A stretch of 64,000 bases of DNA. Origin: Lacticaseibacillus mingshuiensis. GTDB lineage: Bacteria; Bacillota; Bacilli; Lactobacillales; Lactobacillaceae. Shown in pieces: positions 1-64,000 of the stretch (positions within the stretch are counted from its first letter, which is position 1; every line of letters starts with the position of its first letter). The DNA lies in assembly GCF_016861785.1 (NCBI RefSeq), contig NZ_BOLS01000003.1, positions 1 through 64,000 on the forward strand. The letters are read 5' to 3'. The notes beneath the pieces are model-generated. The model worked only from the letters and a program-made list of their open reading frames with translations. It made no database searches and had not been told where the DNA came from. Position numbers and translations under genes: made by a program.

Positions 1-2
1 AA

Positions 3-1472
3 GCGAGTGAGTCCAACTCGACTGCGTCGAGTGCCGAAAGTGTGGCCTCGAGTGCAGCATCCGAGTATCCGGATGATCCAACTGTCTCGAGTGCGGCTTC
101 TACAGCAAGCTCCGCAGCGTCTGATGCCTCAACAGCCGAATCAATTGCCTCCAGTGCTGCTTCGGTAGCCTCGAGTGCAGCAAGTGAAGGCGATGAAGAG
201 ACTGCAAGCTCAGCGGCTTCTGTCGCAAGCTCGGCAGCCAGTGACGCGAGCTCCGCAGCGGATGTAGCAAGTTCCGCGGCCTCCGATGCTTCAAGCGCCG
301 CAGATAGTCTGGCCTCCTCGGCAGCCTCCAGTGCCGCCAGTTCGGCCGCAAGCAGTGCTGCAAGCTCAGCGGCGAATAGTTCCGCCTCTGAAGCAAGCTC
401 TGCCGCGTCCGAGGCTGGATCTTCAAGCTCAAATGCTTCTAGTGCCAACAGCATCGCCTCAAGTGCTGCCTCGGCTGATCCAGAGAATTCGGAAGTTTCG
501 AGTGCAGCTTCTACGGCTAGCTCGGCGGCATCCACTGCAAGTTCAGCGGCTTCCGTCGCTTCAAGTGCAGCATCTACTGCCTCGAACGCAGCAGAAGCAG
601 GGGACGACAGTACGGCCAGTTCAGCCGCTTCGGTAGCCAGCTCGGCCGCAAGCGAAGCAAGCTCCGCTGCCTCGACTGCGAGCTCCGCTGCTTCAGAAGC
701 TTCTAGCGCCGCTCAGAGTGACGCAGATAGCAAGGCTTCATCCGCTTCATCAAGCGCTGCAAGCAGTTCTGCATCTCAAGCAAGTTCCGCTGCTTCTGAT
801 GCAAGTTCCTCCAGCTCGAATGCTTCCAGCTCTACCAGTGTGGCGTCCAGCGCGGCCTCAGCTGGAAATAGTAGTGCAGCAAGCTCTGCAGCATCTGTTG
901 CTGAGTCGGCCGCAAGCACCGCCAGCTCCGCCGCTTCAACGGCATCCTCTGCGGCTTCTATCGCATCTAGTGCCGCCGAAAGTGATGCAGAGTCCAGTGC
1001 TTCGAGTTCCGCGGGCAGCTCCAATTCCTCTGGCGCTTCCAGTTCTGCAGGAAGTTCCAGCTCCTCGAGTGCCTCCAGTTCCGCGGGTAGCTCAAGTGCT
1101 TCAAGTTCCGCTGGCGCCACGGACAGTTCCAGCTCTTCATCGAGTGCTTCGTCCGCGTCCAGCGCAGGAAGCCATGCTTCCTCTGGGTCCTCATCTGAAT
1201 CCAGCAAGGGAAGTCACGCAGCTTCCACGACCGGGGAAGGTTCAAATGAATCTGGCTCAAACGGGACAGGGTCGAACCCTACTGGCTCAACTGCCAAGTC
1301 TGGTCAGTCCAGTGCTGTGCCGCAATCGCAGAACGCGAATGCCAATAGCCTGCCGCAGACCGGAGATACCGATCAGCGCGGCTTGAGCACGATTGGCGCA
1401 ATGCTTCTCGGGTTGTCCGGGATTCTAGCGCTGTTCGGGCTTGGCGAACGCAAGCGTCGTGATGATAAGTAA
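3..1472 (+). CDS. Ser/Ala-rich LPXTG cell-wall-anchored surface protein (5' end outside window)
   Basis: The reading frame is open to the left edge, so the N-terminus and signal peptide are missing. The visible part is almost entirely low-complexity Ser/Ala repeats with a recurring ASSAAS-X-ASSAAS pattern (X often V, D, E or T), then a more Gly/Asn/Thr-rich linker and a sortase signal: LPQTG, a hydrophobic stretch and a basic tail (GERKRRDDK). The sortase would link it to peptidoglycan. Serine-rich stalks of this kind are often O-glycosylated adhesins in lactobacilli; that role is inference. Serine and alanine codons are well mixed, which lowers DNA-level repetition. Long ORFs in other frames here are artefacts of the biased composition. 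Confidence 0.9.
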   Translation, partial: ASESNSTASSAESVASSAASEYPDDPTVSSAASTASSAASDASTAESIASSAASVASSAASEGDEETASSAASVASSAASDASSAADVASSAASDASSAADSLASSAASSAASSAASSAASSAANSSASEASSAASEAGSSSSNASSANSIASSAASADPENSEVSSAASTASSAASTASSAASVASSAASTASNAAEAGDDSTASSAASVASSAASEASSAASTASSAASEASSAAQSDADSKASSASSSAASSSASQASSAASDASSSSSNASSSTSVASSAASAGNSSAASSAASVAESAASTASSAASTASSAASIASSAAESDAESSASSSAGSSNSSGASSSAGSSSSSSASSSAGSSSASSSAGATDSSSSSSSASSASSAGSHASSGSSSESSKGSHAASTTGEGSNESGSNGTGSNPTGSTAKSGQSSAVPQSQNANANSLPQTGDTDQRGLSTIGAMLLGLSGILALFGLGERKRRDDK

Positions 1473-1512
1473 AAAATAAAGATCGTCATCGTCCAGCTAT
1501 TGATGATCTAAA

Positions 1513-1559
1513 GAAAAAACCCCACAGGATCGGCAAGCCGACCTTGTGAGGCTTTTTTG
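1513..1559 (+). terminator. Intrinsic terminator of the LPXTG gene
   Basis: An imperfect 15-bp stem (CCCCACAGGATCGGC pairing with GCCGACCTTGTGAGG) is followed by a run of six T. It lies about 40 bp after the stop codon. Confidence 0.85.
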
Positions 1560-1635
1560 ATGTGCGTCTCCAAGGAATCCTGATGCTAGGGGAAATGTGG
1601 GAAAAACGAAAACGAGTCGCAACCGCCGCCCCAGA

Positions 1636-1664
1636 ATCAAAAAAGCGAAGCCCACACTTCGCTT
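1636..1664 (-). terminator. Intrinsic terminator of the small membrane protein gene
   Basis: On the minus strand the stem GCGAAG/CTTCGC is followed by a T tract, directly after the stop codon of the gene ending at 1671. Confidence 0.7.
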
Positions 1665-1670
1665 TCCAAC

Positions 1671-1841
1671 TTACTTCTTGATGAAGGTGACATAAGCCCA
1701 GTACAGGCCGGCGACAATGGCGAGAAACAGGATAACTTTGATGATCAGGCCGATCACGGAGCCGACGAATGGTAACAGGACCAGCGCCAAGATGATGATG
1801 ACGACCCAGGTGAGCAACTGCTGGAGTTGAGATTTTGACAT
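1671..1841 (-). CDS. Small two-helix membrane protein, 56 aa
   Basis: A 56-residue ORF starting MSKSQLQQLLTWVV, with ATG preceded by a good ribosome site (AAAGGAG). Most of the chain is hydrophobic and forms two likely membrane helices (about residues 12-30 and 32-52), ending in a short basic tail (FIKK). A terminator follows at once, so it is a single-gene unit. I do not recognise the family; small proteins of this shape are common and poorly characterised in lactobacilli. No catalytic motif is visible. Confidence 0.65.
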   Translation of the reverse strand: MSKSQLQQLLTWVVIIILALVLLPFVGSVIGLIIKVILFLAIVAGLYWAYVTFIKK

Positions 1842-2008
1842 GAGTGTTCTCCTTTCGTAAATAAATTTCTGTTGTCTCTATTATAGCAAAATCCTTCTGC
1901 GTAACTGTATCAGTCCGGTAAAATCAGTCGCAGGACTGAGCCGGTCAAAGCGCCAACACACGCGTTTTTTGCCTGAATGAACAGTGCACGATACAATTGA
2001 ACGACACG

Positions 2009-2059
2009 CAATATATGGCCGGAAGATATAATTTTTCCAATGCTCGCCACTATATCTAG
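2009..2059. promoter_or_regulatory. Two NrdR-box-like operators upstream of nrdD
   Basis: Cores CAATATATGG (2009-2018) and CTATATCTAG (2050-2059) each match 9 of 10 positions of the NrdR core CwAtATaTwG. They are 41 bp apart, four helical turns, a spacing described for tandem NrdR boxes. NrdR is the ATP/dATP-sensing repressor of ribonucleotide reductase genes. Location just ahead of nrdD strengthens the call. Confidence 0.75.
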
Positions 2060-2070
2060 GGGGTGTCGCG

Positions 2071-2079
2071 TGCTATACT
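2071..2079 (+). promoter_or_regulatory. Extended -10 promoter of nrdD
   Basis: TGCTATACT is an extended -10 (TG-N-TATACT) about 30 bp before the start codon. No good -35 is seen; the second NrdR-like box occupies that region, so repressor binding would exclude polymerase. Confidence 0.5.
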
Positions 2080-2110
2080 GAGTCTATCAGTTTGAAAGCG
2101 AGTGAGTGCC

Positions 2111-4297
2111 ATGATCGATCTCAAGGTAAAAATCAATGTGAAAAAGCGCGACGGGCGGAGTGTCGACTTCGACCAGCAGAAGATCACCAACGCGATCATT
2201 AAGGCCGCGCGTGCGGTCGATGGCGACCTGACCCCGGCGGATTATCATCTGATCGATCAGGTCTCGGATGACGCCGTTGCCACGATCTGTGAGCGTTTTG
2301 CAAAAGACGTCCGCATCCCGGAAGTCCAGAGCATCGTCGAACAGGCGTTGCTGGATGCCCATCAGTACGAGTGGGGCAAGGCCTACACGGATTATCGCGT
2401 CCAGCGCGACATCGAGCGCAGCAAGAAGTCTGACGTCAATTACAACGTCCAGCGCCTGCTTGACCGCGATTCCAGTGTTGTCCACGAAAATGCCAACAAG
2501 GATTCCCGCGTTTTTTCCACGCAACGGGATCTGACCGCCGGGGCCGTGGCGAAGGCGATCGGGCTGAAAATGTTGCCGCCTGCCGTTGCCAATGCGCATC
2601 TGCGCGGCGACATCCATTGGCATGACCTCGACTACACGCCATACATGGCTGAGACCAATTGCTGTTTGATCGACTTCAAGGAAATGCTGACACACGGTTT
2701 TTGCATCGGGAACGCCGAAGTCGAAGCGGCGCACTCGATTCAGGTCGCTGTCACCCAGATGACCCAGATCATCGCGAACGTCGCCAGCTCCCAGTACGGC
2801 GGCTGCTCGTCGGACCGCACCGATGAAGTGCTGGCGCCATTTGCCGAGAAGAATTATCAAAAACACTTGGCGGAGGCCCAGACGCTGCCGATCGATGAGG
2901 CCGCGGCGGAGAAGTTTGCCAAGGAGCGGACCAAAAAAGATATCTACGACGCCCTTCAGACGCTGGAATACCAGGTCAACACCTTGTATTCAACGCAAGG
3001 TCAAACGCCTTTTGTGACGGTTGGTTTCGGGCTTGGCACCAGCTGGATCGAACGCGAGATTCAAAAAGACATTCTGAAGATCCGCATTGCTGGACTCGGC
3101 AAGGAAAAACGCACCGCGATCTTCCCAAAGCTGGTTTTCACCCTCAAGCGTGGGCTCAACCTGAATCCCGAGGATCCGAATTACGACGTCAAGCAGCTCG
3201 CCCTCGAATGCGCGACCAAGCGGATGTACCCGGATGTGCTGTCCTACGACAAGATCGTCGATTTGACTGGCTCGTTCAAGGCGCCGATGGGATGCCGATC
3301 CTTCCTGCAGGGCTGGAAGGATCCGGAGACCGGCAAGGAAGTGAACGCCGGCCGCATGAACCTCGGCGTCATCACCTTGAACCTGCCGCGAATCGCGATG
3401 GAGTCCAAGGGGGATCAAAAGAAGTTCTGGGACATTCTCGAACAGCGCCTCGCCATCTGCAAGGAAGGCCTGGTCTACAAGGTCGAACGCGCCAAGCAGG
3501 CCACCCCGGAGTCCGCGCCGATTCTTTACAAGTATGGCGCCTTTGGCAAGCGGCTGAACGACGACCAGAAAGTCGACGAGCTGTTCAAGAATTCACGCGC
3601 CACTGTTTCCCTGGGCTACATCGGCCTCTATGAAGTCGGCACCGTCTTTTACGGCTCGGACTGGGAAAAGAATCCGGATGCCAAGGCCTTTTCGCTGGCT
3701 GTCGTCAAGGATCTGTATGACCATTGTGTCGCCTGGGAAAAAGAATACGGCTATCATTTTTCCGTGTACGGTACGCCGTCTGAAAGTCTGACCGACACGT
3801 TTGCGCGGCTGGACAAGAAGCGCTTCGGTGTCGTCAAGGACATCACGGACAAGGATTACTACACGAATTCCTTCCACTATGATGTGCGCAAGGCGCCGAC
3901 GCCGTTTGAGAAGCTCGATTTTGAAAAAGATTACCCGCAGTATTGTTCCGGGGGGTTCATCCACTACTGCGAATATCCGAACCTCAAGCAAAATCCGAAG
4001 GCGCTGGAAGCCGTGTGGGACTATGCTTACGACAAGATCGGCTATCTGGGCACCAACACGCCGATCGATCAGTGCTTCGAGTGCGGCTTCAAGGGCGAGT
4101 TCAAGGCGACGGAGAAAGGGTACGAATGCCCGCAATGTGGCAACCACAACCCGGACACCTGTGATGTCGTCAAGCGGCTGTGCGGCTACCTCGGCAACCC
4201 GAATAAGCGGCCGATGGTGCACGGACGCCAGGAAGAGATCATTCATCGCAAGAAACATTTGGTGCTCGGCAACGACAATCTGGCCGGCCAAGCGTAA
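2111..4297 (+). CDS. nrdD: Anaerobic (class III) ribonucleoside-triphosphate reductase
   Basis: NrdD reduces ribonucleoside triphosphates to dNTPs without oxygen, using a glycyl radical. The 728-aa product has an N-terminal ATP-cone (about residues 1-100, starting KVKINVKKRDGRSVDF), the catalytic barrel, a C-terminal Cys4 zinc site (about C655, C658, C673, C676) and the glycyl radical motif RLCGYLG with Gly near residue 692. ATG at 2111 was chosen; a GTG at 2102 in frame is possible. It is normally paired with the radical-SAM activase NrdG, which is not next to it: a terminator and an opposing gene follow. Two NrdR-like boxes lie upstream. Confidence 0.95.
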   Translation: MIDLKVKINVKKRDGRSVDFDQQKITNAIIKAARAVDGDLTPADYHLIDQVSDDAVATICERFAKDVRIPEVQSIVEQALLDAHQYEWGKAYTDYRVQRDIERSKKSDVNYNVQRLLDRDSSVVHENANKDSRVFSTQRDLTAGAVAKAIGLKMLPPAVANAHLRGDIHWHDLDYTPYMAETNCCLIDFKEMLTHGFCIGNAEVEAAHSIQVAVTQMTQIIANVASSQYGGCSSDRTDEVLAPFAEKNYQKHLAEAQTLPIDEAAAEKFAKERTKKDIYDALQTLEYQVNTLYSTQGQTPFVTVGFGLGTSWIEREIQKDILKIRIAGLGKEKRTAIFPKLVFTLKRGLNLNPEDPNYDVKQLALECATKRMYPDVLSYDKIVDLTGSFKAPMGCRSFLQGWKDPETGKEVNAGRMNLGVITLNLPRIAMESKGDQKKFWDILEQRLAICKEGLVYKVERAKQATPESAPILYKYGAFGKRLNDDQKVDELFKNSRATVSLGYIGLYEVGTVFYGSDWEKNPDAKAFSLAVVKDLYDHCVAWEKEYGYHFSVYGTPSESLTDTFARLDKKRFGVVKDITDKDYYTNSFHYDVRKAPTPFEKLDFEKDYPQYCSGGFIHYCEYPNLKQNPKALEAVWDYAYDKIGYLGTNTPIDQCFECGFKGEFKATEKGYECPQCGNHNPDTCDVVKRLCGYLGNPNKRPMVHGRQEEIIHRKKHLVLGNDNLAGQA

Positions 4298-4298
4298 T

Positions 4299-4343
4299 GA
4301 AAAAACCAGCGATCGCAGCGACTGCGACGGCTGGTTTTTTTAT
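4299..4343. terminator. Bidirectional terminator between nrdD and the MFS gene
   Basis: AAAACCAGC...GCTGGTTTT with an inner GCAG/CTGC pairing, and A and T tracts on the two sides. It can end both converging transcripts. Confidence 0.85.
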
Positions 4344-4385
4344 TGTAGAAAAATTTCAGGGCACGTTTTCGCTGGACAGCTCCAG

Positions 4386-5717
4386 TCACGCTTCGGCGGC
4401 TGAATCGGCAACCGGTTCCGCAACCGGCTCAGGCACCTGATTTTCGGGCCGCTCGAGCAATTTTTCCCGGCGCATCTGGGTCATGATGGCGAGGGTCAGG
4501 CTGACCAGAATCAGGCCGGTGACGCCGAAAATCGGGCCGGCTGCGACGCGGTCAAATAGCATCCCAAAGAACAGGGTCCCCACTGGATTCAGAAGCGTGG
4601 ACATCATGCCCTGAAGCGAGAACACGCGGCCTTGCAGATCGGCGGGAATCAGTTGTTGCATCAGGGTGCCGATCGGCGTGTTGATCAGGACGATGAGCAC
4701 GCCGCTTGCCACGTTCAGCGCGAGGTAATATAGCACGTTGACCGCGCTTGGCCAGTGGAAAAGCAGCGGCAGGCCGTTGAGCATCAGCATCGCGCCCATC
4801 ACCGCGATGAAGCGAAACGAGATCAGAATCGGGTGATGGCGAAAATGCAGGACGGACAGCAGCAGGCCGCCGGTGAACATGCCGACCGCAAAGCCCGCAT
4901 CAGTCACGCCGTATTGCGTGTTCGATAGCTTCAAGGTGTGGACCAGCAGATAGGGCAGGCCCACGTTCAACGAGGCAAAAAAGAAATTGATCGCCGCCGA
5001 GGACACGGACAACAGCAACATCAGCCGCTGATTGGCCAGGTAGTGAAACCCGGTGCGGAAATTTGCCCAGACGGATTCGCGCGGTTCAGGGTCGGGGACC
5101 GGCGTGTTAGTGCGGCGCTCTGTCGTCACCGGCTGAAACTTCAGCATCATGATGCAGCCCAGCGCGACGAGTTCAAAGCCGATCTCGATCAAGGCGAACA
5201 CATCGATCGAGACCACGGTGTATACCAGCGCGCCCAAGATCGGCGCCAGGAATGTGGCCAGTGAGCTGATCGACTGGTTGAGCGAGTTGACCTGTTGCAG
5301 GCGGCTCGTCGGGAATAATTGAATCAGACTCGCCGTCAGTGCCGTTCCCAGAAAATTGTCGGTGATCTGCAAAATAATGATCAGCCCGATCAACTCCGGA
5401 TAGTACTGCGCCGGCCAGGTGTGAAAGACCAGCGCAAACGCCAAGAGGCCGAGACTGGTCGTGATCTGCGCGGCGATCATGATTTTGCGGTGCGCCATCG
5501 TGTCGACCACATAGCCGACAAACGGTGTGAGCACCAGCGCCACCAGTGGACCGGTGATGAGGCTGATGCCCATCGACAAGGCAGAGCCGGTGCGGCGCAG
5601 GATGTACAGGCCAATGGCAAACGACAACATGCCGCTGCCAAATGTGCCGGCGAAGCGCAAAATCAATAGTTTGACGATCTGCGCATCAAAGCGCTTGGGG
5701 GTCGCAGTCTCGGTCAT
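4386..5717 (-). CDS. MFS transporter (multidrug/EntS-like exporter type)
   Basis: A 443-aa, 12-helix major facilitator protein with the typical cytoplasmic loop after helix 2 (FVGYVVDTMAHRK, a motif A variant) and a central loop around residues 195-215. The sequence type resembles the MFS_3/enterobactin-exporter group seen in many lactobacilli, so a small-molecule export role is likely but the substrate cannot be told. ATG 5717 has a ribosome site (AGAAAGAAG) about 8 nt upstream; a GTG at 5726 is an alternative. The C-terminal tail is Glu/Ala/Pro-rich. Monocistronic between nrdD (convergent) and the LiaF-like gene. Confidence 0.85.
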   Translation of the reverse strand: MTETATPKRFDAQIVKLLILRFAGTFGSGMLSFAIGLYILRRTGSALSMGISLITGPLVALVLTPFVGYVVDTMAHRKIMIAAQITTSLGLLAFALVFHTWPAQYYPELIGLIIILQITDNFLGTALTASLIQLFPTSRLQQVNSLNQSISSLATFLAPILGALVYTVVSIDVFALIEIGFELVALGCIMMLKFQPVTTERRTNTPVPDPEPRESVWANFRTGFHYLANQRLMLLLSVSSAAINFFFASLNVGLPYLLVHTLKLSNTQYGVTDAGFAVGMFTGGLLLSVLHFRHHPILISFRFIAVMGAMLMLNGLPLLFHWPSAVNVLYYLALNVASGVLIVLINTPIGTLMQQLIPADLQGRVFSLQGMMSTLLNPVGTLFFGMLFDRVAAGPIFGVTGLILVSLTLAIMTQMRREKLLERPENQVPEPVAEPVADSAAEA

Positions 5718-5750
5718 GACGGTCACTTCTTTCTATTTTTCAACGCAACA

Positions 5751-6488
5751 TCAGATATAGTGGACGGTCAGCTCGCCCATGCTCATGCGGCCGGTCAGAT
5801 GCACTACCGGCCCGAGTTGATCCGCCTGGGTGCCTTTTTCCGTGAGCTCGGCGGCGAAGGTCTGGAGCTGATTATCGATGCGCCAATCGCGCGGCACGAA
5901 GAGCTCGAGCTCACCCATTTTCGCATCGAGGTCGATGGTGGCCTCGCCGGCAGGAATCTCGCTGCCGTCAAAATAGATCTTGGCATCGCCCATCTGCATG
6001 TCGATCTGCGCGGCGCGAAAATCGGGGAGCTGCACATACCGCACCGCGTTGCCGAGCCGGACGTGAATCTTCACGAGCTGGTCCTCCGAGGCGGCGATGG
6101 TCTCGGTGGAGTCGCCAATTTTTGTGGACCCGTTGACGATCACCTTGAGGCCATGACTGCGGTCGCGTTTTTGCAAAGGAGAAAGAATCATCGAGAGGCC
6201 AATGCTGAGCAGAAGCGCCGCACCGAGAATGGTCCAGGGCACAAGCCGCGTGATGCCCAGCGGATGAGCGAAGAGAATCGCCAGAAACGCCAGGGAAAAA
6301 ACGATGCCGGGGGCGCTGATCTCGCCGATACTCTGGAAAAAGGTGGCGCTGAGGATCAGGCCGAAGACGATCTGCCAGAAGGTGAGGTGAAGGGTGAACC
6401 AGCCCATTTGACTGCCGATCAAGACGACCGCCGAGGCGAGGAAGAACAGGCCCCAGAACCACTGGCTCCATTTAGAATTCGTTGACAT
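5751..6488 (-). CDS. LiaF-like membrane protein (cell-envelope stress response type)
   Basis: A 245-aa protein with four likely membrane helices in the first 110 residues and a C-terminal LiaF-type beta-rich domain (about 135-245: KIHVRLGNAVRYVQLPDF, then IDLDAKMGELELFVPRDW). LiaF proteins modulate envelope-stress signalling in Firmicutes. Here the partner is a LytTR regulator rather than a LiaRS two-component system. Its ATG overlaps the TGA of the LytTR frame by one base (TGATG), so translation is coupled. Because the upstream regulator looks frameshifted, the output of this pair may be lost; the membrane protein itself is intact. Confidence 0.8.
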   Translation of the reverse strand: MSTNSKWSQWFWGLFFLASAVVLIGSQMGWFTLHLTFWQIVFGLILSATFFQSIGEISAPGIVFSLAFLAILFAHPLGITRLVPWTILGAALLLSIGLSMILSPLQKRDRSHGLKVIVNGSTKIGDSTETIAASEDQLVKIHVRLGNAVRYVQLPDFRAAQIDMQMGDAKIYFDGSEIPAGEATIDLDAKMGELELFVPRDWRIDNQLQTFAAELTEKGTQADQLGPVVHLTGRMSMGELTVHYI

Positions 6489-6929
6489 CAATATCCCCTC
6501 ATTTCATTGAGCCGCGCGACCAACTCTTTGTAGTAGCGGCGCGAGGCGTAGACAGTTTTATGTGAGTCGTGGAACGTCACCAAGCAATTGGACACGGAGC
6601 GGTTGAACCCGCTGATCTGGGTGAGGTTGACGATGCTGGATTTCGCGACTTGCAGAAATTCGGCCGGCAAGCACATACAATTTTTCGTTGGTGGTGAACA
6701 GCTGCTCGCGCGTGTGGACCTGAAGCAGGCGGCCAGCGGTTTCGATGAACAAGACCTCGCTCAGCGCCACGAACGTCTCGGTGCTTCCTTGAAAAACAGG
6801 TAGTGCCGCCGGGACATCGTGCGCTTGAAGCTGCGCCTGGATCGCCTGCACGCGACTGTCGCCGGCTGGGGCGCGAATGATCACTTCGGGTTCTTTCAAC
6901 GTGTCGTCTTCTTCGATCCGGATCCTCAT
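6488..6929 (-). pseudogene. LytTR-domain transcriptional regulator, apparently frameshifted
   Basis: The N-terminal part (start 6929, ATG behind a strong AAAGGAGG site) reads MRIRIEEDDTLKEPEVIIR... and includes the LytTR signature EVLFIETAGRLLQVHT, up to FTTNEKLY near 6680. The C-terminal half of the same domain (LPAEFLQVAKSSIVNLTQ, then RSVSN, VYASRRYYKELVARL) continues in another frame to the stop at 6488. About four residues between KLY and LPAEF seem to be missing compared with usual family members, consistent with an 11-nt deletion. An assembly error or programmed frameshift are alternatives. The intact gene would be a receiver-less LytTR activator working with the LiaF-like protein. Confidence 0.7.
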
Positions 6930-7089
6930 CCGCGCCCCTCCTTTCTGAGTACATCATTATTACACCATTAAAAAGCGATAAGCGAAACCTCTTTGACGTG
7001 ACCGGTCAAAAATCGTGCCTGAGCGGTTGACTAAGATGGGGAAGGAAGGGGTATCACGGGGGGCAGATCCGCGGTCATCTTTCTTGGGA

Positions 7090-7477
7090 GCGGTGCCCCA
7101 CCATCCCGCGGGCCTTCACACCCTTTTATAGTTGGGTTCCGGCGAGCAGGGGTGGACATCTAACAGTCTTGTGCACTCGAGGCGAAGGGCGCCTCAAGCA
7201 CCCCGCTACGACCCCTTTTATAGTCGGGCTGCGGTGCGCATGGTCGAGACAGCTAGGTACGCCCATCACTCGATGGCTAAGTGCGCCATCAAGTGATGGG
7301 CTAGCCTACCTGCTCGACCATAAGCGCGCACCTCCGCACCCTTGCCTTCACCCCCTGTAGTCGGGTTCCGGCCCGCATGGTGGGGTCATCTAGTCGTCCT
7401 GGTCGCCTGATGGCCAAGTGCACCATCAACCGCCCAGGCCGAACTAGCTGCCCCACCATCCCGCGGTCCTCCACCCC
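7090..7477 (-). repeat. Family B hairpin repeats: two full copies and two fragments
   Basis: Full copies lie at about 7222-7341 and 7359-7477, a truncated copy at 7130-7214 and an end fragment at 7090-7124. In the opposite sense each full copy runs from GGGTGCG to GCCCAACT. Each folds into one long imperfect hairpin: an outer stem (GGTCGAG/CTCGACC in the first, GGTGGGG/CCCCACC in the second), a middle stem (CCCATCAC/GTGATGGG in the first) and an inner stem (GATGGC/GCCATC). The stems differ between copies but remain paired. Confidence 0.85.
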
Positions 7478-7580
7478 CTGGAATCAAAAAAATGGCCGCC
7501 CTGGGTGGGGGCGACCAAAGGAGTAAGGATTGACCAGCCGCTGGGTGGGCGACTGGCGATTTTTACTTGGAGGAGTAAAA

Positions 7581-7745
7581 ATGAAAAAGTTGGGTATGGG
7601 TATGGAAACGAGTGGGTGGCTCGTTTCTATGTTTCCTATACTAAAGGCGAAATGTGAAGAAAATGTGACGAAATCGGCCAAATGTTGTGAAAGTGACGAG
7701 GTGTCGGCACAATATTTAGACAACCGTCCGCGAGACACGGACTGA
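7581..7745 (+). CDS. Possible small Cys-containing peptide, 54 aa
   Basis: ATG at 7581 follows an excellent ribosome site (TTGGAGGAGTAAAA). The product is MKKLGMGMETSGWLVSMFPI followed by a polar tail with Cys at residues 25, 35 and 36. No signal peptide or known family is recognised. The region sits between repeat copies and the next gene, and a perfect 8-bp inverted repeat (GAAACGAG/CTCGTTTC, about 7607-7629) lies inside it. It could be a real short peptide or a leftover with a chance ribosome site. Confidence 0.3.
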   Translation: MKKLGMGMETSGWLVSMFPILKAKCEENVTKSAKCCESDEVSAQYLDNRPRDTD

Positions 7746-7837
7746 CAGTGGCATTTTCGTGAGGACGCGTTATCCGAGTCGTTTCAGTTGCCTTTTTTCC
7801 CGTCCGCTTCTATGATTTGGGCAAAGGGGATGAGTCT

Positions 7838-8218
7838 ATGGAAATTCGTTTTGATGAAGGGTCGATCAAGAAGTTGACGCCGCATCTCGGCGCCGATAAA
7901 AAGTTGTTGCTGACGTTTGAAGATGGCGTCGGCCCGTATTCGCAACATGCGATGATCCACATGCAGACGCAGTTCAGCTTCAATGTGGTGCCGGCCAGTG
8001 AGGCGACGCCGGATTATGAGCAGACCGTCGACAGCAATCTTGGCCCAGTTTTGATCAAAGGCTACTCGCAAGAAGATCTCGACCCGCACATGGTGGTGCA
8101 TTTCCACCCGACCACTGACACGATGGCGCTGAACGGGGATGGCGGGGAGATCGATGGCAACCTCGGTTTCATCGATTTTACTGAACCCAACGGCATCCGC
8201 GACAACCCGGCGCGCTGA
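7838..8218 (+). CDS. Iron-sulfur biosynthesis-fold (HesB/YqkB-like) protein without cysteines
   Basis: A 126-aa protein starting MEIRFDEGSIKKLTPHL with the layout of the small HesB/IscA-like family common in lactobacilli (annotated there as iron-sulfur cluster biosynthesis family proteins). The start has AAAGGGGATGAGTCT in front. No cysteine is present, so it lacks the cluster-binding residues of true A-type carriers and its role is open. Standalone gene with its own terminator. Confidence 0.6.
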   Translation: MEIRFDEGSIKKLTPHLGADKKLLLTFEDGVGPYSQHAMIHMQTQFSFNVVPASEATPDYEQTVDSNLGPVLIKGYSQEDLDPHMVVHFHPTTDTMALNGDGGEIDGNLGFIDFTEPNGIRDNPAR

Positions 8219-8277
8219 GGCGAGGCACGGCGGTCGAAAGGACACACGCACCGAAAACACAATTGAATATAACGCAT

Positions 8278-8318
8278 GACCGGTGACTTGTTGTGAAAAT
8301 AGTCACCGGTCTTTTGTT
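8278..8318 (+). terminator. Intrinsic terminator
   Basis: Stem GACCGGTGAC/GTCACCGGTC followed by TTTTGTT, about 60 bp after the preceding stop. Confidence 0.85.
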
Positions 8319-8430
8319 GTCCCGTGGCGTTCTCGGCGCAAAATGAAATGTTATGAAAACACACTATCAGAAACGCCGCGAGTGGTGTAAAATCATCGTG
8401 ACATAAGAAGTAACGGTGGAGGAATGTATT

Positions 8431-8853
8431 TTGCGGTATATGTTTGAATCGGCGCTGACAATTCATGAAATCAAGGCCCTGTATGGTTCGGTGGGCTGGG
8501 ACAAGTATTTGGTCGACGTTGGCGAAACCGCCCGCGGCATCGCCAACTCAACGCTGCTGACGGCGCGCGATGACGAGGGCAAGCTGGTCGGCATGGTGCG
8601 CGGCGTGTCCGACATGCACACAATTGTTTTCATCCAGGACCTGATCGTCTTGCCTGAGTACCAGCACCAGGGCATCGGCGAGCAATTGCTCCAACAATTC
8701 GATGATTATTTCAAGCAGGTCGCCCGCATCGTAGTGGTCTGCGGGGACGAGCCCCTCACCGGTTTTTATCAACGCGCGGGATTTGACCAGGCAGAAAATG
8801 CGCAGGCGACCACGTTCATTCGCCCACGCAAGCTGCTCGAGCCACGGTATTAG
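8431..8853 (+). CDS. GNAT-family N-acetyltransferase
   Basis: A 140-aa GNAT protein. Motif A is visible as DLIVLPEYQHQGIGEQLLQQ (acetyl-CoA pyrophosphate loop Q-x-x-G-I-G), followed by a final strand region with GDEPLTGFYQRAGF. TTG at 8431 is the most likely start because GGAGG lies 8 nt upstream; the earlier GTG overlaps that site and the ATG at 8440 is too far. Such small acetyltransferases modify amines on metabolites, antibiotics or proteins; the substrate cannot be deduced. It is followed at 49 nt by a small hypothetical gene. Confidence 0.8.
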   Translation: MRYMFESALTIHEIKALYGSVGWDKYLVDVGETARGIANSTLLTARDDEGKLVGMVRGVSDMHTIVFIQDLIVLPEYQHQGIGEQLLQQFDDYFKQVARIVVVCGDEPLTGFYQRAGFDQAENAQATTFIRPRKLLEPRY

Positions 8854-8902
8854 ACGCAAACGGCGACTCGCGCAGGCGACTCGCTATTTTTTTGGGGGAA
8901 AA

Positions 8903-9199
8903 ATGATGGCAGAAGAACAAATGGTCAGCCGCATGCAAAAAGCGGAAGGCGCGGATACGATCATGGATCAGGGGTATATCACGGAGCGTGAGGAGCCCGC
9001 GATGATGGACAAAAAATGGTGCAAGCTGTTCGAGGCGCAGATCAACGACGAATTGCGCCTGCGCACCCTTGCCCAGCGCGTGGTGTTGAAGAAGTTCAAC
9101 TATTACATGGGTGAAGGCCGCATCATCTACGACCCGAGCCGCCTGACCGAAGGCGACGCCAAGCAAACGTGCCAGGTTGCATTGGGGTATCACAAGTAA
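8903..9199 (+). CDS. Hypothetical protein, 98 aa
   Basis: Starts MMAEEQMVSRMQKAEGADTI with GGGGG just before the ATG. Soluble, mixed-charge, with conserved-looking DKKWCKLFEAQINDELRLRT and a C-terminal VALGYHK. No domain recognised. It follows the GNAT gene closely and a terminator ends the unit, so the two are probably cotranscribed. Confidence 0.6.
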   Translation: MMAEEQMVSRMQKAEGADTIMDQGYITEREEPAMMDKKWCKLFEAQINDELRLRTLAQRVVLKKFNYYMGEGRIIYDPSRLTEGDAKQTCQVALGYHK

Positions 9200-9233
9200 C
9201 TATAATAGGAAGAAAATTTTGTCTGTAAGATGA

Positions 9234-9270
9234 AAAAAGCTGCCGGGACCCGCGTCCTGACAGCTTTTTG
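9234..9270. terminator. Bidirectional terminator
   Basis: AAAAAAGCTG...CAGCTTTTT with an inner GGGAC..GTCC pairing, between converging genes at 9199 and 9272. Confidence 0.8.
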
Positions 9271-9271
9271 C

Positions 9272-10294
9272 TTATGAGGCGAATGGCCCGGTCAATACGA
9301 TCTTGCCGGCTTGATGGCCTGCCTCACTGCGGGCCGTTGCGTCGCGCAGACTTTCTAGAGTGCGCGTGTCGTAATGGCGGGTGACACTTGCGTTGAGCTT
9401 GCCAGTCCCCGCAAGCTCGGCGATGCGCGTCAGAATTTTTCCCTGGCTGGTTATTTCCCAGGAAAAGTCGCTCTTGGTGAACATGTATTCGAGGTCAAAA
9501 CTGGCAGCCTTGTCCTTCAACAGCGCGACTGGCAACGGGCGGTCAGGGGTGACGATGGTCGCAATGTGGCCAAACGGCGCGACCAATTTGCAGGCAAGCT
9601 CAAAATATGGCGCCGGGGCATACAAAATCGTAACGCCATCGACCTGCTGGATGTTGTTTTCGGCCAGCGCGGTTTCAAGGTTGCTGTGATAATCCAGCGC
9701 AAGCGCGACGCCATGTGCGATCAGCCAGTCATGGTTGACTGGGCTGGCCGTCGCGATCACCGTCAACCCGGCCCAGTTTGCCAATTGCGTCAGAAGCGAC
9801 CCAACGCCGCCTGCCCCGTTGATCACCAGAAGCGTCTTGCCAACGTTGGCGTCTGCTTCGGGGATGAAGCCCATTTTTTCAAACAGCAGCTCCCACGCAG
9901 TCAGGCTGACCAGGGGCAGTGCCGCGGCGTCTGCATCGCTCAGCGCGCTTGGAGCCTTCGCGACCAGTCGGCTGTCGATCAGCTGTTGTTCCTGATAACT
10001 GCCGGCGCGGCGAGTGGTGCCGGCATACAGGACGCGGTCCCCGATGGCAAAATCGAGCACCTCTGCGCCGCGTGCGATCACCGTTCCCACTGCGTCATAG
10101 CCGACGATCTGTGGGGTCGTTGTCGCCGGCGCATTTTGCCGCCGTTTTGTATCGACTGGATTGATCGAAAAACCAGCGACTTGCACCAGTAGGTCATGCG
10201 GCTGTGGCTGTTCATCCGGCACCGTGATGAGTTGCAGGCTTGCCGGATCGCTCAACGGCAGGCCCTGATAAAAGCCAAATGCGTGATGTGACAT
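9272..10294 (-). CDS. Medium-chain (zinc-type) alcohol dehydrogenase-like oxidoreductase
   Basis: A 340-aa MDR-superfamily protein of the quinone-oxidoreductase/ZADH branch. The N-terminal GroES-like domain starts MSHHAFGFYQGLPL and the Rossmann nucleotide loop reads VINGAGGVGSLLTQLANWAG. The catalytic zinc cysteines of classic ADHs are not evident, as expected for NADPH:quinone reductase-like members. It probably reduces quinones or reactive aldehydes/enones with NAD(P)H. Strong ribosome site (AAAGGAGGCGCCTT). Monocistronic. Confidence 0.85.
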   Translation of the reverse strand: MSHHAFGFYQGLPLSDPASLQLITVPDEQPQPHDLLVQVAGFSINPVDTKRRQNAPATTTPQIVGYDAVGTVIARGAEVLDFAIGDRVLYAGTTRRAGSYQEQQLIDSRLVAKAPSALSDADAAALPLVSLTAWELLFEKMGFIPEADANVGKTLLVINGAGGVGSLLTQLANWAGLTVIATASPVNHDWLIAHGVALALDYHSNLETALAENNIQQVDGVTILYAPAPYFELACKLVAPFGHIATIVTPDRPLPVALLKDKAASFDLEYMFTKSDFSWEITSQGKILTRIAELAGTGKLNASVTRHYDTRTLESLRDATARSEAGHQAGKIVLTGPFAS

Positions 10295-10374
10295 AAGGCG
10301 CCTCCTTTGTTTGTATGCCTAGTGTAAATCTTGTGCGCTTTTTGGTAAACTATGGAGAGAAAAGAGGGTCGATC

Positions 10375-10818
10375 ATGGCAGAAAACGAAAAAGTTGAGCC
10401 GGCGCAGGCCGCCGCTCAGGAACCGGTCGAGGCACAACCAAGCAAGTCAACGCGCAGCGATTCTCACGTGAAGCGCAGTGATCACCGCACCGTGATCACC
10501 GTCGTCTTGGTGATTGTGCTGGCCGCATTATTTTCCGGCTACGGCTGGTTCGTGTATCATCCAGATGATCTGTTTGCGATGGCGAGCGTCATTTGCTTTG
10601 GCATCGGGTTAGCAGTTGGACTGTGGCTGTTAGCTTGGCTGGACGGGAACGCTCATTCACGCTTCGGCCGTTTTTGCCTCGACTTTTTCTTCGGGGCTGC
10701 ATTGATCGCCTTCATCTGGATCTTTTTGCTGGGGCTGACCTTCTACTTTGAATTTTTCATGGTCGCGCTGGGCGTCCTCCTGATTCTGAGTGCGCTGTTC
10801 ACACTGCGCAAGATCTAA
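10375..10818 (+). CDS. Hypothetical membrane protein, 147 aa
   Basis: A hydrophilic N-terminal 40 residues (MAENEKVEPAQAAAQEPVEA..., Ala/Glu/Pro-rich) precede four likely membrane helices with Trp/Phe-rich segments (YGWFVYHPDDLFAMASV, CLDFFFGAALIAFIWIFLLG). No domain is recognised. The start ATG follows AAAGAGGG. A short terminator follows. Function unknown. Confidence 0.6.
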   Translation: MAENEKVEPAQAAAQEPVEAQPSKSTRSDSHVKRSDHRTVITVVLVIVLAALFSGYGWFVYHPDDLFAMASVICFGIGLAVGLWLLAWLDGNAHSRFGRFCLDFFFGAALIAFIWIFLLGLTFYFEFFMVALGVLLILSALFTLRKI

Positions 10819-10845
10819 GTAAACACATCAATTTGAAATTATATC

Positions 10846-10880
10846 TGAGAAGCAGCTGCTATTTTTGGGCTGCTTTTTTG
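10846..10880 (+). terminator. Intrinsic terminator
   Basis: AGCAGC...GCTGCT stem followed by six T, about 30 bp after the membrane protein stop. Confidence 0.65.
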
Positions 10881-11194
10881 CCGTCCCGAGGCGGTGTTTT
10901 GCGCCTGGAAAACGTTGATATACCGGTCTTTTCGGTGCGCGCTTGGCGCAAAAAATTTTTTCTTGCGCCTTTTGATTAGGAAGGTTGATAGACCGGCATT
11001 CTTGACCTGAGTCGGCGGACGGCAGAGGCGTATTAGACGGTGCAGTTCGATTCATTATCCGCGTGTGAGGATGAAACGCACCTGTAAATCCGCCTGGGAG
11101 GATAGTGTTGTCGGGTGCACTCGTGAACTCTGGGTCCGTAGATGATGGCTTTTTCTGGCAATAGTAAAAATTGCGGGCCCGTGTTCGATCCTCG

Positions 11195-13070
11195 TCAACT
11201 ACGCCCCGAAGTATCTGGCAGAAAGTAATGTGATGGCGTCACACTGATGTGGCCCGCACGCCCCCAAAATTGGTAGTCCCGGAGATCACGCCATTGAGGA
11301 GACGACAGATCTTCTGGTCCACTGGTCTGCGAATTTTCATGCTCCAGAATATCTGACAGAAAATAATGTGATGGCGTCACACCGATGTGGCCGCCCGGGG
11401 CTCGGTTTCCGTGATCTCTGAGATCGGAAACTTCAATAATCCAGTCCAGAAGAAGCAAGTTGGCAATCTTAGAGATCGGCCATTGCGAAGATGACAGTTA
11501 TTACGGTCCACTGGTCCGCGAATTGCACGCCCAAATAATCTGGCAGAAAGTAATGTGATGGCATCACACCGATGTGACCCGTTGCCCGCGACACTTTGTT
11601 TCCGCAATCTCTGAGATCGGAAACTTCAATAGTCCAGTCCAGAAACAGTAAATTGGCAATCTCAGAGATCGTACGGTGGCCAAGATCACAGATTTCTCGA
11701 TCCACTGGTCCGCGAATACTCACGCCCCAATGTATCAGGTTGAAAGTTTTGTGATGACGTCACACCGATGTGGCCCGTGGCTCGCGGGCTTTGTTCCCGC
11801 AATCTCTGAGATCGGAAATTTCAATAATCCAGCCCAGAAGAAGCAAATTGGTAATCTCAGAGATTACACGGTGGCCAAGATTACAGAAATCGCGGTCCGT
11901 TGGTTCGTGAATAGTCACGTCCCCAGATATCTGACTGAAAATAATGTGATGGCATCACACCAAATGTTGTCCGCACGCCCCGAGCGCCGTGATATCGAAT
12001 CCATTTCCCGAAATCAGAGACTCACAAGCATATCGGTGTTTACTTGAGCACAACTCCCTCACGCGCATTCTATGACATTTTCGCGGCCAATCGACCGACT
12101 TCAATTCGAAATCGACCTTCTAGCGCGAATCTCAGGCTCTTAACCGGCCGTTAGAAACCGCGGTGGATCAACGTTTCTTCGAATCTCAACGGTGTCACTT
12201 GAGACTAGAAAAATCTCCAGTCATAGAAATGCCGTTAATTCAACGTTTTAAAAGTCGAGACTTGATCTCTGATCGACGCTGTTTGACTCACCAAATAAAC
12301 GACGCATTTTGGCAATAAGAGCAGGGCCGCGTTCAAAAGTAATGTGACCGGGTCACACCAGTTTGTGGTATCACACCGCGGCCCCAAGCATCTGGCAGAA
12401 AGTAATGTGATGGCGTCACGCCAATGTGACCCGTTGTCCCGGGGCGCTTTGTTTCCGTGATCTCTGAGATCGGAAACTTCAATAATCCAGTCCAGAAGCA
12501 GTAAATTGGCAATATCAGAGATCGCGTCATTGCGGAGATGACAGTTCTTTCGGTCCACTGGTCCGCGAATAGGCACGCTCCTAAAAATTTGGCAGAAAGT
12601 AATGTGATGGCGTCACACTGATGTGGCCCGTTGCCCGCGGTACTTTGTTTCCGCGATCTCTGAGATCAAAAACTTCAATAATCCAGTCCAGAAACAGTAA
12701 ATTGGCAATCTCAGAGATCGCGCTATTGCGAAGATGACAGTTCTTTCGGTCCACTGGTCCGCGAATAGTCACGCTCTCAAAAATTTGGCAGAAAGTAATG
12801 TGATGGCGTCACACTGATGTGGCCCGTCGCCCGGGGGCTGCTCTGTTTCCGCAATCTCTGAGATCGGTAATTTCAATAATCCAGCCTATAAGAAGCAAAT
12901 TGGCAATCTCAGAGATCGCACGATTGTCCAAGATCACAGGGGTTCCGGTCCACGGGTCCGCAAATTTACCTTTTTTGATTTGAAAAGACAACATACGCGG
13001 TCCACGGGTCCACCAAGGTTCCGCTCCCGGCTGACATCAACTCGGATCGATGTGATGGCGTCACACAACT
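11195..13070. repeat. Family A repeat array, left cluster (units of about 195-252 bp)
   Basis: About ten palindromes of the form TGTGATGGCGTCACA occur at 11229, 11367, 11554, 11750, 11945, 12343, 12406, 12603, 12799 and 13051, mostly 187-199 bp apart. Between them each unit carries GATCTCTGAGATCGGAAA, then about 45 bp later TTGGCAATCTCAGAGATCGC (the two are inverted repeats), and then the direct repeat GGTCCACTGGTCCGCGAAT. The last unit is a longer 252-bp form identical in layout to the right cluster. Minus-strand ORFs here repeat the same peptide, have no ribosome sites and are not called as genes. No transposase is visible. Confidence 0.85.
11990..12330 (+). repeat. Unique segment shared, inverted, with the right cluster
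   Basis: This non-repetitive stretch within the left array (for example CTTCTAGCGCGAATCTCAGG near 12117) is present in diverged form, in opposite orientation, at about 45540-45840. No ORF with a ribosome site is seen in either copy. It may be the body of a decayed element whose ends are the palindromic units. Confidence 0.6.
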
Positions 13071-13092
13071 TTTTGCGGGCAATGGCGGGGCG

Positions 13093-13121
13093 TAAAAAGC
13101 CCTCGTCAGCAGGTGACGAGG
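13093..13121 (-). terminator. Intrinsic terminator of the 13130-14910 operon
   Basis: On the minus strand GCCCTCGTCA/TGACGAGGGC is followed by TTTTTA. Confidence 0.8.
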
Positions 13122-13129
13122 GCACGGTC

Positions 13130-13600
13130 TTATTCGAGATGTTCTACGGTGATTGGGACCTGCTGAGGCAGGCGCGGCTGGAGTTGGGCGATCAATGTCT
13201 GAAGGTCACTGGCAAAACTCAGCCGAACCAAGCGGCGGTCGCCCATCGCAAACAGCGCGATCACAACGGTGCGGCCATTTGCAACGGAAAATGGGGTGAG
13301 GGTGACGGCGGTCATGCGCGACAGCGGAATGACGCGACCAAAGACGCCCACGGAGATCAGGCGTGTCGGGGTCGAGCCGCTGGTGCCGGTCAGGACGGTC
13401 AGGGTGACAAAGGCGGCCACGAAGATCACATACGCGATGTCATCGATGCCACCCGCCAACAGCCAGAGGCCGACGAGTACCGCGATCACGAGCTGGAAGC
13501 CTGAGTAACGGGCGTGGATGTCCATTCGGCTCAGCCAAAATAGGTAGTAGCCGCCCAACGCGAGCAGCCCGATGTCGAAGATCAGATAAAACAGTGTCAT
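13130..13600 (-). CDS. Hypothetical membrane protein, 156 aa
   Basis: Three likely membrane helices in the first 75 residues (MTLFYLIFDIGLLALGGYYL, a segment around 37-55 and VIFVAAFVTLTVLTG), then a soluble C-terminal half with a beta-rich look (VFGRVIPLSRMTAVTLTPFS, RTVVIALFAMGDRRLVRLSF). The ATG overlaps the TGA of the upstream transporter gene by 4 nt (ATGA), so the two are translationally coupled. Family not recognised; a PH-like cytosolic part is possible. Confidence 0.65.
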   Translation of the reverse strand: MTLFYLIFDIGLLALGGYYLFWLSRMDIHARYSGFQLVIAVLVGLWLLAGGIDDIAYVIFVAAFVTLTVLTGTSGSTPTRLISVGVFGRVIPLSRMTAVTLTPFSVANGRTVVIALFAMGDRRLVRLSFASDLQTLIAQLQPRLPQQVPITVEHLE

Positions 13601-14910
13601 TTGTGCTCCTTTTTGGATGCAGACTTAGAAGATGGAATCGGCGCGGACGGCGCGGGTGAGTCGCTTGGTGGGGTGGTGCTGGTCCCGTCACCGGTTCGGC
13701 CAGTCTTGGCGGCGGCGGAATCATGCGGGTGGGGGGCTGCGCCATCGCTTGGCGGCGGCGTTTGATTTTGCCCATCAGCCAGCGCCGGCGTTTCTTCGTA
13801 CAGGCCGGAGACTTGCTGGTACCAGCGGAACATGCGCACGGCGACGATCTTGAGGACGGCGAAACCCGGGATGCCGAGGATGACGCCGACGAGGCCGAAG
13901 AGGTTCCCTGCTGTTAACAATACCACAACGATGGTGATGGGGTGCATCTCAAGCTTGCTGCCCATAACGAGTGGGGAGATGAGCTGGGTCTCGAGGAGCC
14001 ATTCGACGAAGAAAACGGCGATCACTTCGATCAGCATTTGCGGGCTGGTCATCGCGCCGACAATCAGCGCGGGGACCATGGCCAGTGCGGAGCCGAAATA
14101 CGGGATCAAGTTCAGCGGCCCGGCGATCAGGCCAAAGACGAGGCCAAAGCGCAGGCCGATGATGGTGTAGCCGAGCATGAACATGATCATGACGGCAATG
14201 GCCACGGTGATCTGGCCTTGGACGTAGGAGCCGACTTTTTGGTTCATTTCGTGCAGCATTTGGTGCAGGCTGGTCCGCAGTTTGACGGGGAACAGGTTGA
14301 TCACCAGCGGCGGGAATTTCTCGCCGTCTTTTAACATGAAAAACAGGATGATCGGGGCGGTCGCGACGGTGATGACCACGTTGCCAACTGCCCCGACGAC
14401 ACTTTGGATGCCAGACAAGGTGCCGGTGATTAGCGCGCTTTGCTTGGCGGACAGGGCCGCGGTGATCTCTTCGCCGATGTGGTTGAGGTCGCTTTCGGAG
14501 ATCAGGGTCTGTTTTTCATTGAGATCGGTGAGCCAGGCGGTGAAGTTGTTCCACAATTGCGGCCAGTTGGTGACGAGGTTGGTGATCTGTTGTTCGATCG
14601 GCGGCACGAGCTTGGCGATGGCAAAGACTAAGATTGCGAGCACGCCGATGAACACGATCAAGATCGCCCAGACGCGCGGGATCTTCAGGCGCTGGAGCCA
14701 ATTGACCACGGGATTGAGCAGGTAAAAGAGAATCCCGGCGAAAACAAATGGCGGGGCGACGATGCCGAGGAAGGACAGCACCGGCTCAAAGATCCAGGCG
14801 ATCTTGGTGAAGACCCAGATCACCAACAATCCCAGCAGCAGATTGAACGCGGCGACGGCAAATTTACTGTTGATGAAGTGGCGGTAAAACCACGTGCGCT
14901 TGCTTTCCAT
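13597..14910 (-). CDS. AI-2E family transporter (PerM/YdbI-like)
   Basis: A 437-aa integral membrane protein of the AI-2E transporter family: paired N-terminal helices, a soluble segment (about 125-175), and a C-terminal helix block with the family-typical PYFGSALAMVPALIVGAMTS and LEMHPITIVVVLLTAGNLFG. Members have been tied to autoinducer-2 export or to Na+/H+ exchange in different bacteria, so the substrate is uncertain. The last 70 residues are an unusual hydrophilic Pro/Ser/Thr/Lys tail, probably cytoplasmic. GAGGG lies 7 nt before the ATG. Followed, with overlap, by the hypothetical membrane gene. Confidence 0.88.
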   Translation of the reverse strand: MESKRTWFYRHFINSKFAVAAFNLLLGLLVIWVFTKIAWIFEPVLSFLGIVAPPFVFAGILFYLLNPVVNWLQRLKIPRVWAILIVFIGVLAILVFAIAKLVPPIEQQITNLVTNWPQLWNNFTAWLTDLNEKQTLISESDLNHIGEEITAALSAKQSALITGTLSGIQSVVGAVGNVVITVATAPIILFFMLKDGEKFPPLVINLFPVKLRTSLHQMLHEMNQKVGSYVQGQITVAIAVMIMFMLGYTIIGLRFGLVFGLIAGPLNLIPYFGSALAMVPALIVGAMTSPQMLIEVIAVFFVEWLLETQLISPLVMGSKLEMHPITIVVVLLTAGNLFGLVGVILGIPGFAVLKIVAVRMFRWYQQVSGLYEETPALADGQNQTPPPSDGAAPHPHDSAAAKTGRTGDGTSTTPPSDSPAPSAPIPSSKSASKKEHK

Positions 14911-15197
14911 GGCGAGTCCCTCTGTTTCGTTTTAGATAGGTCAATCATACCCAAACCAGCACCAGAAAGCGAATACGGCGCTGGTCTGAACTTTTATCTT
15001 TTGTGTAAAAACGGGAAGCGCTTACGACTTTTTATTGCCCACGCGCGGGCGTTTAATGTAAATTTTAAGTATCTAAACGGTTTACAATGGCTCGAGATCG
15101 GCGTAATGTTATAGCCATGGAAATGGGAACAGCAACTTATTCTTGAGGGGTTCTGTTCACGCGTGGGGTGTGCTGCCCCAAAAAGGAGGCGAGCCAG

Positions 15198-15392
15198 ATG
15201 ACGCTCACAGTTTTGAAATGGATCTTGCGCGGGTTGACCGGCTTGACCGTCGTATTGCTTTGCACAAATTGGGCCGCGATCGGCATTGGGCTGATGGCGA
15301 TCGATATTCTGGTCGTTGTGGCCTATGAGATGAAGAAAACGGCATGCGACCGCCGGCAGATGCACCACCTGCCGGAAGTCCACCGGATGTAG
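15198..15392 (+). CDS. Small membrane protein, 64 aa
   Basis: ATG at 15198 follows AAAAAGGAGGCGAGCCAG. Two hydrophobic helices (about residues 4-22 and 25-43: GLTGLTVVLLCTNW, AAIGIGLMAIDILVVVAYEM) and a basic/His-rich tail (KKTACDRRQMHHLPEVHRM). Not a recognised family. Confidence 0.5.
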   Translation: MTLTVLKWILRGLTGLTVVLLCTNWAAIGIGLMAIDILVVVAYEMKKTACDRRQMHHLPEVHRM

Positions 15393-15428
15393 CGACTACC
15401 AGCAATGGTGGCCGCTTTTTTTGATTTA

Positions 15429-15600
15429 GGGTGCGTAGCGCGGCGTCCAGATCTGGGCAACTAGTTCGGCCGAGGCGCGTATGGCGCACTCAGCCATACG
15501 GGACTTGGTCGACTAGATGTCCCAGACCTGCCGCGCGAAGCCCAACTTGATTCAGGGTGCGCAGGCCCGCGGGATGGCCGGACCGACTACATGTTCCACC
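15429..15600 (+). repeat. Family B hairpin repeat: one full copy and one fragment
   Basis: Full copy 15429-15547, from GGGTGCG to CCCAACT. Its inner stem is GTATGGC/GCCATAC, different from all other copies yet fully paired. A truncated second copy starts at 15555 (GGGTGCGCAGGCCCGCGGGATGG) and fades by about 15600. Confidence 0.8.
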
Positions 15601-15726
15601 CCTGCTCGGCGCTGTCCAAATGTGTCACTTGACGCGCGAATCACTGCCTCTGGTTCGCAAACGGCCCCGATTTTCCAAAAAAACGCATCCATTTCCCGCA
15701 AAATCGCGATTTGTCGCGGGTAATCG

Positions 15727-15755
15727 TTGCAAACGAACGTTCGGGCTGGTATGCT
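15727..15755 (+). promoter_or_regulatory. lexA promoter with overlapping SOS box
   Basis: TTGCAA (-35, 15727-15732), 17-bp spacer, TATGCT (-10, 15750-15755) with an upstream TG extension. The sequence CAAACGAACGTTCG (15730-15743) matches the Gram-positive LexA box CGAAC-N4-GTTCG with one mismatch and overlaps the -35 and spacer, so LexA would repress its own gene. Confidence 0.85.
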
Positions 15756-15788
15756 GATGTTATCATAGAAGAAATCGGGGGGAGTCAT

Positions 15789-16415
15789 ATGCCAATGCAG
15801 CCGAGCCAAAAGCGCTGGGGGGATATCCTACAAGTGATCCACGAGTCGCTCACTGAGCGGCATTATCCGCCGACCGTGCGTGAGATCGGGAAAGCGGTCG
15901 GGCTGAGTTCATCCAGCACCGTCGCCGCTTATCTGGAAAAACTGCTGGCCGAGGGATTGGTCGAAAAAGATCCTGCCAAGCCGCGGACACTTGAATTGAC
16001 CCAGGCCGGGCGCGACTATATCGGCGTGAGCGAACCTGGCATTCCAATCGTCGGGACCGTCGCCGCTGGGGTGCCGATCACCGCGATCGAAAACATTGAG
16101 GACTATTTCCCGGTCCCAGACGACCTGTCGTACAATGCGCAGGATCTGTTCATGTTGCGCGTCCAGGGGAATTCGATGATCAAGATCGGCATTCTCAATG
16201 GCGATCAGATCATTATCAAGAAGCAGTCGGAAGCGGAAAATGGTCAGATCGTCGTCGCCATGACCGAAGACGACGAGGCGACCGTCAAGCGCTTCTACAA
16301 GGAAAGCGGACGCGTGCGCTTGCATCCGGAAAACGACGACATGGCCGATATGTATTTTGATGATGTCACGATCTTGGGTGTGGTCGTCAGCTTGTATCGC
16401 CCGGTGCTCGTTTAA
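15789..16415 (+). CDS. lexA: LexA SOS repressor
   Basis: Repressor of the SOS DNA-damage regulon; RecA-stimulated self-cleavage inactivates it. The 208-aa protein has the N-terminal winged helix (about 1-70, with PPTVREIGKAVGLSSSSTVA), the cleavage site Ala93-Gly94 in GTVAAGVP, catalytic Ser129 in GNSM and Lys167 in EATVKRF. ATG at 15789 follows GGGGGGAGTCAT. The promoter carries its own SOS box. No yneA-like gene is divergent to it; the upstream sequence holds family B repeats instead. Confidence 0.97.
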   Translation: MPMQPSQKRWGDILQVIHESLTERHYPPTVREIGKAVGLSSSSTVAAYLEKLLAEGLVEKDPAKPRTLELTQAGRDYIGVSEPGIPIVGTVAAGVPITAIENIEDYFPVPDDLSYNAQDLFMLRVQGNSMIKIGILNGDQIIIKKQSEAENGQIVVAMTEDDEATVKRFYKESGRVRLHPENDDMADMYFDDVTILGVVVSLYRPVLV

Positions 16416-16433
16416 CTAGTTCAATAGGAAGAA

Positions 16434-16476
16434 AAAAAGGAAGTGGCCCGCAATGGGTCGCTTCCTATTTTTGTTG
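16434..16476 (+). terminator. lexA terminator
   Basis: AGGAAGTGGCCC...GGGTCGCTTCCT hairpin followed by ATTTTTGTT. Confidence 0.85.
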
Positions 16477-16503
16477 GGGGCGGGGCGCCTTGTCACACCC
16501 TAC

Positions 16504-16619
16504 AGTTGGGTTCCGCCGAGCAGAGACGAGGCATCTAAGCCAGTAGCCACTCGAGGCGAAGTGCGCCTCAAGCGTCTACTGGACTTAGCTGCTCGTCTCT
16601 GAACGCTCGGCGTCACACC
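16504..16619 (-). repeat. Family B hairpin repeat, full copy
   Basis: Opposite orientation, AGTTGGG to CACACCC. Outer stem GAGACGAG/CTCGTCTC, middle stem AGTAG/CTACT, inner stem GAGGCG/CGCCTC. A short remnant (TTGTCACACCC) precedes it. Confidence 0.85.
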
Positions 16620-17564
16620 CTACAGTTGTTGCACAAGCACCATTACTACGGGAATCACTGCCATTGCGGCGAGGGTTGTGGTTGTGACGGTGATGGCGGC
16701 TGTGTTGGCGTCGGCGCCGTAGAGTTTGGCGACGACCGGGGCGTTGGTCATGACCGGCATTGCGGATTGCAGGATGAAGACTTGCTTCATCAAAAGCGGC
16801 ATCGGCGTCCAGGCCACTAGCAGAAACATGACCAGCGGGGCGAAAAGAAAGCGGCCGGAAAAGATGCCAAGCATTTCCTTGTCAAAGCGGATATTCGCCA
16901 GCCCGGCTTGATGCATCGCGATGCCGATGAAAAACATGGAGCCGGGGATGGTCAATCCGCCGATGTAATTCAGGTCGGACATCAGAAATTGCGGCAGGCG
17001 AACGCGCGCCAGCACAAGCAGGACCCCCACGATGAATCCCAGAAGCGGTGGCGAGAAAATTTTGCCCAGCACTGTTTTCAAAGAGAGGGACGCATTGTGC
17101 GGGCCGTCTGCCTGAATCAGGTAGACGCCGACGGTCCAGAAGATCGTGGTGTTGGCCATGTAATAGACCAGCACGTATGGCAGGCTCTTGGCGCCAAACA
17201 GCGCGAGGTTCACGGGCAGGCCGATGAAGACGGTGTTCGAGTTGAAAAACATGGACTTGAACAGGCCGCGGCGTCCGACCGGCACGGCCAGGGCGCGGCA
17301 AACGCCAAAGGAGAGGCCAAACAAGATCGCCATGGACAGCACCGGAAAACGCAGATCCGGAAGCAGGCGCATGAGCTGACCCGCTGAGAATTTTTCATCA
17401 ATGGTGACGATCATGTAGGCGGGCAGGGAGACTTGGGTGACGACTTTGGCGATGATGCGGCTGGAGCGGTCGTCGAACCAGCCGCGCGCTGTGAGAAAAT
17501 AGCCGAGTGCGATCAAGATCAGAATCTCGCAGACGCCGAACAAACTGGAGAGAAAAACGGTCAA
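16620..17564 (-). CDS. AEC-family transporter (auxin efflux carrier/malate permease type)
   Basis: A 314-aa, ten-helix secondary carrier of the AEC family, with the internal pattern of two five-helix halves and typical segments such as VFIGLPVNLALFGA and QSAMPVMTNAPVVAKLYGAD. Family members move organic acids (malate, malonate) or related anions in lactic acid bacteria. No ATG is available; TTG at 17564 follows GGAAGTAGG at a workable distance. The flavin reductase gene ends 16 bp upstream on the same strand, suggesting cotranscription. Confidence 0.85.
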   Translation of the reverse strand: MTVFLSSLFGVCEILILIALGYFLTARGWFDDRSSRIIAKVVTQVSLPAYMIVTIDEKFSAGQLMRLLPDLRFPVLSMAILFGLSFGVCRALAVPVGRRGLFKSMFFNSNTVFIGLPVNLALFGAKSLPYVLVYYMANTTIFWTVGVYLIQADGPHNASLSLKTVLGKIFSPPLLGFIVGVLLVLARVRLPQFLMSDLNYIGGLTIPGSMFFIGIAMHQAGLANIRFDKEMLGIFSGRFLFAPLVMFLLVAWTPMPLLMKQVFILQSAMPVMTNAPVVAKLYGADANTAAITVTTTTLAAMAVIPVVMVLVQQL

Positions 17565-17580
17565 AACGGAAACCTACTTC

Positions 17581-18210
17581 CTAACTAAGGGACGAGTGAT
17601 CGGGACGTGTCATGGAAAAAAGCGGCCCGAGTGTGGCATATTGCGGACCCGCGAGCCGGGCCAGTGGGGCAAGCGCGGCGACGTCCAGATGGGCGGTTGC
17701 CGGGTCAAACACGCTGGGGTCGAACTGAAACGCGACGACTTCCAGAATGAAGAGGTCGGTGGCGATGGCTCCGGCGATTTCGATCGGCACGTGCTGATAC
17801 AGTTTGACCTCCAGCCGCACCAGCGCTTCCTGGAGACTCGGGGCGGCGACGGCGGTGCTGGCGGTCAGATGCAGGCCGGCCGTCGCCACTTCGCTTTCGC
17901 CAGCGGGTAGGGACGCGGCCGTCATGTTCATTTGCGCGGCGGTCTCGGTTGTGACCAGATGGATGACGCCTTCACCGGTCGCCAGCAAGTTGGCCGCGGT
18001 ATCTTTGGGCTGGCCGTGGGCGCGGATGATCGCGATCGACAGCAGGGGTTTTTGATTGGACACCCCACTGAAAAAAGAAAACGGCGCCAGATTCACGTGG
18101 CCGTTTTCGTCAAGGGTGGTGATCCAGGCAATGGCGCGGGGGATGATGCTGGCAGCCAGCAACTTGTACTGGGTGCGGGCATCCAGGTCCTTTGAAAGGC
18201 GGGTGATCAT
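17581..18210 (-). CDS. Flavin reductase family (FMN-binding split-barrel) protein
   Basis: A 209-aa protein of the DIM6/NTAB flavoprotein family, with the typical opening YKLLAASIIPRAIAWITTLD, a GHVNLAPFSFFSGVSNQKPL flavin-contact region and KDTAANLLATGEGVIH. Homologues bind FMN and act as flavin reductases or flavoredoxins. Start ATG 18210 has CGAAAGGAGACGCC. It lies in a same-strand run of genes from tpx to the AEC carrier, with 21 bp to the cyclo-ligase gene upstream. Confidence 0.85.
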   Translation of the reverse strand: MITRLSKDLDARTQYKLLAASIIPRAIAWITTLDENGHVNLAPFSFFSGVSNQKPLLSIAIIRAHGQPKDTAANLLATGEGVIHLVTTETAAQMNMTAASLPAGESEVATAGLHLTASTAVAAPSLQEALVRLEVKLYQHVPIEIAGAIATDLFILEVVAFQFDPSVFDPATAHLDVAALAPLARLAGPQYATLGPLFSMTRPDHSSLS

Positions 18211-18231
18211 GGCGTCTCCTTTCGCGCAGGG

Positions 18232-18777
18232 TCAGACAAACAGAATCTGATCAAGCGGCACGTCAAAGGGCTCGACTTCCCAAGTTGGCAGGGCGAACTG
18301 CATGACCGGCGGCACCAGAGCGATGGTCGCAGCGGCGGGATGCGCGGCCAAAAAGCGGTCGTAATAGCCCCCACCAAAGCCGACGCGAACCCGACCAAAA
18401 CTGGCAAAGGCGAGGCCAGGCACGACGATCAGATCGATAGTGTCTTCGACTTTTTCAGCCTCAAAAGCAGGTTCGCTCAAACCAAATGAGCTGGTCACGC
18501 GCGCGGCCGGTCCGGGGTCAGGTAGGAAAACGAGTTGGTGCTTGGGCATCACGCGAGGCAACAGGACTGTTTTTCCCGCTTGGGTCGCGGCTTCGATCAG
18601 TGGCGCGGTCGGCAGTTCGCCAGGGCCGGCAATCGTGGTGGCGATCGTCTGCGCATTTTTCCAGGCTGGCGTAGTCATCAGGGTGTAGAGCAATTGGGCC
18701 GCCGCCGCTTCCGTTTCCTGGCGCGCGCTTTTGAGGCGGGGCAATTGTTGCTTGCGGAATTCGACTTTACTCAGCAT
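18232..18777 (-). CDS. 5-formyltetrahydrofolate cyclo-ligase
   Basis: Converts 5-formyl-THF to 5,10-methenyl-THF with ATP, recycling a folate dead-end. The 181-aa product has the N-terminal substrate segment (KVEFRKQQLPRLKS), PGELPTAPLIEAA and the C-terminal phosphate-binding block VPGLAFASFGRVRVGFGGGYYDR, diagnostic for the family. The ATG overlaps the stop of the DUF488 gene (TGATG), so the two are coupled. The GTG three bases earlier is less likely. Confidence 0.93.
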   Translation of the reverse strand: MLSKVEFRKQQLPRLKSARQETEAAAAQLLYTLMTTPAWKNAQTIATTIAGPGELPTAPLIEAATQAGKTVLLPRVMPKHQLVFLPDPGPAARVTSSFGLSEPAFEAEKVEDTIDLIVVPGLAFASFGRVRVGFGGGYYDRFLAAHPAAATIALVPPVMQFALPTWEVEPFDVPLDQILFV

Positions 18778-19136
18778 CACTTCACCTTGGCCTTGAGGTA
18801 ATCGGCGAGGACGACCGCGTTGTTGTGGCTGGTGTCCTTTGCGCCGAAAAGCAGGAGGACGGTCGGCGCGTTTGCGGCTTGAAGCGTGCGAATCACCTCG
18901 GCCACCGCCGGATTTTCATCCAATTCGGCGAGGTAACGCTGGGTGAATTCCGGAAACTTGTCGGGCTCGTGGCCAAACCATTCGCGCAGGTCGTTGCTTG
19001 GCGCGATCGTTTTGGCCCAGCCATCGAGGGCGGCGTTGACCTTGCTGACGCCGCGCGGCCAGAGCCGGTCGACGAGCAGCCGGTAGCCCGCGGGTTGAAC
19101 GTGATCGTAAATGCGAACGGGAATGAATTCCATCAT
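18777..19136 (-). CDS. DUF488 family protein
   Basis: A 119-aa protein with the DUF488 hallmarks: RLLVDRLWPRGVSK near the N-terminus, LREWFGHEPDKFPEFTQRYL in the middle and TVLLLFGAKDTSHNNAVVL at the end. Function is not established; members occur widely next to small-molecule and stress genes. Strong AAGGAGGCAGATC ribosome site. First gene of the coupled pair with the folate cyclo-ligase. Confidence 0.85.
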   Translation of the reverse strand: MMEFIPVRIYDHVQPAGYRLLVDRLWPRGVSKVNAALDGWAKTIAPSNDLREWFGHEPDKFPEFTQRYLAELDENPAVAEVIRTLQAANAPTVLLLFGAKDTSHNNAVVLADYLKAKVK

Positions 19137-19211
19137 GATCTGCCTCCTTCAAGTTGCAACGATCTGGTGATGAACGCAAAAACGCCGACCCGCAAGCCGG
19201 CGCGATCTTTT

Positions 19212-19712
19212 TTAACGGGATGCGTGTGCTTCGAGGTAGGCCATCGCGCTTTGATAATCCGGCTCGTCAGTCTGCTCTTCGATCAACTGGCGATAAACGA
19301 TCTTGCCAGTCGGGTCAATGATCCAAACACTGCGGGCGTCGGTGCCGTTTGCCGCAACAAACAGGCCCAGCGCCTCGCCGAATTCATGCGCCTGGTCGGA
19401 CACCAGCTGCATGTTTTTCACGCCTTCAGCCGCGCACCATTGTTGCTGCTCGTCGGTGGTGTTCGTGGAAATGGTGAAAAAGTTGACGCCCATGAATTCA
19501 TCCATGTCTTGGTTGAAATGCTTGGTCTGAATGCTGCACACCCGGGTGTTGATATCTGGCACAACGCTCAGCAGGGTGTACTGGCCGGAAAAATCGGTGG
19601 CGGTCAGCGAGGTCTTGTCAGCGGTCTGCACGGTAAAATTCGGCAGGGTGTGGCCGATCATCGGTGGTTCGCCTGTGGTCTGTTGTGCTTCGCCATGACG
19701 CGTGATCTTCAT
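19212..19712 (-). CDS. tpx: Thiol peroxidase (atypical 2-Cys peroxiredoxin)
   Basis: Reduces hydrogen and organic peroxides with thioredoxin. The 166-aa product carries the peroxidatic Cys59 in VVPDINTRVCSIQTKHFN and the resolving Cys93 in QQWCAAEGVKN, the spacing of Tpx. The start ATG 19712 lies behind GGGAGGAATTTCCA; an upstream in-frame start is not supported. Useful to an organism without haem catalase. Separated by 75 bp from the DUF488 gene. Confidence 0.95.
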   Translation of the reverse strand: MKITRHGEAQQTTGEPPMIGHTLPNFTVQTADKTSLTATDFSGQYTLLSVVPDINTRVCSIQTKHFNQDMDEFMGVNFFTISTNTTDEQQQWCAAEGVKNMQLVSDQAHEFGEALGLFVAANGTDARSVWIIDPTGKIVYRQLIEEQTDEPDYQSAMAYLEAHASR

Positions 19713-20382
19713 TGGAAATTCCTCCCTTGTGAAATGAACTATCACCGCAAGTGTAGCATATTTTCACTGACGACGCAGGGTGGGGCGGCGCGCGGTATGC
19801 GTCAAGCTTTTCTCGGTTTTAATAAATTGATCAGTCGACCGCTTGCCCTTTTGAGTTTGGTTTGCGGAAAATTGCGGGTGTGCTCCGGCCAGAAAATGGC
19901 TGGCGACCGTAGTAGAGCGGACAAGCAACTTTGAGCCCGCAGAGTGCACGGTCTCAAAGCTTGCTTTCGGCGTAAGCGGCACAGCCGCTAACACCGACGA
20001 GGGGGCTTGCTCTTGGCGTTAGGCATTTATGCCTTACGCCAAGACATGCGAAGCGAGCCGTTTCTGGCCTCCGCACACCCTCAGTTCGAGGAACATGGTT
20101 TAAAATCACATCAGAGGATTTGTCGAGATGGCTATACTGCGCAGTCACCGGATACGCCTAATTTTTCGCAGATTCTTTGCCTTGTTTCCTGCTCACTCTA
20201 TTCATTCACAATCTTTCCATCTTCATCGGCCGTGCCTATCACTGAGAATCTAGCGTCCTGTCTGATCGTCTTCTTGTCTGCCTTTCAACCTAGGCCGATT
20301 TCCCTTCGCAAGACCGCAAAATTGAAAATCCGCGCCTCACCTCGCTACAATGATAATAGACCAATGCGGAAGGGGACGGCGG
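19713..20382. other. Non-coding gap with two adjacent hairpins
   Basis: No gene with a ribosome site is seen. Two near-palindromes lie side by side: 19966-19998 (TCGGCGTAAGCGGC pairing with GCCGCTAACACCGA, two mismatches) and 20012-20043 (CTTGGCGTTAGGCAT pairing with ATGCCTTACGCCAAG, one mismatch). They share the GGCGTAAG/GGCGTTAG motif, and each is preceded by GCTTGCT. No T tract follows either, so they do not look like terminators. Confidence 0.5.
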
Positions 20383-20892
20383 ATGAAAACACTTGTGGTT
20401 TATGAGTCGCAAACGGGTTTTACCCAGCAATATGCGTTGTGGATCGCGCGGCGGCTCCATTGTCCGCTGGTCGACCGGGCGTTTTTGACGCCACAGGAAA
20501 TGAGCACCTGCGACCTGTTGATCTATGGCGGTCATGTGTCGTCGCGCGGGGTGAGCGGGTTTCGCACGTTGCGTCGGCGGTTTGGCGCGCAGCTGCCAGA
20601 TGCGCTGGTTGTTTTTGGCACCGGGATGTTGGGCCAGGAACAGATCGATTGTGACCGCATCCGCGCCCGGACCTTTCGCGGGTTTCCGATGCAGCCACAG
20701 TTCTTCTATTTTCGGGGCACGATCGAACCTGCGGATGTCCCGCTGCGCTTCAAGTGGCGGGTCCACATTAACCGGCGCAAGCAGCCAAAAGAGACCCCGC
20801 TCACGGATATCAATGCGGTGCGCCCGTTGCTTGAGGCGGTGCAGCTGATGCAGGATACGATGGGCGGGCCGGACCTCGATGACTTGAGCTGA
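20383..20892 (+). CDS. Flavodoxin-domain protein
   Basis: A 169-aa protein with the flavodoxin FMN phosphate loop at the N-terminus (MKTLVVYESQTGFTQQYALW) and IYGGHVSSRGVSGFRTL, like the flavodoxin-type protoporphyrinogen oxidase relatives (Flavodoxin_5). The C-terminal part is longer and basic (FKWRVHINRRKQPK). It likely binds FMN and carries electrons; the partner is unknown. Start at 20383 with GGAAGGGGACGGCGG. Confidence 0.7.
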   Translation: MKTLVVYESQTGFTQQYALWIARRLHCPLVDRAFLTPQEMSTCDLLIYGGHVSSRGVSGFRTLRRRFGAQLPDALVVFGTGMLGQEQIDCDRIRARTFRGFPMQPQFFYFRGTIEPADVPLRFKWRVHINRRKQPKETPLTDINAVRPLLEAVQLMQDTMGGPDLDDLS

Positions 20893-20980
20893 AAACAGCG
20901 CGGCCCTGTACCCTGATACGGCGGCCTGCGATCAACCAAAGATGGCCCACTGTATGCTCTCGCGGTGAGCCACCATCAAA

Positions 20981-21026
20981 AAAAGACGGCCTCGCGCATA
21001 GTTGCGTGGAGACCGTCTCTTTTATT
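20981..21026. terminator. Terminator of pepF
   Basis: AGACGG...CCGTCT stem with inner CGCGCA/TGCGTG pairing and A/T tracts on both sides; read on the minus strand it follows the pepF stop region. Confidence 0.75.
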
Positions 21027-21036
21027 GCGCAATGCG

Positions 21037-22842
21037 TTAATCGATCTCTGCGCTCAACGCTTCGATCTGTTTTTCTGTTTCATCAAGGAAGGCGACCATG
21101 TTTTCGAGCGGCTTGGCCGTTGAGATATCAACGCCTGCGACTTTTGCCTCTTCAAGCGGTGTCTTGGTGTCGCCCAGCGCCAGAAATTCTTGCCAGTCAT
21201 GGATGGCGTTTTCGTCACCATTTTGCAACCGGAGGAACGCGCCGGTCGAAATGACCATGCTGGCGGAGTAGGTGTAGGAATACAGGCCCATGTAGTAATG
21301 GCTCTGGCGCATCCAGGTCAGCTCTGGGCGGCCATCGGTGAGATCCACGGCGTCGCCCCAGAATTGATGGAGGACCTGCAACTTCAACTCGTTGAGCTTG
21401 GCAGCGTTGAAGGACTCGCCGTTGTCGATCAGCGTGTACACTTCGCGCTGGAAGGCGGCCTCGAGCAGATGCGTCACGCAATTGTGAAAATAGGTATCCG
21501 ACAGCAGGCGACTCAGCGCAAACCGCTTGAGTCGCGGATCACTGGCCTTGGCAAGCAGACTCTTCGTGAGCAGGAGTTCATGGAACGTCGACGGGCCTTC
21601 CACAACATAGGTGGATGGGTTGGCGGCCATGATGTCGTGCTTGCGACTGGCCAACGTCATCTGCCCGGTGTGGCCGAGTTCGTGGATCAGTGTGTACAGG
21701 GCCGGCAGGGTGTCGCTCCAGCTCATCAGCACATAGGGATGAATCGCGTATGGCATCGTCGCAAAGGCGCCCGAAGCTTTGCCAGCGTTTGGGGCAAAAT
21801 CCACCCAGCGCTGCGGAAATGCGTGCGCAATCAAGTCCTGATAAGCCGGCCCCATCGGCGCAAGGGCATCATTCACCATGCTCGGCGCCTCGGCCCGCGT
21901 CACGGCTGGCGCAAATTCGGGGTCGATATCGATCTGAAGATCCGTGTAGCCGATGTGGTCGAGCCCCCACAGTTTTTTCAAATGGGTGACATAGCGCTGC
22001 ATCAACGGCGCCAGGCCCTTCATCAAGCCATCGATCTGGCGGTCGAACATCGCGCGAGTCACTTCCTGCGGGGCAAGCAGATAATCAAAGACGGACTCAT
22101 ACCCCCGCAACGTCGCCAGCGTTTTTTCCTTGGCGACCTGGTTGTAGTAGGCGGCTGCCATCGTGTTTTGATAGCGCGCCAAGGTGTCGCAGAATTGATG
22201 ATATGCGGCACGGCGGACGGCGGTGTCGGGATGTTTTTGATATTCTTCTTCATATAAAGTGAAGGACAGCGGATAAGTTTTCCCAGCCACCGTGAAGCTG
22301 CCGAAATCCATGTCCGCAAACATCTGGTCGCGAATGGCGTTCGGCGTGTCCAAGGTCGGACCGAGTTGCGTCAGGACCTGTTCCACGGCGCCAGGCAGTT
22401 CATGCGCCTTGGCCGCCTTGATGTGGCGAATGACGGCGGCGGTATCTTCGTCGGTGGCCGCCACCTCGTCGAGCAGCTCATTGGACTGCGCCTGCAGTTC
22501 GGTGTCGAAGAAGGTCAGCTGGCCAAACACGCTGGCAAAGAGCTGATTGATGCGGTTGAGCTGATGATTGGCCGCCGGGTCCGTGGTGTCCGCGGATTGG
22601 GGCAAAAATGCGTAGTGGCTGAGATGATCAGCGATGGTCTGAATATTGGCCATATCCGCCAATGCGTCTTTGATCGCGCCGACTTCATTCAGACGCCCTT
22701 GATAAATGCGGGTGAAATCCTCGGCCAGTTCCTGAAGCTTCTTGATGTCCTGTTCATACGCGGTATCGCTGGCGTAAATGGCTGTCAGGTCCCATTTGTC
22801 AGTCTCCGGATAGTCCTTGCGCGGTGCTTGTGCAGCTGTCAT
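21037..22842 (-). CDS. pepF: Oligoendopeptidase F (M3B zinc peptidase)
   Basis: Cytoplasmic zinc endopeptidase that cuts imported oligopeptides of about 7-17 residues. The 601-aa product has the PepF N-terminal start (DKWDLTAIYASDTAYEQD), the M3 helical clamp and the zinc motif HELGH (His387, Glu388, His391) within TLIHELGHTGQM. ATG 22842 is preceded by GGAGGCGATCAC; the open frame extends 60 codons further upstream but without a start signal. Monocistronic. Confidence 0.95.
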   Translation of the reverse strand: MTAAQAPRKDYPETDKWDLTAIYASDTAYEQDIKKLQELAEDFTRIYQGRLNEVGAIKDALADMANIQTIADHLSHYAFLPQSADTTDPAANHQLNRINQLFASVFGQLTFFDTELQAQSNELLDEVAATDEDTAAVIRHIKAAKAHELPGAVEQVLTQLGPTLDTPNAIRDQMFADMDFGSFTVAGKTYPLSFTLYEEEYQKHPDTAVRRAAYHQFCDTLARYQNTMAAAYYNQVAKEKTLATLRGYESVFDYLLAPQEVTRAMFDRQIDGLMKGLAPLMQRYVTHLKKLWGLDHIGYTDLQIDIDPEFAPAVTRAEAPSMVNDALAPMGPAYQDLIAHAFPQRWVDFAPNAGKASGAFATMPYAIHPYVLMSWSDTLPALYTLIHELGHTGQMTLASRKHDIMAANPSTYVVEGPSTFHELLLTKSLLAKASDPRLKRFALSRLLSDTYFHNCVTHLLEAAFQREVYTLIDNGESFNAAKLNELKLQVLHQFWGDAVDLTDGRPELTWMRQSHYYMGLYSYTYSASMVISTGAFLRLQNGDENAIHDWQEFLALGDTKTPLEEAKVAGVDISTAKPLENMVAFLDETEKQIEALSAEID

Positions 22843-23025
22843 GTGATCGCCTCCATTAATTAAAGCAAGTATAGCAGAAGGGAAGCGAGGCGCCCAAAGA
22901 AAGTAGCAGGAGGGAGGCAGATAGATAACGAAAATTTTTGACTCGGAAAATGTGTAAATCGCACGAGGAATTCGAAAAACGGCATTTATGTTGCAATTAT
23001 GCACCCAAAAATTTATATACACGTA

Positions 23026-23066
23026 TTGATTTTTTTCTGACTAATAATATAATGAAAGCGTTCTAA
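23026..23066 (+). promoter_or_regulatory. Promoter and cre-like site of the secreted peptide gene
   Basis: TTGATT (23026-23031), 16-bp spacer, TATAAT (23048-23053). ATGAAAGCGTTCTAA (23052-23066) overlaps the -10 edge and matches the CcpA cre consensus WTGNAANCGNWNNCW with one mismatch, suggesting repression on preferred sugars. Confidence 0.6.
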
Positions 23067-23115
23067 GGGGCGTCCTTGGTTTTCTGGATCAACTCACGTG
23101 GAGGAGTGAATAGTC

Positions 23116-23397
23116 ATGAAGAAAATCTTTGCTCTGTTTGTAGTGGTGTTTGCTATTGGACTCGGTGGGCTCTCGGTTGTGTCAAGCCAATCTGTTGGCG
23201 CGGCAACTAACAAGGTGGTCAAGTCGTATCATTTTGATCACAACACGACCTTTAACTATAATACGAATTATACGCACTATGTTTATATTCGAGTACCTAC
23301 CGCTGCCCGTTACCTAGATAAACAAGATGTCCCAATCGGCAGCGGGTGGAATTACGTTAGATACCAACGTTCCCTCTATTATACTGGAGGATATTAA
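23116..23397 (+). CDS. Small secreted protein, possible bacteriocin-like peptide
   Basis: A 93-aa precursor: basic start MKKIF, a hydrophobic helix, and a likely signal-peptidase site after VGA-A near residue 29. The mature part of about 64 residues is rich in Tyr, Asn, Thr and His (SYHFDHNTTFNYNTNYTHYV) and ends in LYYTGGY, with no cysteine. GGAGGAG precedes the ATG. It is AT-richer than its neighbours and heads a cassette with an ABC ATPase and permease. Size, signal peptide and context resemble lactococcin-972-type loci, but the sequence does not clearly match that family. Function is inferred from context only. Confidence 0.65.
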   Translation: MKKIFALFVVVFAIGLGGLSVVSSQSVGAATNKVVKSYHFDHNTTFNYNTNYTHYVYIRVPTAARYLDKQDVPIGSGWNYVRYQRSLYYTGGY

Positions 23398-23398
23398 G

Positions 23399-23587
23399 GT
23401 GCCTGGAGTCATATTTATTTTGGTTGTTCTGAGTTCTAGGGCTGGCTGCTCTGCCTAGTCGAGTCACAAAGATTATTCGAACGGTCATTTACCTCTTGGA
23501 TTGACGGTGGAGGATTGTGACCGTTTTTATGTCATTGAACGAAATGGCTTGTATAGACAGACTGTATCCTTTTTTGCTTGGGCTTGA
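23399..23587 (+). pseudogene. Amber-interrupted lipoprotein-like ORF
   Basis: A GTG at 23399, behind GGAGG, reads MPGVIFILVVLSSRAGCSA and meets TAG at 23456-23458. The same frame continues with coding-like text (SSHKDYSNGHLPLGLTVEDC, RFYVIERNGLYRQTVSFF) to TGA at 23585. The start looks like a lipoprotein signal (RAGC). This could be a third component of the peptide/ABC cassette inactivated by a nonsense mutation, or chance. A shorter 19-aa peptide is the only intact product. Confidence 0.35.
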
Positions 23588-23645
23588 TCTGTTTATACGG
23601 AGCGATACATACTCAAAATAAGATTGTCTGAGGGGAGGGGTACTG

Positions 23646-24263
23646 ATGATCACTGCGCGAGATATCCAGCTCTCTACGCGAAGCTTGTTGATAAAAGATT
23701 TCTCATACGACTTTTTGGATGGTAGGTTATTCCTCATTACGGCCGAGAATGGCTTGGGCAAAACAACGCTTTTGCGATCGATGATGGGCCTTGTCCCACT
23801 CACTCACGGCATCTTCAGTTTTGATGGGGCGCCATCTTCCAGCAGGAGTCGTGATGCGTTTTTCTGGGAGTCTAGCAATTGGTTCAATTCTCAGTTGACT
23901 GGCCGCGACTATCTTAATTTTGTCCACGGCCAATGGCATTCGAGTGTAGCTGTTGATCCTGTGGTTGAATATTGGGGTATGGTAAACTACATTCGACTTC
24001 CCATACGAAAGTATTCCTTGGGTATGAAACAGCGGCTGATCATCGCGCTTTATGAAGTGAGTGGCGCGAAAAATCTTTTGATGGACGAGATCAGTAACGG
24101 ACTGGATGAGGAGGCGCGTCAACTTCTTTATGAGCGGCTGAGGGCCATGGCCGATGCAGGCAAGTGTCTCGTCATCACCTCACACTACCGAGACGAGATC
24201 GCGTCATTTATTGATACCCAGTTGACTCTCCAAAATAGGTCGATCTTGGAGGTGAGGCTTTGA
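23646..24263 (+). CDS. ABC transporter ATP-binding protein (bacteriocin export/immunity type)
   Basis: A 205-aa ATPase with Walker A TAENGLGKTT (about 32-41; the first Gly is replaced by Ala), signature YSLGMKQR, Walker B NLLMDEISNGLD and the H-loop SHY. It is short, like ATPases of immunity or lantibiotic-type exporters. GGGGAGGGGTACTG precedes the ATG. Its stop overlaps the permease start by 4 nt. AT-richer codon use than surrounding genes suggests acquisition by transfer. Confidence 0.8.
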   Translation: MITARDIQLSTRSLLIKDFSYDFLDGRLFLITAENGLGKTTLLRSMMGLVPLTHGIFSFDGAPSSSRSRDAFFWESSNWFNSQLTGRDYLNFVHGQWHSSVAVDPVVEYWGMVNYIRLPIRKYSLGMKQRLIIALYEVSGAKNLLMDEISNGLDEEARQLLYERLRAMADAGKCLVITSHYRDEIASFIDTQLTLQNRSILEVRL

Positions 24264-25444
24264 GTTATCTTAACTTTTTTATTAAGCGCGTTTTCAAAAG
24301 TACGTTGACGCTATTAATGACAGGGACCATCCTAATGCTCTTTATTTTTATTCTGGCTATGAATATTCGGACCTATCGCTCCTTCTCTATCGCATCGAAT
24401 GCCAATGACAATCTACAGATTGCCAAACGTTTGAGAGCCGCCTCGAAGAATGATCTGTCTGTATATGATAAGAATTCTGACAGATATGAATCCGCATTAG
24501 GTAATTACCATGATGCGCAAGCGTCAATTGAAAAGAACACAAAATTAATCGATGCACTTCATGCGGGTCGGTACCAGGAAGCCTATGCCGTTGCACTTTC
24601 ACAGACAGATGCTTCCCTAAAAATGGCAAAGGGAGATCCAGCGACGACGCCTGATCTACTGACTGGCCTCAAGCGCGAGCAATTACGACTCAAAGCCCTC
24701 GCAAAGGCTGATCTTCCTGAACAATCTTCGACGTATCCCGTCGATGGTCTCGGTTTTGTGGCCAATCTTCTGCGATATATTGCCCCGGTCGTGTTCTGCG
24801 TCCTGGTCATTTTTCTGTTATCCCAGGTATTTTCTGAGCGCTACCGGGAGGGCATCGATATTGGTGCAGTCTTTCCGTTTAGAATCTTGTCGTTAAGTGC
24901 TGTAGATTCACTGGCGGGCGTTCTTGTCTGTGTGGGACTTGTAGTGGCCATGATCGGGCTTGTGCTTGGCTTGGCCACAATTATCTCTGGGTTTGGTCAC
25001 TGGTCCTATCCAATGTTTCGATATCATTCAGGAACGTCGAAAATGGAATATGTGTCGACTGGGACCATCATTTTGCAACAGCTGCCAATCAGTCTTTTGT
25101 ATCTGGTCTTTTTGGTTTTGAGCTGCGAAGTGATCGCTATTATGGCCAAGAATCGATTCGTGACATTATTCGTTGCCTTGGTTGTGTTGATTGGACTGCC
25201 GCTCGGTACTTGGCTGGTCGTCCCGCTGCAATCAATCGCACATATTGTTCCAACGACATATCTATTTAGCGAACTGACTGTCACGGGTGAACTGGCAAAC
25301 TCCTTTCATAATTCGCGGGTATGCTTGACTTCAGGACTTATCGTACTACTCGGGTCGATTCTGATTCTGGCTGTCTTGATTGTAGCGCTTGGACAAAAAA
25401 AGAAAAAATTTCAAAGTGAGGCGTCACGCATAGTCTCAAAGTGA
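24260..25444 (+). CDS. ABC transporter permease with large extracytoplasmic segment
   Basis: A 394-aa membrane protein: one N-terminal helix, an extracellular or coiled region of about 130 residues rich in Ala/Lys/Asp (around 40-170), and five to six helices in the C-terminal half, with an ABC-2-like layout (FLLSQVFSERYREGIDIGAV). The start overlaps the ATPase stop (GTGAGGCTTTGAG), starting at a TTG. With the ATPase it likely exports the small peptide or protects the cell from it. A terminator follows, so the cassette is one transcription unit. Confidence 0.7.
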   Translation: MSYLNFFIKRVFKSTLTLLMTGTILMLFIFILAMNIRTYRSFSIASNANDNLQIAKRLRAASKNDLSVYDKNSDRYESALGNYHDAQASIEKNTKLIDALHAGRYQEAYAVALSQTDASLKMAKGDPATTPDLLTGLKREQLRLKALAKADLPEQSSTYPVDGLGFVANLLRYIAPVVFCVLVIFLLSQVFSERYREGIDIGAVFPFRILSLSAVDSLAGVLVCVGLVVAMIGLVLGLATIISGFGHWSYPMFRYHSGTSKMEYVSTGTIILQQLPISLLYLVFLVLSCEVIAIMAKNRFVTLFVALVVLIGLPLGTWLVVPLQSIAHIVPTTYLFSELTVTGELANSFHNSRVCLTSGLIVLLGSILILAVLIVALGQKKKKFQSEASRIVSK

Positions 25445-25457
25445 TGCGCGAAATAAG

Positions 25458-25499
25458 TGCCATCTTAGCCCAGCAATAGAGGGCCGAGATGGCTTTATT
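25458..25499 (+). terminator. Terminator of the peptide/ABC cassette
   Basis: GCCATCTTAGCCC pairs with GGGCCGAGATGGC (two mismatches), followed by TTTATTC. Confidence 0.7.
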
Positions 25500-25644
25500 C
25501 GAAAACTCCGGCCGTCGAACAGCGGAACATAACTTGATTCGTCTCCTTATATGCGGTTTCGATCGGTCACCCCAGAAAAATTTGTCAACGGCTATGATTT
25601 CATTTATTTACACGTTAAACTTGTCAGAGACAAGGAGGATGATC

Positions 25645-25992
25645 ATGGAAATCGACAACAATCATCTGGTAACAAAGTATTACGACTTACAGGCGAAAAA
25701 CGCGAAGGTCTTCAAGGCAGTCGAACAGTCGGTCAATGATCAAGTGGCGGCCCTTTATCGCCAGCTCGATTCGCACTTTGTCGACACGTTGACGCTATCG
25801 ATCGACGATGCGGTCAGCGTGGCAAAAGCAGCCGGGCTCGACATCGACCCAGCAGAAGCTGAGATCGCCGTGACGAATTTCATCCTGAAAGATCTGACGA
25901 CGCTAGGCCTCTGGATTCAGCCGCTTGAGGAAAGCGACCCCAACACCATCGTCGCCAAACTGAACTTCGGCAACCGCAGTCGTTACTATTGA
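25645..25992 (+). CDS. Hypothetical protein, 115 aa
   Basis: ATG 25645 is 6 nt after AAGGAGG. The soluble, acidic product starts MEIDNNHLVTKYYDLQAKNA and has a helical look, with LSIDDAVSVAKAAGLDIDPA and a C-terminal VAKLNFGNRSRYY. No recognised domain. GC-rich codon use returns here, marking the right border of the AT-richer cassette. Confidence 0.65.
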   Translation: MEIDNNHLVTKYYDLQAKNAKVFKAVEQSVNDQVAALYRQLDSHFVDTLTLSIDDAVSVAKAAGLDIDPAEAEIAVTNFILKDLTTLGLWIQPLEESDPNTIVAKLNFGNRSRYY

Positions 25993-26033
25993 GCCGCCCG
26001 TGAGCCGCCCGGCGGCCTTTGCCGCACAGGAAA

Positions 26034-26048
26034 ATGAAAGCGCTATTT
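26034..26048. promoter_or_regulatory. cre-like site upstream of the GH2 gene
   Basis: ATGAAAGCGCTATTT matches the cre consensus WTGNAANCGNWNNCW with one mismatch. It is about 330 bp before the GH2 start, with two family B repeats between, so a role in that gene's control is uncertain. Confidence 0.35.
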
Positions 26049-26052
26049 AAAA

Positions 26053-26325
26053 ACGGTGCAGCGCACGGCGTCTGGGGCTGATCGGCTAACTTGGGCCTGG
26101 CGCTTGGGGCGCCAGCCCCGAGCGACGGGACCGGTTAGCCGACTCAGCCCCGCTGTGCGCAGCCCAAGTAAACGGTGCGGAGGCTCGCGTTTAGGTCTGA
26201 GCAGCTAGTTCAGTCCAGGCGCTTGGTGGCGCACTTCGCCTCGAGTGACGGTTCCAGTTAGCTGTCGCCCCCCTGCGAGCCGCAGCCCAAGTAGACGGTG
26301 CGGAGGCTCGCGCCCAGCTCTGATT
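26053..26325 (+). repeat. Family B hairpin repeats: two full copies and a fragment
   Basis: Copies 26053-26169 and 26172-26292 with ends ACGGTGCGG and CCCAAGT, slightly different from the usual GGGTGCG/CCCAACT. The first has inner stem GGGGC/GCCCC and an outer stem GGGGCTGA/TCAGCCCC. A third start (26295-26325) is cut short before the GH2 gene. Confidence 0.8.
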
Positions 26326-26376
26326 TAAAAAGTGATTCATAAAAATCAACAAAAATCAAAGGAGCACACAATAACC

Positions 26377-28092
26377 ATGATTCCACGTCCGGAATATCCA
26401 CTGCCGCAATTTGAGCGGCAAAATTGGGTCAACTTGAATGGCCAATGGCAGTTTTTGATCGACAACGGTGACAGCGGCCGCGAACAGGATTTTCAAAATA
26501 CGGCCCCATTTGACCAGGAGATCACCGTGCCGTTTGCCCCGGAAAGCGACCTGTCTGGCATCGGCCACAAAGATTTCATGAACGCCGTGTGGTACCAGCG
26601 CACGATCACCGTCAGCGAGGCGGATCTGAAGCAGGTGTTGCGATTGCATTTTGGCGCTGTCGACTATGAGGCCCACGTTTACGTGAATGGCGTTGAGGTC
26701 GGCACGCATCGCGGCGGCTACAGCAGCTTTTTCCTCGACATCCAAGATGCGTGCACACCTGGCGACAATCGGCTGACGGTCCTCGCCCGCGACCCGATGC
26801 GCGCCCAGGCGTACCCGCATGGCAAGCAGAGCCACGTCTTCTATTCGCAGGGCTGCGATTACACGCGCACGACCGGCATCTGGCAGACCGTTTGGCTGGA
26901 AAAATTGCCAGTGGCGCATCTGGCGTCCGTCAATTATGCCCCGAACATCGCCGCGCCGGCTGTGACCTTGCAGCTGAAGGTGACGGCCCCCGGCACCGTG
27001 CACGCCGCGATCGCCTATGACGGGGTCGCATGCGGCGAAGGCGACGTCGCAATCGCTGGCACCACCGGCAGCGTCACCATTCCACTGAGCGAAAAGCATT
27101 TGTGGGAGATCAGCCATGGCCGGCTTTATGACGTGACCCTCACGTTTGGCGAGGATGAGGTGCACAGTTATTTTGGCCTGCGGGAAGTCGCCATGAACAA
27201 CGGCCAATTTTTGCTCAACGGCCAGCCTGTTTTCCAAAAATTGGTCTTGGACCAAGGCTTCTATCCGGATGGCATCTACACCGCGCCGAGTGACGACGCG
27301 CTGAAAAACGACATCGCGTTGAGCCAGGCCTGCGGATTCAATGGCGCCCGCCTCCATCAAAAGGCGTTTGAGCCGCGTTTTCTCACCCATTGCGACGAGG
27401 CCGGCTACATCGTCTGGGGCGAAATGGCGAGCTGGGGGCTGAACGTGGCCAAGGCGGATGCGCCGCTGTGGTTCTTGCCGGAATGGGAAGAGGTCATGGC
27501 ACGCGACACTGCGCATCCGGCGATCGTCACCTGGTGTCCACTGAATGAGACGTGGGACATCGATGGGCACCAACAGAACAATGATGTGCTGGCGCTGATC
27601 TATCACACGACCAAGGCGATCGATCCGAGCCGGCCGGTGGTGGATACGAGTGGTAATTTCCATGTCATCACCGATATTTACGATGTCCACAATTACGAGC
27701 AAGATCCGGCCAAGCTCAAGGAAAAATTCGACGGGTCCAAGCAACCGAATGGGCATTTCTGGGATGAACACGACGCCCGCCAGCAGTATGCCGGCCAGCC
27801 GATCAATGTCAGCGAGTATGGCGGCATTAAATGGGTGCCGGATGCGGATGCGCAAAATCGGGCCTGGGGCTATGGTGAAGGACCAAAAGACGAGGCGGAT
27901 TTTGTCGCCCGATTCAAAGGCCTGGCGGATGTATTGCTGGACGATGCGGATGTCTATGGATTCTGCTACACGCAGCTGTACGATGTCGAGCAGGAACGAA
28001 ACGGGCTGTATTATTATGACCGCACACCAAAATTCGACGTGGCGCAGTTCAAAGCGGCGCTGGACCGACCGAGTGCTAACGAGACAAAATAA
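26377..28092 (+). CDS. Glycoside hydrolase family 2 (beta-glucuronidase/beta-galactosidase-like)
   Basis: A 571-aa retaining glycosidase. Domains in order: sugar-binding jelly-roll (about 1-180, with DYEAHVYVNGVEVGTHRGGY), an immunoglobulin-like domain (about 180-265) and a TIM barrel with acid/base Glu391 in WCPLNETWD and nucleophile Glu480 in VSEYGG. The length is close to that of beta-glucuronidases, but specificity (glucuronide versus galactoside) cannot be fixed by eye. No signal peptide, so it is cytoplasmic and acts on imported glycosides; no dedicated transporter is adjacent. AAAGGAGC lies 12 nt before the ATG. Confidence 0.9.
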   Translation: MIPRPEYPLPQFERQNWVNLNGQWQFLIDNGDSGREQDFQNTAPFDQEITVPFAPESDLSGIGHKDFMNAVWYQRTITVSEADLKQVLRLHFGAVDYEAHVYVNGVEVGTHRGGYSSFFLDIQDACTPGDNRLTVLARDPMRAQAYPHGKQSHVFYSQGCDYTRTTGIWQTVWLEKLPVAHLASVNYAPNIAAPAVTLQLKVTAPGTVHAAIAYDGVACGEGDVAIAGTTGSVTIPLSEKHLWEISHGRLYDVTLTFGEDEVHSYFGLREVAMNNGQFLLNGQPVFQKLVLDQGFYPDGIYTAPSDDALKNDIALSQACGFNGARLHQKAFEPRFLTHCDEAGYIVWGEMASWGLNVAKADAPLWFLPEWEEVMARDTAHPAIVTWCPLNETWDIDGHQQNNDVLALIYHTTKAIDPSRPVVDTSGNFHVITDIYDVHNYEQDPAKLKEKFDGSKQPNGHFWDEHDARQQYAGQPINVSEYGGIKWVPDADAQNRAWGYGEGPKDEADFVARFKGLADVLLDDADVYGFCYTQLYDVEQERNGLYYYDRTPKFDVAQFKAALDRPSANETK

Positions 28093-28104
28093 GTGAACTT
28101 CAAA

Positions 28105-28136
28105 AAAACTGGGACAGAACTTTTGTCCCAGTTCCT
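28105..28136 (+). terminator. Hairpin after the GH2 gene
   Basis: AACTGGGACA/TGTCCCAGTT stem 15 bp after the stop. The T tract is weak (CCTGTAT), so efficiency may be low. Confidence 0.5.
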
Positions 28137-28159
28137 GTATAGTGCACTAATGTTACAGC

Positions 28160-28275
28160 AGTGTCGTGGGCCAAATGTCCGGGTCCGAGCAGCTAAGGTT
28201 CCAATCACCTGGTCCAAAGTTCGGACCTGGCGCTTGGAACACTTACCTGCCGGACCCAAAAGCGACATTTGTCCC
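28160..28275 (+). repeat. Possible divergent family B element
   Basis: Contains the family B core words GAGCAGCTAAGG and CCTGGCGCTTGG and an outer pairing (GTGGGCCAAATGTC with GACATTTGTCCCAC), but the inner stem and the usual ends are changed. The rest of the gap to 28440 shows only short GC-rich pieces. Confidence 0.4.
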
Positions 28276-28440
28276 ACTTCCTTTTTTTTCAGGGCCCGAC
28301 ACCGCACGACCTGTTCTAGCCCTGCTCGGTGAAGCCTGACTTGATGCGGGTGTCTGTCGATGTGAGGTGACACCAGACCCTTTCCGCGCGCGTTTGACCC
28401 CGCCAATGTGGTACAACTAAGAGGAAAGGGGTGCTTTGTG

Positions 28441-28905
28441 ATGACAGAAAACGGTGTGCGAATTTTAGTCGCAGAAGATGGCTCCAGCGCCGCCCATGCC
28501 GCATTAGAGCGGGCGGTCGCGATCGTCAAAGACCGCGGCGGGGTGATCGACTTGCTTCATGTGATCGATACGCGGCAGTACAGTGTTTCGCTCGGCGAAG
28601 GCGCCGACGTGTCGGGCAAGGTCCTGTATAACGCCGAACAACGAGCCGAGGTGGCGCTCACGGACATGGCCGAGCCTCTGCGCAAAGAGGGGCTACAGGT
28701 CAACATTCACCTACGTTTTGGCAGTTCGCGCAGCGTGGTCGCCTATGATGCCCCGAAGGATTACGCGACCCAGCTGATCATTTTGGGCCGCTCCAGCAAG
28801 CGCCTGGTGTCCCGCATGTTCATCGGCTCCGTGGCGGGCTTTGTGGTTGAAAATGCGCCCTGCGATGTCTTGATCGTGGCCAATCCCGAGGCGGCCGCGG
28901 ATTAA
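28441..28905 (+). CDS. Universal stress protein (UspA family)
   Basis: A 154-aa Rossmann-like USP domain: N-terminal strand ILVAEDGSSAAHAAL and the C-terminal ATP-loop region LIILGRSSKRLVSRMFIGSV followed by NAPCDVLIV. The usual G-2x-G-9x-G(S/T) nucleotide motif is only partly kept (GRSSKRLVSRMFIGS), so ATP binding may differ from the other copy at 57470. Induced by stress in relatives; role here unknown. AAAGGGG precedes the start. Confidence 0.85.
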   Translation: MTENGVRILVAEDGSSAAHAALERAVAIVKDRGGVIDLLHVIDTRQYSVSLGEGADVSGKVLYNAEQRAEVALTDMAEPLRKEGLQVNIHLRFGSSRSVVAYDAPKDYATQLIILGRSSKRLVSRMFIGSVAGFVVENAPCDVLIVANPEAAAD

Positions 28906-28919
28906 TTTTTCACATAGTC

Positions 28920-28968
28920 AAAAGGCAATGCCGCACGCCCGAATTGGGAGGTGCGGCATTGCCTTTTG
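28920..28968 (+). terminator. Strong intrinsic terminator
   Basis: AAAGGCAATGCCGCAC pairs perfectly with GTGCGGCATTGCCTTT, followed by a T-rich end. Confidence 0.9.
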
Positions 28969-29049
28969 TTGGCCAGTGGCGTGGGGGATGTCCAGGCGCG
29001 AGCACCCAAGCCGGATCCCTCAAGCTCGCGCGACCCCACCGTTTCTTAC

Positions 29050-31389
29050 CTACCGCCAGTTGATGCGCGACAGCACCCGTCGGCCCAGCAATTCCTGCAA
29101 GGCGTAATACACCGGCACAGTCGAGACGATCAGCGGGATATAGACCAGCATCAGTTTGAAGTCCCAGAGGTTGCTCATCGAGAAGATCTTGCCGCCGAAG
29201 AAGAAAATGGCAAACAGCGCGAGGTACAGGCCGATCACCATGACCGTCTTGTAGCGGTTGAACGGCCGGGCGACCAGGGTCAACACATGCAGCTCGATGA
29301 CCCCGATCAACAGCGCGACCAACGTGGAGGTCACACCGAAGGACCAGCCGAACCAGCTTTCAAAGAAGGTCAAGATCAGCGCATACGCGACGACCATCAA
29401 CGCCGCCGGAAGCGCCAGCGTCATCACCTTTTGCATGAATTGCCCGCGCACGCGCTCGAAGTTTGGCTCCAGTGTCAGGAAAAATGACGGGATGGCGACG
29501 GCGATCGCGGAGACCGGGGTCAAGTTGATCGGGACGATCGGGTAGTCCAGCGGCAGGAAAATGAAGATCGCGGTCAAGATGACGGAGAAAATGGTTTTGA
29601 CCAGATACATCGAGGCCACGCGCTCGATGTTGTTGATGACGCGCCGGCCTTCGTTTAGGACCCAGGTCATCGCGTCGAAGTTCGAATCGATCAAGACGAA
29701 ATCGGCGATCGACTTTGCGGCCTCGGCCCCGCTGGCCATGGCGATGCTGCAATTGGCTTGTCGCAACGCCAGCACATCGTTGACCCCGTCGCCGGTCATC
29801 GCAACGGTATGGCCGTTGTCCTGCATCGCGGCGATCAGCTTTTTCTTTTGCCCAGGCGTCACCCGGCCGAAGACGTTATTCTCGGCGGCCAGCGCGTGGA
29901 AGTCGGCGTCTTCAGCCACGGTGCTCATGTCGATGGCTTGGTCGGCGCCGGCGAGATCTGCGGCCTTGGCGACATTTGCGACGGTGACGGGGTCATCGCC
30001 CGAGATCACCTTCAAGCTCACGCCTTGGCCGGCAAAAAAGTTGAAGGTGGCCGCCGCTGTGGGGCGCAACTCATCGGAGATCAATAAGAGGCCCAATAGC
30101 TCGGCGTCTTCCAGCGGGGCGGTGAGGGGACGCGGCGTGCGGGCGACGGCGAGTACGCGATAGCCCTGCTGCATCGCCTCGTTCAGTTGCGTTGTGACAG
30201 ACGGCGCCAATCCCTCTGGAAAAACAAATTGTGGGGCGCCCATCACCAGATTTTCCCCGTCGGCAAAACTGGCGCCCGACCATTTGCGCGCAGAGGAAAA
30301 TGGCATGCGCGCGGTGACCTCAGTGTCCGGGGCCGCCGCGGTGGCTTTGATCGCCATCGCCGTTTCGTTGTCGTCGTTGAGCGCATAGGCGATGCGGCGC
30401 GCGGCTTCGGCGACCTGCGCCGCCGTTGCCGACACGCCGATCACTTTGGCGACTTTCAACTTGCCCGAGGTGATGGTGCCTGTTTTGTCCAAACAGATCG
30501 TGTCGACGCGGGCCAGCGCTTCGATCGCAGGCAAGGCGCGAACCAGCACATGGCGATTGGCCAGGTTGCGGGACGAAACGGCCAGTGCCACGTTCGTCAA
30601 CAGGACCAGGCCTTCCGGAATCATGCCGATCATGGAGGCCGCAGTCGTGATGATCGCGCGGTTGTAATTCCCGCGGCGGACCATCGACACGGTGAAGAGA
30701 ATCAGGCCCAGCGGAATCAGGACATAAGTCAACACGCGGATGATCCGATTGATCGTCGCCAGTAGCTGACTCTTGGTCTCATTTTCTTCCTTAGCTTCTT
30801 GGGCGAGCTTGGCGGCGAAGGTGTCACTACCAACTGCGGTGACCTGCATTGCGGCTTGGCCGGCGACGATGAATGAGCCGGAAAGCAGCTGATCGCCGGG
30901 GCGCTTGTTGATCGGATCGCTTTCGCCGGTCAGCGGGCTTTCGTCGGCTTCAAGGTCCTCGGTGGCCGCGACGACGCCATCGACCGGTATCTGGTCACCG
31001 CGCCTGAGCAGCACGATATCATCCTGGACGATATTTTCCTGTGGGACCGCGACCTCTTTGCCCTCACGCCGAACGCGGACGTTGCTTTCGGCGAGGATGC
31101 TCATTTTGTCGATCTTGCGCTTGGCGTTGATCTCTTGCAGGGAGCCGATCGCGGTGTTGATGATCGCGACACCCAGAAACAGCAGGTTCTGATAGCTGCC
31201 CGTGGTGAAGATCAGCGCGCCCAGCACCACGTTGACTAAATTGAACAGGGTGAACGTGTTGCCCGAAATAATCTGGCCGATCGATTTGGTCAGCGGCTTC
31301 ATTGGCAAATTGTGCTGGCCGGCTTGAATGCGGGCGTTCACCTCGGCCTGGGTGAGTCCCATGTTTGGATCGACTTGGTGAGATGCCAT
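29050..31389 (-). CDS. Cation-transporting P-type ATPase (CtpE-like)
   Basis: A 779-aa P-type ATPase. Actuator loop LTGESDP, IPEGL in transmembrane helix 4 (GMIPEGLVLLT), phosphorylation site Asp301 in DKTGT, and hinge motif MTGDGVNDVLALRQANC. No N-terminal metal-binding CxxC or His-rich domain. Overall layout fits the CtpE-like group linked to calcium or other divalent cation transport; ion specificity is inference. The ribosome site is AAGGAGGTCCGTTC. Divergent to a His-rich membrane protein gene, with a 230-bp shared upstream region. Confidence 0.92.
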   Translation of the reverse strand: MASHQVDPNMGLTQAEVNARIQAGQHNLPMKPLTKSIGQIISGNTFTLFNLVNVVLGALIFTTGSYQNLLFLGVAIINTAIGSLQEINAKRKIDKMSILAESNVRVRREGKEVAVPQENIVQDDIVLLRRGDQIPVDGVVAATEDLEADESPLTGESDPINKRPGDQLLSGSFIVAGQAAMQVTAVGSDTFAAKLAQEAKEENETKSQLLATINRIIRVLTYVLIPLGLILFTVSMVRRGNYNRAIITTAASMIGMIPEGLVLLTNVALAVSSRNLANRHVLVRALPAIEALARVDTICLDKTGTITSGKLKVAKVIGVSATAAQVAEAARRIAYALNDDNETAMAIKATAAAPDTEVTARMPFSSARKWSGASFADGENLVMGAPQFVFPEGLAPSVTTQLNEAMQQGYRVLAVARTPRPLTAPLEDAELLGLLLISDELRPTAAATFNFFAGQGVSLKVISGDDPVTVANVAKAADLAGADQAIDMSTVAEDADFHALAAENNVFGRVTPGQKKKLIAAMQDNGHTVAMTGDGVNDVLALRQANCSIAMASGAEAAKSIADFVLIDSNFDAMTWVLNEGRRVINNIERVASMYLVKTIFSVILTAIFIFLPLDYPIVPINLTPVSAIAVAIPSFFLTLEPNFERVRGQFMQKVMTLALPAALMVVAYALILTFFESWFGWSFGVTSTLVALLIGVIELHVLTLVARPFNRYKTVMVIGLYLALFAIFFFGGKIFSMSNLWDFKLMLVYIPLIVSTVPVYYALQELLGRRVLSRINWR

Positions 31390-31621
31390 GAACGGACCTC
31401 CTTGATGGTGGCACGGCGCCGCGCCGCAAAAATTGCGGGGGGGGGACAGTTGCGCATGAGGGTGCTTGCCGCAACCTGCCGCGTCTTTGTCTCTATTTTA
31501 ACGGAAAGGCTCGGCCTGGCGCATGGAAAGTCTCAAGTTAAGGAAATATTATACCGAGTTGTGAGCGTTTTCGGTGTGATTTTTCCGCGAAACGGGTATG
31601 ATTAAAGCAGGAGGCGATGTC

Positions 31622-32023
31622 ATGTTCAGCGAAAGCAAAGCACTTGTCAACAAGTTGGTCGAAACGGCCAGCGCATCTAGTCACGATTTTAATGAGATGA
31701 TCAAAGACGACCCAGATCTGTTGATCAAATTGGCGGTGGTCCATGTGATTCCCGTCGGCTTGTCCATTGTCGGTGCCGTTGCGATCATCCGCGGTCATCA
31801 GCGCCTGCGCATCGAAAAGGAGCGCACCCGCCAAGTCCGGCTGCGCGCGATGCTCGATGCGCACAAGGAACCGGGTCATCCGGGTTGCGGCCACCCAGGC
31901 TGCAAGCACGGCGAAGGCGAAGGCGGGCATCACGGCCATCATGGACACCACGGTCATCATGACCACGATCACGGTCCGGCCATGATCCCGCTGGAAGGAA
32001 GAAAAGGACTGCCAACGGATTAG
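31622..32023 (+). CDS. Membrane protein with His-rich metal-binding tail
   Basis: A 133-aa protein: soluble N-terminal 38 residues, one membrane helix (AVVHVIPVGLSIVGAVAII), a basic linker (RIEKERTRQVRLRA) and a C-terminal tail with two CGHPGC-like Cys/His units and a run of His-Gly (HHGHHGHHGHHDHDHG), typical of Ni, Zn or Co binding. Start 31622 with GCAGGAGGCGATGTC. It faces the cation P-type ATPase gene, so a link to cation handling is plausible. Confidence 0.7.
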   Translation: MFSESKALVNKLVETASASSHDFNEMIKDDPDLLIKLAVVHVIPVGLSIVGAVAIIRGHQRLRIEKERTRQVRLRAMLDAHKEPGHPGCGHPGCKHGEGEGGHHGHHGHHGHHDHDHGPAMIPLEGRKGLPTD

Positions 32024-32163
32024 GGTGCGAAGGCCCGCGGGATGGTCGAGTAGCTAGTTTGGTTTGGGCGCTTGAGGCGGACTTTGCCTCGAGTGACCGA
32101 GACAACTAGATACCTCGACCATGCGGGCCGAAGCCCAACTGAAAAAGGGTGCGGAACCCAACT
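32023..32163 (+). repeat. Family B hairpin repeat: one full copy and a short remnant
   Basis: Copy 32023-32140 begins at the stop codon of the His-rich gene. Outer stem GATGGTCGAG/CTCGACCATG, inner stem GAGGC/GCCTC. The remnant GGGTGCGGAACCCAACT (32147-32163) is a copy with the whole hairpin deleted, ends only. Confidence 0.85.
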
Positions 32164-32187
32164 CACAAACGATTGAGATAAAACAAA

Positions 32188-32238
32188 CAAACGATCCGGT
32201 TCATTGCAATTGCAGTGGGCCGGATCGTTTAATTTTTG
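32188..32238. terminator. Bidirectional terminator
   Basis: AAACGATCCGG...CCGGATCGTTT with a 20-nt loop, A tract on one side and TTTTTG on the other; it ends the anti-sigma gene on the minus strand. Confidence 0.8.
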
Positions 32239-32239
32239 C

Positions 32240-33628
32240 CTAACGAACGGGGATGATGATATCGTCGAGACCGACGTTTTCATTGAATGCATAGTTGGCT
32301 TGTATCTGTAAGTCGTGAAGTTGTTTACCCTTGAGTCCCGATTTTTGATTGAGGTCAAAAGTCGTTTCGGCCTGTCCGGTCTTTACATCGAGCACTTTAT
32401 TGGTGACGCCTTGGCCAACAGTAAACAGATAATTGTTGCCCAAGTTACTACTATAGTGATTATCCACATAGTCAGTCGTCATGATTGCCAGCGGCCAGGT
32501 GTCGTTTATTACGGTGGCCAATTGTGAATGCCCGGTAACGCCTGTTAGCTGATACCTCACTGTGACCTTATTGTCCTTGAGTGTTGCCTTTTCGAAGATG
32601 AATTGCGCATTCGATTTCGTGGCGTTGACTGTTTGAGGAAGGGTGTCTAACCCGATGCGCTCGCTCAATTCCGGTCGATAATACCAGGCCCGATGGAATG
32701 TGAGCTTGCTGACGTTTGCCGGCAAAGACTTGATCGGATAGCCGTCGTATTTTTCGCCAGTTGCCGTAGTGCCAGAGATTGTATCTGCATCCAGCAAATA
32801 GTCTTTCTTGCCACCATTCACGAACAGGGACCCGAGATACACCCTATTCTCACCAGCTGGCCGTGCGATCTTCAAAAGACTCGTCCCGCCCTTATATTCG
32901 TCGACGCCAAGCACTTTGACCGTGTACACGCCGCCTAAGATCGGCACGCTTCCGATCAGCTTCCGCGGCTTCACCGCACTCGGCTTGAGGGTGAGATCGA
33001 AATGCCATTTGCTTCGATGACCGAGAAAACCGTCGATCGTCAGCGGCAGATGCAGGGCCTTTTTGCTTTCTGCGGCGTTGACCGTCCCAGAGAAAAAGAA
33101 TTTATAGGTCATCTTGCCATTTTTCGCGGTACCAGTTTTCTCGACGTCCATCGTAGTCACGCGGAAACTGCCTTTGTTACCTTTGCTGAGGCCTGCATCG
33201 AACCAATCGTCATCGCGGCTTGGCACCCCCGTTGCCGTTCCGCTCACCGAAATGATCTGGCCCTGCATCACCGCACTGTCGAGTTTCAGCGTGATGCCGC
33301 GCGAGGTGGCGCTTTGCCCGAGTTGTTGCGCATAGCCGGCATTTTCGACGACCATCCCGATCGCGTCATTGAAGGCCGCAAAATAGTGACCGATCAGTGG
33401 GACTTGCGCCATGACCCGATTGACTTGGGGTGAGAAAATGCCGCCGAGCGACAGGGCAACCGCCGCAGCCACGCCGATTCCGGCTGCAATCAGGCCACGA
33501 TGCTTTTTCCGCGGCTTGGCGTTGGCGGCTTCGAGCATCCGGTCGATGGTGCGGTCGGCGCGCTTTTTTTCGTCATCCGAGACCGACACAGTGTGGTCGA
33601 TCAGACTGGTCAATTTGTCATCCTTCAA
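32240..33628 (-). CDS. Anti-sigma factor-like DUF4179-type membrane protein
   Basis: A 462-aa protein encoded directly after an ECF sigma gene, overlapping it by 11 nt. The N-terminal 75 residues are cytoplasmic and charged, one membrane helix follows (GLIAAGIGVAAAVALSLGGI), and the long extracytoplasmic part is beta-rich with Tyr/Lys/Thr-rich repeats. The layout fits DUF4179 anti-sigma regulators that hold an ECF factor at the membrane until an envelope signal arrives. TTG at 33628 follows GGAGGGGATTACT and no in-frame ATG competes. Confidence 0.8.
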   Translation of the reverse strand: MKDDKLTSLIDHTVSVSDDEKKRADRTIDRMLEAANAKPRKKHRGLIAAGIGVAAAVALSLGGIFSPQVNRVMAQVPLIGHYFAAFNDAIGMVVENAGYAQQLGQSATSRGITLKLDSAVMQGQIISVSGTATGVPSRDDDWFDAGLSKGNKGSFRVTTMDVEKTGTAKNGKMTYKFFFSGTVNAAESKKALHLPLTIDGFLGHRSKWHFDLTLKPSAVKPRKLIGSVPILGGVYTVKVLGVDEYKGGTSLLKIARPAGENRVYLGSLFVNGGKKDYLLDADTISGTTATGEKYDGYPIKSLPANVSKLTFHRAWYYRPELSERIGLDTLPQTVNATKSNAQFIFEKATLKDNKVTVRYQLTGVTGHSQLATVINDTWPLAIMTTDYVDNHYSSNLGNNYLFTVGQGVTNKVLDVKTGQAETTFDLNQKSGLKGKQLHDLQIQANYAFNENVGLDDIIIPVR

Positions 33629-34196
33629 AGTAATCCCCTCCTAACCATGCTTTGAGCTGTGCTTTCCCTCGGCGCAGCTGGGATTTAACGGTGTTGTCAG
33701 ATTGCTCGGTGACACTGGCAATCTCGCTAATCGACAGGCCGTGGTAGTAATACAACAGAAGCACTTGCCGATATTGATCGTTGAGTTGGCGCAGGCCGGC
33801 CAGCAGATCGAGTTTTTGCTCGCTGGACGCCCATTCGATCTGGGCCGGCACATCGGGCAACGCGTTGATGTCGACAGCTTCGTGCGCGTTGACATCGTAA
33901 TGGTGATACGTTTGCCGAATCATGATGCGCGTCAGCCATGTGCGGAATAAGGCCGGATCTTTTAATGAATGAATGCTTTTCAGCGCGGCCAGCGTGGTCT
34001 CGCCGATCACTTCTTGCACATCGGCATCCCGCGCAAGATACAGCTTTGCAGTCTTGACTAGGTAGGCCGACTGCGCGTGCATCAAGGCGGCGAAGACGGT
34101 TTGATCGCCTTTGATCGCTTTGGTGACCAGGCGAAGCTCCCTGCTTGACGCCGCCGGTAGCGCCTGACTTTGGGTCAATCGAATCACATCTGCCAA
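33618..34196 (-). CDS. ECF-type RNA polymerase sigma factor
   Basis: A 192-aa sigma-70 family factor with region 2 (LMHAQSAYLVKTAKLYLARD...VIGETTLAALKSIH) and a region 4 helix-turn-helix (ISEIASVTEQSDNTVKSQLR) joined by a short linker, no regions 1 or 3. TTG at 34196 is the start, behind GGGGGGAG. A possible self-recognised promoter lies upstream (GGCAAC at 34248-34243, 16-bp spacer, CCTACT at 34226-34221), as is common for autoregulated ECF factors. The overlapping anti-sigma gene implies a 1:1 regulatory pair responding to cell-envelope stress. Confidence 0.88.
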   Translation of the reverse strand: MADVIRLTQSQALPAASSRELRLVTKAIKGDQTVFAALMHAQSAYLVKTAKLYLARDADVQEVIGETTLAALKSIHSLKDPALFRTWLTRIMIRQTYHHYDVNAHEAVDINALPDVPAQIEWASSEQKLDLLAGLRQLNDQYRQVLLLYYYHGLSISEIASVTEQSDNTVKSQLRRGKAQLKAWLGGDYFEG

Positions 34197-34368
34197 TCCA
34201 CTCCCCCCTTTCGCATGGTTAGTAGGCTTTAGGTGAAAAAAAGTTGCCTCCGCATGAAATTGTAACCGGTGCCAATTTTCGCGGCAAGGCGAGCTTTTCT
34301 GGGAGCATTGCGCGCGGGGCGAAAATAGGGGAAAATGGATTTACTATTATATAGAAGGAAGCAACAAC

Positions 34369-34887
34369 ATGGCAGAAATTTTTGTGCGGCCGGGTAAACC
34401 CGACGATATTCCGGCGATCATGGGCATTATTTCAGACGCCCGCGCCTTTTTACACGAGCAGGGCATCAATCAGTGGCAGGGGACGTATCCGGATCAGGCC
34501 GCGGTCGAACAGGATATTGCGGCCGGCACGAACCGCGTGCTTGTTTCCGCGGAATCGGTGGTTGGCACCGCCAGTTTGATCGAGGGACCGGATCCGTTTT
34601 ATAAACGAATCGATGGCGACGGCTGGCTCGGCGAGGACCCTTACATGATGATTCACCGCTTTGCCGTTTCGAGCCAGATTCGCGGCCAGCACCTCAGCAA
34701 ATTTTTGATGAGCAATCTGATCTCGATGGCCTATGCAAAGGGGTACCGCGATCTGCGCATCGACACGCACGCGCAAAACACGATCATGCAGCATGTCATC
34801 ACCAGCAACGGCTATGAGTTCCGCGGCATCGTCTATCTCGACGAGCCGGTGCCCGAGCGCAATGCGTATCAGTTGCGGCTTGAGTGA
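34369..34887 (+). CDS. GNAT-family N-acetyltransferase
   Basis: A 172-aa GNAT with the acetyl-CoA loop in HRFAVSSQIRGQHLSKFLMS and the downstream strand GYRDLRIDTHAQNTIMQHVI. The N-terminus has the family's RPGKPDDIPAIMGII opening. AGAAGGAAG precedes the ATG. Substrate unknown. It precedes the antiporter gene by 54 bp and may be cotranscribed. Confidence 0.85.
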   Translation: MAEIFVRPGKPDDIPAIMGIISDARAFLHEQGINQWQGTYPDQAAVEQDIAAGTNRVLVSAESVVGTASLIEGPDPFYKRIDGDGWLGEDPYMMIHRFAVSSQIRGQHLSKFLMSNLISMAYAKGYRDLRIDTHAQNTIMQHVITSNGYEFRGIVYLDEPVPERNAYQLRLE

Positions 34888-34941
34888 TCCCGGCGCACAA
34901 TACGAATCAGTAAGGTGCGTTGATGAAAAGGAGGAGGGGCC

Positions 34942-36102
34942 ATGGGATATTTAGGCACGTTGGCATTGATCTTGGCGGCGACGATGCTGCTGGCGCATTT
35001 TAGCCTGCAGATCGGCGTGCCGGCGGTGATCGGCGAATTGCTGGCCGGCATCATTTTGGGCCCGGCGCTGTTGGGCTGGGTCGCGCCGTCGCATCTGGTC
35101 AGCGAATTCTCCGAGATCGGCGTTATCATTTTGATGTTCATCGCGGGACTTGAGTCGGATCTGACCATGTTGAAAAAATACTTCCGGCCCGGTGTTTTGG
35201 TCGCGGTCATCGGCGTCATTTTCCCCATCGCCCTTATCGGCGGCTTTGCGATGGTGTGGGGCTTTGACTTCACCGCCGCCAGCTTTCTGGGCATCACCTT
35301 TGCCGCAACGTCCGTGTCGATCTCCGTTGAGGTGCTCAAGGAACTCAACGCGCTCGACTCGCGCGGCGGGGCGACCATTCTTGGGGCGGCGGTGGTCGAC
35401 GACATTTTGACCGTGATCATTCTCAGCGTCGCAGTCGGGATGTTTGGCACAGGTGATGGCAACAAATGGCCATTGTGGCTGACGCTATTGTTGCAGCTGG
35501 CGTTTTTCGCCGTCATTTTCTTCGTCGTCAAATGGGCCGCACCATATCTGATGCATTTGGCGGAACGGTTGTTGCCAGGCTCCGCCGTGATGGTGATGTC
35601 CCTGTTGTTGTGCCTGACGATGGCATTTTTGGCGGATCAGTTCGGCTTGTCTGCGGTCATCGGCGCCTTTTTCGCCGGGGTCGCGGTCAGCGAAACGCCA
35701 TATCGAGAAGAGGTCGACGTCAGCATTGGCGCGATCGGGTACGCGCTGTTCATTCCGGTGTTTTTCGTCAGCATCGGGCTGAACATGCGGCTTGACGGCT
35801 TGCTTCAGGATCTGCCGTTCATCGCGATCATCACCGTGCTGGCACTTTTGACAAAATGGGTCGGCTGCGGGCTCGGCGCCAAAATGGCCGGGCTCGATAA
35901 TCACGATGCCGGGGTGGTCGGCGCGGGGATGGTCTCGCGGGGCGAAATGGCGTTGATCGTCGCCCAGATCGGCTTTGATGCCCATTTGCTGGATAAGGAT
36001 TTTTATTCGGCCGTGATCTTGACGATTATTTTGACCACGTTGATCGCGCCATTTATGTTGAAACGGGCGCTGCGGCAAGGCGGGGATGTGGCTGAACAAT
36101 AG
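34942..36102 (+). CDS. Cation:proton antiporter (CPA2, Kef/Nap type)
   Basis: A 386-aa membrane protein with about 12 helices of the monovalent cation:proton antiporter-2 family. Visible family blocks: GVPAVIGELLAGIILGPALLG near the start, LMFIAGLESDL, AAVVDDILTVIILS (the paired-Asp ion-binding site) and MVSRGEMALIVAQIG. It exchanges Na+ or K+ for protons across the membrane and supports pH and salt balance. No C-terminal RCK/TrkA-N domain, unlike full Kef proteins. AAAAGGAGGAGGGGCC precedes the ATG. Confidence 0.9.
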   Translation: MGYLGTLALILAATMLLAHFSLQIGVPAVIGELLAGIILGPALLGWVAPSHLVSEFSEIGVIILMFIAGLESDLTMLKKYFRPGVLVAVIGVIFPIALIGGFAMVWGFDFTAASFLGITFAATSVSISVEVLKELNALDSRGGATILGAAVVDDILTVIILSVAVGMFGTGDGNKWPLWLTLLLQLAFFAVIFFVVKWAAPYLMHLAERLLPGSAVMVMSLLLCLTMAFLADQFGLSAVIGAFFAGVAVSETPYREEVDVSIGAIGYALFIPVFFVSIGLNMRLDGLLQDLPFIAIITVLALLTKWVGCGLGAKMAGLDNHDAGVVGAGMVSRGEMALIVAQIGFDAHLLDKDFYSAVILTIILTTLIAPFMLKRALRQGGDVAEQ

Positions 36103-36120
36103 GCGCAGATTTTTTGTTAG

Positions 36121-36271
36121 GCTGCCCCACCATCCCGCGGACATACGCACCGTAGTCGGGCTTCGCGGGGCAGGGGTGAGGCGTCTAACTGGAACCGTCA
36201 CTCGAGGCGAAGTGCGCCTCAAGGCCAGTCCCAAGTTAGCCGCTCACCCCTGAGCGCCCCGCTACGCATCC
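36121..36271 (-). repeat. Family B hairpin repeat: one full copy and a fragment
   Basis: Full copy 36154-36271 (AGTCGGG to GCTACGCATCC) with outer stem GGGGCAGGGGTGAG/CTCACCCCTGAGCGCCCC and inner stem GAGGCG/CGCCTC. The fragment 36121-36152 is the end of another copy, with its hairpin missing. Confidence 0.85.
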
Positions 36272-36298
36272 TTAACTTGAAAGGATATAACTCTACTG

Positions 36299-36955
36299 AT
36301 GCAGTATTTATTTTTTGATTTTGATGGCACCATTGCAGATTCACATGTTGGGATATTGAATGGCGTGCATTATATGGTCGCCCAGCTCGGCTTGCCGGAT
36401 CTTGGCGACGAGGTCTACCGGACGTTCATCGGGCCGTCGCTTTCCAGCTCCTTGATCAGGACTTATCCGCAATTGACCGAGGATGAGATCAAAGTGGCAA
36501 TCAAACACTATCAGAAGATCTATAGCGAAACTGGGATATTTGAGATGCGCCTTTTTCCTGGCTTGATCGAAGTGCTTACGCAATTGAAAGGCGCGGGGTA
36601 TTCGCTGAATATCGCAAGCGCCAAGCCCGAGCCGATGATCGACCGCATCGTTGCGCACTTCAAGCTGGGCGAGTGGTTCGACGGTTGTTACGGCGCGACG
36701 CTGGATGAAACGGTGCGCGGCACCAAGGCACAAGTGCTGGCTTACGCGCTGGAAAATGCCGGGGCCACGCCGGATGCATCGCTGATGATCGGCGATACGG
36801 ATTCTGATATTCGCGGCGGGCAGGCCAATCACGTCGAAACGCTCGGCGTGACTTATGGCTTTGGCAGCCGCGCCTCACTGGTGGCCGCAGGGGCTGACCT
36901 GTTGATCGATCGAGTGGACGAATTGCCAGGGGCGATCAACCAGCTTTTGGCATAA
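36299..36955 (+). CDS. HAD-superfamily hydrolase, phosphoglycolate phosphatase-like
   Basis: A 218-aa HAD phosphatase: motif I FDFDGTIADS with nucleophile Asp8, motif II around SAKPEPMI, and motif III/IV MIGDTDSDIRGG. The cap inserted after motif I is the four-helix C1 type, as in Gph and PpaX. It probably dephosphorylates a small phosphate ester such as phosphoglycolate. AAAGGATA lies about 12 nt before the ATG, and a family B repeat sits just upstream. Confidence 0.88.
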   Translation: MQYLFFDFDGTIADSHVGILNGVHYMVAQLGLPDLGDEVYRTFIGPSLSSSLIRTYPQLTEDEIKVAIKHYQKIYSETGIFEMRLFPGLIEVLTQLKGAGYSLNIASAKPEPMIDRIVAHFKLGEWFDGCYGATLDETVRGTKAQVLAYALENAGATPDASLMIGDTDSDIRGGQANHVETLGVTYGFGSRASLVAAGADLLIDRVDELPGAINQLLA

Positions 36956-36994
36956 AAAAAAGGGACCGCCGAAAATGGCTGGTCCCAATTTTTT
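36955..36994. terminator. Bidirectional terminator
   Basis: GGGACC...GGTCCC stem with A tract before and AATTTTTTT after, between converging genes. Confidence 0.8.
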
Positions 36995-37461
36995 TACTCG
37001 CCGGCCGCGGCATTTTCAGCAGCCGTGTCCTTGTTAAACAATTTGGTGCCGGTCTCCTTCAACAGGCCAAGCAGCTCATTGAGCTTGGCTTCGCCCATCA
37101 CCTCGACCCAGCGCGCGAATTCTTCTTCGACGGCCACTTCAGCCTCGGCCGCGACGCGTTTCCCCATTGGCGTCAGGGTCAAAATATGGCGACGGTGATC
37201 ATCCGGCGCAAGTTTTTGCGTCAAATAGCCGAGATCGCGCAACACTTTTAGCTGCCGTGCGATCGCCGGTTTCGTGACGCCGCGTTTTTTAACGATGTCC
37301 GTCAGACTGACCGCGGGCAAATGCGCGACATCATAAAGGATTTCATATTGTTCGAACGACAGGCGGTATTTTGCCATCGGCCGCGAGATGCGTGCATCGA
37401 TGTTTTTTATTGTGCTAAAATAGACATCAATAAACGCGGGTAATAAACTGGTTTCTGCCAT
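36994..37461 (-). CDS. MarR-family transcriptional regulator
   Basis: A 155-aa winged-helix regulator: LSFEQYEILYDVAHLPAVSL, recognition-helix region RGVTKPAIARQLKVLRDLGY, wing with PDDHRRHILTLTPMGKRV (the MarR D-x-R-x(3)-L-x-L-T signature) and a helical dimerisation tail ending NAAAGE. ATG 37461 follows GGGAGG; longer upstream starts lack a ribosome site. It is divergent to the alpha/beta hydrolase gene with about 100 bp between, making that gene a likely target. Confidence 0.88.
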   Translation of the reverse strand: MAETSLLPAFIDVYFSTIKNIDARISRPMAKYRLSFEQYEILYDVAHLPAVSLTDIVKKRGVTKPAIARQLKVLRDLGYLTQKLAPDDHRRHILTLTPMGKRVAAEAEVAVEEEFARWVEVMGEAKLNELLGLLKETGTKLFNKDTAAENAAAGE

Positions 37462-37564
37462 CAATTTTTCCTCCCTCACGACTCCCATCGTCATTTTAGC
37501 AGATGGCCCCGCATAAAAAATGAGAATTAGCTGAAAATCCCCTGACAAGTAAAGGAGGTTCCCC

Positions 37565-38500
37565 ATGCGTCATCGACATTACGGGACCACGGCAGTCTGT
37601 GTGGTCTGTTTATTGCTGAGTGCAGGCGTGTTCGGCGCCAGCCAATATTTTTATGATTATGCCTTTGTCCCGGCGAAAAAAACTTTTCTAAGTAGTCACG
37701 AACCGGCTCGTACCACCCGTGCAAAAACTTGGCTTGCCAAAGTGGATAAGGAGACGTGGCACATGCAGGCGGCGGACAGCGACTTGCAACTGGTCGCGGA
37801 TTTTGTCCCGGCTGCGACCAAAACGGCGCGCACGGTGGTCATCGCGCATGGCTACATGAACACCAAAGAGGACATGGCCCCGCAGATCCAGCTGTTCCAC
37901 GATGCCGGCTTCAACGTGCTGGCGCCGGATGACCGCGGACACGGTCAGTCGGAAGGCACCTACATTGGTTACGGCTGGCCGGATCGGCTCGACTACTTGA
38001 AATGGCTGGACAAGCTGCTTGCACGGACGGGCGAAAATAGCCAGATCGCGCTGTACGGCGTGTCGATGGGCGGTGCGACCGTGATGTATTTGTCCGGCGA
38101 GGCGTTGCCAAAACAGGTCGGCTGCATCATCGAAGATTGCGGCTACACCAGCATCATCGACGAATTGGCGTACCAAGCAAAAGCCATGTTCAAGTTGCCG
38201 AAGTGGCCGCTTGTGCCGGCGGTGGCCCTGAACGCCTCTGTGCGCGCGAAGTACAACGTGTTTGACGCGAGTGCTGTCGCGGCGCTTCATCACAACACGC
38301 GCCCAATCTTCTTCATCCATGGCGCGAAGGATGATTTCGTCCCGACAAGCATGGTCTATAAAAATTATGCCGCGACCAATGCCCCCAAGGAACTTTGGGT
38401 CGTCCCAGGGGCGGGGCATGCCAAGAGTGATGAAAAAGATCCGGCGGTTTATGCGGATAAAGTGGTTGGATTCATTAATGCCTATATGCCACCAGCATGA
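37565..38500 (+). CDS. Alpha/beta hydrolase with N-terminal membrane anchor
   Basis: A 311-aa serine hydrolase of the S33/BD-FAE type. An N-terminal hydrophobic segment (residues 10-28) suggests membrane anchoring with the catalytic part outside. HGYMN forms the oxyanion region, GVSMGG the nucleophile elbow (Ser about 165), HGAKDDFVP the Asp and PGAGHAKS the His. Likely an esterase or acyl hydrolase; substrate unknown. AAAGGAGGTTCCCC ribosome site. Probably under the divergent MarR regulator. Confidence 0.88.
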   Translation: MRHRHYGTTAVCVVCLLLSAGVFGASQYFYDYAFVPAKKTFLSSHEPARTTRAKTWLAKVDKETWHMQAADSDLQLVADFVPAATKTARTVVIAHGYMNTKEDMAPQIQLFHDAGFNVLAPDDRGHGQSEGTYIGYGWPDRLDYLKWLDKLLARTGENSQIALYGVSMGGATVMYLSGEALPKQVGCIIEDCGYTSIIDELAYQAKAMFKLPKWPLVPAVALNASVRAKYNVFDASAVAALHHNTRPIFFIHGAKDDFVPTSMVYKNYAATNAPKELWVVPGAGHAKSDEKDPAVYADKVVGFINAYMPPA

Positions 38501-38549
38501 CGGAAACCTCGAATTATTTTCGCGCTTGCGCGGCATATTCTGTGGTTGA

Positions 38550-39002
38550 TCAAATTGCTAATGTGTCGCGCATCACTTGATAAATATGCGCGGCGTCGGC
38601 GTCGGTTCCGCGCAGTTCGTAATCGGCCAAAAATGGGGCGTTGAATTCGGCGGCGTAGCGTTTGGCGGTCAGGCAATACTGTTCGTTGAAGTTGCGATTG
38701 CCCGAGCCAATGATGCCGCGGCACAGCTCGGCGTTGCCGGGTTCGGCCAGGTAGTCGCCCATCGCGGTGGTCATCAGTTCCTTGACGCCGTTATCGATGC
38801 CGTTGCCGCCATCGAGATAGGTCGGCACGAGCACGAAAAACGGCTCGGTCTCGCCGGTCGATTGTGTGGCGTCGGAGATCTCTTTCAGCGCGATCAACGG
38901 CGCCTGGGCGTCGGCTTCGTGCGCGGTTTTTGCAAATTGCTGGAGATGCTGGGCGAAGGCCCGGGTGTTGCCGGAAATTGAGATAAATAAGACGTTGATC
39001 AT
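38550..39002 (-). CDS. nrdI: NrdI flavodoxin-like protein of class Ib ribonucleotide reductase
   Basis: NrdI is an FMN protein that supplies the oxidant to form the dimanganese-tyrosyl radical in NrdF. The 150-aa product has the flavin loop ISGNTRAF near the N-terminus and the NrdI-typical GSGNRNFNEQYCLTAKRYA plus LADYELRGT. CCAAGGAGGATACC precedes the ATG. The nrdE/nrdF genes are not adjacent, so it is a standalone gene. No clear NrdR box was seen upstream. Confidence 0.9.
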   Translation of the reverse strand: MINVLFISISGNTRAFAQHLQQFAKTAHEADAQAPLIALKEISDATQSTGETEPFFVLVPTYLDGGNGIDNGVKELMTTAMGDYLAEPGNAELCRGIIGSGNRNFNEQYCLTAKRYAAEFNAPFLADYELRGTDADAAHIYQVMRDTLAI

Positions 39003-39161
39003 GGTATCCTCCTTGGGCCAAGTGCGGCGGCCACCTCATACTTTACCACGCCGAACGCAAGATGTCGTGGTAAAAGGCTTACGATGCACAAGATGTATTG
39101 CCGTGGGTTTTGCACGGGCAAGCGCGTATTATAATAGAAGAAACACGAAAGGAAGCGCGAC

Positions 39162-40019
39162 ATGGCGAAGCAATATACCGCGACCAGCGCCGGTTGGCTG
39201 GCGTTTTTCTCGATCATTTATGGGGTCTTGCTCACGGTTTTTGCCGTCAGTCTCGGCTTTGCCCTGACGCTGGGCGAGCCGGCGAAACTCAGCGGGCAGC
39301 TCACGAGCCAACCTGCCCTTGGCGTCATCGAAAAAGACGCGAACCGAGTCGTGACAAAGACTGTCACGGACGCTGGCATCACGCTTCCTGATGACGCTGA
39401 GCTAGTGCCGACTGCGGCGCTGAAAGAAGCCCTCAACACCGGCGTTCACGCGGCGGCGAAGATGGATCTTGCCTATGACTTTTCCGCGTTTACGAAAAAG
39501 GTTGCGACCCATACAGAAGCTGTGGTGGCGGAGAGCGGTAAGTCGTTGACGACGAAGCAGAAGACAGCCCTGACCACGGCCTTGGATAAAATGATGGCCA
39601 AGCATGTGCGTACTGAGATCATGCAGCAGGGCTATGGGACCGTGTACGGGTTTGTCGCGTTGGCGCTTGAGACAGCGGCTATCGTTTGCGGGATTCTCGG
39701 CGTGCTGTGCCTCTTGATCATGGGCAAGAGCAGTCACTCCTGGCGCCGGTTCCTTGTGACGTCTGGCCGCATCACCTACGTCATCGGGTTTGTCGGTGGC
39801 ATTGCGGCACTGGTTGTTGCGGTGCCAAACATCGCCGGGTCGATTCATTTCGGCGACCTGCATCCGGAAATTCTTCAGACCATGATCACAGGCTTTGCGG
39901 GGACGTGGCAAACGGTCGCTGGGGTTGTGATCTTGGTGGGGCTGTTGACGGCCGCCGTGGGCCATTTTTTCCGTGGGCCGAGTGGGGAAAAGACGGAGGC
40001 GTCGACGGAAGCGGCGTGA
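39162..40019 (+). CDS. Hypothetical membrane protein, 285 aa
   Basis: One N-terminal helix (LAFFSIIYGVLLTVFAVSLG), an extracytoplasmic region of about 130 residues (40-165, Ala/Lys/Thr-rich), then three helices (VYGFVALALETAAIVCGILG and two more) and a charged tail. No recognised domain, though the layout recalls sensor or envelope-associated proteins. AAAGGAAGCGCGAC precedes the ATG and a TATAAT (39130-39135) gives its promoter. Divergent from nrdI. Confidence 0.65.
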   Translation: MAKQYTATSAGWLAFFSIIYGVLLTVFAVSLGFALTLGEPAKLSGQLTSQPALGVIEKDANRVVTKTVTDAGITLPDDAELVPTAALKEALNTGVHAAAKMDLAYDFSAFTKKVATHTEAVVAESGKSLTTKQKTALTTALDKMMAKHVRTEIMQQGYGTVYGFVALALETAAIVCGILGVLCLLIMGKSSHSWRRFLVTSGRITYVIGFVGGIAALVVAVPNIAGSIHFGDLHPEILQTMITGFAGTWQTVAGVVILVGLLTAAVGHFFRGPSGEKTEASTEAA

Positions 40020-40033
40020 CTGTTGCAGTTATC

Positions 40034-40077
40034 GAGGCCGAACTGCTCAGACCTGAGCGCCCCGCGCCGCACCCTTT
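40034..40077 (-). repeat. Family B repeat fragment
   Basis: GAACTGCTCAGACCTGAGCG and CGCCCCGCGCCGCACCC are the right end of a family B copy; the rest is missing. It lies just upstream of the T-box promoter. Confidence 0.6.
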
Positions 40078-40086
40078 TAAAATCAT

Positions 40087-40115
40087 TTGACGTTTCTCAT
40101 TTTTCTGGTTACAAT
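40087..40115 (+). promoter_or_regulatory. Promoter of the Met T-box operon
   Basis: TTGACG (40087-40092), 17-bp spacer, TACAAT (40110-40115). Confidence 0.8.
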
Positions 40116-40127
40116 CTGGGTAATACA

Positions 40128-40380
40128 TTAGACGAATGCTTTGCGGAGAAGAGTAGCGCAGGCGCGACTGACAGTGAACCCGGCCGGTGGAAAAGGGACA
40201 GTCGCCAATGTGTGAAGATGAGCTCCAAATAGTAACGGGTCGGTTCACGCCGGCCCGCCGACTCGTGGCCGTTACCCCACCCGGTATAGATGTACCACAG
40301 AGGCAGCTTCGGCTGTGAACAAGGGTGGCAGCGCGAGTGATCGCCCCTTGACCGTGAATGGTCGAGGGGCGATTTTTTTC
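40128..40380 (+). promoter_or_regulatory. T-box riboswitch, methionine specifier
   Basis: Stem I has AGTA on its 5' side (AGAGTAGCGCAGG) and, on the 3' side, GAAG-ATG-A, the usual GAA-N-specifier-A layout, giving specifier ATG (40218-40220) for tRNA-Met. The conserved T-box sequence appears as AAGGGTGGCAGCGCG (40321-40335), close to the consensus GGGTGGNACCGCG, and is followed by a strong terminator (TCGCCCCTTGACC/GGTCGAGGGGCGA plus TTTTTTT). Uncharged tRNA-Met would stabilise the antiterminator and switch on the MetE-like gene and luxS. Confidence 0.92.
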
Positions 40381-40413
40381 GTCCTATGATAACTGATAAA
40401 GGAGCACGAGCAG

Positions 40414-41559
40414 ATGGCTTGGCAAAAACCGACAATTAAAAAGGCATTAGATGCACCGTACCGCGCAGATCTGGTTGGCAGCTTGCTGCGACCAGCAGAA
40501 TTGAAAGAGGCCCATGCCGCATTGGCGGCTGGCACAAAATCGCCAGAGGACGTGGCCGCGATTCAAAAAGCCGCGATCCAGCATATCGTTGATGAACAGG
40601 TCCGCCTCGGCTTCAAAGCAGTGACGGATGGCGAATTTTCGCGTCGTTATTGGCACTTGGACTTTCTTTGGGGGCTTGAGGGCATCGATGAAATCAAGCA
40701 CGCCACCTATGAGCACAATTTTAAGGGCGACATCAACGCCGCGGCAAATGTTGAGCTGACCGGCCCAATCAGTTACAACCCCCACCACCCATTTTTCAAA
40801 GCGTACAGCGAATTGCAGTCACTGCTTCCGGAAGGGGTCGTCGCCAAGCAGACCATTCCGAGCCCGATCCTGCTGTTCCGCGACCATCGCACAGACGGCT
40901 GGGAAAAATATTATGATAGCCGCGAGGAACTGCTCGACGCAATCGCGACGGCGTACGGCGACACGATCAACCAGTTCTACATTCTGGGGTGCCGCTACTT
41001 GCAGATCGATGACACCAACTGGGCGTACCTGATTCAAAACCTCAAGGACACGCAAAATGATATTGCCAAGCACTCCGAATTCGTGCAGCTCGCACATGAT
41101 GCGCATGATGTGATCGAGGAAATGCTGGCGATGGCACCACATGACATGGTGATCACCAGCCACATCTGCCGGGGCAATTTCCAGTCGACTTATCTGTTTG
41201 AAGGTGGCTACGAATATATCGTCGAATTCCTGCAGGACCTCAAGTACGACGGTCTGTTTTTGGAATACGACACCGAGCGGGCTGGCGGGTTCGCGCCGCT
41301 TGAGACGCTGTGGAATCATGATCAAAACAAGCGGATCGTGCTGGGCCTGATCACGTCCAAGTTCCCAGAGCTTGAGGATGAGGCGGCCATTCGCGCGAAA
41401 ATCGACGCGGCCAGCCAATATGTCCCACTGGAAAACTTGGCGCTGTCCACGCAATGTGGGTTTGCCTCGACCGAAGAGGGCAACAAGGTCACCGAAGCGG
41501 ATCAATGGGCAAAGCTGGCATTGGTTCAGAAAATTGCTGGTGACGTCTGGTCGGATTGA
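40414..41559 (+). CDS. MetE-like cobalamin-independent methionine synthase domain protein (YxjG/YxjH type)
   Basis: A 381-aa single-barrel protein corresponding to the C-terminal catalytic half of MetE, the form found in many Firmicutes. Visible: [42 protein letters not shown], zinc ligands in SHICRGNF and in LSTQCGFAS. It transfers a methyl group to homocysteine; the donor for single-domain forms is not settled. Controlled by the Met T-box just upstream and followed after 23 bp by luxS, which makes homocysteine. AAAGGAGC precedes the ATG. Confidence 0.92.
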
Positions 41560-41582
41560 TTTTTTCGAAAGGAAGCAAGCGC

Positions 41583-42056
41583 ATGGCAAAAGTTGAAAGT
41601 TTCACACTGGATCACACAAAAGTTAAGGCCCCGTATGTGCGACTGATCACGGAAGAGCACGGGCCGCAGGGAGATACGATCTCCAATTACGATCTGCGCC
41701 TGGTGCAGCCAAACGCTGCGGCGATCGATACGGCCGGTCTGCATACGATCGAGCATCTGTTGGCGTCGCTGCTGCGCGACCGGATGGATGGCGTGATCGA
41801 CTGCTCCCCGTTTGGCTGTCGCACGGGCTTTCATCTGATCATGTGGGGCGAGCATTCCACGACGGAGGTGGCCAAGGCCTTGAAGTCGAGCCTGGAAGCG
41901 ATCGCCAATGACATCACCTGGGATGATGTGCCCGGCACCACGATCGAGTCGTGCGGGAACTACAAGGACCACAGCTTGTTTTCCGCCAAGGAGTGGTCCA
42001 AGCTGATCTTGAGCCAAGGCATTTCGGACGAGCCATTCGAGCGGCACGAAGTTTAA
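41583..42056 (+). CDS. luxS: S-ribosylhomocysteine lyase LuxS
   Basis: Cleaves S-ribosylhomocysteine to homocysteine and the AI-2 precursor DPD. The 157-aa protein has the zinc site His54, His58 (HTIEH, with catalytic Glu57) and Cys124 (ESCGNYKDH), and catalytic Cys79 in GCRTGF. GAAAGGAAGCAAGCGC precedes the ATG. Placed behind the MetE-like gene under one Met T-box, so methionine shortage raises both homocysteine production and its methylation. No pfs gene is nearby. Confidence 0.97.
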
Positions 42057-42065
42057 ATTTATTTC

Positions 42066-42117
42066 ACAGCTCACCGGCGTCACGTTGGCAATACGTGATG
42101 GCGGTGAGCTTTTTTAT
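42066..42117 (+). terminator. Terminator of the Met operon
   Basis: AGCTCACCGGCGTCACGT pairs with ACGTGATGGCGGTGAGCT, followed by TTTTTAT. Confidence 0.9.
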
Positions 42118-42400
42118 TTCCCGGGAAAAGTTCGCGGCGGGTGCGAGCAAAATCCTGGCCTGTTCTTTGGTAACGTGGGTGGGACTTGCATATCTGCAAG
42201 ATCCGGGCAATTTGGGTGCCCACTGCCCCTTATTTGCTTGTGAGGAGAGTGAATCTCACATAGACTGAAAAATAACGGACGTACCGTCATTTTGATATTA
42301 GTGAATCTGATCAGTTCACTGATGCTATTTTTGAAAATTATTTGGGGACGAATGCCGCGATACGCCGCGTCATTTTGTCTATTTATTGGAGGAGTTATTC
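42118..42400. other. Gap before the anchored protein gene
   Basis: No gene seen. It is AT-richer than its surroundings with a short hairpin (AGTGAA/TTCACT, about 42300-42320) and a possible -35 (TTGAAA), but no convincing promoter pair. Confidence 0.35.
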
Positions 42401-42793
42401 ATGGATTTTTTGAAAAAGATCAAACCGGCTTATCTGATCGCAATCGTCGCGGTTGTTGTGGTGGTCGTTGCTGGCCTGTTTTTTGCGATGAAACCAAAAG
42501 GGCTTGAAGGCAGTTACGCTTCCGTCAAGAATTCAGAAGATATGTTCACGGGTGAAAAGGTAAAAGACACTGACACCCTCACGTTCAGCGGAGATAAGTT
42601 CAAGGAAGTCACCACGACTGTTACGGCCGGCAAGGTTACGCATAAGGATTCCTGGTCAGGGACCTTCGAAGAAAAGGATGGCGATATTACCTTCTATGGT
42701 GAGACCAATAATGGGCAGACTGGCACACTGAATAAATCGCGGAAGGCCATTTTGATGTATAATGGCGCAACCTTGGTCAAGTCCGACAAGTAA
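42401..42793 (+). CDS. Membrane-anchored extracellular protein, 130 aa
   Basis: MDFLKKIKPAYLIAIVAVVV opens into one hydrophobic helix (residues 10-29) that acts as signal anchor, followed by a soluble domain of about 95 residues, beta-rich (LEGSYASVKNSEDMFTGEKV, DSWSGTFEEKDGDITFYGET). No Cys lipobox. GGAGGAGTTATTC precedes the ATG at 42401. The domain looks like small secreted lipocalin/DUF-type proteins of lactobacilli but is not recognised. Likely in one unit with the lipoprotein gene 64 bp downstream. Confidence 0.65.
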   Translation: MDFLKKIKPAYLIAIVAVVVVVVAGLFFAMKPKGLEGSYASVKNSEDMFTGEKVKDTDTLTFSGDKFKEVTTTVTAGKVTHKDSWSGTFEEKDGDITFYGETNNGQTGTLNKSRKAILMYNGATLVKSDK

Positions 42794-42857
42794 AGATGGA
42801 TCTGTCTCAACGGGATTGACCAGCGACAGGAAGAAGTAGCGGGGTGGCTGCGAAAAG

Positions 42858-43940
42858 ATGAAGAAAACAGGGCTATTGATCGCATTGATGTTACTGGGCG
42901 GGTTGACGATCGGCTGCGGCAATCGCGGTAGGGTGCCAGCCACTGCGCCGGCGCCGGCCAAATCGGCAAAGACGAGCACGCGCGTTAAGGGCGAATCCGG
43001 CAACACAAACAAGGCCACTGACACATCCAAAACAGCCACCGCCAAGAATAAATCAGCTTTCAAAGCGGCCACTACGAAGATGAATTTTTCAAAGATCAAA
43101 CGCGGCGATTATTCGAGTTTGATGGCGGGCAAGTGGACGGAGATCGCCAGCAGCATGCGGCTATACAATGGCACGAAGACTGCGCTGCACGCCGGTGGGA
43201 CCCGGAATTTGACCGTCACGCAAGACGAGATTGCTGACGGGTCGATGCGGTTGCGCGGCGGGGACCTGCTGGACGCAGAAGGGGCGCACAAGCTGGTCTT
43301 TCGCCAGAAGCAGGGGCAATTGTCCGCGTCACTTGTCGATCAGATCGTGGCCACCAACTGGGCAGTGGACTTTTTCCCGTCCGGCACGACGAACGCTTAT
43401 CAGTCGGTGACCGGTGAAGCGAAAAACAAATACAACCTCATCCAGGTCTGGAACTCGATCAACGGGCAGACTGCTGTTTACGCCGAAAATGTGAGTGCGG
43501 CCGACTTGAAAGCATACATGGGCCTTGATGTGCGGGCGCTGGCCAAGGGCGATTATGCCAGCCTGATCGGGACATGGAAAAATCCAACCGATGGCGAAAC
43601 GCTTGAGGTGGTCGACAAAATGGTGAAGAAGCCCGCCAACGTCAAATTGTCTGACGGCGAAGGCATCATGGTCGCCAATCAGGACTACAAAGGCCGGCAT
43701 GAGGTGATCATTGCCGGTAAGGTGGACATGGACGGTTTGATGCAGGCTAGCATCAGCTACTTCATTGACCCAACTGAAGAGCCATCGAGCATGCAACCAC
43801 TCGTTCTTTTGCCCAAAGGCGTCCAGGCGCCAGCGCTTGGCGGGACGATCGAAGATGATTCGGACATGACCCGTGACCGTCTGATTTTAGGAGGCGGCCA
43901 AAGCGGATTTGCCAAACAGGCCTACTACAAGGTAGATTAG
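42858..43940 (+). CDS. Lipoprotein with two DUF6287-like repeats
   Basis: A 360-aa lipoprotein: signal MKKTGLLIALMLLGGLTIGC with lipobox and Cys20, a Lys/Thr/Ala-rich linker (about 22-70), and two copies of a domain that begins IKRGDYSSLMAGKWTEI and later LAKGDYASLIGTWKNP, the signature of DUF6287 in Lactobacillales and streptococci. The function of that domain is unknown. It would sit on the outer face of the membrane. Probably cotranscribed with the preceding anchored protein. Confidence 0.75.
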   Translation: MKKTGLLIALMLLGGLTIGCGNRGRVPATAPAPAKSAKTSTRVKGESGNTNKATDTSKTATAKNKSAFKAATTKMNFSKIKRGDYSSLMAGKWTEIASSMRLYNGTKTALHAGGTRNLTVTQDEIADGSMRLRGGDLLDAEGAHKLVFRQKQGQLSASLVDQIVATNWAVDFFPSGTTNAYQSVTGEAKNKYNLIQVWNSINGQTAVYAENVSAADLKAYMGLDVRALAKGDYASLIGTWKNPTDGETLEVVDKMVKKPANVKLSDGEGIMVANQDYKGRHEVIIAGKVDMDGLMQASISYFIDPTEEPSSMQPLVLLPKGVQAPALGGTIEDDSDMTRDRLILGGGQSGFAKQAYYKVD

Positions 43941-44154
43941 CCAACCACAGGTACGGGATTCGTGCATGACACTCAGAGCCCCGTATTGCTGTCTACCAAA
44001 TAGTGTCAAAGGAGGTCATTCGCTTTTCGGCTTGCATAGCGGGGCTGGCACAACGTTAAGTGTCGGCGCCAATTACAGGCCACGCGCGTCAAGCCGCGCA
44101 AATAGGCACCCCAGTGAAAATTGCTGGGGTGCTTTTTGCGCCCCAAGGTTTGCG

Positions 44155-45320
44155 ACGAAAAATAATGTGATGGCGTCACACTGATCTGGTGGTGTGCAGC
44201 TGGGTTCTCGGTTGCTGTGATCTCCGAGATCGGAAATGTCGAGAATCGTGCCCTTCAAATGTAAATTGGCAATCTCAGAGATTGCACGAGGCCACTAGCA
44301 TCTGATCGTCCGGTCCCCGGGTCCGCGAATTTACCGTTTTTGCTCTGAAAAGACAACATCCGCGGTCCCAGGGTCCGAAAGACAAGTCACTTCCCCAGAT
44401 AGCCGACGGAAAATAATGTGATGGCGTGACACTGATCTGGTGGTGTGCAGCTGGGTTCTCGGTTGCTGTGATCTCTGAGATCGGAAATATCGAGAATCGT
44501 GCCCATTAACAATAAATTGGCAATCTCAGAGATCGCACGAGGCCACTAGCATCTGATCATCCGGTCCCCGGGTCCGCGAATTTACCGTTTTTGATCTGAA
44601 AAGACAACATCCGCGGTCCCAGAGTCCGAAAGACAAGTCACGCCCCAGATAGCCGACGGAAAATAATGTGATGGCGTGACACTGATCTGGTGGTGTGCAG
44701 CTGGGTTCTTGGTTGCTGTGATCTCTGAGATCGGAAATATCGAGAATCGTGCCCATTAACAATAAATTGGCAATCTCAGAGATCGCACGAGGCCACTAGC
44801 ATCTGATCATCCGGTCCCCGGGTCCGCGAATTTACCGTTTTTGATCTGAAAAGACAACATCCGCGGTCCCCGGGTCCGAAAGACAAGTCACTTTCCCAGA
44901 TAGCCGACGGAAAATAATGTGATGGCGTGACACTGATCTGGTGGTGTGTAGCTGGGCCTTGGTTGTCGCGATCTCCGAGATCGGAAATGTCGAGAATCGT
45001 GCCCTTCAAATGTAAATTGGCAATCTCAGAGATTGCACGATGCCACTAGCATCTGATCATCCGGTCCCCGGGTCCGCGAATTTACCGTTTTTGATCTGAA
45101 AAGACAACATCCGCGGTCCCCGGGTCCGAAAGACAAGTCACTTCCCCAGATAGCCGACGGAAAATAATGTGATGGCGTGACACTGATCTGGTGGTGCGCC
45201 CCTGGGGTTCTCGGTTGCTGTGATCTCTGAGATCGGAAATATCGAGTTTCTTGCCCCTTCAAATGTAAATTGCCAATCTCGGAGATTGCACGATGTCGAT
45301 ACCATCAGATTTTCCGTCTT
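44155..45320. repeat. Family A tandem array, right cluster (five units of 250-251 bp)
   Basis: Palindromes TGTGATGGCGTCACA or TGTGATGGCGTGACA lie at 44166, 44417, 44667, 44918 and 45168, spaced 251, 250, 251 and 250 bp. Units are over 90 percent alike by eye. Order in a unit: palindrome, GTGATCTCTGAGATCGGAAA, AATTGGCAATCTCAGAGATC, CCGGTCCCCGGGTCCGCGAA, TTTACCGTTTTTGATCTGAA, CCGCGGTCCCAGGGTCCGAA. Compared with the left cluster each unit has an extra 54 bp with a second GGTCC pair. Short minus ORFs inside are repeat artefacts. Confidence 0.9.
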
Positions 45321-45489
45321 CGGGCCCGCGTGCCTGAAGGATTCCATTTCCGCATACCTGGAGTATGAGGAGCCAGCGCGATGATGCGGTGTTTGTGTTC
45401 TTAGCGAACGCGGAGATCGTGATCACTTTTCGAAAAATGCAAAGTTTCGGTCTCAGGAATCGCGACCGACCGACGCTCCGGCTGATGGC

Positions 45490-45990
45490 TGGTGGAATGG
45501 TGTCACGCCATCACATTAGTTTCATTGGCTCGCCCGCGGACTGTGGTTGTTACCAGAAATGATCAGTCTATACGTTGCGCTAAACTGCCAGAATCGGCAA
45601 TCAAGTCTCGGTCGGCAAAACGTTGAAATAAAGGCGTTCCTATGGTCGAGAATTTTCTACGAGTCCGGATTATTCAAGCAGATTGCGGAAAACGCTGATA
45701 GACCGCAGTTTCTAACGCCCAGTCAAGCGCCTGAGATTCGCGCTAGAAGGTCGATTTCGCGTTGAATTCGATGGAATGGTCGTGAAATTGTCATAGAATG
45801 TGCGTGAGAGGGTTGTGCCCAAACAATTTCCGAAAACTGGTTGTTGCTCTGATCTTTAGGCACAATCCTGGTATCAAGAAGAAGATTGCGTGGTTCTGAC
45901 GCTGATTGGTGTGACGCCATCACATTAGTTTCTACCCCAGCGGGCGGCGGGGGCCCAAAGGCAAAACTAATGTGATGGCATCACACCCAG
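45490..45990 (-). repeat. Right cluster tail with inverted family A elements and shared unique segment
   Basis: Inverted palindromes at 45501 (TGTCACGCCATCACA) and 45910 (TGTGACGCCATCACA), and a direct one at 45971. The stretch 45540-45840 is the diverged reverse complement of 11990-12330, for example CCTGAGATTCGCGCTAGAAG near 45730. No gene is seen. Confidence 0.65.
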
Positions 45991-46011
45991 CCGACCCACA
46001 CGCCCCGCAAA

Positions 46012-46040
46012 ACAAAAAAAGCCGCGGACACCGCGGCCAA
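46012..46040 (-). terminator. Terminator of the Cof-type HAD gene
   Basis: On the minus strand GCCGCGG-TGT-CCGCGGC followed by TTTTTTT. Confidence 0.85.
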
Positions 46041-46050
46041 CACACAAGCA

Positions 46051-46863
46051 TTATTCTTTGAAAAACGCATTCAGATAACTCGCCACGCCGTCATGCGCAA
46101 CGTCGGTGGTGCGGTACGGCGCCTTTTCCAAGACGTTTGGGGCGGCGTTGCCCATTGCGACGCCATATTTAACGTACATCAGCATTTCCAGATCATTGTT
46201 GCCATCACCGAACGCCATGGTGCGGTCCAGGGGATGGCCGAGTTGCGCACACACGCGGCGGATGGTGTCTGCCTTATTCACGCCATGTTTGGTCAACTCG
46301 ATATTGTCGATGAAGGAGCTGGAGGTATCTAGGCCCGCCACATTTTTTAGCCGGGCGCGCCCGGCTTCAAGCAGGGCAGCGTCGTGCGGCTCGATCACGA
46401 TGCCGTTGGTGATCTCCTGCTGGTGGGCGCGCAGGTGCTCGGCGGAGTCGATGCGGATGTAGCGGTCGGGGTCCTCGCCGGCGACGCGCCGCTTGCCGTC
46501 TTCGGTGTAGTCGGCGGGCAGCTGGTCGAGGTAGAGCACGCGGTCCTTGGAGAAGAAAAAGGTCGGCAGGTGGAGGTCATGGGTGATGTTGTAGATGTCG
46601 GTCAGGGTCTGGGCGTCAAAGTGCACGCTGGTCACTTTGCCATCGACTTTGGTGACGGAGCCGTTGGAGGCGATGACGTTCAGGTCGGGGCCCACCATGT
46701 TTGCGATCTGCTGGGCGGAAAAGAGGGCGCGGCCGCTAGCGATGAAAAAGCGGTGGCCGGCTTGGCTCAGGCGGTGGATCGCGTCGAGGTTGGCGGGGGA
46801 TGGTTTCAAACTGGGGCCGATCAATGTGTTGTCGACGTCCATGAAGATCAGATAGGGAGACAT
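46051..46863 (-). CDS. Cof-type HAD-IIB family hydrolase
   Basis: A 270-aa HAD phosphatase with a C2B cap: motif I FMDVDNTLIG (Asp nucleophile near residue 9), motif II ASGRALFS, and motif IV FGDGNNDLEMLMYVKYGVAM with the Cof signature. Such enzymes dephosphorylate sugar phosphates, flavin precursors or pyridoxal phosphate; the substrate is not predictable. AAAAAGGATGTCTCGTC precedes the ATG. Monocistronic. Confidence 0.9.
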   Translation of the reverse strand: MSPYLIFMDVDNTLIGPSLKPSPANLDAIHRLSQAGHRFFIASGRALFSAQQIANMVGPDLNVIASNGSVTKVDGKVTSVHFDAQTLTDIYNITHDLHLPTFFFSKDRVLYLDQLPADYTEDGKRRVAGEDPDRYIRIDSAEHLRAHQQEITNGIVIEPHDAALLEAGRARLKNVAGLDTSSSFIDNIELTKHGVNKADTIRRVCAQLGHPLDRTMAFGDGNNDLEMLMYVKYGVAMGNAAPNVLEKAPYRTTDVAHDGVASYLNAFFKE

Positions 46864-47063
46864 GACGAGACATCCTTTTTATTTATTTTTCCGCATTAAT
46901 CTTAACGTTTCAGGGGGAGGGGTGCAAGCGCTGCCGCGGTCTTGGAAAAATTCTCATATTCTTCACAGCATTCACAGATTAATCCTATTTTGTGCATGAG
47001 TTAGCCAACTCTCTTCGCTATTTTGAAACTAGTCCCCAGACGGACAGAGAAGGGAGCATCATT

Positions 47064-48587
47064 ATGAATTTTGTCAAACGCGCCTGGCTCAACTTGTGGG
47101 CGAGAAAGGGTCGGTCTGCTTTACTTATTCTTGTCACTGCAGCCATTATGCTTTTCGTGCTGGCCGGCCTTTTGTTGCGCTCAGCGGCCAATACCGCGGT
47201 CGCCAACGCGAAAAGTAGCGTCGGCGCCACGCTCACGCTCAGTGCCAACCGGGAAGCCGCATTCAAGAAGATGCGCGAGCAGATGGAGGACCAGAGCCAA
47301 GATAGCGATTCGGACAGCAAGACCACGCCAACGCGGCCAAGCCTCACGATGACGCCGGTCAAGCTCAGTGATGCCGAGAAGATCGCCAAGCTCAGTGGCA
47401 TCGAAAGTTACAATGTGTCGGTGTCGACGTCCGCTAATGCCAGCGGGTTTGACGCGATCGAAACGTCGACCGGCACCAGCATCATGCAGGGCGGTGGCGG
47501 TTTTGGCGGCAAAGGCGGCTTTGAGGACAATTCCGGCGACATCACGATCAGTGGCGTTTCCAGTACGGCCGGCGCCACCGCTTTTTCCGATGGGACGAAC
47601 ACGATCACAAAGGGTCGCGGCCTGACGTCGGATGATATTGGCACGATAAATGTTGTGGTGGAGACCGAGCTGGCCAAGCAAAATGATCTGGCGGTCGGCG
47701 ATACCATCAAGTTGAAGTCGCTGAAGACGGATGATGCGGCGGCCAAGAGCTACACAGTCACGATCGTTGGCATTTACAAGGCCAAGTCCAGCAGCACCGC
47801 CCAAATGGGACCTGGCGCGAGCGACCCAGCCAACACAATTTTCACCAGCTACTCGTTTGCCAACACCTTGAAGGGGAGCGATGCGAAAAACACAGCAGAC
47901 TCCGTGATTTTCACCGTGTCCACGCCAAGCAAGGTCGATAGCGTGCAAAAAGCGGCGAAGAAGCTGATCAACACCAGCAAATTCTCCATCGACAGCAATG
48001 ATGCCAGCTACCAAATGGTGAAGGCCTCGATGTCGTCGGTCACGAGCTTTGCGGATAAGATCGTTTGGCTGGTCGCGATCGCCGGCACGATCATTCTCGC
48101 GTTGATCGTCATCTTGATGATCCGCGAGCGGCGCTTTGAGATCGGCGTTCTGCTGGCGCTGGGCGAACGGCGGGGCAAGATCATCGCCCAATTCTTCTGC
48201 GAACTGCTGGTCGTGTTGCTCGTTGCGATCGGGCTGTCGAGTGCCGGCGGTCAGTTCGTCGGGGATAAACTCGGCGAGCAAGTCGTCGCTTCGGCGCAAA
48301 CGTCGACCACCAGTAACTCGCAAGGCGGCTTCACCCGCGGCGGCGGGCAAGCGCCAAGTGGCGAGCAGGGGCAAGGCGCCCCGAGCGGCCAGATGCCTGG
48401 CAACATGGGCGGGCGCACGTCTAGCCAAGCGGCGATGCAAAAACAGGCGAAACTCTCGACGCGCATCACGCTCAAGGATGTCGGCTTACTCACCGTCTTT
48501 GGCCTCGCCATCATCTTGATCGCGATCACGGCGGGCGCCGCAGGTATCTTGCGTCTGCAGCCGAAAAAAGTGCTGATCGGTAGCTGA
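47064..48587 (+). CDS. MacB-like ABC transporter permease (FtsX domain)
   Basis: A 507-aa permease. One helix at the N-terminus (ALLILVTAAIMLFVLAGLLL), a large extracytoplasmic domain (about 40-330) with a Gly-rich patch (MQGGGGFGGKGGFEDN), and three helices with an FtsX region (VAIAGTIILALIVILMIRER, ALGERRGKIIAQFFCELLVV). A second Gly/Gln-rich loop between the last helices (TRGGGQAPSGEQGQGAPSGQ) is unusual. AGAAGGGAGCATCATT precedes the ATG at 47064. Pairs with the ATPase 13 bp downstream; the role may be export or resistance to cell-wall-active peptides. Confidence 0.85.
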   Translation: MNFVKRAWLNLWARKGRSALLILVTAAIMLFVLAGLLLRSAANTAVANAKSSVGATLTLSANREAAFKKMREQMEDQSQDSDSDSKTTPTRPSLTMTPVKLSDAEKIAKLSGIESYNVSVSTSANASGFDAIETSTGTSIMQGGGGFGGKGGFEDNSGDITISGVSSTAGATAFSDGTNTITKGRGLTSDDIGTINVVVETELAKQNDLAVGDTIKLKSLKTDDAAAKSYTVTIVGIYKAKSSSTAQMGPGASDPANTIFTSYSFANTLKGSDAKNTADSVIFTVSTPSKVDSVQKAAKKLINTSKFSIDSNDASYQMVKASMSSVTSFADKIVWLVAIAGTIILALIVILMIRERRFEIGVLLALGERRGKIIAQFFCELLVVLLVAIGLSSAGGQFVGDKLGEQVVASAQTSTTSNSQGGFTRGGGQAPSGEQGQGAPSGQMPGNMGGRTSSQAAMQKQAKLSTRITLKDVGLLTVFGLAIILIAITAGAAGILRLQPKKVLIGS

Positions 48588-48600
48588 AAGGAGCCCCCTC

Positions 48601-49287
48601 ATGTTAGAGACAAAAGATCTATCCTATTGGTACACAAACAAAGACGATTATCTGTTCAAGGATCTCGACTTGACGTTTGACGCTGGCATCAGCTATGCGA
48701 TCGTCGGCGAAAGCGGGACGGGGAAGACCACGCTGATCTCGCTGCTCGCCGGCCTCGACAAACCCCGCGCAGGCAAGATCTTGTTCCGCGGCGAGGATAT
48801 TCAAGCAAGCGGCCTCAGCAACTTCCGCCGCCACCATGTCAGCATTGTTTTCCAGGCGTACAATTTGTTCACCTACATGTCCGCACTGGAAAATCTGATG
48901 ACGGCGCTGTCGATCACACATTCCAGCCACAACGGTGATCGCCAATACGCGATGCAGATGCTCAGCAAGCTCGGTTTGACCGAGGAGCAGATGAAGCAAA
49001 ACGTTCAGCGTTTATCTGGCGGCCAGCAGCGACGTGTCGCGATTGCACGCGCTATGGTCTGCGATGCCCCGCTGGTTGTTGCGGATGAGCCGACCGGGAA
49101 CCTCGATGAGGCCAATTCCGATGAGGTGATGGCACTGTTCAATCAGCTGGCCCATGATCAGGGCAAATGCGTGATCATCGTCACCCATGATGCGGCCGGC
49201 GCGGCCAAATGTGATGCGGTCTTGCGCTTGAAGCACCGCGAGCTGACTTGGCAAAAACAGCCACCGGTTCCCGCAATGGTGGATTAA
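48601..49287 (+). CDS. ABC transporter ATP-binding protein (MacB/LolD type)
   Basis: A 228-aa ATPase with Walker A GESGTGKTT, Q-loop VFQAYNLFTYMSALEN, signature RLSGGQQRRVAIARA, Walker B PLVVADEPTGNLDE and H-loop THD. Sequence type is that of MacB/LolD/SalX partners of FtsX-like permeases, matching the gene upstream. GAAAGGAGCCCCCTC precedes the ATG. A terminator follows, so the pair is a two-gene unit. No two-component system is adjacent. Confidence 0.93.
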   Translation: MLETKDLSYWYTNKDDYLFKDLDLTFDAGISYAIVGESGTGKTTLISLLAGLDKPRAGKILFRGEDIQASGLSNFRRHHVSIVFQAYNLFTYMSALENLMTALSITHSSHNGDRQYAMQMLSKLGLTEEQMKQNVQRLSGGQQRRVAIARAMVCDAPLVVADEPTGNLDEANSDEVMALFNQLAHDQGKCVIIVTHDAAGAAKCDAVLRLKHRELTWQKQPPVPAMVD

Positions 49288-49307
49288 TCAGGATCTTCGA
49301 AGGATTC

Positions 49308-49354
49308 GAAAAACCCCGTCACGACTGCAAAAGGTCGTGGCGGGGTTTTCTTAT
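49308..49354 (+). terminator. Terminator of the ABC pair
   Basis: AAAAACCCCGTCACGACTGC...GGTCGTGGCGGGGTTTTCTT: CCCCG.CACGAC pairs with GTCGTGGCGGGG. Confidence 0.88.
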
Positions 49355-49369
49355 GTTGCGCAGTCGTGC

Positions 49370-49870
49370 TTATTTTGCGTTGACGACTTGCCAATCGCTA
49401 GGTAAAACGAAAGTCACATCGGTAGAGGCAATCGAATTTTCCTGGCCGGACCAGCAAAACAGGAACGCGGACCAGGTGCCACTGTAGCGCCAGCGAGTGA
49501 CTGAGCGGCGCACCTGCGCCTTTTGCCCATCGACAACGGCGGTGGTGGCGTGCAGGCCCGGTTTTGCGACCAGGACCTTGGTGCTCAGCGGATTGGTGCG
49601 ATACAGATACGCATTTTCCTTGCCGGCTGTGCCGAGTGGTTGGGCCAGCAGCACTTTCTCCTGCTTGGCGCCAACCAGTGGGGCGGTGGTCAAGGTTGTT
49701 TTCTGGACCATGCCGAAATGATTGACGTCATTGGCGGCGATGCCCGCGGCGGACAAGATGATTAAGGCGCCGAACACGACCATCATGATGCGACGCAAGA
49801 CCCCGCGCTGGGAAAGTACGGCGAAAAGGAAGAAGCACAGCGCCGAAACGGAAAGAATGGCTAAGATCAT
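49370..49870 (-). CDS. DUF4811 domain protein
   Basis: A 166-aa protein with two helices at the N-terminus (LAILSVSALCFFLFAVLSQ, IMMVVFGALIILSAAGIAA) and a beta-rich outer domain (VLLAQPLGTAGKENAYLYRT). DUF4811 proteins in lactobacilli regularly sit beside DHA2-type MFS exporters, as here: its ATG overlaps the exporter stop by 4 nt (ATGA). Function unknown, but translational coupling suggests a partner of the exporter. Confidence 0.8.
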   Translation of the reverse strand: MILAILSVSALCFFLFAVLSQRGVLRRIMMVVFGALIILSAAGIAANDVNHFGMVQKTTLTTAPLVGAKQEKVLLAQPLGTAGKENAYLYRTNPLSTKVLVAKPGLHATTAVVDGQKAQVRRSVTRWRYSGTWSAFLFCWSGQENSIASTDVTFVLPSDWQVVNAK

Positions 49871-51327
49871 CGCGCGGCACCTCCTTTATCGGCTGACTCT
49901 TTTTTCAAAAAGAAACTGAGGGCAAAACCGAGCGTCGCCAAGATGACGGAAACGATGAAGGCCGCGCGGTAGCCGGCAACGGTCGCGTTTTGCGCGCCCA
50001 GCGCGTATCGCATCGGCTCGGCAAGCTTCAGCGCGGCGGTCGGCATCTGGCCCTTGGTGACCGTCGACAGGACGGAGACCAGGATGGCGGTGCCAATCGA
50101 CGCGGCCACCTGGCGAACGGTGTTGTTGACGGCTGTGCCGTGGTTGATCAGGTTCGCGGGCAACGCGTTCATCCCGGCAGTCGTGACCGGCATCGTGACC
50201 ATGGTGATGCCAAACATCCGGACCGTGTACAAAACAGTGACGAAAATGATCGGCGTCTCGGCAGTCAGTGTCATCAGTGGCACCGTCCCGACCAGCAGGA
50301 GGAACAACCCGGTGTTGGCCAGCCGGCGCGCGCCAATGCGGTCAAAAATATTGCCGGTGATCGGACTCATGATGCCCATCATGATGGCCCCGGGCAACAG
50401 GATCAGGCCGGAGTTGAACGCGCTTTGGCCGCGAATCGTTTGAATGTACATCGGCAGGACCATTTCGACGCCGACCATGGACATGAAGGCCACCGCGGTC
50501 AAAATGACGGAAAGGGTGAACAGCGGACTCTTGAAGACGTGCAGCTCCAGCAGTGGCGTTTCCATGTGTAGCTGGCGCCAAACGAAGAGGCCGACGAACA
50601 GCACGCCAATGAGCAGGGCCGCGATGACGATCGGGCTACCCCAACCTTCGTCGCCGACCGTTGAAAAGCCGTACAGCAGGGAGCCAAACCCGAGAGTCGA
50701 TTCGATGACTGATAGTACATCGATCTTCGGATTCGTCGTGGGCAGCACTTTGCGCATGCTATAGCTGGCCAAGATCAAGACCAGCGCGGCGATCGGCAGA
50801 ATGACTGAAAATAGCGAGCGCCAGGAATGATTGAGCAGGACCCAACCAGACAAGGTAGGGCCGATCGCAGGCGCCAGGCCGATAACGATGCCGGCCAGTC
50901 CCATCGCCGAGCCGCGTTTGTTCGGCGGGAAAATGGAATACATGACGGTTTGAAACGTGGGGGCGGACATGCCGACGCCCATCGCTTGAATCAAACGCCC
51001 GGCAAGCAGCGCTTGAAAACTCGGCGCGAACCGCGACAACAATGTGCCCAAAAAGAAAATGGACATGGCGGTCATGTAGAGATACTTAACATTGAATTTG
51101 CTCAGGAGCCAGGCGGACACCGGAATCATGATGCCCATCACCAGCATGAAGCCGGTGGTCAGCCACTGCACCGCAGAGGCGTTGATGTGAAAATCCTTCA
51201 TCAGCGTCGGAAACGCGGTGGTCAAGATCGTTTGCGTCAGGAAGGTCGTGAACGTGCCGATCAAAAGCGTGGCGACCATCAGCCCACGATGATACGGCTT
51301 ACCGTTAACATCAACGGGAGAATTCAC
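49867..51327 (-). CDS. MDR family MFS transporter (DHA2, EmrB/QacA type)
   Basis: A 486-aa, 14-helix drug:H+ antiporter. Visible: TFLTQTILTTAFPTLMKDFH (helix 1 motif), motif A region SAWLLSKFNVKYLYMTAMSI, motif C APAIGPTLSGWVLLNHSWRS and LLPGAIMMGIMSPITGNIFD. GTG at 51327 is the start, with AAAGGATC upstream. It probably exports cationic or amphiphilic drugs. First gene of a coupled pair with the DUF4811 protein. Confidence 0.92.
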   Translation of the reverse strand: MNSPVDVNGKPYHRGLMVATLLIGTFTTFLTQTILTTAFPTLMKDFHINASAVQWLTTGFMLVMGIMIPVSAWLLSKFNVKYLYMTAMSIFFLGTLLSRFAPSFQALLAGRLIQAMGVGMSAPTFQTVMYSIFPPNKRGSAMGLAGIVIGLAPAIGPTLSGWVLLNHSWRSLFSVILPIAALVLILASYSMRKVLPTTNPKIDVLSVIESTLGFGSLLYGFSTVGDEGWGSPIVIAALLIGVLFVGLFVWRQLHMETPLLELHVFKSPLFTLSVILTAVAFMSMVGVEMVLPMYIQTIRGQSAFNSGLILLPGAIMMGIMSPITGNIFDRIGARRLANTGLFLLLVGTVPLMTLTAETPIIFVTVLYTVRMFGITMVTMPVTTAGMNALPANLINHGTAVNNTVRQVAASIGTAILVSVLSTVTKGQMPTAALKLAEPMRYALGAQNATVAGYRAAFIVSVILATLGFALSFFLKKESADKGGAAR

Positions 51328-51353
51328 GTGAATCAGATCCTTTCTATTGTGAA

Positions 51354-51910
51354 GGGTGCGGAGACCCGCGGGATGGTGGAACAGCTAGGTCAGCTCCTGT
51401 GCTTGATGGCGCACTTGGCCATCGAGTGCAGGAGATGCCTAGATGTTTCCGCCATGCGGGTCGAAGCCCAACTGTGAGGGTGCGGAGCGGGGCGCATAGG
51501 TCTGAGCAGCTAGGCTAGCCTGGCGCTTGGGGCGCTCTTAGCCCCGAGTGACTGGCGTACCTAGATGTCTCAGACCTGCCCCGCGGAGCCCAACTGTGAG
51601 GGTGCGGAGCGGGCCGTTCAGGGCTGGGCAGTTAGCTTGGCCCTGGCGCTTGATGGTGCACTATGCCATCGAATGCCGGGGACAGCTAAATGTCCCAGCC
51701 CTGGCCCGCGATGCCCAACTATGTGAGGGTGCGGAAGCTCGCGGGATGGCCGGTCGGCTAGTTTGGCTTGGGTGCTTGATGGCGTATTTGGCCATCGAGT
51801 GCCCGAGCCAACAAGACGACCCGGCCATGCGAACTGCAGCCCAACTATGTGAGGGTGCGGAAGCTCGCGGGATACTGGACCAATTAGACGAGCCTCAACT
51901 TCGAGCCCAA
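51354..51910 (+). repeat. Family B hairpin repeats: tandem array of four full copies and one truncated
   Basis: Copies 51354-51473, 51478-51595, 51600-51720, 51727-51846 and a truncated one 51853-51910, spaced 122-127 bp, all in the same orientation. Inner stems: GATGGC/GCCATC, GGGGC/GCCCC, GATGG/CCATC, GATGGC/GCCATC. Outer stems are different in each copy (for example AGGTCTGAG/CTCAGACCT in copy two, AGGGCTGG/CCAGCCCT in copy three), yet each is paired. The rest of the gap to 52134 is AT-rich and shows nothing but the next terminator. Confidence 0.9.
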
Positions 51911-52075
51911 CACCCCGCGAAGCGCACCCGAGTTCTATTTTCATTTCCGCACTCATTTTTAATGAAAATTGCAATTAATAATGATAGCACTTTTTTGCAA
52001 ATCTGTATATTAAAACGACTCGGCGAAAAACGCGGTAGCCCGTGTCCCCATTGCGCCGAGCCGCACAGTAAAAAA

Positions 52076-52118
52076 ATAAGTCAGCACGCATCTCGGCGTC
52101 CTGACTCAATTTTTACAA
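52076..52118 (-). terminator. Terminator of the CorC/HlyC gene
   Basis: On the minus strand TGAGTCAGGACGCC...GTGCTGACTTATTTTTTT: AGTCAG/CTGACT stem plus T tract. Confidence 0.75.
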
Positions 52119-52134
52119 TCTGATTTTCAGCTTG

Positions 52135-53508
52135 TTATTCGTCATCGTCCGTGGCGTCTTCGTCGTCATCGGGGATGATCTCCGGGCCGACCGTGACGTT
52201 GAACCAGTTCGCGAAACCGCGCGAGAAATCGGCGACGGTGAATGTGTAGCGGTCGACTTGAACGCTGTCGTGCAATTTGAGCTCCGGATGATCTTCCATC
52301 AAAAATCCAGCGACGGTGATGATCTCTGAATCCTGGAACTCGCGGAGCTTGGTGTGGAAGAACCGCTCGAAATCATACAGCGTGGTTTTGCCGCTGACCT
52401 TGTAGACATCGGGGTCGTCGGTTTTGATGATGTATTCATCGGAGACGTCATCGATCTCGTCTTTGACGGTCCCGAATAACTCTTCATAAATATCTTTGTC
52501 GGTGACAATACCCGAGGTGCCGCCATATTCATCAACGACGACCACGATCGGCGCCTGTTTTTGAATCATCTGCGTCAGGATTGTTGAGATCGGGGTGACT
52601 TCCGGCACGGTGATGATCGCACGCAGGAGCTTGGAGACATGCACGCTATCATCGACCTGGGCCTGTTTGACGAGGTCGTAGATGTAAACATAGCCAAGCA
52701 CCTTGTCTTTATCGCCATTTGCGACGACCGGGAAGCGGCTGTAGCCTTCCTGCAGATATTTGCGCAGGACCTCTTTGACCGTCGCGGTAATATCGATGAC
52801 GACCAAGCTGGTGCGGTCGACCATGATGTCATGCGCCTCTTTGTCATTGAGGTCAAAGGCGCGCTGCATGTACACCACATCGTTTTGATCCATTTCACCG
52901 GTGGTCACGGCCGCCTTGGAGAGATTGAGAATCTCCGCCTGGCTAAAGGCCTCGTTGCCTTCATCGGCGGGTTTCATCCCAAGCAGGCGCACCAACCCGT
53001 TCGCGGACACGTTGAGCAGCCAAACGAAGGGGTAGAAGACCAGGTGAAAATAGTGTAGCGGGGTGACGACCAGCATCAGGACCTTGATCGGAATGTCGAT
53101 CGCGATGTTTTTCGGGACGATCTCCGTGATGACGACTTCCAGATAGGTCAACACGATGACCCCAAGCACGGCCCCCACCGCATGGAGCCCACCATTTGGC
53201 AACTGAAGATGCACCAGCTGCATCAGATCGATCAAGATAAATTCCATGAAATCCTCGCCGATCCAGCCGAGGATGATCCCACAGACCGAGGTGCCGACCT
53301 GTGTCGTTGATAAATATTCATTCAGCCGGTGGACCATGCGCAAGGCGCGTTGCAATTTCTTGCGGTTGCCTTGGCCCTGGTCCAGCATTTCCTCAAGTGC
53401 ACTTGGCCGGCTTTGCACCAACGCAAACTCCGCCGCAACAAAAAAAGTGGCGAAGACGAACGTGATGACTAGTATTCCTAGATTAGAGGCAACTTGGCCA
53501 CTATCCAT
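52135..53508 (-). CDS. HlyC/CorC family transporter (CNNM/DUF21-CBS)
   Basis: A 457-aa protein: N-terminal DUF21 membrane domain (about 1-200, with FFVAAEFALVQSRPSALEEM), two CBS domains (about 215-335, with MVDRTSLVVIDITATVKEVL and VVDEYGGTSGIVTDKDIYEE) and a C-terminal CorC_HlyC transporter-associated domain (about 350-440), ending in an acidic tail DDDEDATDDDE. Bacterial homologues act in Mg2+ homeostasis. TGAGGA lies 8 nt before the ATG. Monocistronic. Confidence 0.92.
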   Translation of the reverse strand: MDSGQVASNLGILVITFVFATFFVAAEFALVQSRPSALEEMLDQGQGNRKKLQRALRMVHRLNEYLSTTQVGTSVCGIILGWIGEDFMEFILIDLMQLVHLQLPNGGLHAVGAVLGVIVLTYLEVVITEIVPKNIAIDIPIKVLMLVVTPLHYFHLVFYPFVWLLNVSANGLVRLLGMKPADEGNEAFSQAEILNLSKAAVTTGEMDQNDVVYMQRAFDLNDKEAHDIMVDRTSLVVIDITATVKEVLRKYLQEGYSRFPVVANGDKDKVLGYVYIYDLVKQAQVDDSVHVSKLLRAIITVPEVTPISTILTQMIQKQAPIVVVVDEYGGTSGIVTDKDIYEELFGTVKDEIDDVSDEYIIKTDDPDVYKVSGKTTLYDFERFFHTKLREFQDSEIITVAGFLMEDHPELKLHDSVQVDRYTFTVADFSRGFANWFNVTVGPEIIPDDDEDATDDDE

Positions 53509-53659
53509 TCATTCATTCCTCATTTCATGCATATGTGGCTCTATTTTAACATTTTTACTCGCGGTGTACACGGGGACCCGCGCGGCATCGCGTTTTGCCC
53601 AAGCTGGCGGGCGGTGGTGTAGAATAGAGGCAGCATGGACCGAAATGAAGGAGACGCAG

Positions 53660-54415
53660 ATGGATCAAGTGACGATGTACCGCGAAACGATGCGCCGCTT
53701 CGCGGAAAAACCAGAGTGGCCGATCAGCGAATTGATCACTGAACCGCTGCCCGAAACGCCGGGCGGGCCGGTACACGAAACCCCATGGCGGCTGGTGAAC
53801 GCCGATGTGCTTACGGTGATGGCGATGCTGCCGGGCCGCGTTGGCGTGATGAATTTTGCCAGTCCCACCAGACCGGGTGGCGGGGTGGAGCTGGGCGCAC
53901 AGGCGCAGGAAGAGGCAATCGCCAAGGGGACCTACCTCGTGCCGGCGCTGGAACAATTTTCAACGACTTATTATGAAGTCAATCGCGCACATCCCAACCG
54001 CGGCCTATTTTCGCGATCACTGATCTATTCGGCGGGCGTGCGGCAAGTGTTTTCCGGAACAGGCGCGCCTGTGGCTGACCACCAAGTTGACATTGTGACG
54101 GTGGCGGTTCCGGATCGACGGCGCGGGCACTTGAGCGATGCCGAAGCCTTGGCGGACATTGAATTTAAGATCAGCCAGACCTTGCGCGCAATGAAAAATC
54201 ACGGGGTGACCACCCCCATTTTGGGCGCGTTTGGCAGTGGGGTGTTCGGCAATCCGCCGCGGGAAGTCGGCCGCCTGTTTGCCCAGCAATTGGCCCGGCC
54301 GGAATTTGCCGGCGTGTTTGAGACGATCTGGTTTGCGGTTTATGACCGGCGTGGCACGGTTTTGCCCCTGTTTGTGGCGGGACTCGGCCGTGATCTGAAG
54401 GAGGAAACGATATAA
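53660..54415 (+). CDS. Microbial-type poly(ADP-ribose) glycohydrolase-like (TIGR02452) protein
   Basis: A 251-aa macrodomain-like protein with the PARG signature: NFASPTRPGGGV (Gly73-75) followed by QAQEEAIAKGTYL (catalytic-type QEE, Glu84/85), and a C-terminal ILGAFGSGVFGNPPREVGRL. Bacterial members cleave ADP-ribose from proteins or chains. ATG 53660 follows GAAGGAGACGCAG. It is immediately followed, with no gap, by a glutamine amidotransferase-like gene. Confidence 0.88.
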   Translation: MDQVTMYRETMRRFAEKPEWPISELITEPLPETPGGPVHETPWRLVNADVLTVMAMLPGRVGVMNFASPTRPGGGVELGAQAQEEAIAKGTYLVPALEQFSTTYYEVNRAHPNRGLFSRSLIYSAGVRQVFSGTGAPVADHQVDIVTVAVPDRRRGHLSDAEALADIEFKISQTLRAMKNHGVTTPILGAFGSGVFGNPPREVGRLFAQQLARPEFAGVFETIWFAVYDRRGTVLPLFVAGLGRDLKEETI

Positions 54416-55051
54416 ATGGTAGAAGTTGTTGTTTTACAACATGCGGATAATTGTGGGCCAGGCTTTGTCGCGGATTGGGCGGCGGCGCATGACGTGACGC
54501 TCAAGGTGCTGAGGCCAGATCTTGGGGAAAATCTGATGCCGCTTCGGGCCAGCGAGTTGAACGGTCTGATCATCTTGGGCGGGCCGCAAAGTGTCAATGA
54601 TGATCTGCCGTGGCTGTCGTCCGAGCGAATCTTGGTGCGGAGCCTGGATCAGCGCAACCGGCCGGTGTTTGGCATCTGCCTTGGTGCCCAGCAGATCGCG
54701 CGGGCGTTTGCGGCGGGGGTCGGCCCGCTGACGTATCCACAATATGGGCGCACCATGGTGACGAATACGCCGACTGGCGCGACGTTGCCAGTCTTTGAGG
54801 CGCATACGGAAGGAATCACCGCCTTTCCGGGGATGACGCAGACTTATTCGGATGAGCTTGGTGCGGTGCAGGGCTTCAAGTATCATCGGCATTTGGCGGC
54901 GGTCCAGTTTCATCCAGAGCTGGACGTGGCGGCGTTTCAGACCATCGCCAACGAAGAAGGCTTTGCGTCGGCCCCGGTCTTGACGGAAGCGGAAGTGGCC
55001 GCCAACAAGCAACTCCTCTTCAACGAACTGGACGCCTGCTTCGCATTTTAA
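54416..55051 (+). CDS. Class I glutamine amidotransferase-like protein
   Basis: A 211-aa GATase1 domain: Cys88 in FGICLGAQQIA, His166/Glu168 in QFHPE, and GGPQSVNDDLPW. No synthetase domain is fused or adjacent, so it may act as a free amidotransferase, a peptidase-like member or a gamma-glutamyl hydrolase-type protein. Its ATG follows directly on the TAA of the PARG-like gene and the ribosome site AAGGAGG is inside that gene, so expression is tightly tied. Confidence 0.85.
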   Translation: MVEVVVLQHADNCGPGFVADWAAAHDVTLKVLRPDLGENLMPLRASELNGLIILGGPQSVNDDLPWLSSERILVRSLDQRNRPVFGICLGAQQIARAFAAGVGPLTYPQYGRTMVTNTPTGATLPVFEAHTEGITAFPGMTQTYSDELGAVQGFKYHRHLAAVQFHPELDVAAFQTIANEEGFASAPVLTEAEVAANKQLLFNELDACFAF

Positions 55052-55053
55052 CA

Positions 55054-55230
55054 GGGTGCGAAGGGCCGCGGGATGGCGGAACAGCTAACTTGGGCCTGGC
55101 GCTTGGGGCTGCTTTTAGCCCCGAGTGACAGGCACAGTTAGATGTTTCCGTCATGCGGCCCGGAGCCCGACTAAGACAGGGTGCGAAGGCCGCGGGATGG
55201 CGGAACAGCCTAAGCCCGCGGTGCGCTTCC
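55054..55230 (+). repeat. Family B hairpin repeat: one full copy and a truncated copy
   Basis: Full copy 55054-55172 with inner stem GGGGCT/AGCCCC and outer stem ATGGCGGAAC/TTTCCGTCAT. The second copy (55179-55230) keeps the left arm only. Confidence 0.8.
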
Positions 55231-55239
55231 AAATTGGAC

Positions 55240-55300
55240 ATTCAAAAAAAGAGCCAGCGGAAATCTCCGTATCATGAGATTTTTGCTGGCTCTTTTGAAC
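55240..55300. terminator. Bidirectional terminator
   Basis: AAAAAGAGCCAGC...GCTGGCTCTTTT with inner AATCTC/GAGATT pairing, between the amidotransferase and methyltransferase genes. Confidence 0.85.
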
Positions 55301-55303
55301 GAC

Positions 55304-55876
55304 CTATTTTGCTTTTTTTGTCCGACTCGACAAGATGAATTGAACCGTCTCCTTGAGCTGCAGGCGCTGGTCGGAAACTTGGTACCATTGATCGATGGCC
55401 AGACGTGAGGTGAATAACTCGCGAATCTGGAGGCCACCGACTGGCTTGGGGTCAAGCGGGGTGGCCACCGCGGCGATCAGACGACCGCTTGGTTTGAGCA
55501 ACCGACTGAGCTGGTGGCTGGCGGCGTGCAGGTCATCTTGGCGCAGGTCGAAGGTCCCGACAATCAGGTCATACGGTCCGCTGAGCAATTTCAGATATCC
55601 ATCTGGCATGATGCGATAGCGCAGCCGATCAGAGCTGGCCGTTTCACGCGCCTCACTCATCGCCGCACCATCATTGGAAATGCCGAGGACCTCGATCGCC
55701 CCGTGGTTGATCGCATAGCGGCAAAACCAGCCATCGCCTGCATGAATCACAAGAACGCGCAGGCCGGCGAGCTTGGGCATTTTTTGCGCGAGCGCCTGCC
55801 ACAGCGGCTGTTTATTGCCAGTCGTGGTGGGCAGTTTCTCGGGGCTAGGGGCCATATTGGGGTAATCCTTATCCAT
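55304..55876 (-). CDS. Class I SAM-dependent methyltransferase-like protein
   Basis: A 190-aa Rossmann methyltransferase. Motif I VLVIHAGDGWFCRYAINHGA is a variant of E/DxGxGxG, followed by a motif II acid in EVLGISNDGAAM, motif IV GPYDLIVGTFDLRQDD and motif V SRLLKPSGRLIAAV. Small-molecule or RNA substrate cannot be told. Second gene of a likely two-gene unit (33 bp after the hypothetical gene at 55910). Confidence 0.75.
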   Translation of the reverse strand: MDKDYPNMAPSPEKLPTTTGNKQPLWQALAQKMPKLAGLRVLVIHAGDGWFCRYAINHGAIEVLGISNDGAAMSEARETASSDRLRYRIMPDGYLKLLSGPYDLIVGTFDLRQDDLHAASHQLSRLLKPSGRLIAAVATPLDPKPVGGLQIRELFTSRLAIDQWYQVSDQRLQLKETVQFILSSRTKKAK

Positions 55877-55909
55877 GCGGACACTTCTTTCTAGTCAGAC
55901 AGCCGGCGA

Positions 55910-56275
55910 TCAATCGACAAAGAGGAGCTGGAACTCGTGTTTGTTAGTGTCGATGTTGATCGAGATGTGGCGGTTCAGATCGGCCACCAGTTTGCGGGCA
56001 AAGGTCATTTTGCTTTCGAAATCTTTGAGGCCAGCGGTCAGCGGAATGCTGGCAAAATCGTAGTTCTCGCCGATGAATGCCGGGTCGGTGACGAACTTGA
56101 GATTATTTTCATCATGGCGGCTGCCGGGCTTGAGCACACTATCGATGTAGTGGTACAAGTCGTCGGGTGAAAAATTCAATAGCTTTTGCAGGTCAGTGGT
56201 AATGGTGAATGCAGGAGCGTCGTCAGCCAACACGTCGTTGACCTGGACCTGAGTCAATCCTTGATACAGTTTCAT
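55910..56275 (-). CDS. Hypothetical protein, 121 aa
   Basis: Starts MKLYQGLTQVQVNDVLADDA. Soluble, with FTITTDLQKLLNFSPDDLYH and a C-terminal strand-rich HISINIDTNKHEFQLLFVD. AAGAAGGGATCG precedes the ATG. Not recognised; cotranscribed with the methyltransferase-like gene. Confidence 0.6.
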   Translation of the reverse strand: MKLYQGLTQVQVNDVLADDAPAFTITTDLQKLLNFSPDDLYHYIDSVLKPGSRHDENNLKFVTDPAFIGENYDFASIPLTAGLKDFESKMTFARKLVADLNRHISINIDTNKHEFQLLFVD

Positions 56276-56417
56276 CGTGCGATCCCTTCTTTCTATTACC
56301 TATCAGTATACCGCATGCGGCCAAAATGTGGGCCGAGAATGCACGGCATGGCGCGGGGCCCGACTGTGAGGCGCGTCCCACGGGAATCAAAAAAGCCGCT
56401 CGAGGCGGCTTAAGCGT

Positions 56418-56810
56418 TCAGTCTTTATCGGCTGAGGCGATGATCAAACCGGCTGTAAAGGACGCGATCAAGTTTTTCTTGGAAGGCGTCAGCGGCTGAT
56501 CGTTATAGGTCAACACGGTGGTATCGCTGAGCAGATCCTCGACGCGAATGACGGTGCTGCCTTCAAGAACGACCTTCTTTTCTTCGGCAGGTGCGTACTT
56601 GTCTGGAAAAGCAACGGCCAAGATCTCTAGCGGTTCCGTGTTGTAGTATTCTGCAAGTTTACGAATACTGCGTTCACTTGGCACCGTTTGATCGTTTTCC
56701 CACTTGGTAAAGCTTGCTGGAGAGGTGTGCGTTGCCTTTGCGACGGTGACGATCGACTCGCCGCGATTCTTGCGGATCCGGCGGAGGGTGCTTCCTACTG
56801 TTTCTGTCAT
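56418..56810 (-). CDS. XRE-family helix-turn-helix regulator
   Basis: A 130-aa protein with an N-terminal HTH_XRE domain (about 5-60: GSTLRRIRKNRGESIVTVAK, SPASFTKWENDQTVPSERSI, RKLAEYYNTEPLEIL) and a C-terminal part of about 65 residues with no known domain. ATG 56810 follows GGTGAG; a longer frame upstream lacks a ribosome site. Likely a stand-alone regulator. Confidence 0.85.
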   Translation of the reverse strand: MTETVGSTLRRIRKNRGESIVTVAKATHTSPASFTKWENDQTVPSERSIRKLAEYYNTEPLEILAVAFPDKYAPAEEKKVVLEGSTVIRVEDLLSDTTVLTYNDQPLTPSKKNLIASFTAGLIIASADKD

Positions 56811-57124
56811 GTGTCTCACCACGTTTCTATAAGTTAGAGGGGACGGACAGGCGCCCCGCATCATTGATTAATGTAACTGTATTTAATGTAAAATGCAACG
56901 AAAACGCTCGTTGTTATCACTTTTTTTATTTACGTATCTTGACACTTGTTATTAACGCGCGTGCAATCGTTTGCTTTGCCTCTCGGACGTAGCTGATACC
57001 GGGAACCGGTGGATGGAATTGCGGCGGAAACGGCAAGAATGGCAATTATTTTTTACGGCTGAAGGACAGGGGGGTGGGGAGTGACTTTGGGACTCATTGC
57101 GCCGCAAGCCCTGGCCCGATATAG
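56811..57124. other. Gap without visible genes
   Basis: Upstream region of the XRE gene with AT-rich stretches around 56870-56950, including TTGACA (56939-56944). No ORF with a ribosome site is seen. Confidence 0.3.
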
Positions 57125-57400
57125 TTGTTCCACCATCCCACGGGCCTTCGCACCCTGTCGAGTTGGGCTACACGGGGCAGGGGTGAGACAGGTAGTCGTC
57201 CCGGCCGCTCGATGGCCAAGGGCGCCATCAATCGTCCAGGCCGCCCTACCTGCTCACCCCTGAACGCCCCGCTTCGCACCGTAGTTGGGCTACGCGGGGC
57301 AGGGGGTGGCGCATCTAGGCCATCAGGCGCCCGAGGCAAAGAACGCCTCACGCGCCTGATGGACCTAGCTGTCCACCCCTGAACGCCCCGCTTCGCACCC
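57125..57400 (-). repeat. Family B hairpin repeats: two full copies and a fragment
   Basis: Copies 57162-57280 and 57283-57400, opposite orientation, plus end fragment 57125-57156. The second has a long middle stem (CCATCAGGCGC/GCGCCTGATGG) and the first an inner stem GATGGC/GCCATC. Both lie ahead of the USP gene. Confidence 0.85.
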
Positions 57401-57469
57401 TGTCTTTTTCTTGTTTTTCGCGGCTGGCTGGCGTAGGCTTATTGGTATAGAAGACAAGGAAGTGATCAT

Positions 57470-57925
57470 ATGGATCAGGAGTATACCACGATCTTGGTTC
57501 CCGTTGATGGCTCTGATGAGTCAGATCTGGCTTTCCATAAAGCGGTCAAGGTCGCAACGACGAACCACGCGCATCTCGATATTCTGAACGTCCTGGACAC
57601 CAAGCAGTTTGTCGGTGGCTATGGCGGCATGATCTCCGGTGACGCGATCTACCAGCTGACGCAGGATGCTGAAAAGTACCTGGACGGGCTGGCGGAGCGG
57701 GCCAAAAAAGCCGGGTTGGACGATGTTGCGATCCATATTCGTTTCGGCAATCCGAAGACGGTCATCGCAACGGATTTTCCGCATGACCATCACACCGACT
57801 TGATCATGATCGGCGCCACTGGCTTAAATGCCGTGGAGCGCGTGCTGGTCGGATCTGTCACCGAGTATGTCAATCGCACAGCGCCTTGCGATGTGTTGAT
57901 CGTCAAGACAAAGACAAACGACTAG
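57470..57925 (+). CDS. Universal stress protein (UspA family)
   Basis: A 151-aa USP domain with TILVPVDGSDESDLAFHKAV at the N-terminus and the complete ATP-binding motif G-x2-G-x9-G-S/T in MIGATGLNAVERVLVGSVTEYV. ACAAGGAAGTGATCAT precedes the ATG. Unlike the copy at 28441 it keeps the standard ATP loop. Stress-induced in relatives. Confidence 0.9.
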   Translation: MDQEYTTILVPVDGSDESDLAFHKAVKVATTNHAHLDILNVLDTKQFVGGYGGMISGDAIYQLTQDAEKYLDGLAERAKKAGLDDVAIHIRFGNPKTVIATDFPHDHHTDLIMIGATGLNAVERVLVGSVTEYVNRTAPCDVLIVKTKTND

Positions 57926-58040
57926 GCAATTGTTGAGCCGTGGGGTGACCCGCGGTTCTTTTTTTCGCCAATTCGCGTCATTGATAGTAAGCTGAACGAA
58001 ACGACACGCGACTCGTATTTTTCAATAAGGAGGAATCGGC

Positions 58041-58592
58041 ATGGCACAATATTGGTATGACCGCGACCCTGTCTTGCGCGCGTATCACGATAATGAGTGG
58101 GGCAAGCCGCACCACGAGGATCAGGGATTGTTTGAATTAATGTCTTTAGAGATTCTGCAAGCTGGGTTAAACTGGCAGTTGGTGCTGAAAAAGCGGGCGG
58201 CGTTCAATGCGACTTTCCACCGCTTCGACCCAAGTGCAGTGGCCGTCATGACGGAGGCTGAGCTCGATGCGGCGATGCAAGATCAGGCGCTGATTCGCAA
58301 TCGGCGAAAATTGAATGCAATTGTCCAAAATGCGCAGGCGACCTTGCGCATCCAGCAAGAATTTGGCAGCCTCGACACTTATCTGTGGGGCTTTGTGAAT
58401 CACCAACCGCTTGTTCATGCACCGGCGACGCAAGCGGACGTGCCAAGTGCCAGCGATGAATCGCGGGCGTTGGCCAAAGATATGAAACAGCGCGGCTTTT
58501 CGTTCATCGGGCCCGTCACTGCCTACAGCTATATGCAGGGCGCGGGGCTGATCGATGACCATCTCCGGGGGGAGGCGCGCGGTAAGGAGTAG
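58041..58592 (+). CDS. DNA-3-methyladenine glycosylase I-like (Tag) protein
   Basis: Tag removes 3-methyladenine from DNA. The 183-aa product has the family core YHDNEWGKPHHEDQGLFELM, LEILQAGLNWQLVLKKR and GFSFIGPVTAYSYMQGAGLIDDHL. The catalytic Glu/Trp region is kept. In E. coli Tag a zinc is bound by Cys4, His17, His175 and Cys179; here the N-terminus is MAQYWYD and the end IDDHLRGEARGKE, so both cysteines are absent. The EamA transporter follows after 4 bp. AAGGAGGAATCGGC precedes the ATG. Confidence 0.9.
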   Translation: MAQYWYDRDPVLRAYHDNEWGKPHHEDQGLFELMSLEILQAGLNWQLVLKKRAAFNATFHRFDPSAVAVMTEAELDAAMQDQALIRNRRKLNAIVQNAQATLRIQQEFGSLDTYLWGFVNHQPLVHAPATQADVPSASDESRALAKDMKQRGFSFIGPVTAYSYMQGAGLIDDHLRGEARGKE

Positions 58593-58596
58593 GGAT

Positions 58597-59508
58597 ATGA
58601 AGCATCAACGCGAGCTGGGCATTGGCCTTGCGACATTTGGCTCATTGCTGTGGGGTGTTTCCGGCCCAGCCAGTGAACATATTTTTGGGTATGGGGTGTC
58701 GGTCTCTTGGTTGATCAGCTCAAAAATGCTGATGGCGGGGGTCGTCACGATGATCTTGGCCCTTTTGATCGATAAACGGCATGTGCTGGATCCGTGGCGG
58801 ACCAAAAAAGATGCGATTCAGATGATTATTTTCATCATCTTCGGCATGGTCACGATGCAGTACATCTATTTCAAGGCGGTCGAGGTGGCCAATGCTGCGA
58901 CCGCGACGATTCTGCAGTACCTGGCGCCGGTCTTGATCATGGTGATCATGGCGATCCGGTCCCGGTCGTTGCCCCGGCGCATCGATGTGGTCGTCATCGC
59001 GATGGCGCTTTTTGGCACGGCGCTGGTGGTGACCAAGGGCCATTTTACGCAGCTGGCGATCTCGCCGCGTGCCTTTTTCTGGGGCATCATGGCCGCGTGG
59101 GCGGCGGTGGCTTATAACATGTTACCGGAAGGCCTGCTGGCGCGGCATTCCCCGCTGACGGTGACGGCCTGGGCACAATTGTTGGGCGGCATCGGCATGA
59201 CGATCTATCATCCATTTTGGGTCGGCATCCCGCATATGCCAGCGGATGGCTGGTGGAGCTACGCGTTCATCGTGGTATTCGGGACGATCGTGGCGTATCT
59301 GGTCTATTTAGCCAGCCTGCAATATATTTCCGCCGAGGCGGCCAGCTTGCTCGATGCGTTTGAGCCGCTTGGGGCAACGGTGGTGGCGGTGACGCTGCTT
59401 CATTTGCACATGGGCCCGGCGGAGTTGGCAGGCGGGGCGATCATCATCGCGACGGTTGCGCTGATGGTGATCACCACGCCAAAAGCGCCGCAACTGAAAG
59501 AAAACTGA
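58597..59508 (+). CDS. EamA-family (DMT) transporter
   Basis: A 303-aa ten-helix drug/metabolite transporter with two EamA halves: GLATFGSLLWGVSGPASEHI at the start, AVEVANAATATILQYLAPVL closing the first half, and QYISAEAASLLDAFEPLGAT in the second. Such proteins export amino acids or metabolites. ATG 58597 follows TAAGGAGTAGGGAT. Cotranscribed with the Tag-like gene; a terminator follows. Confidence 0.88.
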   Translation: MKHQRELGIGLATFGSLLWGVSGPASEHIFGYGVSVSWLISSKMLMAGVVTMILALLIDKRHVLDPWRTKKDAIQMIIFIIFGMVTMQYIYFKAVEVANAATATILQYLAPVLIMVIMAIRSRSLPRRIDVVVIAMALFGTALVVTKGHFTQLAISPRAFFWGIMAAWAAVAYNMLPEGLLARHSPLTVTAWAQLLGGIGMTIYHPFWVGIPHMPADGWWSYAFIVVFGTIVAYLVYLASLQYISAEAASLLDAFEPLGATVVAVTLLHLHMGPAELAGGAIIIATVALMVITTPKAPQLKEN

Positions 59509-59514
59509 GGACAC

Positions 59515-59566
59515 AAAAGACGTCGCAAACCGGCTACGGAAAGCCAAGTTCGCGACGCCTTTTTCA
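59515..59566. terminator. Terminator of the Tag/EamA unit
   Basis: AAGACGTCGC...GCGACGCCTTTTT stem with a 25-nt loop; A-rich on the other side, so it may also serve the small minus-strand gene. Confidence 0.75.
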
Positions 59567-59592
59567 TCGCGCGGTGCGTTTCTTCTATTATA

Positions 59593-59775
59593 TTAGCGTT
59601 TCTGGCAATGCGCGTGAACAGTCATCAGATTTGGCAGCCGGACCTGGTGCTGGTCGGCTCGCAGGGCTAGGATATAGCCGTTTTTGACGCGCAACTTGTA
59701 CGTGATGTGCGATTGGAGCCGCAGCGGGTTGCCTTCTGCATCGACGACTGGCAAAACAGTTTGACGTGCTGGCAT
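59593..59775 (-). CDS. Small hypothetical protein, 60 aa
   Basis: MPARQTVLPVVDAEGNPLRL starts behind GAGGAGGCGAGCATC. Basic, beta-rich (HITYKLRVKNGYILALRADQ) with C-terminal HAHCQKR. Family not recognised. Confidence 0.5.
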   Translation of the reverse strand: MPARQTVLPVVDAEGNPLRLQSHITYKLRVKNGYILALRADQHQVRLPNLMTVHAHCQKR

Positions 59776-59816
59776 GATGCTCGCCTCCTCACGTCTATTA
59801 TAGCGATTTTTGGTGA

Positions 59817-59939
59817 GGGTGCGTAGCGGGGCGTTCGGTCTGAGCAGGTAGTTCGGCCGAGACGATTGATGGCGCACTTGGCCATCGAGCGGCTGGGTCG
59901 ACTTAGCTGCCCACCCTAAAACACCCAGCTCGACACCCT
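59817..59939. repeat. Family B hairpin repeat, chimeric copy
   Basis: Left half is a normal forward copy (GGGTGCG, outer GGTCTGAG, inner GATGGC/GCCATC), but the right end reads as the end of a reverse copy (CCACCCTAAAACACCCAGCT). It may have arisen by recombination between opposing copies. Confidence 0.7.
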
Positions 59940-60019
59940 TTGCGGCGCTTATCATAGGCGTGCCGCGCAATAAATGATACAATGAAAATGATTTTGACGC
60001 TCAAGGGAGGACGAACCCC

Positions 60020-60511
60020 ATGGATCAATTCGGTATCAGTGACTTAGCAGACTGGCTTGAAGCACACAGCACCGCACTTTTGGAAAAGAAAGAGGCGATG
60101 CCGGTCGACCGCGTTTTTGCCGCCGTCGATCAGCTCAGTGTTTTGCAGCAGCCAGCGGCACACTATCTCAGTGTGCGGCAAGGTCAGTATTTTCAAAATG
60201 AATCCGATCATAAATTAAACTTGCTGGCGGATGACCAGCCGCTTTCTGCCTTGGAAGACCGCATCATGGTCAACCATGTGGATGGCTCGATCACGGAAGA
60301 CACGCTGAACTTCACGTATAACCACGAGCCTGTTTTCGACGGGACGTATTCCCCGAAAAAAGACCTCAACATCGTGAAGTTTGGCCTGGAAGTCGTCGGC
60401 GCGGCCGCAAGCACGGGCGATGACGACACGCTGGCCGATGTGCTGTCACATGACGCCTTGGTGACGTTCATCGTGGCGGCGCAGGCATTTGCGGATTGGC
60501 AAAAAGCCTGA
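60020..60511 (+). CDS. Hypothetical protein, 163 aa
   Basis: Soluble acidic protein starting MDQFGISDLADWLEAHSTAL, with LLADDQPLSALEDRIMVNHV and VTFIVAAQAFADWQKA at the end. AAGGGAGGACGAACCCC precedes the ATG. No recognised domain or membrane segment. Confidence 0.65.
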   Translation: MDQFGISDLADWLEAHSTALLEKKEAMPVDRVFAAVDQLSVLQQPAAHYLSVRQGQYFQNESDHKLNLLADDQPLSALEDRIMVNHVDGSITEDTLNFTYNHEPVFDGTYSPKKDLNIVKFGLEVVGAAASTGDDDTLADVLSHDALVTFIVAAQAFADWQKA

Positions 60512-60556
60512 GTTGCTCAGCGCATTTCGGCTACTAGACCCCGCGTGAGTCAGGGC

Positions 60557-60799
60557 TCAGCCGAGCTGCGGCGCGGCCAGCCAATCTGTATCGAGCAATT
60601 GATGCAGGCGTTTGGAGACCGGTACCCACAATTGGGCTTTCAAGATGGCGCTGATGGCCTGCCAAAACGCAGGGTCGTCGCGCTGTTTTTTGTTCGTCTC
60701 GATGAGAATCGCCTGGCCGTTTTCCATGTGGCCGGTGATGTTGGGGTAGCTGATCTGATCGAGCTTGGCGGTGTAAACATCTTGTTGGTCGCGTAACAT
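60557..60799 (-). CDS. Small hypothetical protein, 80 aa
   Basis: MLRDQQDVYTAKLDQISYPN... has an AAAGGA site 9 nt before ATG 60799; the ATGs at 60808 and 60805 are too close to it. Soluble, with ILIETNKKQRDDPAFWQAIS. No recognised family. Confidence 0.5.
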   Translation of the reverse strand: MLRDQQDVYTAKLDQISYPNITGHMENGQAILIETNKKQRDDPAFWQAISAILKAQLWVPVSKRLHQLLDTDWLAAPQLG

Positions 60800-60876
60800 A
60801 AGCATCATTCCTTTCGACTGTCTCTATCATCGCAGTTGAATGTGGTCGGCGGCCGATGAGTTTGTGATGATTTTGT

Positions 60877-60891
60877 GAATAGCGCTTACAT
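60877..60891. promoter_or_regulatory. Weak cre-like site before the acetyltransferase
   Basis: The reverse complement ATGTAAGCGCTATTC matches the cre consensus with two mismatches. Low support alone. Confidence 0.25.
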
Positions 60892-60923
60892 TTTTATTAA
60901 GACAAAGGAGTCGATGAGCCGAT

Positions 60924-62090
60924 ATGGCAGATGTGTATCAGATGCAGGAACAGGACCTGCCCGCTTTTTACGCGTTGGCGCGGTATGCCTTCAACAAGCC
61001 GCAAAGTCCAGCGCGTGATGCGACCTTCAAGAGCTTATTTACCCATAGCAGCGGCTGGGCGACAGGGGAGCCGCTGAGCTCCGGCCTGCTGGGGACGCAT
61101 TTTACCGTTGACCTGGCCGGGACTGCCTTCAAGATGAGTGGCGTGGGCTACGTCGCCAGTTATCCGGAAGCCAGCGGCCATGGCGGCATCGGTGCGATCA
61201 TGCGCCAGGCGTTTGCCGACATGCGGGAAAACGGCGAGACACTGTCCTACCTGGCGCCATTTTCCGCAACATTCTATCGGCGCTTCGGGTATGAAAATGC
61301 CTTCGAGCACGCCATTCATTCGATCGCGGCCCGCGACCTGCCCAAGGTACCGGTGCGCGAAAGCAAGACGACCGTGACGCGGCTGTCTTATGGTGCGGCG
61401 ATTCCGGCCATGGCCGAGGTCTACAGCCGCAACCGCAATGCAACGCGCGGGGGCTTGCGGCGTGAAGACTGGTGGTGGCTGAATGTGGCCAGCCATTATC
61501 CGGCGCGGCAGGTGGCCGTGGCGGCGTTGGGCGATCATCCGGTCGGCTATGTCGTGTTTGAGAAAATGGGGACGACTTTCCGCGTTCATGAACTGTTTTA
61601 TGATGACCTGGACGCGTTGTTGGCATTGGGCCGCTTCGTGACCGCACATCGCAGCGCATTTTCCCAGTTCGAGTATGAGGCAGGGGATGCGGCTGGGTTG
61701 CACGACCTGTTGCCGGAGCCTGGCGTGTTGACGACGCAACTGGTGCCGTTCATGATGGCGCGCATCGTCGACGTGGCGGATTTCCTGCAGCGCTACCCAT
61801 ATCAAGTGTCCGACCTCGCACCTGTCGTGATCGGCATCAAGGATGATTACGTGCCGGAAAATAATGCCAGTTGGGAGTTGGCGATCGATGATGGCCGCGT
61901 CCATTTGGCGAAAACTGATCAACAGCCGGCTGTGGTGATGACGGAACAACAGCTCGTCAAAGCCAGTTTCGGCGTCCGCCCGCTGCGCGAGGCGTATCAG
62001 CTCGGCTTGGTGGATGGCGATGCATTTGCCGCAGCCAATCTGTCTGACGTGTTCATGAAGACGCAGGGGCAACTGTACGATTACTTTTAA
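60924..62090 (+). CDS. Eis-like GNAT N-acetyltransferase
   Basis: A 388-aa Eis-type protein with two GNAT domains and a C-terminal SCP2-like domain. Visible: MSGVGYVASYPEASGHGGIG (acetyl-CoA region), YLAPFSATFYRRFGYENAFE and the C-terminal carboxylate end QGQLYDYF, which serves as general base in Eis. Mycobacterial Eis acetylates aminoglycosides and proteins; function in lactobacilli is not known. AAAGGAG is 14 nt before the ATG, a long spacing. Confidence 0.88.
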   Translation: MADVYQMQEQDLPAFYALARYAFNKPQSPARDATFKSLFTHSSGWATGEPLSSGLLGTHFTVDLAGTAFKMSGVGYVASYPEASGHGGIGAIMRQAFADMRENGETLSYLAPFSATFYRRFGYENAFEHAIHSIAARDLPKVPVRESKTTVTRLSYGAAIPAMAEVYSRNRNATRGGLRREDWWWLNVASHYPARQVAVAALGDHPVGYVVFEKMGTTFRVHELFYDDLDALLALGRFVTAHRSAFSQFEYEAGDAAGLHDLLPEPGVLTTQLVPFMMARIVDVADFLQRYPYQVSDLAPVVIGIKDDYVPENNASWELAIDDGRVHLAKTDQQPAVVMTEQQLVKASFGVRPLREAYQLGLVDGDAFAAANLSDVFMKTQGQLYDYF

Positions 62091-62110
62091 TAGAAGAAAA
62101 ACGTCAAGAC

Positions 62111-62173
62111 AAAAAATCGGGATCTGAGCGGCAGGGGTAGTTGGCCCTGCACGTACAGATCCCGATTTTTTGG
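62111..62173. terminator. Bidirectional terminator
   Basis: AAAAAATCGGGATCTG...CAGATCCCGATTTTTT with an inner GCAGGG/CCCTGC stem. It ends the acetyltransferase on the plus strand and the candidate RNA on the minus strand. Confidence 0.9.
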
Positions 62174-62524
62174 TTTTAAGCGTTCGCGTTCGCGGTAAAG
62201 CAAACAGGCCGCCGAGGTCCAAATTTTTCGCCAGCCTGTTTGGTGCCGGTGAGCCGCGGTCCTCCCTTTCCCCTTGGGTACAGGAAAGAAAACTGTCTCA
62301 TCCTATTCAGTTGCCCTAAGCGCGGTATGTACCCCGGCCGCTGGCTTTAAACTCCGGACTTCCCGTCACGCGTGCATTGATGGTAGGAGGCAGCCCATGC
62401 TCCCTAATGTCTGATCTGAACACTATCAATGGTTGCGAGCCGCAAAGAAGCCGGCCGTTCGTCGCTTTTGCCTGGCAGATCAATGACATGCCTGCCGCCA
62501 GGTGCGAGCTTCTAAACTTTTAGT
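62111..62524 (-). ncRNA. Candidate structured non-coding RNA of about 410 nt
   Basis: Minus-strand transcript with a near-consensus promoter and an intrinsic terminator. The ends pair (GTTTAGAAGCTCGC with GCGAACGCTTAAAAC, interrupted), as in closed structured RNAs. Internal stems include CAAACAGGC/GCCTGTTTG, GGGTACA/TGTACCC, CATTGAT/ATCAATG, CGGCC/GGCCG with GGCTT/AAGCC, and CCTGG..CAG/CTGCCAGG. It holds no ORF with a ribosome site. The signatures of RNase P RNA (GAGGAAAGUCC), SRP RNA (GGUCAGGUCCGGAAGG), tmRNA (tag and CCA) and 6S were not found. Identity unknown. Confidence 0.65.
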
Positions 62525-62530
62525 AAGTGA

Positions 62531-62574
62531 AGTATAGATCCGGGTCACAATTTTTGTCAAGTATGCGCTTACAT
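62531..62574 (-). promoter_or_regulatory. Promoter of the candidate RNA with cre site
   Basis: Minus strand: TTGACA (62560-62555), 18-bp spacer, TATACT (62536-62531). ATGTAAGCGCATACT (62574-62560) matches the cre consensus WTGNAANCGNWNNCW at every defined position and sits directly upstream of the -35, the location typical of CcpA activation sites. Confidence 0.75.
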
Positions 62575-62633
62575 CTTTTTTGAACTTTTTTCGTGGCCGC
62601 GCGAACGGCACTATTTTTCAAAGAATCACTGTC

Positions 62634-63662
62634 TCAGTCCGCAAGCAGTGACCGATAATCCTCAGTCAGGCGGGCCTGCAGTTGCGCTTTTTCCGCGTCA
62701 GCCAAAAATGCGACATCGGCGGCTTGATGATTGATGCGGGCGAAATCCGCGGCGGTCAGGCCGAAGTGTTCCTGGAACAACTCATACTCGCGCGTCAACG
62801 TGGTATTGGAAACGGTGCGATTGTCGGTGTTGATGGATAGCGACACGCCAGCGCGTGCGAGCACCGGATATGGAAATTCGGCATAGGTGGCGGCGGCCTT
62901 GGTCTGCAGATTAGAGGTCAGGCAGAGCTCGACGGCGACATGTTCGCTGGCAAGTTGCTGGACCATCGCGGGCTGATCGAACAGCGCGGTGCCATGGCCA
63001 ATGCGGGTGGCGCCTGCCGAGAGCGCTTGGTAGACATTTGCCGCGCAGTGACATTCGCCGGCGTGGAAGGTCAGCGGCAGGCCGGCTTTTTTTGCGGCCT
63101 CACTGGCGATGGTCAACACATCAGGCGGAAAATCCGCTTCGTTTCCGGCAAAATCCGCCCCTGCCACACCTTGACCGCGAAATGGGCCGGCTGCCTGAAA
63201 AATCGTGGCGGAAAGTTCTGGGCGACTTTGGCGCATCCCGCAGATCAGGGCCTGGGCTTGAATATCAAACGCTGCCATGCCATCTTGAAGGCCGGCGATC
63301 ACCGCCAAAATCGTGTCGGTGGCAGTCAGGCCTTTGTCCATTGAAAGCTCCGGTGCGAAGCGGACTTCGATGTAGCGCACGTTTTCTGCGGCCGCTTGGG
63401 CCAAAACATCATACGCGGCCAGGCGCAGTGCCTCTTTTGTCTGCAATAATGGGCGTACAAAATCAAACGGCCGCAGATAATCCATCAGGGTCTTTGCATC
63501 GGCGCGCGCCTGCACCAGCTGGCGAAGCGCCTCGTCCGATGCGGGGACGGCGATGGCGGCCATCTTTGCCAATCGCCGCACCATCGGCAGTGACAGCGAC
63601 CCATCCAAATGACAGTGCAACTCGATTTTTCCCAGTTGGCGCAAGGCCTTTTCACTCAACAT
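62634..63662 (-). CDS. add: Adenosine deaminase
   Basis: Deaminates adenosine to inosine in purine salvage. The 342-aa product has the metal ligands His16 and His18 in ELHCHLDGSL, LTFHAGE with His and catalytic Glu, and SINTDN with the last metal Asp (usually SLNTDDP). GCAGGAGGCGACATT precedes ATG 63662. Divergent to pdp, so the shared upstream region of about 100 bp separates two nucleoside-salvage genes. Confidence 0.95.
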   Translation of the reverse strand: MLSEKALRQLGKIELHCHLDGSLSLPMVRRLAKMAAIAVPASDEALRQLVQARADAKTLMDYLRPFDFVRPLLQTKEALRLAAYDVLAQAAAENVRYIEVRFAPELSMDKGLTATDTILAVIAGLQDGMAAFDIQAQALICGMRQSRPELSATIFQAAGPFRGQGVAGADFAGNEADFPPDVLTIASEAAKKAGLPLTFHAGECHCAANVYQALSAGATRIGHGTALFDQPAMVQQLASEHVAVELCLTSNLQTKAAATYAEFPYPVLARAGVSLSINTDNRTVSNTTLTREYELFQEHFGLTAADFARINHQAADVAFLADAEKAQLQARLTEDYRSLLAD

Positions 63663-63760
63663 AATGTCGCCTCCTGCTAGTAGTGTAGCATATTCTGATT
63701 TGCGCCAACCGCGCGGGTCAATGCGGTACAATACAGATAAGAAAGAAAGGCGGCGATTTC

Positions 63761-64000
63761 ATGCGGATGGTCGATCTGATCACCAAGAAACGCGATGGCA
63801 AAACACTTACCAAAGAAGAGATCACCTGGCTCATTGGCCAGTATGTGGCGGGCGAAGTTCCGGATTATCAAATGAGCGCCTTTTTAATGGCCACTTATTT
63901 TCAGGGGATGACGGACGAGGAGCAGTCCCAGCTCGCGTTTGCGATGCTTGATTCCGGCGACCGCTTGGATCTGTCCAGTATTCCAGGCATCAAGGTCGAT
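63761..64000 (+). CDS. pdp: Pyrimidine-nucleoside phosphorylase (3' end outside window)
   Basis: The first 80 residues (MRMVDLITKKRDGKTLTKEE, then YVAGEVPDYQMSAFLMATYF and GMTDEEQSQLAFAMLDSGD) match the helical N-terminal domain of pyrimidine-nucleoside/thymidine phosphorylases, including the family start MRMVD. It phosphorolyses uridine and thymidine. The gene runs off the right edge. AAAGG lies upstream. Divergent from add. Confidence 0.9.
   Translation, partial: MRMVDLITKKRDGKTLTKEEITWLIGQYVAGEVPDYQMSAFLMATYFQGMTDEEQSQLAFAMLDSGDRLDLSSIPGIKVD

Follow-up and report, generated by a model that had tools for sequence, protein, structure and literature searches.

Intergenic regions of a 64-kb stretch of the Lacticaseibacillus mingshuiensis genome (hereafter the window) contain a dispersed hairpin repeat of about 118 nt, whose letters differ between copies. 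We wondered what kind of element this is, whether its folded shape is conserved, and how it came to occupy its sites.

Copies in the window and their fold

Iterated nhmmer searches, folding and alignment detected 15 end-to-end copies, one diverged copy and about eight fragments or scars in the window, all units being intergenic and roughly 120 nt long (Table 1). The earlier note had counted at least 16 near-complete copies and about ten fragments, which is correct within counting rules, and the inner and outer stem variants cited there are visible in folds and alignment. The hairpin at 28163-28270 was rejected as a copy of the main repeat; it is a distant relative ("family C"), and matches below 28 bits, which are family C-like, were omitted from the analyses of context, linkers and units. 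Across 851 kb of the L. mingshuiensis genome (31% of it, selected for dense copies), 157 full copies were found.

Table 1. Repeat units, fragments and a related hairpin in the window
Feature	Position	Strand	Basis	Remark
Internally deleted copy within array	7130..7203	-	nhmmer (positions 45-120 only), fold	
Full unit	7222..7341	-	nhmmer	
Full unit	7359..7474	-	nhmmer	
Full unit	15429..15547	+		94% identity to same-site L. yichunensis unit
Left-end fragment (LEp) following unit	15554..15621	+	fold	
Full unit	16504..16620	-		flush with stop codon of gene 16620-17564 (-); 65% identity to same-site L. yichunensis unit
Full unit	26055..26169	+	nhmmer	
Full-length but mispaired unit	26174..26292	+	fold	5' half resembles unit 2, 3' half unit 1 of L. 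yichunensis array
'Family C' hairpin, separate family	28163..28270	-		orthologous L. yichunensis site without hairpin
Full unit	32023..32140	+		one extra unit at L. yichunensis site
Scar-like piece	32147..32164	+		left end abuts right end, no hairpin; same in L. yichunensis
Left-end fragment (LEp) following unit	36115..36153	-		inner boundary approximate
Full unit	36154..36271	-		two units at L. yichunensis site
Solitary left-end fragment	40039..40073	-	nhmmer, fold	
Full unit 1 of four-unit array 51354-51846	51354..51473	+	alignment	
Full unit 2, same array	51478..51595	+	alignment	
Full unit 3, same array	51600..51720	+	alignment	
Full unit 4, same array	51727..51846	+	alignment	
Left-end fragment (LEp) closing same array	51853..51880	+		inner boundary approximate
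Full unit	55054..55172	+		2 nt past stop codon of gene 54416-55051 (+); 95% identity to same-site L. yichunensis unit
Left-end fragment (LEp)	55179..55215	+		inner boundary approximate
Left-end fragment (LEp)	57089..57155	-		
Full unit	57161..57280	-	alignment	
Full unit	57283..57400	-	alignment	
Diverged copy, right end decayed	59817..59937	+	fold	

Each unit folds into one long imperfect stem. An outer stem of 4 bp is followed by a GNA/GNA internal loop and a 7-bp stem; the 5' side carries a bulge of 3-5 nt that ends mostly in TTA, TCA or GGA; the inner part consists of a longer stem, in which a CTA..TAG step is conserved, and of a loop usually containing CUU. In 98 copies of the L. mingshuiensis genome, 33 of 43 base pairs display changes on both sides, and 96.7% of cells are paired, compared with 31-39% for slid partners. 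Covariation, the absence of which was to count against a conserved hairpin, proved significant, since none of 500 shuffles reached the observed values. An alignment from 26 genomes of the genus, mostly with one copy each, gives the same picture (two-sided change in 25 of 27 pairs; pairing in 89.0% of cells versus 35-45% when slid), and the bulge, the 3x3 internal loop and one G.U pair are kept across the genus. The earlier proposal that pairing is kept while sequence varies is thus strongly supported, both in the L. mingshuiensis genome and in 27 genomes of the genus.

The left end reads GGGTGCG (variants GGGTGTG and GGATGCG) and the right end GCCCAACT (variants RCCCRACT and GCTCAACT). These ends, thought to be constant, are nearly but not strictly so, and their outer pairs compensate. 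The right-end motif GCCCAACT occurs nine times in the window against 2.1 expected, a number matched in none of 100 shuffles, whereas GGGTGCG alone is a weak signal (21 against 14.2 expected; reached in 3 of 100 shuffles). Between unit bodies of different arrays the mean identity is 67%.

Since G.U pairs outnumber A.C pairs 330 to 55 on the element strand (first 106 rows of alignment A2) and one G.U pair is retained in 27 of 28 genus copies, one strand is probably the folded form, as judged from sequence. The bias is modest once wobble-rich pairs are excluded (85 versus 53), which speaks against this reading. Of the two forms suggested before, RNA hairpin or cruciform, a two-sided cruciform is made less likely by the strand-specific G.U excess. 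Preference for one replication strand is weak in L. mingshuiensis, where strands were assigned solely from contig skews (32 versus 54 arrays, p = 0.023). In a one-contig genome it is absent when the terminus is placed at 1.5 Mb (52/117, p = 0.27); three further terminus settings in that genome likewise gave no significant preference.

Arrays, linkers and neighbouring genes

Units are arranged in head-to-tail arrays. All 159 pairs of neighbouring units (87/87 and 72/72) share their orientation, as do 31 of 31 in the one-contig genome, and no opposite orientation was observed. Units are separated by locus-specific linkers, 1-7 nt long in 85 of 87 cases and present in 72 of 84 L. mingshuiensis arrays. 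Linkers within one array resemble each other (3.43 versus 1.26) and also the 5' flank, with a mean matched suffix of 2.26 versus 1.23 (maximum of 1000 permutations 1.54); in 31 of the 72 arrays the linker matches the flank by just 0-1 nt. Position 8 of the unit tracks the locus, not the unit body.

The last full unit is followed by a left-end motif in 63 of 84 arrays here and in 70 of 101 arrays of the sister species L. yichunensis. Matches outside full units in the 851 kb comprise 38 left ends and eight right ends. EFAR elements replace or insert into small target stem-loops; the left-end fragment as an arm of such a target found no support, pairing with downstream sequence (46/63 and 51/70) being close to that in shuffles (42.3 and 49.2). 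Two stem classes alternate along L. mingshuiensis arrays (48 of 72 neighbours unlike versus 36.4 expected; reached in 45 of 10000 permutations). In L. yichunensis, where classes were assigned more crudely, this was not seen (51/84 versus 49.9 expected), and alternation is therefore not claimed.

Gene context was determined for arrays with called genes on both sides. None of the scored arrays (81 here, 100 in L. yichunensis) is contained in a called gene. Left ends that face a gene's 3' end start -1 to 6 nt from the stop codon in 24 of 42 cases here and 26 of 46 in L. yichunensis; the right-hand side is found within 6 nt of a stop codon in 1 of 49 and 1 of 57 cases, respectively. For other species, the corresponding values are 11 of 57 for left ends and 4 of 57 for right ends. 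Only 42 of 81 arrays here and 46 of 100 in L. yichunensis point the same way as the upstream gene, as the make-up of intergenic regions predicts, so that roughly one array in two is antisense to its neighbour.

Shared bodies and taxonomic distribution

Unit bodies are common to unrelated loci. Of 156 units, 71 have a counterpart at a different locus that is at least 90% alike, and 29 pairs at least 93% alike sit in different arrays. Among the 22 pairs listed, similarity stops at the unit wherever unique flank starts; in some near-identical pairs, such as L089/L091, the adjoining left end is also alike. Conversely, one locus may carry different units in the two species. At 11 loci with one unit per species, flanks are 84-99% alike, whereas four loci retain the unit (94-95%), two have units 82-88% alike and five only 61-73%.

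Full units are present in both sister species at 39 of 50 compared loci, their number differing at 21 of the 39; unit number per locus runs from 0 to 6. Comparison of filled and empty sites, suggested before for strains and made here between the sister species, yielded a single nearly clean case among 50 loci per species (L093:18257), where the terminator behind differs as well. The mobile unit envisaged in the earlier note is therefore upheld in part: shared bodies at unrelated loci, linkers resembling target duplications and this one site speak for it, and the 39 loci filled in both species against it.

With a model built from 28 copies, matches were obtained in 73 of the 151 family genomes and in five other families of the order; among 299 Bacillota genomes, none fell outside the class. 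Filters were stricter in the family, order and phylum searches, which scored at most 23, 17 and 11 candidates per genome, respectively, so that these genome counts are minimum values; E-values are rough for both models. Most copies folded from the order's other families also have the 5' bulge, and by this sequence evidence the fold is old. In the one-contig genome (2.99 Mb) at least 150 copies are present, all 150 scored candidates matching.

At gathering score, Rfam gave no match in the window, at 20 loci from other species of the genus or at 15 loci from other families; with E up to 1, only chance-level miRNA matches (E 0.24 and 0.49) were obtained for 651 bases. A literature search covering few subscription journals returned no description of these repeats.

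Mode of spread and relation to known elements

The REP-type transposase with matching ends that had been suggested was not found. Y1 transposases (PF01797) are encoded in 13 of 30 genomes, including L. mingshuiensis with three matches, and are absent from the copy-rich genomes G010, G011 and G017 (at least 104, 116 and 110 repeat matches among 116 scored). Reverse transcriptases are present in 11 of the 30. Neither enzyme follows copy number and both were rejected as mobiliser. The 38 left and eight right ends in the 851 kb form no pair 150-4000 nt apart in one orientation, as a longer autonomous relative would have.

Closest among known kinds are ERIC-, MITE- and EFAR-type palindromes. ERIC sequences are described, in the excerpted sources, as mostly intergenic or border-spanning; compared by description, our units differ in forming head-to-tail arrays with locus-specific linkers and in sharing one bulged architecture across a Bacillota order. 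Efa-1 of Enterococcus faecalis, which we infer to belong to the same family as EFAR (a 2009 paper, cited in PMC3733652), is likewise an intergenic palindromic repeat of a lactic acid bacterium, with a described length of 163 nt and 65 matches, 18 of them complete. By description it consists of two adjacent stem-loops, compared with the single stem found here. REPs and REPINs, as far as the source excerpts describe them, resemble our repeats in their high numbers, intergenic position, occurrence of some in tandem clusters and kept GT pairs (PMC3733652, PMC3116915). They were rejected on several grounds: the unit measures 118 nt and not 20-40 bp, its ends are GGGTGCG..CCCAACT without a GTAG or CGTC tag, neighbours are never in opposite orientation, and the occurrence of Y1 (RAYT) genes does not follow that of the repeats.

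MITEs such as RUP and NEMIS are also short non-coding elements beside genes with flanks like target duplications, and their terminal inverted repeats are given as 15-30 bp (PMC3733652, in part). A MITE of this kind was rejected, the outer match being here about 4 bp, followed by the non-complementary GNA/GNA loop; as for a target duplication, linkers resemble the 5' flank above permutation, yet vary in length. The likeness to CRISPR is one of layout only, a short repeat that is specific to the locus and made up of right end, linker and left end, alternating with different bodies; unlike unrelated spacers, these bodies are homologous and shared between loci. In integron attC sites, RYYYAAC and GTTRRRY boxes flank the hairpin. 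Our right end matches RYYYAAC, but GTTRRRY is missing from the left end, and linkers between units are short and gene-free, so attC was rejected.

We consider it rather probable that the repeats are non-autonomous hairpin elements, recognised in single-stranded form, which spread and are exchanged as units. Recurrence of one folded shape with different letters suggests that something recognises the shape and that this aids spread. A putative factor encoded elsewhere would recognise the folded plus strand, as single-stranded DNA or RNA, and pairing and bulges would for that reason be kept while letters change. Units would enter A-rich intergenic sites with a short target duplication (X) and would preferentially be added, in like orientation, at X-left-end junctions already present; the result would be arrays of the form (X-unit)n-X-left-end. 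Bodies may pass from locus to locus by copying or exchange, and arrays would gain and lose units. The parts of the scheme that we infer are single-strand recognition, copying, the origin of X by target duplication, and the enzyme. Several points weigh against it: flank matches of 0-1 nt and varying linker length are unlike a target duplication of fixed length; gene conversion between dispersed copies, without transposition, could be the source of shared bodies; left ends flush with stop codons are not among its predictions; and the mobilising gene was not found, with only one near-clean empty site among 50 loci per species.

It is unlikely that the hairpins act in cis as RNA, transcribed at gene ends to stabilise, process or terminate mRNA, with selection on the RNA fold. 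Strand-specific wobble pairs would suit such a role, as would arrays that never lie inside called genes and have left ends, rarely right ends, near stop codons; the frequent antisense position, however, does not, nor do unit number and identity that differ at one locus between sister species. We regard as rather improbable that the repeats are old immobile relics, their arrays changing solely by homologous recombination and gene conversion. This would agree with loci mostly filled in both species but differing in unit number, with different bodies flanked by similar ends at one locus, and with a mobiliser not found among the Y1 transposases and reverse transcriptases surveyed in 30 genomes; unused relics would, however, lose both the fold and the terminal motifs, which persist in several families of the order, and one insertion difference is nearly clean (L093:18257). 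Quasi-palindrome correction, in which replication copies one arm onto the other, would leave such paired changes between copies without structural selection, but is very improbable, because it would erase the imperfections that are kept across the genus (5' bulge, GNA/GNA loop, G.U pair) and, for the bulge, in other families, and because the mispaired chimera at 26174-26292 persists.

Non-autonomous spread thus being the preferred reading, we tentatively suggest, as a possible extension, that the repeats are Bacilli-wide, previously unnamed hairpin cassettes: a dedicated putative enzyme may act on the folded single strand and insert whole units, with bodies drawn from a genome-wide pool, at locus-specific left-end junctions, often directly behind stop codons. 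If true, this would be a cassette system without genes. Long conservation of a shape whose letters keep changing offers a handle on how small palindromic repeats spread when no transposase is evident, and on the protein that reads them. Where sister species differ in the number of units per array, such arrays may be useful as typing markers; they may also disturb genome assembly.

Structure and distribution of the repeat

The window belongs to a Lacticaseibacillus genome of 2.76 Mb in 56 contigs (Bacillota, Bacilli, Lactobacillales, Lactobacillaceae), whose P-type ATPase shares 98% identity with the L. yichunensis 33-1 enzyme. The earlier note had described a family of intergenic hairpin repeats here, and this is borne out: the window contains 15 end-to-end copies (units), each some 118 nt long, together with a diverged copy and about eight fragments. 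In 851,483 bases of the same genome (the window and 40 more stretches, picked for high copy density), nhmmer detected 184 matches, of which 157 are end to end. The sister species L. yichunensis yielded 216 matches in 1,136,892 bases, including 187 end-to-end copies. The first covariance model was positive for every one of the 150 candidates scored, out of 1320 first-look candidates in the L. mingshuiensis genome (worst E 1.5e-9).

When 98 copies of this genome were aligned with R1, a covariance model made from window copies, standard pairs were found in 96.7% of cells and double-sided changes at 33 of 43 pairs, in an alignment fitted to the structure of the window copies and thus biased in its favour. 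None of 500 shuffles reached the observed covariation values, and sliding of partners by 1-3 columns left only 31-39% pairing. The structure is supported by a cross-species alignment with a mean column identity of 58%, made of three window copies and one copy each from 25 other genomes of the genus. There, 25 of 27 pairs show double-sided changes, and pairing holds in 89.0% of cells, compared with 35-45% after sliding, the structure being likewise computed from the rows it is tested on. Four of five measures lie above all 500 shuffles; the number of double-change pairs was reached by two. RNAalifold, applied to 28 rows, of which 26 came from other genomes and two from the window, returned 31 pairs, 28 with double changes.

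Several features beyond pairing are conserved as well. Positions 7, 9, 111 and 113 (G..A opposite G..A) show little variation in the genome alignment, with 8 and 112 free between them; positions 7-9/111-113 are a GNA/GNA internal loop. Such loops form sheared G.A pairs. Throughout the genus, the 5' arm keeps a short bulge, followed by a G.U pair in 27 of 28 copies, and most copies keep a CUU-containing loop. On the element strand (+ strand of the unit), 106 copies contain 330 G.U against 55 A.C, so that a single strand is probably the one read as a fold. Support beyond the wobble-rich apical stem is modest: once pairs having more than 10% wobble are dropped, the remaining 37 pairs give 85 G.U against 53 A.C (p = 0.008, with cells that are not independent). 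Loop columns 60-62 and 65 differ in 24-55% of 99 near-identical unit pairs, as if free or quickly mutating.

Within the genus, R1 was positive in 28 of 30 genomes, L. mingshuiensis included; G019, a genome in one contig, had 150 candidates scored, every one of them positive. R2, a model built from 28 copies of the genus, was positive in 73 of 151 genomes of the family (22 of 40 genera; E <= 1e-4), in 19 of 198 genomes of the order (1e-6), seven from the same family and the rest from five others, and in one of 36 genomes in the family of genome G278. At 1e-5, four of 299 genomes of the phylum were positive, L. mingshuiensis and three of the same class, with no match outside the class among these 299. 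Folds were inspected at 17 loci from the family search (three of the same genus) and for 24 copies from the order search (21 outside the family). Outer motifs and tandem arrangement are recurrent, and the bulge is present in most, e.g. GGGTGTGAG..GAACCCGACTA in genome G342. Lower scores (35-50 bits) and four to ten matches apiece, partly tandem, came from the three genomes outside the order. Three best copies from them have the bulge (GUUCA/GUUUA) in common, and their loops contain CUnUUUGC or UCUUUGC; two of the three genomes have the right end GGAGCU. These matches count as probable, not proven, relatives.

Organization of arrays and adjacent genes

The proposed layout of the arrays is (X-unit)n-X-left end, where X is a short locus-specific linker and left and right ends are the 5' and 3' termini of the unit. 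Neighbours less than 40 nt apart are co-oriented in 87 of 87 pairs in L. mingshuiensis, in all 72 pairs from the first stretches of L. yichunensis and in 31 of 31 in G019. The 84 full-unit arrays of L. mingshuiensis comprise 39 with one unit, 29 with two, eight with three and eight with four. A further left-end motif follows within 24 nt in 63 of these and in 70 of 101 L. yichunensis arrays; some of the remaining 21 are closed by a more decayed left end. Outside full units, 38 matches to the left end were counted versus eight to the right end (851 kb of L. mingshuiensis). Linkers are similar to the last letters of the 5' flank, with 2.26 matching letters versus 1.23 permuted (72 arrays with linker; 1000 permutations, highest 1.54), the agreement being just 0-1 letters in 31 of the 72. 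A full-length mispaired unit at window 26174-26292 is apparently a recombinant of the two units that L. yichunensis has side by side.

No array was found within genes, as called by a simple script, among 81 arrays of L. mingshuiensis and 100 of L. yichunensis, and orientation to neighbour genes is that of intergenic regions at large. Of the left ends that face a gene 3' end, 24 of 42 in L. mingshuiensis and 26 of 46 in L. yichunensis begin -1 to 6 nt from the stop codon; the right-hand side lies within 6 nt in one of 49 and one of 57. Left ends facing a gene 5' end are at a median distance of 78 and 82.5 nt. At 57 loci of other species, an open-frame stop adjoins the left end in 11 cases and the right end in four, about two being expected by chance (random positions, 88/2280). 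Left ends flush with a stop codon are seen, for example, at window 16620 and 55054, and some overlap it by one base. Either insertion is targeted to this place, or deletions trim the DNA between left end and gene until needed sequence is met, or the hairpin works on the mRNA in those cases.

Units compared between loci and species, and their probable exchange

We compared 50 L. mingshuiensis loci, both flanks of which were located in L. yichunensis. Both species have at least one full unit at 39 of them, in unequal number at 21 of the 39. Eleven loci carry a single unit and no fragment in each species. Their flanks are 84-99% alike, while the units form two groups of identity, 94-95% at four loci and 61-73% at five, with 82% and 88% in between. 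Between the sister species, the locus persists while the unit varies.

Within L. mingshuiensis, 29 unit pairs at least 93% alike belong to different arrays. In the 22 of these that were inspected, likeness halts at the unit, where unique flank starts; some near-identical pairs share the neighbouring left end too (loci L089/L091). Of 99 pairs with an identity of 90% or more, 54% are unequal at position 8 (unrelated units 61%, different bodies in one array 35%) and 31% at position 118 (52% and 25%), and body positions show far fewer differences than in unrelated units. Outer positions travel at least partly with the locus, the body with the genome-wide pool. Mean unit identity is 71% within arrays versus 67% between them (neighbours 69%, next but one 78%); since the former is hardly above the latter, arrays are not simple local duplications.

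Alleles devoid of full units mostly retain the linker and a left-end piece (locus:position L076:18968, L078:15091, L078:17178, L097:8316, L120:18932), and at L127:7057 L. mingshuiensis carries a scar in which left end is fused to right end without hairpin. The only nearly clean difference, at L093:18257, is AAAAA-unit-AAAAGAC in L. mingshuiensis versus CAAAAGAC in L. yichunensis; terminators downstream differ between the two.

This evidence agrees with units being recognised in folded, single-stranded form and being moved or exchanged whole. Y1 transposase genes are present in 13 of the 30 genomes searched, among them L. mingshuiensis (three) and G027 (two), with none in copy-rich G010, G011 and G017. 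Reverse transcriptases occur in 11 of the 30, with none in G000, G011, G017 and G027. Co-oriented left and right ends 150-4000 nt apart outside full units were absent from 851 kb of L. mingshuiensis, and thus no longer relative was found there. Arrays showed no consistent replication-strand bias.

Relation to known elements and other repeats in the window

The element belongs among small intergenic palindromic repeats, a known kind. Stem-loop repeat families were catalogued species by species earlier (PMC2267715); that paper describes Efa-1 of E. faecalis as two adjacent stem-loops, and its table has L. johnsonii as sole lactobacillus (one genic family, 231 nt). PMC3733652 cites EFAR and, together with PMC3116915, is our source for REP/REPIN features. 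No description of the element was found in the literature searched, most subscription journals being beyond its reach, and we therefore take it as a new form of these repeats. Unusual are the order-wide bulged architecture with heavy covariation and the cassette-like arrays.

A further hairpin, family C (GTGGGACAAATG..CATTTGGCCCAC, loop GAACTTT), is a distant relative by architecture. In four cases it lies beside gene terminators in one species and is absent from the other.

Copies of family C compared between L. mingshuiensis and L. yichunensis (window or locus handle, positions)
Feature	Location	Strand	Observation
family C	window 28163-28270	-	presence/absence between species
family C	L106:573-688	-	presence/absence between species
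family C	L172:10395-10508	+	presence/absence between species
family C	L172:14266-14376	+	presence/absence between species

A separate tandem repeat family occupies window 11201-13011 (units of about 195 bp) and 44138-45316 (units of 250 bp), both blocks sharing motifs AATGTGATGGCGTCACA and TGATCTCTGAGATCGG..AATCTCAGAGATC; a lone core lies at 45964-46011. Internal repeats are also found at window 13-857, within the sequence that encodes an LPXTG-anchored surface protein.
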